Source of the DNA: a virus
Virus record (IMG/VR): IMGVR_UViG_3300050821_004106
Coordinates: 1-30,093 of that record
Direction: 5' to 3' (one strand)
Length of the DNA stretch: 30,093 nt
Numbering within the stretch: the first letter of the stretch is position 1; each line of letters begins with the position of its first letter. Positions 1-30,093 of the stretch are shown here, one piece after another. Made by a program: the position numbers and the translations under genes. Under the pieces are notes generated by a model. That model was not told the origin of the DNA and did no database searches. It was given only the letters and a program-made list of their open reading frames with translations.

Positions 1-31
<31 letters not shown>

Positions 32-240
32 AAGAACATAAAAGTGTGTGCCAGACCCCCCACACCCACCCAAACGGCTAACCTCCCTGTTTTCATCAAC
101 ATACGGCTATAAAATACCAGTTTTGTAGAAATTTGTGGTCAATTCCTCCATGATTTCTCCATAATTTCAACGTAATTTCTATTTTGGGGTTTTAGCTGAA
201 CATTAAACCGGGCGTTTTTAGGTCTATTGGTACTGGATTA

Positions 241-300
241 TTATTAAAAGAAAAATTATTAAAAAAGAAAAAATAAAAAATTATTAAAAAGAAAAGAAAA
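241..300. repeat. A-rich direct repeats (TTATTAAAA units)
   Basis: Three imperfect units begin with TTATTAAAA at 241, 256 and 281, each followed by A/G-only sequence. The top strand is almost pure A/G plus the TTATT starts. Such phased A-tracts are often bent and easily melted, as at origins or UP elements. No function can be assigned from the sequence. Confidence 0.5.
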
Positions 301-304
301 AATA

Positions 305-320
305 GTTTGTTCAGTTTTGT
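305..320 (+). promoter_or_regulatory. GTTTGTTCAGT element, copy A
   Basis: GTTTGTTCAGTTTTGT is identical over 16 bases to copy B (1225-1240) and matches copy C (1818-1833) at 14 of 16. Each copy lies 43-144 bases upstream of the first gene of a transcription unit. An operator or phage promoter box is inferred. Confidence 0.5.
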
Positions 321-412
321 TCAAATACTAATAGCTATTCTAATAGTTGGTTATTGATATAAGACTTTCGACCTGTCAGGCGCCAAACCAGCAAAAATTT
401 TTTAAAAAAGAC

Positions 413-441
413 TTGACACTCGATCCCGACCATGTTAAACT
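413..441 (+). promoter_or_regulatory. Sigma70-like promoter for the gene at 464
   Basis: TTGACA (413-418) is followed after 17 bases by TAAACT (436-441). It matches the consensus perfectly at -35 and moderately at -10. Transcription would begin near 447, just before the GAGG ribosome site at 452-455. The promoter at 1876-1903 has the same layout and a similar GTTAA at the -10 edge. Confidence 0.5.
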
Positions 442-463
442 GGTTTCAGTTGAGGCAGCCAGC

Positions 464-655
464 ATGATTAAAAGGCTTACGTTCGAATTTCCAGACAAAA
501 ATTCATGTCGTCTAGTGTCTGGGACAGTAACTAGGAGTGAACTAGAGCTAATTATTAAGCTGGCAAATCAAATCCTCGCTAAACAAAAAGATACTGAGGG
601 AAGAATATCTTTCGGTATCCGAGAAGAAAAGGACAATAAAAATGCTACGTTGTAA
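464..655 (+). CDS. Small hypothetical protein (63 aa)
   Basis: I do not recognise this protein. The frame is open from a TTG at 347, but I chose ATG 464 because GAGG (452-455) lies 8 bases upstream and a promoter ends at 441. The product is small, charged and predicted soluble. A short beta-like N-terminus (MIKRLTFEFPD) is followed by a helix (RSELELIIKLANQILAK) and a lysine/glutamate tail. It overlaps the next gene by 14 bases, so the two are likely translationally coupled. Base composition is richer in G+C than the structural genes to the right. If the TTG start were used, the protein would be 102 aa. Confidence 0.55.
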   Translation: MIKRLTFEFPDKNSCRLVSGTVTRSELELIIKLANQILAKQKDTEGRISFGIREEKDNKNATL

Positions 656-1148
656 AGATTTGGTTTGCAAGAACGTTGAGATCGACGGCAAGAAAGTCGC
701 CAAGAAAGCTGATTTTGTCAAGACGTATTTTCAGTATGCGTCTAACGCAGAAGTTGAGGAACGGGACAAGCAGTTTAATGGAGCTCCTATTGGCCGTGTC
801 ACTGTTCCTAAGACTGATGCACCTGACGCCAAGAAAGAACCGAAAGTCATTGACCAGCTCTTTAAAGAGATGCTGGCCTTCTTTCAGGGCAAGTTTGAAA
901 ACGGAACTCCTGAACAGGGCAAAATGGCAATCCTTGAAATCGTGACTTCTGGTTATGACATTCAGGAGCGAGCGCCGGTTGCTAATAGTCTTGTTCCTGT
1001 AGACGAAGATAAGGCAATTGAAGGAATGGCTAAGTCCTGGTTGCAAATGGGAGGTTATCCCGACCCGGCATCAGGACAGAAGATTACCGAATTGTCAGCA
1101 ATCATTGCTGCTATTCGTAGTTTTGCGACTGGTACAACTGCGAAGTAA
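642..1148 (+). CDS. Hypothetical protein of the GC-richer left block (168 aa)
   Basis: An AAGGA ribosome site at 629-633 sits 8 bases before ATG 642. The product has a lysine-rich N-terminus (MLRCKDLVCKNVEIDGKKVAKK), a central helical region around residues 70-105 (QLFKEMLAFFQGKFENG) and an Ala/Ile-rich C-terminus (ITELSAIIAAIRSFATG). No catalytic motif or membrane segment is seen, and I do not recognise the family. Codon use (GGC, GCC, AAG, CCG) is clearly unlike the A/T-ending codons of the late genes, which suggests a different origin or selection. A strong terminator follows at 1166-1203. An antisense frame covers much of it but is probably a shadow. Confidence 0.7.
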   Translation: MLRCKDLVCKNVEIDGKKVAKKADFVKTYFQYASNAEVEERDKQFNGAPIGRVTVPKTDAPDAKKEPKVIDQLFKEMLAFFQGKFENGTPEQGKMAILEIVTSGYDIQERAPVANSLVPVDEDKAIEGMAKSWLQMGGYPDPASGQKITELSAIIAAIRSFATGTTAK

Positions 1149-1165
1149 TTAGCTAACCAGTAAAG

Positions 1166-1203
1166 AATGGCCTATTGGTAACCAATCCAATAGGCCATTT
1201 TTT
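1166..1203 (+). terminator. Intrinsic terminator after the 168-aa gene
   Basis: A perfect 13-base-pair stem (AATGGCCTATTGG at 1166-1178, CCAATAGGCCATT at 1187-1199) with an 8-base loop runs into six T residues (1198-1203). This is a textbook Rho-independent terminator 18 bases after the stop codon. Confidence 0.9.
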
Positions 1204-1224
1204 ATTTACAAACATTTACATTCA

Positions 1225-1240
1225 GTTTGTTCAGTTTTGT
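1225..1240 (+). promoter_or_regulatory. GTTTGTTCAGT element, copy B
   Basis: It is identical to copy A over 16 bases. It lies between the terminator at 1166-1203 and the small gene at 1283, where a promoter is needed. TTTACA (1215-1220) and TGTAGT (1238-1243) bracket it with 17-base spacing, so it may fall in the spacer of a promoter. Confidence 0.5.
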
Positions 1241-1251
1241 AGTAAGCTGGT

Positions 1252-1270
1252 ATTGGGTTACTTACCCAAT
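1252..1270 (+). promoter_or_regulatory. Operator-like inverted repeat before the 51-aa gene
   Basis: ATTGGGT (1252-1258) and ACCCAAT (1264-1270) form a 7-base inverted repeat with a 5-base spacer. It ends one base before the AGGA ribosome site (1271-1274). It could be an operator or an RNA hairpin that limits ribosome access. Confidence 0.45.
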
Positions 1271-1282
1271 AGGACAAAACTA

Positions 1283-1438
1283 ATGGACATCACAGTTGTT
1301 GACCAGCTTCTTTCATTGCTCCCCAAAAGACGAACCGCATTTGCTCGGGCGGCCGCTACACGTTTAACTATTGACATTCAACGTCGATATCTCGCTGACA
1401 TGATTATCCGCCGGGCTACTAAGAGGCATTGCCAATAA
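1283..1438 (+). CDS. Small basic Arg-rich protein (51 aa)
   Basis: ATG 1283 follows AGGA at 1271-1274. The frame is open further upstream, but that part runs through the terminator and the promoter-like element, so it is not coding. The product begins MDITVVDQLLSLLPKRR and is dominated by Arg and Ala (RRTAFARAAATRL, RRYLADMIIRRATKR). It is short, basic and probably helical, as expected for a nucleic-acid-binding or host-takeover peptide. That role is inferred only from composition. It is a single-gene unit closed by its own terminator at 1467-1493. Codons are GC-rich like the gene at 642. Confidence 0.55.
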   Translation: MDITVVDQLLSLLPKRRTAFARAAATRLTIDIQRRYLADMIIRRATKRHCQ

Positions 1439-1466
1439 GTTACCTCTACTCATTTCCAATCTAATG

Positions 1467-1493
1467 GCCCCTGTTAAAAGCAGGGGCTTTTTT
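1467..1493 (+). terminator. Intrinsic terminator after the 51-aa gene
   Basis: GCCCCTG (1467-1473), loop TTAAAAG and CAGGGGC (1481-1487) form a GC-rich 7-pair stem followed directly by six T residues (1488-1493). It lies 28 bases after the stop codon at 1438. Confidence 0.9.
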
Positions 1494-1619
1494 ACGTCTA
1501 TACAATCCTCACGTATTGCCATCTAGCAGGCTCTCCGGCGAATCGTTTTACAGACCCATACCTACCTATTACGACCTACCAATCAGTCAGTCCTACGAGT
1601 TTGGCTATTAGATTGATGT

Positions 1620-1659
1620 AGTGAAGATTAGGCGAATATTGTTTCGCCTTAGTTTCACT
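1620..1659. repeat. Long imperfect hairpin in non-coding DNA
   Basis: The arms 1620-1636 (AGTGAAGATTAGGCGAA) and 1643-1659 (TTCGCCTTAGTTTCACT) pair over 17 positions with two mismatches and one G-T wobble, around a 6-base loop (TATTGT). There is no T-tract, so it is not a terminator. It could be a small RNA, an operator or an origin cruciform. Confidence 0.65.
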
Positions 1660-1817
1660 CCTATGTAGTATACTTCTTATACCTATGTACTTAACTACAT
1701 ACATACCATACTACATACCCTACCAGGCCCCAGCAATAGGTACCATCCTATTGAAAAGGCCGGGGTATCAATCTCTTACTTAAAAAACATTTTATTCGTT
1801 TCTTTTTTATTAATATT

Positions 1818-1833
1818 GTTTGTTCAGTCTAGT
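1818..1833 (+). promoter_or_regulatory. GTTTGTTCAGT element, copy C
   Basis: GTTTGTTCAGTCTAGT matches copies A and B except for two bases in the last four. It lies 43 bases upstream of the promoter at 1876. The flank AGTAGCCGGT resembles the AGTAAGCTGGT that follows copy B. Confidence 0.45.
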
Positions 1834-1875
1834 AGCCGGTTGGATATGATGTTGAAAACAAAGCAAATAAAAGAT

Positions 1876-1903
1876 TTGACTTAGCCGGTAACCGTGTTAA
1901 GAT
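1876..1903 (+). promoter_or_regulatory. Sigma70-like promoter at the head of the late operon
   Basis: TTGACT (1876-1881) and TAAGAT (1898-1903) are separated by 16 bases. No terminator is visible between here and 28.7 kb, so this may drive the long rightward operon. AGAGGTG (1911-1917) follows and could be the ribosome site for ATG 1925. Confidence 0.5.
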
Positions 1904-1924
1904 GGTGCTTAGAGGTGTGTTTAC

Positions 1925-1999
1925 ATGATCTACTTCATTTTAGCTAAACAATTAAATCTTATTAAAATAGGTTATGCTAAAAACGGGAATGGACTGTAG
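1925..1999 (+). pseudogene. Truncated T5orf172/GIY-YIG-like N-terminal fragment
   Basis: This 24-codon frame opens with ATG 1925 after an AGAGGTG ribosome site and encodes MIYFILAKQLNLIKIGYAKN before stopping at TAG 1997. The pattern IYFI...LIKIGY.KN is the classic first strand pair of T5orf172-type GIY-YIG domains, with KIGY as the tyrosine motif. The rest of the domain (the conserved Arg and the Glu helix) is missing, and I could not find it in another frame downstream. It is either a decayed remnant of a homing-type nuclease or DNA-binding gene, or a leader peptide that resembles one by chance. Confidence 0.45.
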
Positions 2000-2019
2000 T
2001 CACATAAAGGTGGCATAAT

Positions 2020-2547
2020 ATGGAAGTAACAAAAGAATCTGCTTTAAAGAGATTATCAAGTAAAAATAATATACTTAATAGTTTAGGTATTAATAAGCAG
2101 GAAGACACTCTTAAAGTAGAAGTTATAGTAGACACTCCTAAACAAAACACTCCTCCTGTTAAGAGCCAAGAAGTTAGAACAATTGCTGCTGTATGTGCTA
2201 TTAGTGATGGAGTAAAAGAGACCGCTAAAAACTTAGGTCTAACTGACAATCAAGTAAGAAACTCACTTCATACAAAAGACACTGATCTTAGGAAAAAGAT
2301 AGAAAGTACAGTTAATAAAGTTAGTGAACTTGCTTTAACAAAAACACTTGATGCACTTGGCCTATTAACTATAGAAAGTATTTCCGATCAAAAACCAAAA
2401 GACATTGCTATCATAGCTAGTAATTTAGCTAAAGTATATCAGTCTGTTAATAGGAACGATAGGGATAACAATGGCAATGCAGTTCAGTTTGTTATACATG
2501 CTCCTAGTTTGAAGACACTTGCTAATTATGAAACGGTAAGTCTGTAG
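2020..2547 (+). CDS. Probable terminase small subunit (175 aa)
   Basis: The small terminase binds phage DNA and delivers it to the large subunit at packaging. Seen here: a helix-turn-helix-like segment at about residues 50-86 (TIAAVCAISDGVKETAKNLGLTDNQVRNSL), then an oligomerisation-type helical region (ALTKTLDALGLLTIESI, DIAIIASNLAKVYQSV) and a short C-terminal strand (AVQFVIHAPS). This order is usual for small terminases, and length and position upstream of terL fit. A ribosome site AGGTGG lies 7 bases before ATG 2020. No sequence signature is decisive, so another DNA-binding regulator is possible. Confidence 0.5.
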   Translation: MEVTKESALKRLSSKNNILNSLGINKQEDTLKVEVIVDTPKQNTPPVKSQEVRTIAAVCAISDGVKETAKNLGLTDNQVRNSLHTKDTDLRKKIESTVNKVSELALTKTLDALGLLTIESISDQKPKDIAIIASNLAKVYQSVNRNDRDNNGNAVQFVIHAPSLKTLANYETVSL

Positions 2548-2576
2548 GCAATACTATTAGTTAAGTAGGGAAAATT

Positions 2577-2825
2577 ATGAATCAGCAACTTCAGGCACTT
2601 ATAGCACTACAAGCTAAATTGACTTCTAACTATAATGCTATTAATGTACTAATTAATTCCTATATTACTTCAGCTCAAGCTACAATTGCAGCACAACCAA
2701 ATGTGGGATACAACGCTGGTTTAGGTAGAATTAGTCAGAACTTATCTTATTTAGTAACTGATTTAGTCAATGCTCAATTAGAAAATGGTTTTTTAGAGTT
2801 AGCTAATCATTCTAATTTGGTTTAA
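2577..2825 (+). CDS. Small Ala/Gln-rich hypothetical protein (82 aa)
   Basis: An AGGGAAA ribosome site stands before ATG 2577. The product is predicted helical, with heptad-like leucines (NQQLQALIALQAKL) and a second helix near the C-terminus (LVTDLVNAQLENGFLELA). No known domain is recognised. It contains the first CGCTGG hexamer of the window (2714-2719), encoded as Asn-Ala-Gly with the rare AAC codon. A virion or assembly role is inferred only from operon position. Confidence 0.6.
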   Translation: MNQQLQALIALQAKLTSNYNAINVLINSYITSAQATIAAQPNVGYNAGLGRISQNLSYLVTDLVNAQLENGFLELANHSNLV

Positions 2826-2836
2826 GTGTTTATAAA

Positions 2837-2916
2837 AGTTTATAACGCTGGTTGAGGAAGACACTCTCCGTTATAAACTACAGGAACAAATTAATTGTCC
2901 GATTTGTTCCTTGTAG
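2837..2916 (+). promoter_or_regulatory. Two tandem hairpins in the leader of the 137-aa gene
   Basis: Hairpin 1: AGTTTATAACG (2837-2847) pairs with CGTTATAAACT (2869-2879) over 11 perfect pairs, loop 21. Hairpin 2: CTACAGGAACAAAT (2878-2891) pairs with ATTTGTTCCTTGTAG (2902-2916), 14 pairs with one bulged base, loop 10. They share two bases, so they stack or compete. Neither has a T-tract. They fill the whole gap between genes. Confidence 0.65.
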
Positions 2917-2938
2917 ATATGTTTTAGATTTGGACAGT

Positions 2939-3352
2939 ATGAGTTTGTTAGAGTTAGAGATGTTAAAGTTAGGACAAAATAAAATAAAGGACAAAATAGT
3001 GAGACAATCGAATAATAACTATATAGTTTTCATGAAGGATTTAGCTCCCTTCAAAATGACTGATGTAAGTAAGATTGATTTTGATAGGGATAGTAACCAA
3101 AAAGAAAGAGTACTTTTTTATACAAAAGATAGTAAAGGACAAGAGATTGTTCAAGGAGTTTTTTGGAAAGATAGTATAGTTGGTTATGCAATGGAAGTAG
3201 TGGGAAAAGTAATTGTGTATGAAGGAACAGAAAAGCAAGTTGCTTTGACACAAGCTATTTTCAATCCTAATTTAAAGAATGAAGTTATTGACACATGTTT
3301 ACATATGTTAACTAATCCTCTGTATCACGAACAAAGCCAGCAGTCAAATTAA
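2939..3352 (+). CDS. Hypothetical protein (137 aa)
   Basis: I chose ATG 2939 rather than the TTG at 2852, because the segment between them is taken up by two strong hairpins. No clear ribosome site is present; GGA at 2932-2934 is close. The protein is mixed alpha/beta (NYIVFMKDLAPFKMTDVSKIDF, VIVYEGTEKQVALTQAIF) with a final helix. I do not recognise it. The beta-rich middle would suit a small virion or assembly factor, but nothing proves that. Confidence 0.6.
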   Translation: MSLLELEMLKLGQNKIKDKIVRQSNNNYIVFMKDLAPFKMTDVSKIDFDRDSNQKERVLFYTKDSKGQEIVQGVFWKDSIVGYAMEVVGKVIVYEGTEKQVALTQAIFNPNLKNEVIDTCLHMLTNPLYHEQSQQSN

Positions 3353-3416
3353 ACTGTTTATAGGAGTATTTGCAACTGCAAATATTATCTATAATGTTGT
3401 ATTTAGGATGTTTCGG

Positions 3417-3433
3417 TACCTATGTTATAGGTA
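3417..3433 (+). repeat. Short hairpin before the Ala-rich structural gene
   Basis: TACCTAT (3417-3423) and ATAGGTA (3427-3433) form a perfect 7-pair stem with loop GTT. A second inverted repeat, ATTTGCA-AC-TGCAAAT, lies just upstream near 3368-3383. Both fall in the 115-base gap before ATG 3468. Confidence 0.45.
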
Positions 3434-3467
3434 GTTAAAATAAAAAGAAAGAGAGAATAAATAAAAT

Positions 3468-4187
3468 ATGTCAGTTGCAGTTTTTCAGTTACCTCCTAAT
3501 AGTTCAGGTAGTCAAGTTAATGGAGTTACTGCTGTAATTGGAGGAGCTACTGTAGTAACTCCTGCTGGTGTTATTGCAGATGGTATTGCTCCAGGATCTA
3601 ATATTGCTTCAGTTAATAGTCCTATTTCAGGAGTAGCAGTAAGATTATTTGAACTTGCTGTTTCTTCTGCTCCTGTAGATGGACAGAAAGCTACTTATTC
3701 TGCTGCTGTTACAGGACTTCTTCCTACTGCTGCTGCTTCTACAGGTCTTGTTATTCTTACGGGATCTGCTACAAAAACAGTTAGACTTACTCACGTTCTA
3801 ATTAGTGCTTCTATTGCCACAACTGCTGTATATATTGATTGGCAAGTAGCTAAGTATTCTGCTGCTGCTACTGGTGGAACTTCTACTGCTATGACAGCGG
3901 TTCCATATGATAGTAATAGTGCTGCTGCTACTGCTAGTGCTGCTTCATATACAGGTGCTGGCCCTACTCTTGGAACTCTTGTAGGAGTAATTGCTAATGC
4001 TAAAATGATTGCTCCTGTTACAGCAACTCCAGCGATTTCTAATATCATAGAGTTTAATTTTGGTAATCGTCCAGCGGGTGCTCCTGTATTACGTGGTATT
4101 GCTCAGCAAATTGCTATCACAGCTAATAGTGTCACTTTTGGCACTGCTCCTAACATTGACATTACCTTAGAATGGACGGAAGAATAG
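3468..4187 (+). CDS. Ala/Thr-rich probable virion structural protein (239 aa)
   Basis: A purine-rich ribosome site (AAAGAGAG) precedes ATG 3468. The protein is rich in Ala, Thr, Ser, Val and Gly and almost without charged residues, as in beta-structured capsid decoration or fibre proteins. The central segment (ATKTVRLTHVLISASIATTAVYIDWQ, then ATGGTSTAMTAVPYDSNSAAATA) resembles a family of small phage structural proteins I have seen near head genes; that likeness is from memory. It ends with a beta segment (ITANSVTFGTAPNIDITLEW). Codons are dominated by GCT and ACT, which suggests high expression. A head decoration role is inferred. Confidence 0.55.
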   Translation: MSVAVFQLPPNSSGSQVNGVTAVIGGATVVTPAGVIADGIAPGSNIASVNSPISGVAVRLFELAVSSAPVDGQKATYSAAVTGLLPTAAASTGLVILTGSATKTVRLTHVLISASIATTAVYIDWQVAKYSAAATGGTSTAMTAVPYDSNSAAATASAASYTGAGPTLGTLVGVIANAKMIAPVTATPAISNIIEFNFGNRPAGAPVLRGIAQQIAITANSVTFGTAPNIDITLEWTEE

Positions 4188-4231
4188 AATAAAAGAGTGA
4201 GTGAAGACTAGTATCAATAGGAGTACAAATA

Positions 4232-4258
4232 ATGTCTGAAACTAGTGGTGATTCTTAA
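4232..4258 (+). CDS. Eight-residue coupling ORF (MSETSGDS)
   Basis: AGGAG (4219-4223) lies 8 bases before ATG 4232. The frame stops at TAA 4256-4258, overlapping the ATG of the next gene (TAATG). It is too short for a folded protein but well placed as a translational leader that loads ribosomes for the membrane peptide that follows. Confidence 0.35.
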   Translation: MSETSGDS

Positions 4259-4383
4259 TGTTTTCAGTACGTTGGGTGTTAGCAGCAATAGCATTCGCTC
4301 TAACTCTAATTAATGGTATTCCTTTGTGGGTTCCTGTACTACTTATTTGTATTAGTTTTCTTGCTGTTCCACTAGATAAATAG
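4258..4383 (+). CDS. Small two-helix membrane protein (41 aa)
   Basis: The product starts MFSVRWVLAAIAFALTLING, bends at IPLW and continues with a second hydrophobic stretch (VPVLLICISFLAVPL) before ending DK. That gives two short transmembrane segments in a hairpin with a positive N-terminus, as in minimal holins or small membrane-anchored phage proteins. Its start overlaps the stop of the 8-codon ORF at 4232 (TAATG), so it is probably translated by coupling. The next gene follows after a TAGGAG ribosome site that includes its own stop codon. A holin role is possible, but it lies far from the lysis cassette near 24 kb. Confidence 0.6.
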   Translation: MFSVRWVLAAIAFALTLINGIPLWVPVLLICISFLAVPLDK

Positions 4384-4394
4384 GAGTTAAAATA

Positions 4395-4670
4395 ATGGGC
4401 GGAGCATTAGCAGCTTTATATACAGCATTTTGGTTAGCAGGTTCTTGGACTTCTACACCAGCTCCAGGAACTCTGTATGAACTTGATGCATTTGGAACTC
4501 CAATTACAGTTGGAGCTACTGTTAAACTAATTTGCACAGTTACTGCAATTAATCCACTTGATCCTCATTTTGGTGACGTTCAAGTATCTCTTAATTTTCC
4601 AACTGGAAAGAAAGTTAGTCCTATTCAAATTGGGGCTTTTACTAGTTCTCAGTTGGTTGTTGGTTCTTAA
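4395..4670 (+). CDS. Hypothetical beta-rich protein (91 aa)
   Basis: AGGAG (4382-4386) precedes ATG 4395. A hydrophobic start (MGGALAALYTAFWLAGSW) is followed by a beta-sandwich-like body (TVGATVKLICTVTAINP, DVQVSLNFPTGKKVSPIQIGAF). The N-terminus could be a weak membrane segment or simply buried. I do not recognise the family; a small virion protein is the best guess from its place among head genes. Confidence 0.55.
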   Translation: MGGALAALYTAFWLAGSWTSTPAPGTLYELDAFGTPITVGATVKLICTVTAINPLDPHFGDVQVSLNFPTGKKVSPIQIGAFTSSQLVVGS

Positions 4671-4677
4671 AAAGTTA

Positions 4678-4700
4678 ATTTGTCGCTGGCTTAGACAAAT
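4678..4700 (+). repeat. Inverted repeat ATTTGTC/GACAAAT
   Basis: Seven-base arms at 4678-4684 and 4694-4700 flank a 9-base loop that completes a CGCTGG hexamer (4684-4689). It lies in the 93-base gap after the gene ending at 4670. It has no T-tract, so it is not an obvious terminator. Confidence 0.4.
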
Positions 4701-4763
4701 ATGATTGGACTACTTAACTATTTCACCTCCGGTTATAGTAAAGTACTAAGAGTAGGGTAGGTA

Positions 4764-5030
4764 TTGTCCAGTACTGAAAACTCTACTCTTATTTTTATGA
4801 CATTAGATAAAATAAAAGAAGTATTATTAATAGAGCCCTTATTTGAAATGGATGGCGTAAGAATATTCTGGGAGAAGGATAGTTACGGTAATTTAACGGG
4901 AGAATTAGTATCTTACCCTGAAAGTGCTGTTGACCCTATCACTGGAATTTGTGACCAGACAAGAAAAATAATATGGCCTAAAGAACTATTAGTTAATCAA
5001 GAGCCAGCAAATGACAAAACTAATTTCTGA
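4764..5030 (+). CDS. Hypothetical protein upstream of terL (88 aa)
   Basis: The chosen start is TTG 4764, preceded by AGGG (4754-4757) 6 bases away. ATG 4797, which has no ribosome site, would give 77 aa. The product has a helix (TLDKIKEVLLIEPLFEM) and a strand region (GVRIFWEKDSYGNLTGELVSYPE), and ends with KIIWPKELLVNQEPANDK. No family is recognised. Its last 20 bases overlap an ATG (5011) that has a ribosome site and would be the natural terL start but lies in a different frame from terL. Confidence 0.55.
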   Translation: MSSTENSTLIFMTLDKIKEVLLIEPLFEMDGVRIFWEKDSYGNLTGELVSYPESAVDPITGICDQTRKIIWPKELLVNQEPANDKTNF

Positions 5031-6694
5031 CACAAGCAAATCAAGTAGTAGAATGGACTCCTTCTAAAAGACAAGAAGATTTTTTTTCCTTACCAGACGA
5101 GATTTTTGAAGCCTTATACGGAGGCGCTGCTTATGGAGGAAAGTCTGATGCATTACTATTCCTGCCTCTTGTAAGAAATTTCATACAACATCCTCGTTTT
5201 AAAGGCTTAATTCTAAGAAGAACTTTCCCAGAACTTGAGAAAGAACTTATAGTACGTTCACGTCATTGGTATCAATTAGCAGGAGGAAAATATAATGATC
5301 AAAAACATGTTTGGACATTTCCTTCTGGAGCAATGATACAGTTTGGTTATTGTGAACATGAAAAAGATGCTCGTAATTATGATTCTGCTGAATATAATTA
5401 TATAGCATTTGATGAGTTAACTTCATTTACTTGGTTTCAGTATTCCTATATTGCATTTACTCGCTGTCGTACAACGGCAGGAAGTGGATTACCAGCAATA
5501 GTTAGAAGTGGTACAAATCCGGGAAACATAGGACATCTATGGGTTAGGGAAAGATTCATAGAGCCTTGCCATACTGGAAATAGAATATTAGTTTCTGAAA
5601 CAGAGATTCGTGGACAAAAGAAACTAACTAGACGTATTTTCATTCCCAGCAAACTTTCTGACAATCCTTACGCTGATCCACAATATGAAATTAATCTTCA
5701 GATGTTACCAGAGGCTGAGAGAGCTGCTAAAGCTGATGGTGATTGGTATACATTTGAAGGACAGGTTTTTGATGATTTCAGATTGTGGGTTTTAAGTAGT
5801 GATGGATTATCTTATGAGCAAATAAATAAACATGAACCAATCAATGCCTGTCATGTAATAAAACCAGTAGTATTACCACTACATTGGCCAAGAGTACTGT
5901 CTGTTGATTGGGGTTACACAGCAATGATGTGTTCTGGTGTATATGCCATTAATCCCGTACAAAGTGAAAGATATCCAGCGAAAATATATAAGGAATTTGA
6001 GTACGCTGGTAAGAAACTTAAAATATCTACCTGGGCTACTAATTTAGCTAGATATACATCTCACATGAATATAGTAAAACGTGTTATAGATCCTTCTGCA
6101 CAACAGAATAGGGGAGACGAATTTACTATACGACAGCAAGTAGAAAATTATTACGGAGCAAGTTTTGAGTTGGCAGTTAATGATCGAATTGCTGGAAAAA
6201 GTTTACTACAAGATCATCTTCGCTGGTTACCAAAACCAGTTAAGAAAATTCCACAAGAACAGTTAGATCAAGAAGAAGCATTAAGAATATACAGGATGTT
6301 AGGTCCTGATGCTTATAAAAGATATATAGATCAGTATACTCAAGAAGAGCTAGAAAGATTTTTACCAAAGTTAGTATTGTTTGATACCTGTATAGAAACA
6401 ATCAAAACAATTCCTCTTTGTGTTTATAAAAAAGGAACAGAGGGAAGTAACACAGAAGATGTACAAGAGTTTGATGGTGATGATCCTTACGATGAAACTA
6501 GATATGGATTAAAAGCGTGTCAAAATTATTTAGAAGGAAATACAATTTTAACAGAAAGAGAGGAAAAAGTAGAAAGGATAGAAAATCAATTTAAACAAGA
6601 TAGTAATAGTTATGAAAGACATTATAAATTAGAAAAGGTTTTGTCTGAGAAATCAGTAAAGCCTGTTAAAATAAGTAAAAAAAGAAGATTTTAA
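5027..6694 (+). CDS. terL: Terminase large subunit, irregular start (about 555 aa)
   Basis: This packaging motor has an N-terminal ATPase that pumps DNA into the prohead and a C-terminal nuclease that cuts it. Numbering from codon 5027: Walker A GGAAYGGKS at 32-40, Walker B IAFDE with Asp129/Glu130, coupling motif GTNPG at 162-166. The RuvC-like nuclease has Asp294 (SVDWGY), Asp355 (VIDPSA) and an acidic group DGDDPYDETRYG including Asp489. Length is normal. The frame is closed by TAA at 5021 and has no ATG, GTG or TTG before Walker A; the first possible codon is CTG 5027. ATG 5011, with an AAGAG ribosome site, is one frame off. Conserved-looking coding (EWTPSKRQEDFF) already begins near 5051, so the start is non-canonical, a +1 shift is used, or the sequence has an indel near 5024-5050. 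Confidence 0.92.
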   Translation: MTQANQVVEWTPSKRQEDFFSLPDEIFEALYGGAAYGGKSDALLFLPLVRNFIQHPRFKGLILRRTFPELEKELIVRSRHWYQLAGGKYNDQKHVWTFPSGAMIQFGYCEHEKDARNYDSAEYNYIAFDELTSFTWFQYSYIAFTRCRTTAGSGLPAIVRSGTNPGNIGHLWVRERFIEPCHTGNRILVSETEIRGQKKLTRRIFIPSKLSDNPYADPQYEINLQMLPEAERAAKADGDWYTFEGQVFDDFRLWVLSSDGLSYEQINKHEPINACHVIKPVVLPLHWPRVLSVDWGYTAMMCSGVYAINPVQSERYPAKIYKEFEYAGKKLKISTWATNLARYTSHMNIVKRVIDPSAQQNRGDEFTIRQQVENYYGASFELAVNDRIAGKSLLQDHLRWLPKPVKKIPQEQLDQEEALRIYRMLGPDAYKRYIDQYTQEELERFLPKLVLFDTCIETIKTIPLCVYKKGTEGSNTEDVQEFDGDDPYDETRYGLKACQNYLEGNTILTEREEKVERIENQFKQDSNSYERHYKLEKVLSEKSVKPVKISKKRRF

Positions 6695-6710
6695 AGTAAA
6701 GGACAATATT

Positions 6711-6899
6711 ATGGCACCTACTACAACTACAGTTGGAACTACTGGAATTAGTTCTAAACCCACTACAATTGAAACCGTTTTTCAGGATCTTTTTGAGCTT
6801 GGAGTTGGAGCGGCTTCAATTTTTATTAAGAACCCAGCAAGTCAACAAACAGCGGTTAATATTATTAATATTTTAAAAGAAGTATTTCCTAATCTATAA
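6711..6899 (+). CDS. Small Thr-rich hypothetical protein (62 aa)
   Basis: AAGGA precedes ATG 6711. A Thr-rich disordered N-terminus (MAPTTTTVGTTGISSKPTT) is followed by an amphipathic helix (VFQDLFELGVGAASIFI) and a second helix (QQTAVNIINILKEVFPNL). No known domain is seen. It is adjacent to the next gene with a single spacer base, so coupling is likely. A minor virion or membrane-associated role is a guess. Confidence 0.55.
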   Translation: MAPTTTTVGTTGISSKPTTIETVFQDLFELGVGAASIFIKNPASQQTAVNIINILKEVFPNL

Positions 6900-6900
6900 A

Positions 6901-7176
6901 ATGTTTATAATTAAACCTATTGTACAAAGTCAGATTGATATGATTCAATCTGAATTAGCTAAAAGTAATACAGTTGTTACTTTAAGAGAAACTAATGATT
7001 ATACTATAGTAGGTCACGGTGTAACTGCTAATGCAGTTTTTGATCCTACTGAACAAACTTTAACTGTAACTATAGTTAAAAAACCCTTCTTTATTACAGA
7101 AGGTCATATTCAAAATGGAATTCTAGCAGCATTAACTCCACACGAAACTTTTGTGCAAGCAGTTGAAAATGGCTAG
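6901..7176 (+). CDS. Hypothetical protein (91 aa)
   Basis: ATG 6901 follows the preceding TAA by one base. The order looks like strand-helix-strand: MFIIKPIV, then QIDMIQSELAK, then a beta meander (TIVGHGVTANAVFDPTEQTLTVTIVKKPFFI), then a final helix (ILAALTPHETFVQAVENG). That compact alpha/beta order is common in small phage proteins, but I cannot name a family. It sits among a run of very small genes between terL and portal. Confidence 0.55.
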   Translation: MFIIKPIVQSQIDMIQSELAKSNTVVTLRETNDYTIVGHGVTANAVFDPTEQTLTVTIVKKPFFITEGHIQNGILAALTPHETFVQAVENG

Positions 7177-7250
7177 AAAAGTGTAGTAACGTTATGTTTA
7201 ATAAAGTACCAAGTTGGGCGCAAGTAGTTTTAAAAAATCAGGAGAAGATA

Positions 7251-7481
7251 ATGGCAGCAATTGACGATCTTAATACGGCAGTAGCAACTCTTACAACAAC
7301 TATTTCAACACTAATTACTAATATTACAACAGCATTAGCTAATGATACTAGCTCTACTGCTGTTGAAACAGCGGTTACTAGCTTGAATGCTCTTAACGCA
7401 CAATTAGTAGCAGAAAGTAATACTATTACTGGGGCTTCTGTACCTACTCCAGTATCTGTTACTCCTCCTGCTAGTAGCTAA
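7251..7481 (+). CDS. Small coiled-coil-like Thr/Ala protein (76 aa)
   Basis: An upstream ATG at 7194 is in frame, but ATG 7251 has a strong ribosome site (AGGAGA, 7240-7245), so I chose 7251. The product MAAIDDLNTAVATLTTTIST is a heptad-patterned helix rich in Thr, Leu and Ile, ending in a Pro/Val tail (VPTPVSVTPP). Phages often carry short proteins of this shape (a repeated hydrophobic helix plus Pro-rich tail) near head genes. Trimerisation and a fibre-like or scaffolding role are inferred. With the 7194 start it would be 95 aa. Confidence 0.6.
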   Translation: MAAIDDLNTAVATLTTTISTLITNITTALANDTSSTAVETAVTSLNALNAQLVAESNTITGASVPTPVSVTPPASS

Positions 7482-7500
7482 TTATTAATAAGGGCTAATT

Positions 7501-7917
7501 ATGGATGATTTAATTTATCGATTGTTGAACATTATCGATGACCAGTTAGAACAAATTAATAAATTAACTGAAATAATTAGCCCTACTAAAACCACTGTTA
7601 CTGATAACCAAGCAGAAGTAGTTAAACAGCCTATACAGATTGGCAAGTCAGCGAGATTTTATGGTCCTGGTGGATTGCAAACTAATTTAGAACATAAATA
7701 CTCTATTCCATTAGATGAAAAAGAAAAGTATTGGAGAGAGCAGGCTGATTTAGCTAGAAATGAATTGTTAGAACAAGAAACATTAGCAAAAAGAAAAATG
7801 GAAATTGATACTTTAAATGGAGTAAATGATGACGCCAATGATAAAGAACGCAGTGGGGGGACTGGAGAAAGAGGGGATGAATCTTCTAAAGAAGAAAAAG
7901 AAGAAAGCATCAGGTAA
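7501..7917 (+). CDS. Coiled-coil hypothetical protein with charged tail (138 aa)
   Basis: AAGGG precedes ATG 7501. Residues 1-30 form a helix (DDLIYRLLNIIDDQLEQINKL). The middle carries a Gly-rich loop (ARFYGPGGLQ), then a long charged helix (YWREQADLARNELLEQETLAKRK). The C-terminal 35 residues are disordered and very rich in Glu, Asp, Ser and Gly. No catalytic motif is visible. The 3' end contains an overlapping small frame at 7877. A head-assembly accessory role is plausible because portal follows shortly after, but this is unproven. Confidence 0.55.
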   Translation: MDDLIYRLLNIIDDQLEQINKLTEIISPTKTTVTDNQAEVVKQPIQIGKSARFYGPGGLQTNLEHKYSIPLDEKEKYWREQADLARNELLEQETLAKRKMEIDTLNGVNDDANDKERSGGTGERGDESSKEEKEESIR

Positions 7918-7972
7918 AGTAGATAAAATAAAGAAGTTTGGTAAAATATTAGCTGGTGGTGTTGGTACTTAA
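7877..7972 (+). CDS. Overlapping Lys-rich peptide (31 aa)
   Basis: ATG 7877 lies inside the end of the gene at 7501 in another frame, with GGAG 9 bases upstream. It encodes MNLLKKKKKKASGKVDKIKK followed by FGKILAGGVGT. The peptide is strongly cationic with an amphipathic C-terminal half, like a membrane-active or DNA-condensing peptide. It bridges the gap to the gene at 7987. It may be chance, since A-rich DNA readily encodes lysine, but the ribosome site and placement favour translation. Confidence 0.4.
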   Translation: MNLLKKKKKKASGKVDKIKKFGKILAGGVGT

Positions 7973-7986
7973 TAATTGATATTTAA

Positions 7987-8133
7987 ATGCAAGTAACTAT
8001 TTATAGAAAGTTACAAGATGGCAGATGGGAAAGCCATGCTGGTCCTTTTAATGATATGATAAGAGCAGTAGAAATACTTGCTGGCTATTCTGATGAACTA
8101 ATTAACTTGTTTTTAGGTTGGAAGATTGAATAA
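7987..8133 (+). CDS. Small hypothetical protein before portal (48 aa)
   Basis: The frame begins ATG 7987 and encodes MQVTIYRKLQDGRWESHAGP with the helix DMIRAVEILAGYSDELINLF and the end LGWKIE. It stops at 8133, six bases before the portal start. No strong ribosome site is seen. The composition is balanced and protein-like (Trp, Arg, Gly), which supports a real gene. Family unknown. Confidence 0.55.
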   Translation: MQVTIYRKLQDGRWESHAGPFNDMIRAVEILAGYSDELINLFLGWKIE

Positions 8134-8139
8134 TTAAAA

Positions 8140-10545
8140 GTGCCTAAAAAGAATAAACAATTAACAGTTCAGGAAAAAAGGGATAAGGTTCCTGAACATA
8201 TACGTAAAGCATTTAAAGACATTTTTTCTGCATGTAAAAATGAAGATGCTGAAACACGTAAGGCACAAATTAAAAATTGGAAAGAAGCTGAAGAATTTTG
8301 GTCTGGTGTACAGTATATATTCTGGTCTGAAAGAGATTCTACATGGATTAATCCAGCAGATCAAGCTTGGAGAGAAGGTCTTACTCAAGAAGAATTAGAA
8401 GATGTTGGTCCCTTTTATGATTACATTGTAAATATTTATCGTGCTCATGGTGAAGCTATTATTGCTTCTCTAAGTGCCCAAATACCGTCACTTAGATTTA
8501 TACCAGATAATGCAGATGATACTAATGATACTGTAACAGCAAGAACTTATGATAAAATTGCTGATCTTGTGTCAAGACACAATAAAGCAAAAATGATTTT
8601 TCTTAGGGCGCTGTTTTTCTTGTGGAACTGTGGAATTGTAGCGTCTTATAGATACAAAGAAGCTGATCCGTCATACGGAACTTATGAAGTTCCTGTTTAT
8701 GAGGATGTAGAAGAGAAAGAAATTACTAATGAGTGTCAAGATTGTGGTTTTAGTTGGCCTGATAATTCTAATTCAAATACTGATTTACCTAATGATACGA
8801 TATCAGATACTAGTAATCCAGCAAATGATAGTGATAATGTTCGAGGAAATGAAGAGCAACAGGAACAGCAGCAATCAGGAATTACAGAACAAGAAACAAA
8901 ATGTCCTAAGTGTGGATCAAGTGAAATAGAACAAGAAGAAAGTACTAAACAAGTACCTAAACAAACAGGAACAGAAACTCTTCCTAAAACTAGAGTTAAA
9001 ATAGATATTATTGGTCCTCTTTTCTTTAAGATAAATTACTATGCTACTAAACAGCAAGAAATAACCTATTTTATAAGATGGATAGATCAAGCCAAATCTA
9101 CTATCAAATCTATTTATTGTCCTGATGGTAAAGACAGTGAATTATCACGAGAAATAGATGAGGGTAGATTAGAAAGTCATGATAGATTTACAAGGTCAGG
9201 ACACACATACCCTAATGATCCAGACTATGATACACAACCAATAACTACACTTATAAAATTCTGGTGTAGACCGTCTGAGTATTGGCGTATTAAAGATGAG
9301 AAAGTTAGACTAGAGTTAATAGAAGATTATCCGCTGGGTTTAGAGCTTACTTTTGTAGGTAAAAATGAGTATTTTGTAGAAGTCTCTGGTGAAGCTGACG
9401 ATCAGTTAGATATTAAGTGGGAAATAGGACAAGCTGGGTTATCTACTTATATTCATTCTGATCCAATTGGCAAACCATTACTACCTATTCAGAAAATGAA
9501 AAATCAGGTAGTGAATATGTCTATTGATGTTATAGACCATTCTAATCCCAGCGCCTTTGCTGATCCGTCATTGATAAACTTTGATGCTTACGGAAAAACA
9601 GAAGCGTTACCTGGTTATTTATTTCCTTTTAAAGAAGGTTCTGTTCGTTCTGGAGAATCCGCTGGCAATAGAATATTTGTAATGCCAAAAACTTCTCTCG
9701 GTACAGAAGTTCCTGTATTTGAAGAGTACTTAGATAAAGATGCTCAATTTACAGTAGGTAGTTTTCCTAGTATTTATGGAGGAAGTGGAAGTAATACTAG
9801 CAGAACTGCTAAAGAATATGAACAGTCCAGAGCAATGGCTCTACAGCGACTTACTATTATATGGACTTTTGTTGTTGATTGGTGGGTCAGAACTGTAGAG
9901 GGAATGGTTCGTACTTATGCATCAGTAATTGCTGGAGACGAAAGATTTGCAAAGTGGGATAATGGATCTTACATAAATATTTGGATAAGAAAATCTGAAC
10001 TTTCTGGAAAAGTTGGTGGTGTAGAGTCAGAGGCATCTGAACAATTTCCAATATCATTAATGCAAAAAAGATCGTTACTTATTGAACTTATTCAAATGCA
10101 AAATCCAGCAATTAATCAAGCTCTTTTTACTCCTGATAATGCTAGAATTTTACAAGATTCTTTAGCTCTTAATGAATTTACTCTTCCTGGTGAAAACCAA
10201 CGACTTAAACAAATGTTAGAAATTAATGATCTAACAAAGATGCAACCTATTGCACCTAATGTTCCTTCTATTCCAATAGATGCAGATGTAGATGATGATA
10301 CTGTACATATTTCTGTGGCTACTAATTGGGCTGTTAGTTTGGCAGGAATTGATTGCAATAGGAACAATCCTGCTGGTTATATGAATGTTATTTATCATAT
10401 TAATCTTCACAAACAAAATCAAGCTCAAAAACAATTACAGCAAGCTAAAACACAGATAATGATGCAGAAGAATAGTAGTCAGCAAGATCCTAAAAAACAA
10501 GAGTTTACTAGACAAATGTCTAATAAACAAACCAAAACACAATGA
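8140..10545 (+). CDS. Portal protein with zinc-ribbon insertion (801 aa)
   Basis: The portal is the dodecameric ring at one capsid vertex through which terminase pumps DNA. It starts with GTG 8140. The early helical region (NWKEAEEFWSGVQYIFWSERD, DVGPFYDYIVNIYRAHGEAIIASLSAQIPSLRF) is typical of long P22-like portals, and the extended C-terminal part is Gln-rich and helical (barrel-like). Unusual: residues 199-258 carry Cys199-x2-Cys202 and Cys255-x2-Cys258 on either side of a disordered Asn/Asp/Glu/Gln-rich stretch, a split zinc ribbon. The order terL-portal-scaffold-coat supports the call. Its TGA overlaps the next ATG (ATGA). Confidence 0.85.
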   Translation: MPKKNKQLTVQEKRDKVPEHIRKAFKDIFSACKNEDAETRKAQIKNWKEAEEFWSGVQYIFWSERDSTWINPADQAWREGLTQEELEDVGPFYDYIVNIYRAHGEAIIASLSAQIPSLRFIPDNADDTNDTVTARTYDKIADLVSRHNKAKMIFLRALFFLWNCGIVASYRYKEADPSYGTYEVPVYEDVEEKEITNECQDCGFSWPDNSNSNTDLPNDTISDTSNPANDSDNVRGNEEQQEQQQSGITEQETKCPKCGSSEIEQEESTKQVPKQTGTETLPKTRVKIDIIGPLFFKINYYATKQQEITYFIRWIDQAKSTIKSIYCPDGKDSELSREIDEGRLESHDRFTRSGHTYPNDPDYDTQPITTLIKFWCRPSEYWRIKDEKVRLELIEDYPLGLELTFVGKNEYFVEVSGEADDQLDIKWEIGQAGLSTYIHSDPIGKPLLPIQKMKNQVVNMSIDVIDHSNPSAFADPSLINFDAYGKTEALPGYLFPFKEGSVRSGESAGNRIFVMPKTSLGTEVPVFEEYLDKDAQFTVGSFPSIYGGSGSNTSRTAKEYEQSRAMALQRLTIIWTFVVDWWVRTVEGMVRTYASVIAGDERFAKWDNGSYINIWIRKSELSGKVGGVESEASEQFPISLMQKRSLLIELIQMQNPAINQALFTPDNARILQDSLALNEFTLPGENQRLKQMLEINDLTKMQPIAPNVPSIPIDADVDDDTVHISVATNWAVSLAGIDCNRNNPAGYMNVIYHINLHKQNQAQKQLQQAKTQIMMQKNSSQQDPKKQEFTRQMSNKQTKTQ

Positions 10546-10931
10546 CTAACACTTTTAATTTTCAGTTTCCAGTAGCTAATAAGTTATATAATCTTTGGAA
10601 TGATATTATTATGCCTAATATTTCAAAGTTAGCTGTACTAACACCTCAAGGTGTAGTTAATGTTACTGATACTAGTTTTTCGTTCAATAATTTTACACCT
10701 AAAAATGTAAAATCATTAAAATACCAATCTCAAAATGCTATAGTTAATCCTAATAACGGTGGGGCAGTATTAACTTTGTACTCTGATAATTATGGTAATC
10801 AATTAGGAGAGGAACTACTATCAGGTTCTTGGGATGCTATTGATACTGAAAGAAATAATATAACTTTATCTGATATTTATTTTGCAATGAGTATTGCTGG
10901 AGCTGGAATAAATGTTACGTTTACTCACTAG
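10542..10931 (+). CDS. Hypothetical beta-rich protein after portal (129 aa)
   Basis: ATG 10542 overlaps the portal stop as ATGA, so it is translationally coupled. The body is beta-rich with many Asn, Ser and Thr residues (VLTPQGVVNVTDTSFSFNNF, GAVLTLYSDNYGNQLGEELL) and ends with SIAGAGINVTFTH. There is no enzymatic motif. The composition suits a small virion or fibre-associated protein. Its last 20 bases overlap the signal-peptide gene that follows. Confidence 0.6.
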   Translation: MTNTFNFQFPVANKLYNLWNDIIMPNISKLAVLTPQGVVNVTDTSFSFNNFTPKNVKSLKYQSQNAIVNPNNGGAVLTLYSDNYGNQLGEELLSGSWDAIDTERNNITLSDIYFAMSIAGAGINVTFTH

Positions 10932-11787
10932 TTTATTATTTGTTAGTTTATGTTTTGGGCAGCAGCCAGCGAGTCATATCGTTTCTGGTCCTAAATTACC
11001 AACAAAATGTTCATATTTATCGGGAGATGTATTTATATTATCTACAATACCGTATAATTCTTCTACTAACGGACAGTATTTGTGTGGTCCCACTGGAACT
11101 TTTTCTGTAGGACCATTGAGTTCTAGTAGTAGTTCACCTACCGGAACAGCAGGAGGAGACTTAAGCGGTACATATCCTAATCCTACTGTTAAGAATATAA
11201 ATGGCACAGCTTTCAGTGGAATAAACGGTGATTTAGTTTCTTTTGGTACTGGTAATGTTCCTAGTGATTCTAGTATTTCTGCTGTTAATGTAATTACATC
11301 ATCTACTGCCGCTGGAGGAGTGTTAGCAGGTACATATCCTAATCCAACACTAGGAATATTAAATCAAAATTTAGGCTTTGTAGATGCAACATATGATATA
11401 GGTTCTGGAGGCTCTAACCGTCCTAGAAATGTAAATATTGCAGGTACATTCACTGGAGTTACAGCTAATCTTTATATTGGAATAACTGGGTTTAGTAGTT
11501 GTAGCTCATCGGCGTCTCCAGCCGTTTGTGCAGGAAATTGGTCTGGTGCAGTTGTAGTAGCAGCGGCGGCAACAACAGTACAGGTTAATACTACAGCTAT
11601 AACTGCTAATTCACAAATTCTATTAACTTTTGATTCTTCTTTAAGTACTAAATTATCTGTTACGTGCAATACTACACTTCCGACTGTATACAGTGTGACA
11701 GCGCGAGTACCAGCTACATCATTTACCATAACAGCAACTGCACCAATAACAAATCCAGCATGTTTTTCGTATTTAATTATTAATTAA
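10912..11787 (+). CDS. Signal-peptide fibre-like protein with Tyr-Pro-Asn-Pro repeats (291 aa)
   Basis: The N-terminus MLRLLTSLLFVSLCFG followed by QQP reads as a Sec signal peptide (basic start, hydrophobic core, small residue at the cut site). The mature part is Ser/Thr/Gly-rich and contains two copies of a fibre-type repeat, GGDLSGTYPNPTV near residue 81 and GGVLAGTYPNPTL near residue 137. Such GTYPNPT repeats are known in phage tail fibres and bacterial surface proteins. The rest is beta-rich with paired Cys. The gene starts inside the previous one and ends directly against the ATG of the ATP-grasp gene. A signal peptide on a virion-operon product is odd; export, membrane anchoring or a host-derived domain are the options. 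Confidence 0.65.
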   Translation: MLRLLTSLLFVSLCFGQQPASHIVSGPKLPTKCSYLSGDVFILSTIPYNSSTNGQYLCGPTGTFSVGPLSSSSSSPTGTAGGDLSGTYPNPTVKNINGTAFSGINGDLVSFGTGNVPSDSSISAVNVITSSTAAGGVLAGTYPNPTLGILNQNLGFVDATYDIGSGGSNRPRNVNIAGTFTGVTANLYIGITGFSSCSSSASPAVCAGNWSGAVVVAAAATTVQVNTTAITANSQILLTFDSSLSTKLSVTCNTTLPTVYSVTARVPATSFTITATAPITNPACFSYLIIN

Positions 11788-13047
11788 ATGAAATATTTAA
11801 TGTACTCAGAGTTTTCCGAAGGTGCTGGCGTTCTTCTTAAAATACAACAAGAAGAGGAGGACGCTGGATTATTCATAAAAGATAGAGTCTACAGAGATTG
11901 TTACGACGGTATTGTAAGTAAAGAAGAAACTCCTAATATAAATTCCGATACATTAGTAATTTTTGATATGTCAGGTAATGGTAAAAAAGGTGATGAATTT
12001 AGATCATTAGGAGCTAAAGTATTTGGATCATCTCCTATTGCCGATAAGCTTGAACATGATAGAGATTTTGGTTTTGAAGTAATGGAATCTTGCGGTATAT
12101 TAGTTCCTACTACTAAAAAGTTTAAAACTTTTAAAGAAGGAATTAATTATACTAAAAACTTTGATGGTAAGTTAGTTTTTAAACCAAATGGTTCTATGCC
12201 ATGTAAATTAACTTACTGTTCATCTGATAATGAAGAGTTAGTTGCCTACTTGAATTTTGTAGATAAACAATTTGGATCTGAAATTGATGATTTCATTCTT
12301 CAAGAATTTTTAGAAGGAGTTGTAGTTTCTTCTGAAGCATTTTGTGATGGGAAAAAGTTTCTTCGTCCTTTTAACCATACAGTAGAAGTTAAAAAGTTTA
12401 TGGATGGAGATAAAGGTCCAAGTACAGGATGTTCTGGTAATATTACTTGGGCTTGCTGGGGATGTAATATTTGTGAAAATGGAGTAGCTTTAGCAGAAAA
12501 ATTTTGTGTTAAACATGATTATGTAGGACAAATTGATTTAAATGCTGTTGTAAATGAAGATGGCATTCATGGATTAGAGTGGACTCCTAGATTTGGTTAT
12601 GATGCTACTCCTATTTTCTTAACTTTACTTGATATCCCGTATAGTAAGTTTTTTAGTGATGTTTGTTCAGGACAAATTAAAGAAATTCCTGTTAAAGAAG
12701 AGTACGCTGGCTCTGTTCGTTTTTCAATACCTCCATATCCAGCGGAACTGCAAGATGGTCAGGACAGCGAGAAGTTTAGCCCTAATGTAGGAATTCCTAT
12801 TCAAAACTGGCACGAAAGTTTTGATAGTATATACTTTTACGAAGTAAAAATTGATGGAAATGAATTAGTACATTCTCATGGAACTGGTGTTATAGGTCTT
12901 GTTTGGGATCATAATGATAGTCCTGAAAAGACTTTAGATAAACCTTATGGAATACTAGATAAATTACATATTCCTGATTTACAATTTAGAACGGATCTTC
13001 AGTCTGTTCTAGGAAAGATGGTAACTGAAGTAAACGATTATGCCTAA
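11788..13047 (+). CDS. PurD-like ATP-grasp ligase (419 aa)
   Basis: ATP-grasp enzymes join a carboxylate to an amine or thiol through an acyl phosphate. PurD does this with glycine and phosphoribosylamine. Length and order match PurD: AKVFGSSPIADKLEHDR at about 76-92, KLVFKPNG at 128-135, QEFLEG at 172-177, DGDKGPSTGCSG at 206-217 (PurD DGD-GPNTGGMG), GLEWTPRFGYDA at 262-273 (PurD EFNARFGDPE) and a C-terminal FRTDL motif. Differences: the Asn of the usual Glu-x-Asn metal site is Thr266, and the N-terminal phosphate loop of PurD is missing. Residues 215-229 hold Cys215, Cys223, Cys226 and Cys229 (CWGCNIC). It begins at the stop of the previous gene and overlaps the scaffold by 8 bases, so it is made with the virion proteins. 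The substrate is unknown; true purine synthesis is unlikely. Confidence 0.8.
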   Translation: MKYLMYSEFSEGAGVLLKIQQEEEDAGLFIKDRVYRDCYDGIVSKEETPNINSDTLVIFDMSGNGKKGDEFRSLGAKVFGSSPIADKLEHDRDFGFEVMESCGILVPTTKKFKTFKEGINYTKNFDGKLVFKPNGSMPCKLTYCSSDNEELVAYLNFVDKQFGSEIDDFILQEFLEGVVVSSEAFCDGKKFLRPFNHTVEVKKFMDGDKGPSTGCSGNITWACWGCNICENGVALAEKFCVKHDYVGQIDLNAVVNEDGIHGLEWTPRFGYDATPIFLTLLDIPYSKFFSDVCSGQIKEIPVKEEYAGSVRFSIPPYPAELQDGQDSEKFSPNVGIPIQNWHESFDSIYFYEVKIDGNELVHSHGTGVIGLVWDHNDSPEKTLDKPYGILDKLHIPDLQFRTDLQSVLGKMVTEVNDYA

Positions 13048-14245
13048 TGATAATAAAGTTATTGGTGATCCGTTAGAAGATGTTTTAGACGATACTAGTA
13101 ATGAGCAAGAGGAGGAAATAGAAAAAGTAGAAAATAAAGAATTAGAGGAAGAAAATGAAGAAGATGATGAGTTAGAAGATAAAGAAGAAGATAAAGAAGA
13201 AGAAGAGTTAGAAGGAGATGAAGAAGACGAAGATACAGAAGTAATAGTAAAACCAAGAATTTCCGATATTAAAAAAGAATTTCCTGGAATTTTTACTAAG
13301 TTTCCTGATCTTAAAGATGCTTTCTTTAAATCTTATGAGTATGAAAAATTATTTCCTACTATAGACGATGCAAAAGAGGCTTTCAATGATAATGAAGCCT
13401 ACTTAAATCTTCGTGAGTCTGTACTATCAGGTAATCCTGAACTATTACTTACCGGACTTAAAAGTACAGACACTGAGGCATACACTCTTTTTACTAGGAG
13501 ACTTCTTCCAACATTATTTAAAAATGATAAGGATTTATACACAGAAGTTGTTACTCCAGCGATAGAAGGCTTATTTAAAAATGCCTTTAAAGAGGCTAAA
13601 AAACATTCTAATGAAAACTTAGAAAATGCTTGTTTGGAGTTAGTAGAACATATTTTTGGTAGTGATGAGTTACTCACCAAAAATATTACTTATACTAAAG
13701 AATTAAAAGCAACTAAACCCGAAGAAGTAACTCAACGAGAAACAGAACTGTATAATTCTGCTAGAAATGATTGTGCAGAAAAGATTGATAAATCTATAAG
13801 ATTAGAAATAAGAAAAGGATTAGACCCAAATAATGAATTAGTGCCATTTATACGTAAAAGTATTATTAGTTCTGTTGTCAGAGAGTTAGACAAACAATTA
13901 GGAGTAGATACTAAATTCCAAGCAACACAATCGGCAAGATGGGGAGTAGCAAAAAGAAAAGGATTTGATGAATCTAGTAAACGTCAGTTAATAAATGCGG
14001 CCCTGGCACGTATAAAGCCTATGATTCCTCAATTAAGAGAAAAATTTAAAAATGCTGCTCTTGGTAGTGCAAAAAAGAGAAGTGATGATACTCGTGAACA
14101 AATAACTAGAAATACCCCAAATAAAAGAGAAATTACTGGTGGAAATAGAAATGTAGGTAAAGGTAAACTAGACTCAAGTAAAATTGATTATAGTAAAACC
14201 AGTGACCTTGATTTATTTGAAGATCGTGTAGTTCTTAAACGTTAA
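13040..14245 (+). CDS. Scaffolding protein (401 aa)
   Basis: The internal scaffold guides coat assembly and leaves before or during packaging. The N-terminal 70 residues are almost all Glu/Asp/Lys (for example NEEDDELEDKEEDKEEEELE), and the body is helical with no enzyme motifs. The C-terminus is basic (RSDDTREQITRNTPNKREI, ending VVLKR), as expected for the coat-binding tail of scaffolds. Immediate position before the coat gene strongly supports the call. It overlaps the end of the ATP-grasp gene by 8 bases. Confidence 0.8.
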   Translation: MPNDNKVIGDPLEDVLDDTSNEQEEEIEKVENKELEEENEEDDELEDKEEDKEEEELEGDEEDEDTEVIVKPRISDIKKEFPGIFTKFPDLKDAFFKSYEYEKLFPTIDDAKEAFNDNEAYLNLRESVLSGNPELLLTGLKSTDTEAYTLFTRRLLPTLFKNDKDLYTEVVTPAIEGLFKNAFKEAKKHSNENLENACLELVEHIFGSDELLTKNITYTKELKATKPEEVTQRETELYNSARNDCAEKIDKSIRLEIRKGLDPNNELVPFIRKSIISSVVRELDKQLGVDTKFQATQSARWGVAKRKGFDESSKRQLINAALARIKPMIPQLREKFKNAALGSAKKRSDDTREQITRNTPNKREITGGNRNVGKGKLDSSKIDYSKTSDLDLFEDRVVLKR

Positions 14246-14259
14246 AAGAGGATAATTAT

Positions 14260-15588
14260 ATGCCAGGTACAGAAGCTCAAGTTCTTGCTTTGGAACTTGA
14301 AAAAGTAGAAGAAAAAATTGCAATTGCATTTGAAAGAGATGATACTTTTTTTTCACAGGTAGAAAAAAGGCCAGCGGAAGTAGTTAGTTCATTTGCTATG
14401 AGAGTACCACTAGAATTAAGGCCCGGAGGAAAACCAGGTCAGTGGACTAGTGAAGGTGGAGATATGGGTACTGGTGATATGCCTTATTATGATAAGGCAG
14501 AAATCAATACTGTAGAACTTATTTGGCGTGCTCAGTGGTCTTTACGTCGAAAATTTGCCACTGATAATAATAGAAAAGCAATTGTAAATGCTTTTAAGAG
14601 AGACATAGCTAGTGCAATGAAATCATTTCGTAGGTTTAATGATTCTCTTTGCATGACAAGTAATGCTGGCCAGTTAGGAACAGTAGGAAGTGTTACTACT
14701 TCTGGGGGTCAGGATACTTATATTTGCAATGTAGATGGTTTTGGAACTCGTTTGATGCAAAGTGGCTGGGAAATTGATATTTGGGACCCTACATTAACTA
14801 TCAAAAGAACTGGTCATGGTCCTGGAAATGGAGGTTCTTACCAGATTAATTTCTGGGATGTAGCTAACAAAGTAGTTTCTGTTAATGGTTCTCCTTCTCT
14901 TACTGCTGGAGATCAAGCTGTGCAACCAGGAGATATTATTGTAGCTCAAGGGTCTACATTTCAAATTAATAACCTTTACCCCGGAAATACACTTACTGCT
15001 AATCCTCCTACTGCCATTGCAGGTGTTCAGTATCAGAACAGTAATAGTTCTATTGGATCTTGGAATGGATTTAATCGTTCTACTACTCCTGAAATCAGAG
15101 CAAATGCTGTTGTAGCATCTGGACCTTTTGCTATTCCTATGGCTCGTTTAGCGATTAATAAAATAGGAAACAGGCTAGGAATGGAGAATATGAAGAAGTT
15201 GAATGCTTGGATGCATCCTGCCCAAGCTCAGCAGTACGAAGAATTAGCACAAGAGAGTATTATTATTAATAAAGAAGCTAAGGAACAGGGAGTAGATTTA
15301 TATTTTAATGATAATATGAGACTCGCTGGTGCTCCAGTCAAGAAACATTTTGGTTGGGATATGACAAGAATTGATTTTCTTGATATGGATTTAATGGGTC
15401 GTGCTGAGTTTTATCCTTGCCGCTGGCATAAAGATGAGAATGGAAATCGTGTATTTGTTGGCAGGGGAACTTCTGGTGGATTACAGGCAATAGAATTTAG
15501 TTATATCATTTGTGCATGGCAAATGTATTGTGCTAATCCAGCGGGTTTGTCAAACATTAATACACTTACTGTTCCTAGTGGTTATTAA
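14260..15588 (+). CDS. Major capsid (coat) protein (442 aa)
   Basis: This forms the icosahedral shell. It follows the scaffold, and a ribosome site AAAGAGG precedes ATG 14260. The N-terminal helical arm (LALELEKVEEKIAIAFERDD) is followed by a region resembling the HK97-fold E-loop and P-domain (ELIWRAQWSLRRKFATDNNRKAI, RDIASAMKSFRRFNDSL), an inserted beta domain (about residues 140-290) and a C-terminal A-domain-like part (INKIGNRLGMENMKKLNAWMHPAQAQQYEEL). Length is normal for P22-like or related podovirus coats. It carries four CGCTGG/CCAGCG hexamers. Confidence 0.85.
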   Translation: MPGTEAQVLALELEKVEEKIAIAFERDDTFFSQVEKRPAEVVSSFAMRVPLELRPGGKPGQWTSEGGDMGTGDMPYYDKAEINTVELIWRAQWSLRRKFATDNNRKAIVNAFKRDIASAMKSFRRFNDSLCMTSNAGQLGTVGSVTTSGGQDTYICNVDGFGTRLMQSGWEIDIWDPTLTIKRTGHGPGNGGSYQINFWDVANKVVSVNGSPSLTAGDQAVQPGDIIVAQGSTFQINNLYPGNTLTANPPTAIAGVQYQNSNSSIGSWNGFNRSTTPEIRANAVVASGPFAIPMARLAINKIGNRLGMENMKKLNAWMHPAQAQQYEELAQESIIINKEAKEQGVDLYFNDNMRLAGAPVKKHFGWDMTRIDFLDMDLMGRAEFYPCRWHKDENGNRVFVGRGTSGGLQAIEFSYIICAWQMYCANPAGLSNINTLTVPSGY

Positions 15589-15605
15589 TTTAGTAGTAGG
15601 AAACA

Positions 15606-16157
15606 ATGGAATATACTTCACCAAATCAATGGCCTAACTTAGCTAAACAAATAAATAATTTCTTAATTAAAGATTTTATTAATCCTAAGAGAGAGCCGAT
15701 ATTTAGGTTAGTTTGGGGACCAGATTGTTTAGAGAAACGCTACGGTGAGTTTAATATTCATACAAAAGAAGGTATATTTTTAAAAACAGTTAAGGGAATC
15801 CATGAAGTTAAAAAGTACTGGTATTTACCACCCACTTGGATTATTGAAAAGTGGTATCCTCCTTATCCTGATCCCGAACTAGAAGATGGTGGAGTTAATG
15901 GGTTTTATATTCCTATATTTGTATACGCTAAAGGCAGTGAAGTTTTACCATTAAATCCATTAGTTGCTGAAATAGTAAAGTATAAAGCTATTTCTCCAGC
16001 TCTATCGCCAGCATTATTAAAAAGTATTAGTGATTTACATGAAAAGGAAAAAGAGGAAGAAATAGATAAGTATTTTGATGATTTAGCTGATGAAATTACT
16101 ATAGGAGATGATATAGCTGGAAGGTTACACAATAAGTCTGGTGTTTCCTTACACTAA
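15606..16157 (+). CDS. Hypothetical protein after coat (183 aa)
   Basis: TAGGAAA precedes ATG 15606. The first 90 residues are rich in Trp, Tyr and Pro (IFRLVWGPDCLEKRYGEF, KKYWYLPPTWIIEKWYPPYPD), which suggests a compact protein-binding fold. The C-terminus is a charged helix (SISDLHEKEKEEEIDKYFDDLADE). I do not recognise a family. Position right after the coat gene suggests a head-completion or chaperone-like function, but this is inference only. Confidence 0.6.
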   Translation: MEYTSPNQWPNLAKQINNFLIKDFINPKREPIFRLVWGPDCLEKRYGEFNIHTKEGIFLKTVKGIHEVKKYWYLPPTWIIEKWYPPYPDPELEDGGVNGFYIPIFVYAKGSEVLPLNPLVAEIVKYKAISPALSPALLKSISDLHEKEKEEEIDKYFDDLADEITIGDDIAGRLHNKSGVSLH

Positions 16158-16165
16158 AATAAAAA

Positions 16166-16855
16166 ATGGCAATAGAATCGATTTTACAAGATAGATTTAC
16201 AGGATATGTAGATATTTCAACTATAGTATCTATATATCCACATGCTTTAGATGAATATAAACCAGGAATTTACCCTGGAAGATTTAAAATTCCGATGTGT
16301 ATGGACGAAGAAAATCCTATCATATTTGAAGTTAAACCTTCTATTCATCTTGTACAACTTCCAGACAAGCCTGTAATTCAAATGGAAACTCCTAGTTTTA
16401 GAATTGCAGAAGCTATTGTACGTGATTTCTACTCTGCTGTTCCTGAAGTTAATTTAGCTAGTAATTCCAAGCCAGGAATTGTATGTTTACAAGGTCAAGT
16501 TAGTTTAGGAGAATTTCTAACTAAATATAAGACTTTGCATACAGATATGAAGAATCAGCAAAACCGCTGGTTTTTAGATCTTATAAAAAGAACTGATAAT
16601 GATTGGAATAGGTATCAATCCCATAAAGTAGTAATGCCAATGGCTATCTTTGCTGCTAAGAAATTAGGTTTTACAGCAGAAAACAAACAGTGGTTACAGG
16701 ATGCACAGTCTATTTTAGAACAACCGTTGTGTCCTATATGTGCAGATGTTATAAAAACAGCAGCAGTTATTTGTCAGTGTGGATATATTCTTAAACCTAA
16801 AGAGTATGAAAAAGCAGTTAGTGAAGGAAGAATTGTTGATAGGAGAGTAGCCTAA
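16166..16855 (+). CDS. Hypothetical protein with C-terminal zinc ribbon (229 aa)
   Basis: The body is mixed alpha/beta (for example YPGRFKIPMCMDEENPIIFEV, PSFRIAEAIVRDFYSAVPEV). The last 45 residues form a zinc ribbon: Cys189-x2-Cys192 and Cys203-x-Cys205 (CPIC...CQCG), followed by a helix (LKPKEYEKAVSEGRIVDRR). The second pair has a single residue between the Cys, which is less usual. There is no clear ribosome site, 8 bases lie between it and the previous gene, and its stop overlaps the next ATG (TAATG). It may be a head-tail connector or an accessory factor; the zinc ribbon suggests protein or nucleic-acid binding. Confidence 0.6.
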   Translation: MAIESILQDRFTGYVDISTIVSIYPHALDEYKPGIYPGRFKIPMCMDEENPIIFEVKPSIHLVQLPDKPVIQMETPSFRIAEAIVRDFYSAVPEVNLASNSKPGIVCLQGQVSLGEFLTKYKTLHTDMKNQQNRWFLDLIKRTDNDWNRYQSHKVVMPMAIFAAKKLGFTAENKQWLQDAQSILEQPLCPICADVIKTAAVICQCGYILKPKEYEKAVSEGRIVDRRVA

Positions 16856-17226
16856 TGGCTAATTCATTTACAGTGTTAAAACACTGGTCAGATACTAAAG
16901 TAATATGGGGTATTTTAAATATTAAATTGTCTGGAAGTGTTCCTGCTGGAGGAGAAATTCTTAATTTAGGTAGTACAACTGCTTTTAAAACTAGTCCTTC
17001 AGCTCCTGTACTTACCAGCGAGAATCCTATTGTGGGAACTGGAATTAGTCTTGGTCAGTATGAACTGTATTACATTCCTGGAACTAGTTTGAGTAATGGT
17101 AAGTTAGTTATGGTTAACTACTCAAATGGTAGTATTTTACAGCCAGGACAGCCATATCCTGCTGTAATGTTAAATGATTCTTTTAATTTAACTGTTACTC
17201 TTAAAAAATATGTAGATTTAGGTTAA
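16855..17226 (+). CDS. Hypothetical beta-rich small virion protein (123 aa)
   Basis: ATG 16855 overlaps the previous TAA (TAATG), so it is coupled. The product is beta-rich and Gly/Ser/Thr-rich (NIKLSGSVPAGGEILNLGST, GKLVMVNYSNGSILQPGQPYP) and ends LTVTLKKYVDLG. The shape fits a small immunoglobulin-like or beta-sandwich virion protein such as a head decoration or stopper. No family is recognised. Confidence 0.55.
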   Translation: MANSFTVLKHWSDTKVIWGILNIKLSGSVPAGGEILNLGSTTAFKTSPSAPVLTSENPIVGTGISLGQYELYYIPGTSLSNGKLVMVNYSNGSILQPGQPYPAVMLNDSFNLTVTLKKYVDLG

Positions 17227-17249
17227 TCGTTTATTAGTAAGGAGATAAA

Positions 17250-17894
17250 ATGTCAATACTTACATTACAAACAGTTCTTAGTCAGGCTAGAACACTATTA
17301 AACGATGACGCTGGATCACAGTTTCCAGACAGTATTTTAATTCCTAAAATACAATTAGCACATCAGGAATTACAGACTGCCTTATGGGATGCTGGTTCTC
17401 CTTCTGTAAGAGCTGTTAGTTCTCCTATACAAATAACTGCTGGTAATTTAACACTTACTCCAACATCATCCCCTGCATTACCAAGTGACTATCTTACTGC
17501 TTTTAGATTAATGGAAAGTGCTGCTAGTACTGGTCCCTGGACACCAATGACTGAAGTAATGTTTATTACTGATCTTCAATTAGCTGGTTATATAGCTGGT
17601 GCTACTTTAAAATGGTGGTGTAATATTCAAGATCAAATTGCTTTTTTAGGTTCAACTAATTCTCCTTATATAATAATGAATTATCGTCGTTTTATTGCTC
17701 TCCCTGTAGCAGCTACTGATTCTCTTGGTGTTCCTTTTGCAGAGCAATATCTTTCTTATAGGGCTGGAGCTTTAGCAGGAGGAAGTTTAGGTGATCCTAA
17801 TAGTTTAAAGAATTTATCTGACATGGCAACTGCTAATTTGGTTAAAGTTGTTATGGCAAATCGTGGTAAACAAATGTCTCCGATAAAACCATGA
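17250..17894 (+). CDS. Tail adaptor/connector protein, paralogue 1 (214 aa)
   Basis: This resembles the head-to-tail adaptors of podoviruses (P22 gp4-type role), which dock under the portal. AAGGAG precedes ATG 17250. The N-terminal signature SQARTLLNDDAG, then FPDS.L.PKI..AHQEL (residues 11-41), is shared with the protein at 20128 (SQARTYLNDESG, WPDS.L.P...AHNEL). The shared C-terminal part YRRFIALPVAATDSLGVPFAE matches YRGTLIAPVSLTDSLGFILAE. The two are clear paralogues, about the same length. It overlaps the spike gene by an ATGA. Confidence 0.7.
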   Translation: MSILTLQTVLSQARTLLNDDAGSQFPDSILIPKIQLAHQELQTALWDAGSPSVRAVSSPIQITAGNLTLTPTSSPALPSDYLTAFRLMESAASTGPWTPMTEVMFITDLQLAGYIAGATLKWWCNIQDQIAFLGSTNSPYIIMNYRRFIALPVAATDSLGVPFAEQYLSYRAGALAGGSLGDPNSLKNLSDMATANLVKVVMANRGKQMSPIKP

Positions 17895-20122
17895 AGAAAC
17901 TAATATTTATATCATTATTAACAATAGTATCGTTAGCACAAAGCCCAAACTTATCAAATCTCAATTATTTTGGTGGCTGGACTCAGGGTGTTAGAGCTAC
18001 TTTAGCACAACCAGTACAGTCTACTGATTTATCAATATATGTACAAAATGGTACTTGTTATTCTTATAATATAAATATACCTTGTAATATTGCGTTTTAT
18101 TCTAATCAAATTATTACCATCGATGGTGAGAATATAATGATTTGTTCTGTTAACTTAGGTACAGGCAATACTACTGTACTTAATGTTGGCTTAATTTCAT
18201 GCCCATCTATTTCTGGAAGGGGACTACAACCTACAGTTGCAGCACAGCATTTTACTAGTATAGTTAGTAATTTTACGTCTTACTCTTACAACCAACTACT
18301 CTCCTATTTACAGAATGGAGTTTTACAGCATGTTCCCGGAAATAATATAATTTCCGAGTGTGCTTTAGCAAGTAACAACAGTCAGTTTTTATTGGTATAC
18401 ACTAAAGATGTTCCGTCAAACTCTACTCAAGTATGTAATGCTCCTATAATATTTTACGGTAAAGGATCTATACTACCTTCTAGTGGAACTACATTTACAA
18501 TGTCTGTTCAATCAGCTCCTTTAAGTGATATATGTGACATAAGTTTAAATGGCAATTGTATTATAAATTCCCCTAATATTGGAGTTTATCCAGAATGGTG
18601 GGGTGCTATTGCTGGTGCTGGTGATTCTACAGCATCTTGGAATGCTATGTTTTCTAGCGTAGCTAACTACGGAAATTGTATTAATACAACATGTCCTATA
18701 AAAATTAATGTTCCATTTAATAACGGAAGATGTTATATTATTTCCTCTACTTTATCTTTTATTCAAACAATAGGAAATTCTGCAGGAGTATCTATTGAAG
18801 GTACACTACAAGCTAACGGAGTTTCAGGATCTTGTATTACTTGGGCTGGTGCTTCTACTGCCGGGGTAATGATGTTACTAAGAAATTCTCCTTACTCTTA
18901 TATTAAAAATTTAGATTTTAATGGGGGAGGTTTAGCTTGGATAGGATTGGTTGAAGACACAGATAACCTATCCTCAGGACACTCTAGTACCTATGCTATT
19001 ATAAATGAAAACCTAAGTATAGGTGGTATGAATGGACTTCCTGTCTCTAGTGTTCCATCTGCTGATATTTATATTAGCCAGCCAACTAATTGTGGACAGG
19101 TTAGTGAATTTAATTTTAGGCATTTAAACTTAACTGGTAATATAAATCATCCTGTAAAAGGAATTTATGTGTCCTGTGGTGGGAATACTAAGGATTGGAG
19201 TATAGAGGATAGTACTTTTACTGAGTTAGACATTCCTATAGATATTATATCTGGTGGTTTTAACTGGTGTCATATAGCTAAAAATGAGTTCTTACAAAGT
19301 CAAACAACAGATATAAGTATTACAACAGGTAACTGTACTATAGAAGATAATGGAAGTGAAGGAAGTGCTTCATTTTTAACTGGCGGAGGATCTAACGAAC
19401 AAACAGCTTTTACATTACAAGGTAATTACTGGAGTGGAGTTACAAACTCTTCCTTGAATGTTATTGCTTTAAGTAACGTTAGTTTAATTCTTAAGAATAA
19501 TTTATTTAATAATGGTTTTGGTACTAATCAGATTCCACGTATTTCTCTAACTAATGTTATAAAATCTAGCAATAAAATATCCTTGCTAGACAGTTCTGGC
19601 AATACCTTTGCAAATGTAACAGACACTACAGGTTTTGCTTTCGATGATTCTAATGCTGGAATTAATGTAGCATTAGAAAGCGTCTCTTGTCAGTGTTTAG
19701 TTAATGTAAAATCTTTTGGTGATTTTGGTTCTAATGGAAGTGGTACAAGTGTAACTACATTATCATCCTTTAATGGAGATGAAGGTACTAAAGTACAAAC
19801 TGTATATGTACCAGATACTCTAGCGGTAAATAATGCTCCTGGTGGAACTACTGCTATAGGTAATCCACCTAATTTACGTTTAGGTGATGTTATAAGAGTA
19901 GGTTTAAATAGTACTTTAGGTACAGGGCTTGGAAATACATTTCAGTATGCTGGTATAATTGGTTCTGGAGCTGCTAATACTGCTTACGGTATAGTTAGTT
20001 GTTATAATACAGCAAATGGATTAACAACTGCATATACTGGAGGTTCAGGAGCAGGTAGTATAATAAATTTACAGGTTACACAACACTCTGCTGTTATTAA
20101 ACTTTGTGATTTAAAACAATAA
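17891..20122 (+). CDS. Beta-helix tail spike with signal peptide (743 aa)
   Basis: A probable receptor-binding or glycan-degrading tail spike. Near residue 232 it has VYPEWWGA, the usual opening of phage beta-helix (pectate-lyase-like) domains, followed by repeating beta strands with Asn/Gly ladders to about residue 560 and a C-terminal beta domain. The N-terminus MKKLIFISLLTIVSLAQSPN is a typical Sec signal peptide with likely cleavage after SLA. Many Cys residues are present, unusual for a cytoplasmic phage spike and consistent with export. ATG overlaps the previous stop (ATGA). It lies between the two adaptor paralogues, so an adaptor-spike-adaptor block may have arisen by insertion. Confidence 0.7.
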   Translation: MKKLIFISLLTIVSLAQSPNLSNLNYFGGWTQGVRATLAQPVQSTDLSIYVQNGTCYSYNINIPCNIAFYSNQIITIDGENIMICSVNLGTGNTTVLNVGLISCPSISGRGLQPTVAAQHFTSIVSNFTSYSYNQLLSYLQNGVLQHVPGNNIISECALASNNSQFLLVYTKDVPSNSTQVCNAPIIFYGKGSILPSSGTTFTMSVQSAPLSDICDISLNGNCIINSPNIGVYPEWWGAIAGAGDSTASWNAMFSSVANYGNCINTTCPIKINVPFNNGRCYIISSTLSFIQTIGNSAGVSIEGTLQANGVSGSCITWAGASTAGVMMLLRNSPYSYIKNLDFNGGGLAWIGLVEDTDNLSSGHSSTYAIINENLSIGGMNGLPVSSVPSADIYISQPTNCGQVSEFNFRHLNLTGNINHPVKGIYVSCGGNTKDWSIEDSTFTELDIPIDIISGGFNWCHIAKNEFLQSQTTDISITTGNCTIEDNGSEGSASFLTGGGSNEQTAFTLQGNYWSGVTNSSLNVIALSNVSLILKNNLFNNGFGTNQIPRISLTNVIKSSNKISLLDSSGNTFANVTDTTGFAFDDSNAGINVALESVSCQCLVNVKSFGDFGSNGSGTSVTTLSSFNGDEGTKVQTVYVPDTLAVNNAPGGTTAIGNPPNLRLGDVIRVGLNSTLGTGLGNTFQYAGIIGSGAANTAYGIVSCYNTANGLTTAYTGGSGAGSIINLQVTQHSAVIKLCDLKQ

Positions 20123-20127
20123 ATTTT

Positions 20128-20808
20128 ATGTCTCCTAGTGCATCTACAGCATTAACAGCAATTAGTCAGGCAAGAACTTATCTTAATGATGAGTCTGGTA
20201 ATGTATGGCCTGACAGTAGGTTAATGCCTATTCTTACTACTGCTCATAATGAACTTTCTAGTAGATTAATTGCTAATGGAGTAGCTATTGTAAGACAACA
20301 GAGTCAAATTATAACAGTTCCTCCAATAAATCCACTTCAAACACCTCCTATACCTCTTCCTAACCAACCATCTAATATGGTATTTCCAATAAGTATGCAG
20401 GAAAAACAAACAGGAAGTGACATAGAGTTTTTTATAGATATGTCGCAAATGGACTTTGTTCCTATGTTAGATCCTGTTGAAGAGTTAGGTTACTGGGCTT
20501 GGATTGGCCAGCAGATAATGATTATAGGGGCTACTGTTTCTGTAGATGTTTTATTACGTTATAGAGGAACTCTTATTGCTCCTGTGTCCTTAACTGATAG
20601 TTTAGGATTTATTCTTGCCGAATTATTTTTAGGTCCTAGAGTAGCCGCACTTGCTTATATGTCTTCTGGTGACCAGCGATGGAAAGATTTTGATAAGCAA
20701 GCACAAGAAAGTTTAAGTACAGTTATTGGATATAATGTCGCTGGTAATCAAGGTGTAGGTAAAAGACGCATGGCTTATAGACGTGGTGGTAACAGAAGAA
20801 TTTATTAA
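20128..20808 (+). CDS. Tail adaptor/connector protein, paralogue 2 (226 aa)
   Basis: It shares with the protein at 17250 the N-terminal signature SQAR.YLND.SG...PDS.L.P...AHNEL (residues 13-43), the central WIGQQIMIIGATVSV stretch and the TDSLGFILAE region. It ends with a basic Arg/Gly tail (GKRRMAYRRGGNRRIY) that the other copy lacks. One copy may sit at the portal and the other may form a second ring or bind the spike. It starts 5 bases after the spike stop, with no clear ribosome site. Confidence 0.7.
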   Translation: MSPSASTALTAISQARTYLNDESGNVWPDSRLMPILTTAHNELSSRLIANGVAIVRQQSQIITVPPINPLQTPPIPLPNQPSNMVFPISMQEKQTGSDIEFFIDMSQMDFVPMLDPVEELGYWAWIGQQIMIIGATVSVDVLLRYRGTLIAPVSLTDSLGFILAELFLGPRVAALAYMSSGDQRWKDFDKQAQESLSTVIGYNVAGNQGVGKRRMAYRRGGNRRIY

Positions 20809-20823
20809 TTTTTGGTTAAATAA

Positions 20824-21486
20824 ATGATATACAAAGGACAAGCAAATTTAATTCAAAGTATTCAAAGAAAAGATATAAACTTATGGAATTTCTTGAATAC
20901 TATTGATATGTTCTTACTTGCTATTGGCAATTCAGGATCAGATAATCCACAAATAGCTGTATGCAAACAAAATAACTTTCCTAAATTATTCAGCGGACAG
21001 TCACAATTTGTGTATGTTTCAGATTATGGACATTTAATCTATTGGGACGGAGTAAACGCTAATTTTTGCGATGGTGGAAACGATTTTTATTGTCTAGCTG
21101 ATACTATTCCAAGTACAATTGGCTGGGTACAAGTCGCTGGACAAAGTATAAGTTACTTAACTCCTTTAGGATTATTAGTTCCTAAAACTTTGCTTAATAC
21201 TACAGCTACTAGTGCTTTTCTTAAAGCTACTAATACAACACCAGCGACTTTTACAAGTCCTGTGGCTGCTAAAATAACAGGAAATGTTGATACTAATACT
21301 ACGGGAATAACTGACACTACAGCTGTTATAAATAATCCAGCTTCAGGTGGAACTGCTGTAACTGTACTAAAAACATTATCAGATCCTGGGCATAATCATG
21401 TAGTTAATACAGTTCCTGGAACATTGATTAATGATAGCCTAGCTACACCTGAAAGTTTTAATAGTAAACTTTGGTATAGATTATGA
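20824..21486 (+). CDS. Tail collar/fibre-like protein (220 aa)
   Basis: The first half is a helical/beta region (NLIQSIQRKDINLWNFLNTI, QFVYVSDYGHLIYWDGVNAN). The second half is Thr/Asn/Ala-rich, with a His-rich end, DPGHNHVVNTVPG, like the metal-binding His motifs of phage tail collar and fibre tips. It lies just before the nozzle-like gene, with which it overlaps by ATGA. No ribosome site is seen. The fibre call rests on composition and the His motif. Confidence 0.5.
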   Translation: MIYKGQANLIQSIQRKDINLWNFLNTIDMFLLAIGNSGSDNPQIAVCKQNNFPKLFSGQSQFVYVSDYGHLIYWDGVNANFCDGGNDFYCLADTIPSTIGWVQVAGQSISYLTPLGLLVPKTLLNTTATSAFLKATNTTPATFTSPVAAKITGNVDTNTTGITDTTAVINNPASGGTAVTVLKTLSDPGHNHVVNTVPGTLINDSLATPESFNSKLWYRL

Positions 21487-23615
21487 CGCCAGCGGCTAAC
21501 CCACCAATAGGACAATTAACTAATTTTAAAGGTTGGTGGGACAGAGGAAGTATTATTGACTGTCCTTCAGATTACTTAGCTACATGTAAGAATTGTACAT
21601 TTAATAATAAAGATGTTGGTATTCGTGGTGGTTTAACATCTGCTTACACACTTAATAATAATTGTGTAGCTTTTTTCGCTTATAGTACATCTGTTGCTAC
21701 AGCAGCTGCTGGTAAAAATATATTATATATGGACGGATCAGGTAATTTGTACAATGAAAATACAAATACCTTACTTCATACATTTACAGGAGCTACTGAC
21801 TTTGTTGCTTTAGAATTATTTGGTAGAGTTTATATATCTGCTAAGGTAAATGGTTTAGCCTTACCTAGTGAATTTATATATTATTGGGACGGTAGTAATT
21901 TCAGGAAAATCGCTGGTGCTGGTCCAAGTAGTAACATAACTTTAGCACAAGTAAATCCAGGTATAGTAAATGCTGGTGTACACTATGTAGCAGTATCTTT
22001 TCAATACGCTACAGGTTATTTATCACCTCCTTATGCATTTTCTTCTTTATCTTCTATAAATAGTACTGGAAGTAATGACATAGAGTTATCCACAATTCCT
22101 ACTGGACCCGCTGGAGTAGTTGCTCGTGTATTATTAATGACAGTCGCTGGTGGAACACAGTTATTTTTTGTTCCTGGAGGAACAATAAATGATAATACTA
22201 CAACAACAGCTACTATAAATGTTTATGATACAAGCTTATTACAAGATGCTTCTTACTTATATAATATAGTAACAGAATTTCCCTCTGTTAGTCATATCGG
22301 ATTTTATAATGGAAGAGCTATTTTTGTTGGTCCTGTAAATAACTCTGTTCCACTAGCAGTAGGAACATTTGATCCTAGTCCATTTCAGGTATTTACGTCA
22401 GATGTAGATATTTTTGACAGTATAAATATAATTAATAATATTATAAATACTCCAAAAGATAACTATCTAAACTCTCCGAACAGTAGTTTAGTTATAAATG
22501 GAGTAATGTATATACTTAAACCATATGGTACGTTTTCTACTCAAGATAATGGATCTGTTCCTAATACATGGAATTTACTTCCTGTAGATAGTAGTCTTGG
22601 TGGTTATGATTCAGGAATAAGTGTATTTAGTTCTGGATTATCGGGAAGTGATATATTTAATATAAGTGTAATATTACACCCAAGAGGGATATTACTTTTT
22701 AATGGTGCTTATAGTGATCCTCCATTATCTTATAGTATTGAGGACTTCTGGACGAGTCAGCAGGTTCCGTTAAATCAGATAAAAATAGCTCATGATCCTA
22801 TAAATAAAGCTTTTTATATACTAATAGTAGGAGCAGTAACAAGTAATATAGTTTACGCAGACTATAGTGATGGGCTAACTCCAAACACTATAAAATTTAG
22901 TTTTTGGGAATTTTCTGGGAGTACTGTTGTTGATGTTGTAGAATACTCGGATCAAGCAGGAAACTACCAAATATTATTTGTTGATAGTACTGCTGCTCTT
23001 TATAACTTAAATATTACTCATAATTATGATAAGAGTACAGGTAATCCCATATTACAGTCAATACAGAGTAGTCTTGTAGGAAGTGACGAGGCTATTTCTT
23101 GTTTTAATGGAATAAAGAGTGATATTAGGGGAAGTGGTTACTTTGTTTTTAGCTTGTCAGATCAGTATGGAAATGTACTAGGATCTTCTAGTAATAATTT
23201 TAATATAGGTAACTTTCCTCCTGGTGATTTTTATACTGGCATCAATCAAACTACTGAAAAAATTTCTATAACTTTTTCTAACCAACCTGTGGGATCTCAG
23301 TTTGCTTTAAATTACGGACAACTTACTATAACTAAAATAGATATTTACGGTATTGGAAGATATAAAGTAAGGCCAGCGAAAAAAACGTTTATTATTGTTT
23401 CTATTGTTAGTAGTGGTGGTCTTGTAGAAATACAGACTGAAAGTGCTCATGGTTTTTCTACTAACCAATATATTAATGTTTACGGAGTAACAGGAACAGT
23501 AGAAGCAAACGGAAATAATCAACAAATTACAGTAATTGATAGTACTCATTTTACTATTAATGGAAGTACTTTTACACACACGTTTACTGGTGGTGGGATT
23601 GTTTATCAATGGTGA
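21483..23615 (+). CDS. Tail nozzle-like beta-propeller protein with C-terminal FCCH-like domain (710 aa)
   Basis: Length, order and beta-repeat content suggest the tail nozzle (P22 gp10-type role) that extends the tail tube. The N-terminus (NFKGWWDRGSIIDCPSDYLATCKNCTF) and recurring strands such as ALELFGRVYISA and SHIGFYNGRAIFVG look like propeller blades. The last 70 residues (ESAHGFSTNQYINVYGVTGT, then NQQITVIDSTHFTI) fit the small beta-barrel module described for FCCH-type domains. It is coupled to the previous gene (ATGA). It carries several CGCTGG hexamers, one of which is an exact E. coli Chi octamer (22146-22153). Confidence 0.65.
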   Translation: MTPAANPPIGQLTNFKGWWDRGSIIDCPSDYLATCKNCTFNNKDVGIRGGLTSAYTLNNNCVAFFAYSTSVATAAAGKNILYMDGSGNLYNENTNTLLHTFTGATDFVALELFGRVYISAKVNGLALPSEFIYYWDGSNFRKIAGAGPSSNITLAQVNPGIVNAGVHYVAVSFQYATGYLSPPYAFSSLSSINSTGSNDIELSTIPTGPAGVVARVLLMTVAGGTQLFFVPGGTINDNTTTTATINVYDTSLLQDASYLYNIVTEFPSVSHIGFYNGRAIFVGPVNNSVPLAVGTFDPSPFQVFTSDVDIFDSINIINNIINTPKDNYLNSPNSSLVINGVMYILKPYGTFSTQDNGSVPNTWNLLPVDSSLGGYDSGISVFSSGLSGSDIFNISVILHPRGILLFNGAYSDPPLSYSIEDFWTSQQVPLNQIKIAHDPINKAFYILIVGAVTSNIVYADYSDGLTPNTIKFSFWEFSGSTVVDVVEYSDQAGNYQILFVDSTAALYNLNITHNYDKSTGNPILQSIQSSLVGSDEAISCFNGIKSDIRGSGYFVFSLSDQYGNVLGSSSNNFNIGNFPPGDFYTGINQTTEKISITFSNQPVGSQFALNYGQLTITKIDIYGIGRYKVRPAKKTFIIVSIVSSGGLVEIQTESAHGFSTNQYINVYGVTGTVEANGNNQQITVIDSTHFTINGSTFTHTFTGGGIVYQW

Positions 23616-23622
23616 TTAAATT

Positions 23623-23889
23623 ATGAGTGATTTAGTTTTAGTAGCAATATGTTCTGCTGCACCAGGAATTGTAGCATCTATTATGAGTGTTCTTAATAAT
23701 ATTATTGCTACTAGAAATAGTAAACATTTAGAAAAAGCTAAAGATGACATTCATAATTTAGAAAAGAATACTAATTCAATTAAAGATGCTTTAGTTAAAG
23801 TTACAGGTGAAGCTGAATTTCAGAAAGGTTTAAAACAAGGTCAAGAAGGTGTAAGAATTGGAACTGAAGCTGCTAGTAAAGACAAATAA
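23623..23889 (+). CDS. Holin-like protein with one membrane segment (88 aa)
   Basis: The product opens MSDLVLVAICSAAPGIVASI, a hydrophobic helix of about 20 residues, followed by a charged coiled coil (SKHLEKAKDDIHNLEKNTNSI) and a Gln/Gly/Lys tail. One membrane helix plus a cytoplasmic or periplasmic coiled coil is seen in small holins and antiholins. It is the first gene of what looks like the lysis cassette (next: coiled-coil protein, then a double-psi beta-barrel protein). A virion membrane protein is the alternative. Confidence 0.5.
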   Translation: MSDLVLVAICSAAPGIVASIMSVLNNIIATRNSKHLEKAKDDIHNLEKNTNSIKDALVKVTGEAEFQKGLKQGQEGVRIGTEAASKDK

Positions 23890-23903
23890 CCCTGGGGATA
23901 AAC

Positions 23904-24218
23904 GTGCAAGTTACTCTATCGGAAAATACTGTTGAAATAGCAAGAAAAGTGTTTGAATTTGTAGTATGGCCTGCTGCTCTTAAGTTAAGTCATTATGGTT
24001 ATTTAAAATTAAGACAAGCACAAACTGATAATTCTAACAGAAATAGAGATGAAACTGTAAAATTATTGTCAATATATCTTGACAAGAAATTTACGGAACA
24101 TGAAGGGAGTGCCTTTAAAAGGCTAGATACTCAAGACAGTAAAGTAGAGGAATTATCTGTAAGATTAGATGAAGTTGAAAAAGTTTTAAATGAAATAAAT
24201 AAAAAATTAAAAGTATGA
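23904..24218 (+). CDS. Coiled-coil protein of the lysis region (104 aa)
   Basis: It starts with GTG 23904 after a GGGGAT ribosome-like site. A weakly hydrophobic stretch (VFEFVVWPAALKLSHYGYLKL) precedes a charged region (DNSNRNRDETVKLLSIYLDKK) and a C-terminal leucine-heptad coiled coil (LDTQDSKVEELSVRLDEVEKV). It could be a second holin or a spanin-like accessory protein, but no lipobox is present. Its stop overlaps the start of the next gene as ATGA. Confidence 0.5.
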   Translation: MQVTLSENTVEIARKVFEFVVWPAALKLSHYGYLKLRQAQTDNSNRNRDETVKLLSIYLDKKFTEHEGSAFKRLDTQDSKVEELSVRLDEVEKVLNEINKKLKV

Positions 24219-24574
24219 TTACTGTTAAAGCAACTAGAGAAGGTTTGGTAGGTGATAAGACAGCTTCTGGATATATTATAGATGAAGTTGTAAGTTTTGT
24301 TGCGTTGCCAGCAGTTAAAGCGTTAGGAAAATTTGTAAATGTTCGTAATCCTAGAAATAGTAAGGAGACTATTGCTCAAGTTTTAGATGTAGGTCCTTGG
24401 AATATAAATGATGATGATTACGTTTTTAATAATCAAAGGCCATTAGCTGAAAAAGGAATTAGTATTTCTGGGAAAGTAACAAATAATGCTGGAATTGATT
24501 TAGGAGAACGAGTGTGGAAAGATTTAGAAATGACTGATAATGATACTGTAGAATGGGATTTTTTACTTCTTTAG
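24215..24574 (+). CDS. Double-psi beta-barrel (RlpA/barwin-like) probable lysin (119 aa)
   Basis: Likely a small peptidoglycan-degrading enzyme of the double-psi beta-barrel type. Evidence: ATREGLVGDKTASGYIIDE (residues 6-24, with TASG at 17-20), FVALP (28-32), VNVRNPRN (41-48), VLDVGPWN (56-63) and RPLAE (75-79). These follow the RlpA/barwin order, in which the Asp of the DVGPWN-type motif is catalytic. The terminal region AGIDLGERVWKDL is also typical. There is no signal peptide, so access to the wall would need a holin. It sits in the expected place after a holin-like gene. Confidence in the fold is fair, in the activity lower. Confidence 0.6.
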   Translation: MITVKATREGLVGDKTASGYIIDEVVSFVALPAVKALGKFVNVRNPRNSKETIAQVLDVGPWNINDDDYVFNNQRPLAEKGISISGKVTNNAGIDLGERVWKDLEMTDNDTVEWDFLLL

Positions 24575-24585
24575 GTAATCAGTAA

Positions 24586-24951
24586 ATGTTAACAGTAGCT
24601 AATTATGATAAGAGTTTTGAAGATAATTTACGTCAGTTATGGCATGGAACTGGTGTTCCTAACTTATCTAATCCCCTATTTTTCTCTAAAAAAGTGATAC
24701 TTAATGGAGATGAAGTTGTAGCAATCGCTGCTGTAAAACTCATATCTGAGACTTATATGTGTTTAAATAATTGTTCGTCAAGAAAAAATAAAGTACTTGC
24801 CTTACAAGAAATGGTAAGCCAGTTAAAAATAGAAGCAGGAAAATTTAATTTAGATAAAGCAGTTAGTTTTACTAATATTGATGAATCACTTATGAAACAT
24901 TTTGGTTTTAGTAACATTGAATATCCAACTAAAGTTTCTCTGTTTATTTAA
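24586..24951 (+). CDS. GNAT-like acetyltransferase fold protein (121 aa)
   Basis: The order strand-helix-strand (NYDKSFEDNLRQLWHG, KKVILNGDEVVAIAAVKLI, helix KVLALQEMVSQLKIEAGK, SLMKHFGFSNIEYPTKVSLF) fits a minimal GNAT-type fold. The pattern EVVAIAAVKLISETYMCLNN resembles strands 3-4, and HFGFSNIE is the usual C-terminal signature. Small GNAT-like proteins are known in some phages beside lysis or packaging genes. Catalytic activity is uncertain: the acetyl-CoA loop (R/Q-x-x-G-x-G/A) is replaced by CSSRKNKV. Confidence 0.5.
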   Translation: MLTVANYDKSFEDNLRQLWHGTGVPNLSNPLFFSKKVILNGDEVVAIAAVKLISETYMCLNNCSSRKNKVLALQEMVSQLKIEAGKFNLDKAVSFTNIDESLMKHFGFSNIEYPTKVSLFI

Positions 24952-24969
24952 AAAAGAGAGTAAAAAATA

Positions 24970-25596
24970 ATGTGTGGTCAAACAGGTCCAGTCACTAGTA
25001 CTGTTAGTAAGACTAATGATGTAATAAATCAGATTGATAGTACAGATAGTGGATTTAATAGCCAATTACAAAGTTTTCTTGGTAGTTTAAGTAATTCTCC
25101 AGCGGCTAGTAGCTTACCATCTATTGAGTCTGGACTACAGAATTTTTCTGCTACAGGTGGAATAACACCCGGAATGACTTCATCTATTGATGACCAAGCT
25201 GCTCAAGCTGCACAGGGAGCTTATTCTACTGCTAGTGATACAGCTAATAGACAATTAGCAGCTACAGGTGGTTATGGTGATGTGGGTGCTATTGACGCCA
25301 ATTTAGCTAGAACAGGATCTGCTGCTGGTGCTAATGCTGTTAATTCTGCTAATTCTCAGCTAGTTCCTTTAACTACTAGTAACGAATTATCAGGACTTAC
25401 TGGACAAGCTGGATTATATACAACTAATGCACAGCAACAACAGAGTATAATAAATAGTATATTACAACTATTCAGTACAAGTGTCGGAGGTATTAATAGT
25501 GCTCTTGGTACACAAGCTGGATTATCTGTTGCTCCTGGATCTGGTACTATTGCTAGTAATAATATTAGTAATCTGGTTGGAGCTTTAATGCCTTAA
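24970..25596 (+). CDS. Ala/Ser/Gln-rich probable internal virion protein (208 aa)
   Basis: An AAAGAGAG ribosome site stands before ATG 24970. The protein is low in charge and rich in Ala, Ser, Gly, Thr, Gln and Asn (for example DDQAAQAAQGAYSTASDTA), giving flexible helices. It resembles podovirus internal or ejection proteins in composition, and it opens a three-gene block after the lysis genes, the usual place for ejection proteins. Sequence identity to a named family is not claimed. Confidence 0.5.
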   Translation: MCGQTGPVTSTVSKTNDVINQIDSTDSGFNSQLQSFLGSLSNSPAASSLPSIESGLQNFSATGGITPGMTSSIDDQAAQAAQGAYSTASDTANRQLAATGGYGDVGAIDANLARTGSAAGANAVNSANSQLVPLTTSNELSGLTGQAGLYTTNAQQQQSIINSILQLFSTSVGGINSALGTQAGLSVAPGSGTIASNNISNLVGALMP

Positions 25597-25622
25597 TTGT
25601 TTAATTAACTGGGTAAATAAAA

Positions 25623-26927
25623 ATGCCAATATCTGATTATCTTAGTGAAGTTGATCCTAATGTACAAAATACTTACTCTAGTTTAGAAGAGCCAGATAAA
25701 CAAAACAAGAAAAAGAAAGTTATTGATACTCCTAATAATCCACAAATAAATATTCCTAGTCCAGGACAATACGAACAGCAATTAGCTACTCTTATTAATC
25801 AGCAACCAGAAAGAGAAAATTATATACCATCTGTCAAAAGACGCATATTAAATGCTCTTGCTGGTTATGCTATTGGTGGCAGAGGACATAGATTAGAAGC
25901 TATTGAAGGATTAAATAGTCTTGGTTATGATAGAGCAGAAAGTGATTGGCAAAGTAAAATAAAAGCACTTGATCCTCTTGTTAAAAGTGAACAAGAAAGA
26001 ACTAAAACTGGCTTAGAAACTGCTAAATTAGGTGAAAAGACTGAACTTGATAGTGAAAGAGAGTCTAGATTAGCAGAAGCAGGAAAAGAATTAGCTGCTC
26101 ACAGATCAGCAGAAGAAGTTATCACTAAACAAAGAGATGACTTAAGAAATCAATTAGCAGCTGGTAATCTGTCTCTTAAAGAATATGAAAGTAAAGTTAA
26201 AGAGCATGAGTTTGAATTAACTGAGCTAAGAAAGAAAAATGAAGATTTACAAAAACAAATAGAAGGTGGTCTAAATCGAACAGCAGCGCAAAAAAGAGCT
26301 GAAACTGTTGCTGGTACTAGACAAAATGCTTATAATCAGGATTTTAAACCTGCTACCAAACAAGCAGGAGATCAAATAATTAATAGTATTAAAGAACAGA
26401 ATTTAGAAGGAGATAGTCTTAAAGATGCTGTAGATGCTGCTCCTGACGAAGAAACTAAAAAATATATTACTGCTAAACTTCCATCTATAAATAAACAATA
26501 TCCCGCTGGTCCTAAAGCTACTACTGCTGAACAAAATACTGCTAGTTCTGCTGTACTATCGATGCACATTATTAATAATATTAGATCTTTAATTCCTAAA
26601 AACTTAACTGGTCCTATAAAAGGACGTGTTGAGAAGGGACAATTAATTATTGGTAACGCAAGTTATGATATGCAGGCTTTAAAAACAGCACTAACTAATT
26701 TATCCGCTGCTGAAGCTGCTGCTATATCTCAGGGACGTACAACTAAAGTTATGTTCGATGCCATTCAATCAGGTTCTGGTAAATTTGAAATGAATGCAGA
26801 TCAAATGAGAGGTGCTCTTGACAGTATATATGATATCGCTAAACATAGGGCTAGAGGTAGAAAAGTAGATAATGAAAGTAGTAGTTCTAGTTTATTAGAT
26901 GGAGCAATAATTAAAGAGGTTAAGTAA
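25623..26927 (+). CDS. Long coiled-coil probable ejection protein (434 aa)
   Basis: The N-terminus is polar and disordered (to about residue 55), then comes a small Gly/Ala stretch (LNALAGYAIGGRGHR). A long charged coiled coil follows at residues 120-225 (REERTK-type heptads such as RLAEAGKELAAHRSAEEVI and EYESKVKEHEFELTELRKK). The end is helical (LTNLSAAEAAAISQGRTTKV). Such coiled-coil proteins are injected with DNA in podoviruses. A tail-fibre chaperone is a less likely alternative. Confidence 0.5.
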   Translation: MPISDYLSEVDPNVQNTYSSLEEPDKQNKKKKVIDTPNNPQINIPSPGQYEQQLATLINQQPERENYIPSVKRRILNALAGYAIGGRGHRLEAIEGLNSLGYDRAESDWQSKIKALDPLVKSEQERTKTGLETAKLGEKTELDSERESRLAEAGKELAAHRSAEEVITKQRDDLRNQLAAGNLSLKEYESKVKEHEFELTELRKKNEDLQKQIEGGLNRTAAQKRAETVAGTRQNAYNQDFKPATKQAGDQIINSIKEQNLEGDSLKDAVDAAPDEETKKYITAKLPSINKQYPAGPKATTAEQNTASSAVLSMHIINNIRSLIPKNLTGPIKGRVEKGQLIIGNASYDMQALKTALTNLSAAEAAAISQGRTTKVMFDAIQSGSGKFEMNADQMRGALDSIYDIAKHRARGRKVDNESSSSSLLDGAIIKEVK

Positions 26928-28685
26928 ATGCCAGATGATACAATTACTACTGATATTACTCTCAAAGATGGAACTAACCATCGTATAATTGCCCCAAAAG
27001 ATTACTTTACAAAAGATAAAGATGGTAATTTATCAATTGCCAATCAAGATGGTCTTGAGTCTATAATTAAACAGGAAACTGAGAACAAATCAGGCCCTGG
27101 TAAAAGTCCAAGTTCTAGGCAAGTTTTTAAACCGCAATATAATCCTAAAGAAGAGTTTGAAAAAAGTAGTATAAATAAATTTCCTTTAAACATAACTTCT
27201 CCTAGTCATACTGCTAAATATAGTATGGAAGGACAAGATCAGCAAACTCCTTGGTACGATAAAATTCTTGGTTATGGTGAAGACGCTGTAAATTTAGCAG
27301 GAGTTGCAGCAGCGCCAGAAATTGCTGCTTTTGCTAAGGCAAAACCTATTATTACAGCGCTAACATCAAGCGCTGGCTATGGAATGAATAGATTGGCCGA
27401 TAGTTTAGGAGCAAGTGAGGAAGAATCGGAAGCCATTGGCTTAGGAGCTAGTTTAGTAGGATCTTCTTTAGCAAGTCCTAAAATGATGGGTGGTTATAAA
27501 GGTAGCCTATCTTCTATAAAACCAACAAGAGGATTACCATTAGCAGCTTTAGGTTATATGTTAGGTGGTCCTAAAGGATCTGCTGCTGGCGAAGCTGTTA
27601 GTCAAATTCCTGAAATGATTAGGGGTTTTTTAACAGGAGGTGCAGGAAAAGATTGGTTACCTAAATACGAAAGACCTAATTATCCTGAACCTGATTTTGG
27701 AGTTAGAAATCCTAGTGTTAGTAGTAATACTCAAATACCTGGAGCTTATAATATGCCTTCTGGTAATTATCAGGAAGCTCCCGCTGGTTTACTAGATGAA
27801 TCATCTTTATATAAACAACCTAAACAAAAACTATTAACTGCTCCCGATTCAGTAAAACCCGAATTTCATTTAGGTTCTGGTGAAACTGAACAGCAGCCAG
27901 AACAACAAGAAAAACCAAAAAGAGTAATTAAAAAAGACGAGGAAAAATCTCGTTTAAAAGGCTACACTAAGAAAGCAGATCAAGCAGGTAAAAATATTAG
28001 AAAAGTATTATCCAAAGACAAAACTTTAGAACAAAGAACTGCTGAAGATTTAGTAAAAGGTCTAGAAGAAGGTAGGAAATATAATGATGAAGGTGAGGAG
28101 ATTACTCTTAAAAAAGAAGATGCCTCTCAGCAAAAACCAAAAAGAGTAGTTAAGAAACCTATTAAAAAAGAAATACAACAAGATGACGAACCAGCGACTA
28201 AAACGAATAATAGGACAGTTAGTAGAAGCCCTAAACAGGAACAAAAAGAAAACACAGTTACTACTCCAGAAAAAGAAAGTAAATCAGAAAGTCCAGGAAC
28301 AGCAAAAATAGCTACAGAACATCAGGTACAACAACATGCTAATGAAAGTGGAATAGGAATTGACGAAGCTAAAAAACAACTTGAAGATAGTGGTCACGAA
28401 GTCTATAATCGAGCCAAACTAAATAAAGCCATACATGGATTAGGCAGGAGTAAGGGCCTAACCCATGATGACATTAGTGATATTGCAAGTAGTACTCATA
28501 AAACAGATAGTATGAGCAAGCTAACTGAAGATCAGTTGCATAATTTATATAAAACAATTAGTGATCTTCCTGACAAAGAACTAAAAAGTACTACAAAAGC
28601 TGCTGGTAACGGCAATCAAAAAACTAAAAGTGATCTGATCAAACAGTTAGAAGACTCTTTAAAAAAGATTAAGAAGACTGATTAG
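26928..28685 (+). CDS. Long probable ejection protein with Gly/Ala hydrophobic core (585 aa)
   Basis: ATG 26928 follows the previous TAA directly. The N-terminal 110 residues are polar. Residues about 110-230 are small-residue-rich and semi-hydrophobic (AVNLAGVAAAPEIAAFAKAK, LGASLVGSSLASPKMMGGY, LAALGYMLGGPKGSAAGEAV), as in ejection proteins that enter or cross membranes. The C-terminal half is highly charged, Lys/Glu/Gln-rich and disordered. Its stop overlaps the stop of the opposite-strand gene by three bases. Function is inferred from composition and position. Confidence 0.5.
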   Translation: MPDDTITTDITLKDGTNHRIIAPKDYFTKDKDGNLSIANQDGLESIIKQETENKSGPGKSPSSRQVFKPQYNPKEEFEKSSINKFPLNITSPSHTAKYSMEGQDQQTPWYDKILGYGEDAVNLAGVAAAPEIAAFAKAKPIITALTSSAGYGMNRLADSLGASEEESEAIGLGASLVGSSLASPKMMGGYKGSLSSIKPTRGLPLAALGYMLGGPKGSAAGEAVSQIPEMIRGFLTGGAGKDWLPKYERPNYPEPDFGVRNPSVSSNTQIPGAYNMPSGNYQEAPAGLLDESSLYKQPKQKLLTAPDSVKPEFHLGSGETEQQPEQQEKPKRVIKKDEEKSRLKGYTKKADQAGKNIRKVLSKDKTLEQRTAEDLVKGLEEGRKYNDEGEEITLKKEDASQQKPKRVVKKPIKKEIQQDDEPATKTNNRTVSRSPKQEQKENTVTTPEKESKSESPGTAKIATEHQVQQHANESGIGIDEAKKQLEDSGHEVYNRAKLNKAIHGLGRSKGLTHDDISDIASSTHKTDSMSKLTEDQLHNLYKTISDLPDKELKSTTKAAGNGNQKTKSDLIKQLEDSLKKIKKTD

Positions 28686-29179
28686 TATTTCTTGCCATTA
28701 TCTTTTAATCTATTTTCTATTTTATGATCTTCTCTTATCCTATTATATTCCATTTTTTCAACAAAAGAACCTCCTAAATCTAATTTAAGTCCTGCTGAAA
28801 TGTCAAATATTCTAATTATAGTATCTGCTAACTCTACTTCAATCATTTGTCTATTAGGTAGTTTATCATCCATTAATCCTTTCCTATGACCTTCTAATGC
28901 TTCGCTAATTTCACTATGAACTAAACAAAGTAATTCTCCTACATTTCTTTTTATAGGATATTCACCTGTATTAATATCAGTCCACCACTTCCTGTTAGCT
29001 TCATGAACTATACTACAAAGTTCATTGATCTTATCTGCTACTTCTTTTTTTACTATATCATGTTCCATTTTCCAATCATTCTCCCATAATGTATGTAAAT
29101 AAGCTGGAATATCGTGTACTAAAGGGAATTTCTCCTTTTCTTTATAATACCTATCAAAGTAATCTTTTACCCATCCCAC
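28682..29179 (-). CDS. MazG-like nucleoside triphosphate pyrophosphohydrolase (165 aa)
   Basis: All-alpha pyrophosphatases of this type hydrolyse (d)NTPs to monophosphates. The diagnostic two-acid pairs are visible: Glu90-x2-Glu93 (SEISEALEGHRKG) and Glu116-x2-Asp119 (VELADTIIRIFD), followed by the EYNRIRE helix (residues 144-150). The first 80 residues are an extra helical region with many Trp and Glu. GTG 29179 is the start and overlaps the stop of the preceding gene (TAGTG). Its stop lies inside the end of the opposite-strand ejection gene. MazG-like enzymes are often phage early or middle genes that manage nucleotide pools. Confidence 0.75.
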   Translation of the reverse strand: MGWVKDYFDRYYKEKEKFPLVHDIPAYLHTLWENDWKMEHDIVKKEVADKINELCSIVHEANRKWWTDINTGEYPIKRNVGELLCLVHSEISEALEGHRKGLMDDKLPNRQMIEVELADTIIRIFDISAGLKLDLGGSFVEKMEYNRIREDHKIENRLKDNGKKY

Positions 29180-29337
29180 TAACCACCAGCCAATCTTCTA
29201 TCATTAGAAATTCCCGTTCTTGAGTTAGGATGATACTTTTTCCAGTTTCTTACTGTATGTATAGTTTTCTTTTTACAGTTAGGACAATCTGGATTTGATG
29301 TTAAATTGATTGTTTTTTCGTCACCTTTATATCTCAT
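29179..29337 (-). CDS. Small zinc-finger-like protein (52 aa)
   Basis: The frame runs from ATG (CAT at 29335-29337) and encodes MRYKGDEKTINLTSNPDCPN with Cys18-x2-Cys21 (CPNC) followed by Lys- and His-bearing KKKTIHTVRNWKKYHPNSRT. It ends DRRLAGG and its stop shares one base with the MazG GTG start. One Cys pair plus His27 and His36 could bind a single zinc. It is too short for detection by length rules, but the overlap supports translation. A nucleic-acid- or protein-binding adaptor role is inferred. Confidence 0.55.
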   Translation of the reverse strand: MRYKGDEKTINLTSNPDCPNCKKKTIHTVRNWKKYHPNSRTGISNDRRLAGG

Positions 29338-29349
29338 TGTTTAACCTTT

Positions 29350-29547
29350 CTATATAAATGGTCTATATTTATCGTCAATAAAATCAAAAGCAATTTCTGC
29401 ATAGCTCCAACATTTTTCAATTAATTTTTTAATTTCTTCTTCATTTTTAGGTAATTCTCTTGAGCACTCATTTACGAATAATGTATGAGCACCCTGACAA
29501 ATAGATCCTATTCTATTTTTCTGTTCTTGTTTATCTGCTGTTGTCAT
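29350..29547 (-). CDS. Small hypothetical helical protein (65 aa)
   Basis: The product starts MTTADKQEQKNRIGSICQGA and continues with two helices (KNEEEIKKLIEKCWSYAEIAF, then DFIDDKYRPFI). It has two Cys in the first half and one later, but no clear zinc pattern. It lies 12 bases upstream of the zinc-finger-like gene on the same strand. Family not recognised. Confidence 0.6.
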   Translation of the reverse strand: MTTADKQEQKNRIGSICQGAHTLFVNECSRELPKNEEEIKKLIEKCWSYAEIAFDFIDDKYRPFI

Positions 29548-29554
29548 TGTTTTT

Positions 29555-29647
29555 TTATCTCTTTCTAAAGTCTTTTAGGTTATGTTTTGAACATAAAGCT
29601 ACAATTTCTTTTCCTAGAATAACACAGCCACATTTAAACTGTACCAT
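29555..29647 (-). CDS. Tiny zinc-binding peptide (30 aa)
   Basis: The frame from ATG (CAT at 29645-29647) encodes MVQFKCGCVILGKEIVALCS then KHNLKDFRKR. Cys6-x-Cys8 and Cys19-x2-His22 make a compact zinc-hook pattern that I associate with very small phage proteins. It overlaps the upstream gene by 14 bases. It is short, but the Cys/His spacing is unlikely to arise by chance. Confidence 0.5.
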   Translation of the reverse strand: MVQFKCGCVILGKEIVALCSKHNLKDFRKR

Positions 29648-29954
29648 TTTTGTTATCCTCTTCAATCATTCCAGCAAGTAGAATAAGATAAGTAATAGCG
29701 TCTACTATTCTATCTTGAATACTTTCATTAGAAAATTCTCTATTGTTGTCTATATAAGATTTTATAGAGTCTAAGTGTTTAGTAAAATATACTTGCCATA
29801 CTTTATTTCGATTTAAATTCAAATCATTAGCCAAACGGTTAAAATTATCAAATCTATTTTCTGATCTAGCATACTCCTTTCCTTTAGTATCTCTCATATG
29901 TTTTACTTTAGATATAATATCCTCAGTAAAAGCATCAAAATCTTCAAATGTCAT
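29634..29954 (-). CDS. Nmad1/DUF1599-like all-alpha protein (106 aa)
   Basis: The sequence pattern KGKEYARSENRFDNFNRLAN (24-43), then KVWQVYFTKHLDSIKSYI (51-68), then ESIQDRIVDAITYLILLAG (77-95) matches a common phage family of about 100 residues that I know as nucleotide-modification-associated or DUF1599-like. It is distantly related in shape to MazG-type all-alpha pyrophosphatases. A nucleotide-related role is inferred from this and from the MazG-like gene two genes away. Its start codon directly follows the stop of the gene upstream (TAGATG). Confidence 0.6.
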   Translation of the reverse strand: MTFEDFDAFTEDIISKVKHMRDTKGKEYARSENRFDNFNRLANDLNLNRNKVWQVYFTKHLDSIKSYIDNNREFSNESIQDRIVDAITYLILLAGMIEEDNKNGTV

Positions 29955-30093
29955 CTAATCCCAACCTTTCTCTTTAAATTTATTAATTAATTTTTGTTCT
30001 AAATCTTCATCGTCACTAGATAATACTCTTTTTAGAGCTGTTAACTGCTCCTGTAAATTTTCTTAGCCTATACCTTCTACCTCTTTCTCTTTT
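29955..30093 (-). pseudogene. Partial gene at window edge with in-frame TAA
   Basis: The leftward frame ending at TAG (29955-29957) encodes a helix-rich C-terminus (NLQEQLTALKRVLSSDDED, then QKLINKFKEKGWD). No ATG, GTG or TTG lies in this frame between its TAG and an in-frame TAA at 30063-30065. Coding-like sequence (KEKEVEGIG) continues upstream of that TAA. It is either a broken gene, a sequencing error at the window edge, or a frame entered by shift or readthrough. The true start is outside the window or lost. Confidence 0.4.

Follow-up and report, generated by a model that had tools for sequence, protein, structure and literature searches.

The window and its CGCTGG sites

The window, i.e. 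the whole stretch of DNA analysed here (30,093 nt), is a virus record with a distant relation to the HMO-2011-like phages. It encodes the C-terminal part of a terminase large subunit whose hits are HMO-2011-like, with about 27-29% identity to the CRP, HTVC and HMO-2011 phages, and its late genes are common to members of its own clade. Near-complete relatives also resemble the HMO-2011-like phages in a DNA polymerase A replication module, which takes the form of a UDG-PolA fusion; this region is absent from the window fragment. The window contains 22 copies of CGCTGG and 16 of CCAGCG, an exact count of 38 that agrees with the original prediction, and all coordinates quoted there proved correct. 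The sites and the terminase gene are as follows:

2714..2719, +, CGCTGG site (AAC GCT GGT)
2846..2851, +, CGCTGG site, intergenic
4029..4034, -, CGCTGG site (CCA GCG)
4071..4076, -, CGCTGG site (CCA GCG)
4684..4689, +, CGCTGG site, intergenic
5333..6694, +, terminase large subunit, C-terminal part (PHROG 979, E 2.9e-19)
5975..5980, -, CGCTGG site (CCA GCG), in terminase
6004..6009, +, CGCTGG site, in terminase
6221..6226, +, CGCTGG site (CGC TGG), in terminase
9332..9337, +, CGCTGG site (CCG CTG GGT)
9548..9553, -, CGCTGG site
9660..9665, +, CGCTGG site
10966..10971, -, CGCTGG site (CCA GCG)
11310..11315, +, CGCTGG site
11862..11867, +, CGCTGG site
12705..12710, +, CGCTGG site
12739..12744, -, CGCTGG site (CCA GCG)
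13556..13561, -, CGCTGG site (CCA GCG)
14371..14376, -, CGCTGG site (CCA GCG)
15324..15329, +, CGCTGG site
15421..15426, +, CGCTGG site (CGC TGG)
15538..15543, -, CGCTGG site (CCA GCG)
16565..16570, +, CGCTGG site (CGC TGG)
17015..17020, -, CGCTGG site
17309..17314, +, CGCTGG site
20673..20678, -, CGCTGG site
20739..20744, +, CGCTGG site
21135..21140, +, CGCTGG site
21241..21246, -, CGCTGG site (CCA GCG)
21489..21494, -, CGCTGG site (CCA GCG)
21911..21916, +, CGCTGG site
22109..22114, +, CGCTGG site
22145..22150, +, CGCTGG site (start of CGCTGGTGG)
23373..23378, -, CGCTGG site (CCA GCG)
25099..25104, -, CGCTGG site (CCA GCG)
26504..26509, +, CGCTGG site
27371..27376, +, CGCTGG site
27782..27787, +, CGCTGG site
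28191..28196, -, CGCTGG site (CCA GCG)

The density is about one copy per 0.8 kb. Coding copies occur in three phases, as had been claimed, and 29 of the 36 are of two kinds, NNC GCT GGN (16) and CCA GCG (13). The two remaining copies are intergenic, and the window shows no intergenic accumulation (1.0 vs 1.3 per kb) and no strand polarity. Regular spacing was rejected (CV 1.11 vs 1.03 for random choice). Copies are indeed lacking up to 2.7 kb and beyond 28.2 kb, but this absence is not significant (P = 0.20): the ends hold 9 and 1, respectively, of the 241 motif-capable coding positions, and motif-free stretches of 3.1 and 3.4 kb also lie in the interior. With such unremarkable ends, and with the motifs of relatives spread genome-wide, the proposed tie to the rightward late block falls away. 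Positions are not clearly conserved between relatives either (18 shared vs about 11 expected). Unordered sites are as for a signal where density matters and not place.

Over-representation of the hexamer

Independent bases predict 2.8 copies, close to the three originally estimated, and a second-order Markov model expects 3.4, with CGCTGG as the top-ranked hexamer. Under a maximal-order Markov model, into which the surplus of the sub-words CGCTG and GCTGG is already built, the expectation rises to 22, and CGCTGG still ranks first (z 4.8). The coding DNA was further compared with synonymous-codon shuffles, which hold protein and codon usage constant. These expect 4.3 +/- 1.9 copies, with a maximum of 12 in 300 as in 1000 shuffles, against the 36 found, a result that favours a real excess as the original prediction had it; when the dinucleotides at codon junctions are also held, the expectation is 4.2 (at most 9 in 100). 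By the codon-shuffle comparison CGCTGG ranks first for enrichment among all hexamers, at about 8-fold. Even uniform codon usage yields just 13.8 copies (maximum 21), so the excess is not ancestral GC that has been retained. The protein itself is somewhat rich in contexts able to hold CGCTGG (248 vs 215), and since the shuffle keeps the protein fixed it may be conservative; little weight is given to this because GCTGGC and CTGGCG, words of identical composition, are similarly in excess. Amino-acid conservation is the same at motif sites as elsewhere.

It is very improbable that ordinary composition, or a codon or codon-pair bias, would generate the excess without any function. In favour of such a bias, the window makes frequent use of the codons GCT, CCA and GGN, it abounds in AG, PA and CTG-rich words, and TGCTGG is itself mildly raised (42 vs 26 expected); against this stand both shuffle results, the like behaviour of copies in both coding orientations, in rare frames and between genes, and the use of 15% of possible sites by CGCTGG versus a median of 0.5% for isocomposition words. 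Apart from the mild rises of TGCTGG and CGCTGT (10 vs 4.2 expected), words that differ by one letter do not exceed expectation or stay close to it, so that CGCTGG is a sharply specified DNA site and no codon or composition effect. The claim that the hexamer itself is the signal is thereby supported, the signal acting at the DNA level, on both strands and unexplained by codons, and the over-representation is confirmed as real and not a codon artefact.

The E. coli Chi octamer GCTGGTGG, two exact copies of which had been reported, is present three times in the whole window (7952, 22146 and, on the minus strand, 29183). It is not enriched, the single coding copy comparing with 1.4 expected from codon shuffles, and the suggested link to E. 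coli Chi was rejected.

Relatives carry words of their own

About 110 relatives were found via the terminase large subunit. CGCTGG is enriched in the window only and not in these relatives, so that in this respect the check on relatives went against the original prediction, but many of them over-represent other, equally extreme GC-rich words of their own, including CGCGCGC (95 vs 3.1 expected), CGGCGCG (48 vs 1.1), AGCGGCA, ACGGCT and CGGCTGG; this widens the finding and does not remove it. Enrichment reaches about 50-fold in relatives. The words cluster on the tree (14 label changes vs 21.4 shuffled, 0/200), and the same word recurs in separate, distant clades, CGCGCGC in at least three and CGGCTGG in two. 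CGCTGG is shown to be one case of a clade-wide habit in which a sharply defined GC-rich 6-7-mer of its own is over-represented in each of many relatives, and lineages are shown to switch word or to converge on one. The equally extreme excesses of other words in the relatives suggest that selection for a short DNA signal is at work in these phages and differs from lineage to lineage. The cultured marine HMO-2011-like phages tested (HMO-2011, CRP-13, CRP-235 and HTVC033P) differ in having no comparably enriched word. In one relative, G014, the word is skewed to the sense strand, and the codon expectation is skewed likewise.

A Chi-like site as the leading candidate

We infer that selection acts on the words through a sequence-specific protein in the infected cell that reads them, and the most likely reader would be a host helicase-nuclease of the RecBCD/AddAB type. 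CGCTGG may, tentatively, be a Chi-like site read by this end-processing nuclease. It would act as a stop that turns the degradation of phage DNA ends, arising from linear entry, packaging cuts or rolling-circle replication, into recombinational repair, and the differing words would mirror hosts with differing Chi specificities. Of the roles originally offered, Chi-like recombination or anti-degradation is therefore the leading candidate, albeit unproven. The sharp specificity of the site, an excess that is neither a codon artefact nor retained GC, and the lack of order among the copies count in favour of this reading. Chi words established by experiment are of the same short, GC-rich kind (GCTGGTGG, AGCGG and GCGCGTG), and CGCTGG has the Chi trait of a short non-palindromic word over-represented in a phage genome. 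The recurrence of words in separate clades points outside the phage, for instance to the host. In E. coli phages without their own recombinase the host Chi is over-represented, with a median O/E of 3.1, a pattern that includes the virulent T5 (Bobay et al. 2013, PMC3784561). The phage Chi system (PMC3784561) resembles the present one in its short GC-rich word, in selection at the DNA level that includes virulent phages and in the expected host specificity of the word; it differs in that enrichment is 2-3-fold there and 8- to about 50-fold here, and that one clade here uses many words while E. coli Chi itself is not enriched.

Several observations count against the Chi-like reading. Analysed by the same method, T5 carries Chi at only 2.4-fold (3 vs 1.2 in 40 kb), far below the enrichment in the window and its relatives, and in Lactococcus phage c2 GCGCGTG is not enriched (1 vs 0.5). 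The Sak4-like and Cas4-like recombination proteins encoded by relatives should make these phages less dependent on host Chi. CGCGCGC heavily overlaps its own complement and is therefore a poor fit to a directional Chi, and the lack of strand polarity in the window weighs in the same direction. So does the host search: no genome with a comparable CGCTGG bias was found among about 620 screened (40 diverse, 296 Bacteroidota, 142 Alpha- and 143 Gammaproteobacteria). The highest ratio of CGCTGG to its reversed control was 6.4, in a genome where CGCTGG lies below codon expectation in 160 kb. In the high-ratio genomes that were sampled, CGCTGG exceeds the codon-shuffle expectation little, if at all (at most 22 vs 12.4 in 20 kb), which makes the ratio to the reversed word a poor statistic. 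A prophage route to the host, using the terminase profile, gave no relative among the GTDB genomes, and the just two phage tRNA genes indicated no host.

Other possible readers

CGCTGG has a density near one per kb, as does HIP1 of cyanobacteria. A comparable modification system, in which the motif is the target of a phage or host methyltransferase and the word is ratcheted up by repair directed by methylation or by selection for methylated sites, as proposed for HIP1, is unlikely here. HIP-type motifs, with variants such as GCsGC, GrCGyC and rCCGGy, are tied to cognate methyltransferases (Elhai 2015, PMC4390886), and a ParB-N6/N4 methyltransferase fusion is indeed encoded by 8/9 near-complete CGCGCGC genomes. 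Its presence is confounded with clade, though, and it is found in none of the AGCGGCA, CGGCGCG, ACGGCT and GTGCCGG genomes. G639 carries CGCGCGC (25 vs 1.6) without it, while the enzyme is encoded in G642 and G012, which lack a comparable motif, and in G643, whose motif is only weak. Because this methyltransferase, the only one detected in the relatives, is neither necessary for the motif nor sufficient, the idea of a phage-encoded methylation target is weakened. The early region, the expected place of such a gene, is missing from the window. The phage words share with HIP1 (PMC4390886) a dense, lineage-specific and coding-wide GC-rich word that switches among relatives, and possibly the methyltransferase link; they differ in residing in phage genomes, in having no consistent cognate methyltransferase and in being often non-palindromic, as is CGCTGG, although the CGCGCG of relatives is palindromic.

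It is similarly improbable that a phage-encoded DNA-binding protein, involved in replication, packaging or condensation, reads the word and drifts in specificity between lineages. Word identity does track phage phylogeny across large distances, and candidate genes are widely shared, UDG-PolA and DUF3987 by near-complete relatives and Cas4-like and SNF2 genes by nearly all. The same genes, however, occur in relatives without a strong motif (G006, G007, G011 and G642), none of those examined tracks motif identity, distant clades share one word, and sites have no preferred position.

Rather doubtful is a different host factor, a system of defence or genome maintenance that favours word-bearing DNA, be it CRISPR-Cas adaptation, a nucleoid or translocase motif, or an uptake-like bias. 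Convergence, action at the DNA level and unordered sites speak for it by the same reasoning as for Chi. DNA uptake sequences of the Neisseriaceae and Pasteurellaceae likewise occur near one per kb, with dialects between lineages and a sharp consensus, but they are 9-12-base features of the genomes of competent host cells, whereas the phage words are shorter and the about 620 genomes screened show no matching bias.

Implications

The whole uncultured clade may be writing a lineage-specific GC-rich 'password' into its genomes, at densities that reach about two copies per kb and enrichments that reach about 50-fold, which lineages switch or converge upon in meeting the same host machinery; such a catalogue of the Chi-like or self-recognition specificities of uncultured hosts is a tentative prospect. 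Chi-like words would allow the end-processing specificity of hosts to be read straight from phage sequence and provide a host-linking tool, and host nucleases would select on phage DNA much more strongly than measured so far. Should the words prove not to be Chi, the genomes are being shaped by some unknown system with sequence specificity. In both cases the scan by synonymous shuffles can be applied to other phage families as a simple screen that is open to testing.

An over-represented hexamer in the window

The window is a whole IMG/VR virus record of 30,093 bases and 34% GC, in which CGCTGG occurs 22 times as such and 16 times as CCAGCG. It is the top hexamer against both zero-order composition (expected 2.8) and a second-order Markov model (expected 3.4). 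Under the proper null, in which proteins and codon usage are both held fixed, the coding DNA contains 36 copies against 4.3 +/- 1.9 in synonymous-codon shuffles (maximum 12, n=300); holding the codon-junction dinucleotides as well gives an expectation of 4.2 (maximum 9, n=100). A codon-shuffle scan of all hexamers assigns CGCTGG a z of ~16-17, and the runners-up (z ~9) overlap it. The word is not the leftover of a once GC-richer genome, because equally likely synonymous codons would yield only 13.8 copies (maximum 21, n=100). The original prediction is confirmed, with a scope broader than claimed: its CGCTGG and CCAGCG counts and coordinates are all correct, and it rightly took the hexamer itself to be the signal.

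One-letter variants lie close to or under expectation, with two mild exceptions (TGCTGG, 42 against 26; CGCTGT, 10 against 4.2). CGCTGG fills 15% of the positions that the protein sequence leaves open to it, whereas the median for words of equal composition is 0.5%. By context, it occupies 13 of the 40 Pro-Ala pairs, 16 of the 63 X-Ala-Gly contexts and three of the six Arg-Trp pairs. Copies are found on both strands and in three phases, two of them intergenic, and they are spaced no more regularly than randomly chosen sites would be. Chance can account for the CGCTGG-free stretches at both ends of the window (P = 0.20), so that the proposed connection with the late operon is not borne out, and the suggested link to the E. 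coli Chi octamer fails as well, GCTGGTGG being unenriched in the window. Several six-base palindromes are strongly depleted in the coding DNA (CTGCAG, 1 against 12.6; CAGCTG, 3 against 14.1; TGATCA, 1 against 9.8; AGATCT, 2 against 7.9), an avoidance that suggests restriction pressure from the host.

The phage and its relatives

Terminase profiles retrieved 63 and 57 virus loci in partly overlapping sets, and no terminase relatives among 84,980 species genomes. The nearest terminases belong to human-gut contigs (~32% identity); among named phages, similar ones occur for example in HMO-2011-like phages that infect Roseobacter, Pelagibacter and Puniceispirillum (~27-29%). Many late genes have homologues in relatives, including the terminase, a portal-sized protein, the ATP-grasp protein and downstream head and tail genes. 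Complete or near-complete relatives measure 44-49 kb and additionally encode a UDG-PolA fusion, an SNF2 helicase, a Cas4-like nuclease, a Sak4-like ATPase and a DUF3987 protein; judging from these relatives, the window, which lacks the replication region, appears to be the late portion of a ~45 kb genome.

Features of the window
5333-6694, terminase large subunit (C-terminal part), 453 aa
11788-13047, ATP-grasp protein amid head genes (GARS_A fold, E 7e-15), among the relatives compared only in G002, G004, G009, G014 and G016
21483-23615, 710-aa protein with a C-terminal match to the FCCH domain of ubiquitin-activating enzyme E1 (E 2.5e-9)

The terminase ORF in the 3468-6694 region starts at the profile middle (PHROG 979 position 246 of 642) and the N-terminal half lies outside it, so that the gene may be split or may have suffered an insertion or frameshift.

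Different words in different lineages

None of the relatives is enriched for CGCTGG to a comparable degree, but many are enriched for a word of their own under the same null.

Words of relatives (genome or locus; observed against expected)
CGCGCGC: G004, 66 against 1.2
CGCGCGC: G636, 95 against 3.1
CGCGCGC: G637, 87 against 4.0
CGCGCGC: G638, 42 against 1.4
CGCGCGC: G005, 33 against 0.9
CGCGCGC: G002, 37 against 3.1
CGCGCGC: G009, 53 against 7
CGCGCGC: G008, 18 against 1.7
CGCGCGC: G639, 25 against 1.6
CGGCGCG: G635, 48 against 1.1
AGCGGCA: G010, 60 against 5.2
ACGGCT: G640, 121 against 18
ACGGCT: L302, 22 against 1.9
CGGCTGG: G014/L007, 14 against 1.2
CGGCTGG: L299, 11 against 0.8
Weaker words: GTGCCGG in G641, GCGGCT in L298, TGCGCTG in L296

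The remaining relatives, mostly of 47-53% GC, show no strong word. The same is true of four HMO-2011-like cultured isolates, of the portion of T5 analysed and of Lactococcus phage c2. CGCG is depleted in the window (1 against 6.2), though CGCGCG is hyper-enriched in many relatives.

The words are clustered when mapped onto a tree of terminases, where the observed labels change 14 times and shuffled labels 21.4 times (0/200), but CGCGCGC turns up at three or more separate points of the tree and CGGCTGG at two. The window belongs to the same small supported clade as L007, whose word CGGCTGG is similar to CGCTGG. Homologous word-capable positions in the CGCGCGC clade share 18 copies, summed over pairs, against ~11 if independent; as this is only slightly above independence, density seems to be maintained while positions turn over.

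Candidate readers of the word

In the window and many of its relatives the word acts at the DNA level and is sharply specified, lineage-specific and held at high density, and we infer that a sequence-specific protein reads it. A host reader fits best, because distant clades converge on identical words. The host candidates would include the RecBCD/AddAB helicase-nuclease, with the word serving as its Chi, for which there is direct precedent in phages (PMC3784561). This Chi-like reading is ranked first only tentatively, with three other readers kept alongside: the enrichment is far above that in T5 (3 against 1.2), relatives encode their own recombination genes, CGCGCGC is almost self-complementary and no matching bias emerged from ~620 bacterial genomes.

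A methylation-driven model, like the one put forward for HIP1, the highly iterated palindrome of cyanobacteria (PMC4390886), was examined by comparing presence or absence of the sole methyltransferase found in relatives with that of the word. The enzyme accompanies CGCGCGC in eight of nine near-complete genomes but is missing from the ninth (G639), and it occurs in two relatives without a comparable word (G642 and G012) and one with a weak word (G643). This enzyme is a ParB-N6/N4 methyltransferase fusion (L069:9716-10975), in which DPLW replaces the usual DPPY-type motif, and many CGCGCGC relatives carry it. An iterated word of similar style, but in a bacterial genome, is GTGACAC/GTGTCAC of Bacteroidetes bacterium RIFCSPLOWO2_12_FULL_37_12 (G032, loci L224-L227), with 42 copies against 5.3 in 80 kb.

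Follow-up and report, generated by a model that had tools for sequence, protein, structure and literature searches.

What does an enzyme with the fold of a purine-synthesis ligase do among the genes that build a virus particle? The window analysed here, a linear virus record of the IMG/VR type with 30,093 bases, carries such a gene (Table 1). Its open reading frame starts with ATG, has zero internal stops, begins one base past the end of a fibre-like frame and overlaps the start of the following frame by 8 bases. The original prediction described a PurD-like frame between a fibre-like gene and a scaffold gene, inside a virion operon, and both the coordinates and the genomic context bear this out, with weaker evidence behind the two neighbour labels. 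The fibre-like label draws on weak matches (PF24146, E 6e-5, below its cutoff; phrog_28023, E 5e-4), together with a visible signal peptide and GDLSGTYPNPT-type repeats. The scaffold label follows from an acidic composition and a conserved position ahead of the presumed major capsid gene. Pfam and PHROGs searches of the scaffold, portal, capsid and one downstream gene produced no useful name. We consider, with a probability of roughly 0.62, that the gene encodes an active ATP-grasp carboxylate-amine ligase that derives from PurD or shares an ancestor with it, does not make GAR, and is carried as an accessory late gene.

Table 1. Features of the ligase gene and its neighbours, in window coordinates
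Feature	Position	Strand	Remarks
PurD-fold ATP-grasp ligase, E-x-T family	11788..13047	+	419 aa; family profiles, fold model
Lys132 codon, ATP-grasp lysine	12181..12183	+	invariant 205/205; position from translation
Glu200-Val201-Lys202	12385..12393	+	aligns with PurD Asp212-His-Lys214 (A. aeolicus numbering); Glu 204/205, Lys 205/205
Cys215 codon (PurD Gly in NTGGMG)	12430..12432	+	family: Cys 84/205, Glu 118/205
CWGCNIC (Cys223, 226, 229)	12454..12474	+	not conserved in nearest relatives
Asp250 codon	12535..12537	+	invariant 205/205; aligned with PurD Tyr; presumed extra metal ligand
Glu264-Trp-Thr-Pro-Arg268, E-[W/F]-T-x-R motif	12577..12591	+	E, T and R invariant 205/205
Presumed portal gene	8140..10545	+	synteny and size; no significant family hit
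Small protein	10542..10931	+	similar ones between portal and ligase in most phages of the window's lineage, by eye
Fibre-like protein, apparent signal peptide	10912..11787	+	in hypervariable portal-scaffold slot
Scaffold-like gene	13040..14245	+	start overlaps ligase gene by 8 bases
Presumed major capsid gene	14260..15588	+	synteny; no family hit

Two further features of the window were observed. The terminase frame (5027-6694) has no ATG, GTG or TTG start covering its ATP-binding part; its open stretch runs from a CTG at 5027, which shares bases with the stop codon of the preceding frame (CTGA). Two related proteins of one cluster (17250-17894 and 20128-20808) lie on either side of a protein of 743 aa that seems to have a signal peptide.

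Structurally, the protein is the full-length PurD-like enzyme that had been predicted. It matches Pfam GARS_A (E 7e-15), the solved B. subtilis PurD 2xcl (E 1e-17) and the NCBIfam purD model TIGR00877 (E 8e-24), the last at 84.2 bits against a cutoff of 288. A likeness of this degree greatly exceeds what chance would give. An AlphaFold2 model based on a 26-member alignment is confident over the full length (pLDDT 92, pTM 0.90) and contains the complete PurD fold, with its N, A, B and C domains. The top 13 PDB entries matching this model are all GAR synthetases (Z 30-37), and 2yw2 aligns with Z 36.8 and an rmsd of 2.9 over 391 residues. PurK, PurT and biotin carboxylase form a second fold group at Z about 24, but PurK and PurT are only 9-12% identical to the ligase in structural alignments. 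PurK and PurT also carry E-x-[A/S]-P-R instead of E-x-N-x-R and have two acidic metal ligands. A search of a viral structure library gave no full-length fold match, only partial ATP-grasp matches with a best TM of 0.46 on the query. With its fold, conserved lysine and acidic metal-ligand residues, the window ligase falls within the ATP-grasp superfamily.

Database scans place the window protein in a sizeable phage family. A tblastn search of phage records yielded one convincing phage, Caudoviricetes ct2os315 (MW202796.1), which has an intact frame at 42140-43471 where no gene is annotated. This frame belongs to the same family, lies in a virion module and carries an EFT motif, yet it is about 25% identical to the window protein, has Glu in place of Cys215, and lies at the module's end with ejection-type genes next to it. 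The search also gave many other "phage" matches (Salmonella, Listeria, Acinetobacter and faecal contigs); these resemble the usual bacterial purD, carried on contaminant contigs, and were discarded. The ct2os315 frame has 49 close relatives in IMG/VR, and alignment-based IMG/VR scans returned overlapping sets of 245 and 362 confirmed loci, the best 80 of each being kept. Viral scans from the window ligase alone or the window capsid protein alone gave no match, their patterns being too specific. Among the matches listed, the nearest relative of the window ligase is L054, at 60% identity, followed by L132-L134, L144 and L145 at 53-55%. Purifying selection acts on the family, with dN/dS values for close pairs of 0.04-0.21 and a median of about 0.09 (1559 non-independent pairs). 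A literature search found no paper on a PurD-like phage family in virion operons.

Compared with PurD (GAR synthetase, EC 6.3.4.13; TIGR00877; PF01071, PF02843), the phage ligase keeps the whole fold, the ATP-grasp lysines, the KK..DGDxGPxTG stretch, the metal-binding Glu and the Arg of the RFG motif, but differs at much of the remaining active site. The alignment used here holds 205 full-length sequences, which are not de-replicated, include near-copies and contain the window as two locus copies; K132, K202, G210, G214, D250, E264, T266, R268 and G270 are invariant in all of them, and E200 is Glu in 204. The PurD signature R[LF]GDPE (PS00184) is missing: RFGDPE becomes RFGYDA in the window, and residue 271, the Asp of GDPE in PurD, is Trp, Tyr or Leu in all 205 sequences. 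The N-terminal GGREH loop, present in the true PurDs compared, is absent from the window protein (MKYLMYSEFSEGAGV), and the Gly of PurD at position 215 is replaced by Cys or Glu. The metal motif E-x-N had been predicted to read EWT at residues 264-266; it does so in the translation, and since E-[W/F]-T is found in 205/205 sequences, this change is a family trait. Asp250 is likewise new and aligns with a Tyr of PurD. Most ATP-grasp enzymes have an acidic metal ligand that PurD lacks, and Asp250 may supply one in place of the lost Asn. In A. aeolicus PurD, glycine is held by Asp212, Arg287 and Glu292 (PMC8880213). These residues align with E200, R268 and A273 of the window protein, and the last site is mostly Leu or Ala in the family.

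These residues suggest how the enzyme may work. Mg-ATP would be held by Lys132, Lys202 and Glu264, with Asp250, as placed by the alignment rather than by a metal-bound structure, acting as the second acidic metal ligand where PurD has Asn. The gamma-phosphate would then pass to a substrate carboxylate and yield an acyl phosphate, a step that Arg268 and Glu200 may help to steer, and attack by an amine would produce an amide. Because most of the residues that hold glycine and phosphoribosylamine have changed, the substrates are probably not these two compounds bound as in PurD. The original prediction had proposed a late peptide-like or amine ligation to capsid, DNA or a small molecule. These targets are candidates, and the carboxylate-amine ligase reaction is the best-backed part of that proposal, favoured by the fold and the invariant residues.

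The same prediction pointed to CWGCNIC and Cys215 as a possible metal or Fe-S site. The residues are present in the translation, but they are not conserved as a key site would be. Within residues 214-246, a CxxCxxC pattern is shared by the window and six other loci (L148, L149, L152, L159, L166 and L174), all less than 40% identical to the window, with CxGCxxC at the same alignment place. It is absent from L054, from every relative of 40-60% identity and from nearly all other members, so the cluster appears to be dispensable. Loss in close relatives is the very observation that the original prediction had set as grounds for dropping the cluster. Cys215, judged from the same alignment, marks one sub-branch of the family.

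Cellular relatives exist as well. A genome scan with the first family alignment gave no match; one with the second succeeded, returning 130 confirmed loci, 80 of which were kept and lie mostly on haloarchaeal chromosomes, with others in Nitrososphaerota, Woesearchaeota, Nanoarchaeota, Patescibacteria and Bacteroidota assemblies. The relatives found are 27-32% identical to the window protein and carry the motif LE[FW]TPRFGY. The window protein in turn resembles the haloarchaeal-type PurD paralogs in overall sequence, in E-[W/F]-T-P-R-x-G-Y and in having no GDPE. Brown et al. 2011 concluded that the additional PurD-like proteins in Haloarcula and Halorubrum are not GAR synthetases, the same Asp and metal sites being lost (PMC3261824). 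These two proteins, Hlac_1553 and rrnAC0307, are the same kind of non-PurD paralog, with the RFGDPE Asp lost and a divergent N terminus as reported; they are tied to the cellular loci found here, which share E-[W/F]-T-P-R-F-G-Y with the window protein, by description and taxon and not by direct alignment. The four haloarchaeal genomes tested have a full-score PurD (388-394 bits) and PurF besides the E-x-T paralog. In three DPANN/CPR draft genomes, which may be incomplete, the paralog was found and no full-score PurD or PurF. The paralog is widespread in haloarchaea (loci L218-L289) without a conserved operon, its neighbours forming no operon common across genera; unlike the phage ligase, it is chromosomal and has no virion context. 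The tree separates all phage and cellular members from six true PurDs, and the root position between phage and cellular members is unsure owing to the long PurD branch. One bacterial locus on a 48 kb contig, L210 from a Sulfuriferula MAG, groups within a phage clade and is probably viral.

Genomic context ties the gene to virion operons. The gene order in the window's lineage is portal, variable genes, ligase, scaffold and capsid, and the ligase and scaffold frames overlap by 8-16 bases in 12 of 13 loci. Ligase and capsid are similarly close to those of the window (60 and 58% identity in L054, 54 and 54% in L132), both values being higher than those of scaffold or portal. Other clades have the gene after genes of the ejection-protein type or with a head-closure gene as neighbour, and in well-resolved loci virion genes surround or adjoin it on the same strand. 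No single neighbour is common to all ligase clades, so the context names no target. A capsid-based scan gave 80 loci, 79 with the portal in hand; the ligase is present in 18 of the 79, directly before the scaffold in 17, and lacking there in 61, where portal and scaffold abut in many cases. A ligase search of 41 whole records among those lacking it in the slot found no copy elsewhere; this search had no positive control of its own, but a profile built on that alignment did recover the 18 ligase-bearing loci in the capsid-relative scan. In L313, whose capsid is 57% identical to that of the window, the slot holds a fibre-like gene and no ligase, and the slot also houses other unrelated accessory genes. 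The portal-scaffold slot is thus hypervariable, and because only 18 of 79 capsid relatives have the ligase there, the gene is accessory in the window's lineage. The interval (window 10542-11787; L313, L324, L335 and L349) is rich in fibre-like proteins with apparent signal peptides. An obligate capsid enzyme is rejected in view of the 61 relatives without the gene. Expression with the capsid genes, as originally proposed, fits the virion operon; an obligate capsid role is weakened by the count of 18 in 79 and by the 41 records without a match. As an accessory late gene in virion operons, the ligase would deliver its product while particles assemble.

Two kinds of small peptide occur upstream of the gene in other clades. 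One clade has a 41-62 aa peptide (MSGQSAxLSxxEA...) encoded between ejection protein and ligase in 15 of the 15 loci that reach far enough, a set that was reached via ligase-bearing relatives and in which linkage and shared ancestry are not separated. This peptide, just upstream of the ligase in L392-L405 and L407, has a conserved start and a variable hydrophilic tail. In another clade, a Lys-rich MPLK-type peptide of 44-60 aa precedes the ligase; in many of L069-L131 it reads MPLKxGSSxxT... and its frame often runs a few bases into the start of the ligase gene. Peptides of this MPLK type are widespread among phages. Neither type was found beside the window's gene, and both are candidate substrates, no more. 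For scanning, the small-peptide alignment was too short and the ejection alignment (A7) too diverse.

Several readings of the gene compete. Annotation pipelines would call it a true PurD, an auxiliary metabolic gene that boosts purine synthesis, and the full-length fold, PurD as the best named family and work on snow phages that lists purD among viral auxiliary genes (PMC11097641) speak for that call. It is nevertheless very improbable: the profile score is far below cutoff, GDPE, E-x-N and GGREH are lost across the family, the two haloarchaeal proteins of Brown et al., which are of this kind, were not accepted as GAR synthetases (PMC3261824), and the paralog-bearing DPANN/CPR drafts have no full-score PurF. 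PurF is also missing from the window record and 17 further phage records with the ligase, apart from one weak 38-bit amidotransferase-type match; on viral records that may be fragments and on draft MAGs, this agrees with the original view that purine synthesis is unlikely here. A weak PurF-profile match of this type, probably a class-II glutamine amidotransferase, lies at 6097-6651 on the minus strand of the L058 record (G029), a phage record that also carries the ligase. A metal- or Fe-S-dependent enzyme whose chemistry relies on the Cys cluster could be argued from the shared placement of CxGCxxC in the window and six distant loci, but hardly seems credible when every 40-60% relative has lost the cluster and the ATP site is invariant. 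A non-enzymatic structural protein reusing the fold would suit a gene among structural genes, and is just as hard to credit, as the invariant part is the set of ATP and metal residues and 61 of 79 capsid relatives do without the gene.

Two other readings concern what the ligase might make, the candidates being virion or fibre proteins in modified form, a short partner peptide and a small molecule. The enzyme could make a small molecule that aids infection, such as a modified nucleotide, an envelope or surface precursor or a conjugated amino acid, the late position setting only the timing. This is a possible reading, short of an even chance: the fold family makes small amides, the haloarchaeal sister enzymes are single chromosomal genes with no shared operon, as expected of stand-alone metabolic enzymes, and the slot accepts other unrelated accessory genes, but accessory metabolic genes are usually early or middle genes, and this one is tied to virion operons in several clades. 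Somewhat less probable is a tentative, narrower form of the main reading: the ligase would modify virions by coupling an amino acid, or an acid like it, to a protein of the capsid, fibre or ejection apparatus, or else to the tiny peptide encoded upstream in some clades. It gains from a location among or beside virion genes of the same orientation in the well-resolved loci, from the overlapping frames directly before the scaffold and from the clade-specific MSGQ and MPLK-type peptides; against it, these peptides differ between clades and are missing beside the window's gene, the MSGQ linkage is confounded with shared ancestry, MPLK-type peptides occur widely, and most capsid relatives lack the ligase. 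Virion ligation is best described as possible. The most specific version is rather unlikely: a phage-encoded system for tailoring peptides, with a purine enzyme as its ancestor, in which the viral ligase would attach an amino acid or another acid either to a component of the virion or to a dedicated tiny peptide encoded alongside.

The window ligase also differs from another phage ATP-grasp enzyme. That of the LUZ24-like phages, encoded with an amidoligase and a glutamine amidotransferase, has 291 aa and belongs to an early gene module (PMC3890496), whereas the window ligase has the PurD fold and lies in a late virion module.

This example bears on how viral genomes are read. Pipelines will label such genes purD and enter them under viral purine metabolism, a role that the active site contradicts. 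Metagenomes contain many members of the family, and the search of phage records turned up a single metagenome-assembled genome that clearly carries it, with no gene call. The family also links to an archaeal paralog family. Many uncultivated bacterial viruses carry a re-tuned descendant of a purine ligase among their particle-building genes, one that probably joins another acid to an amine.
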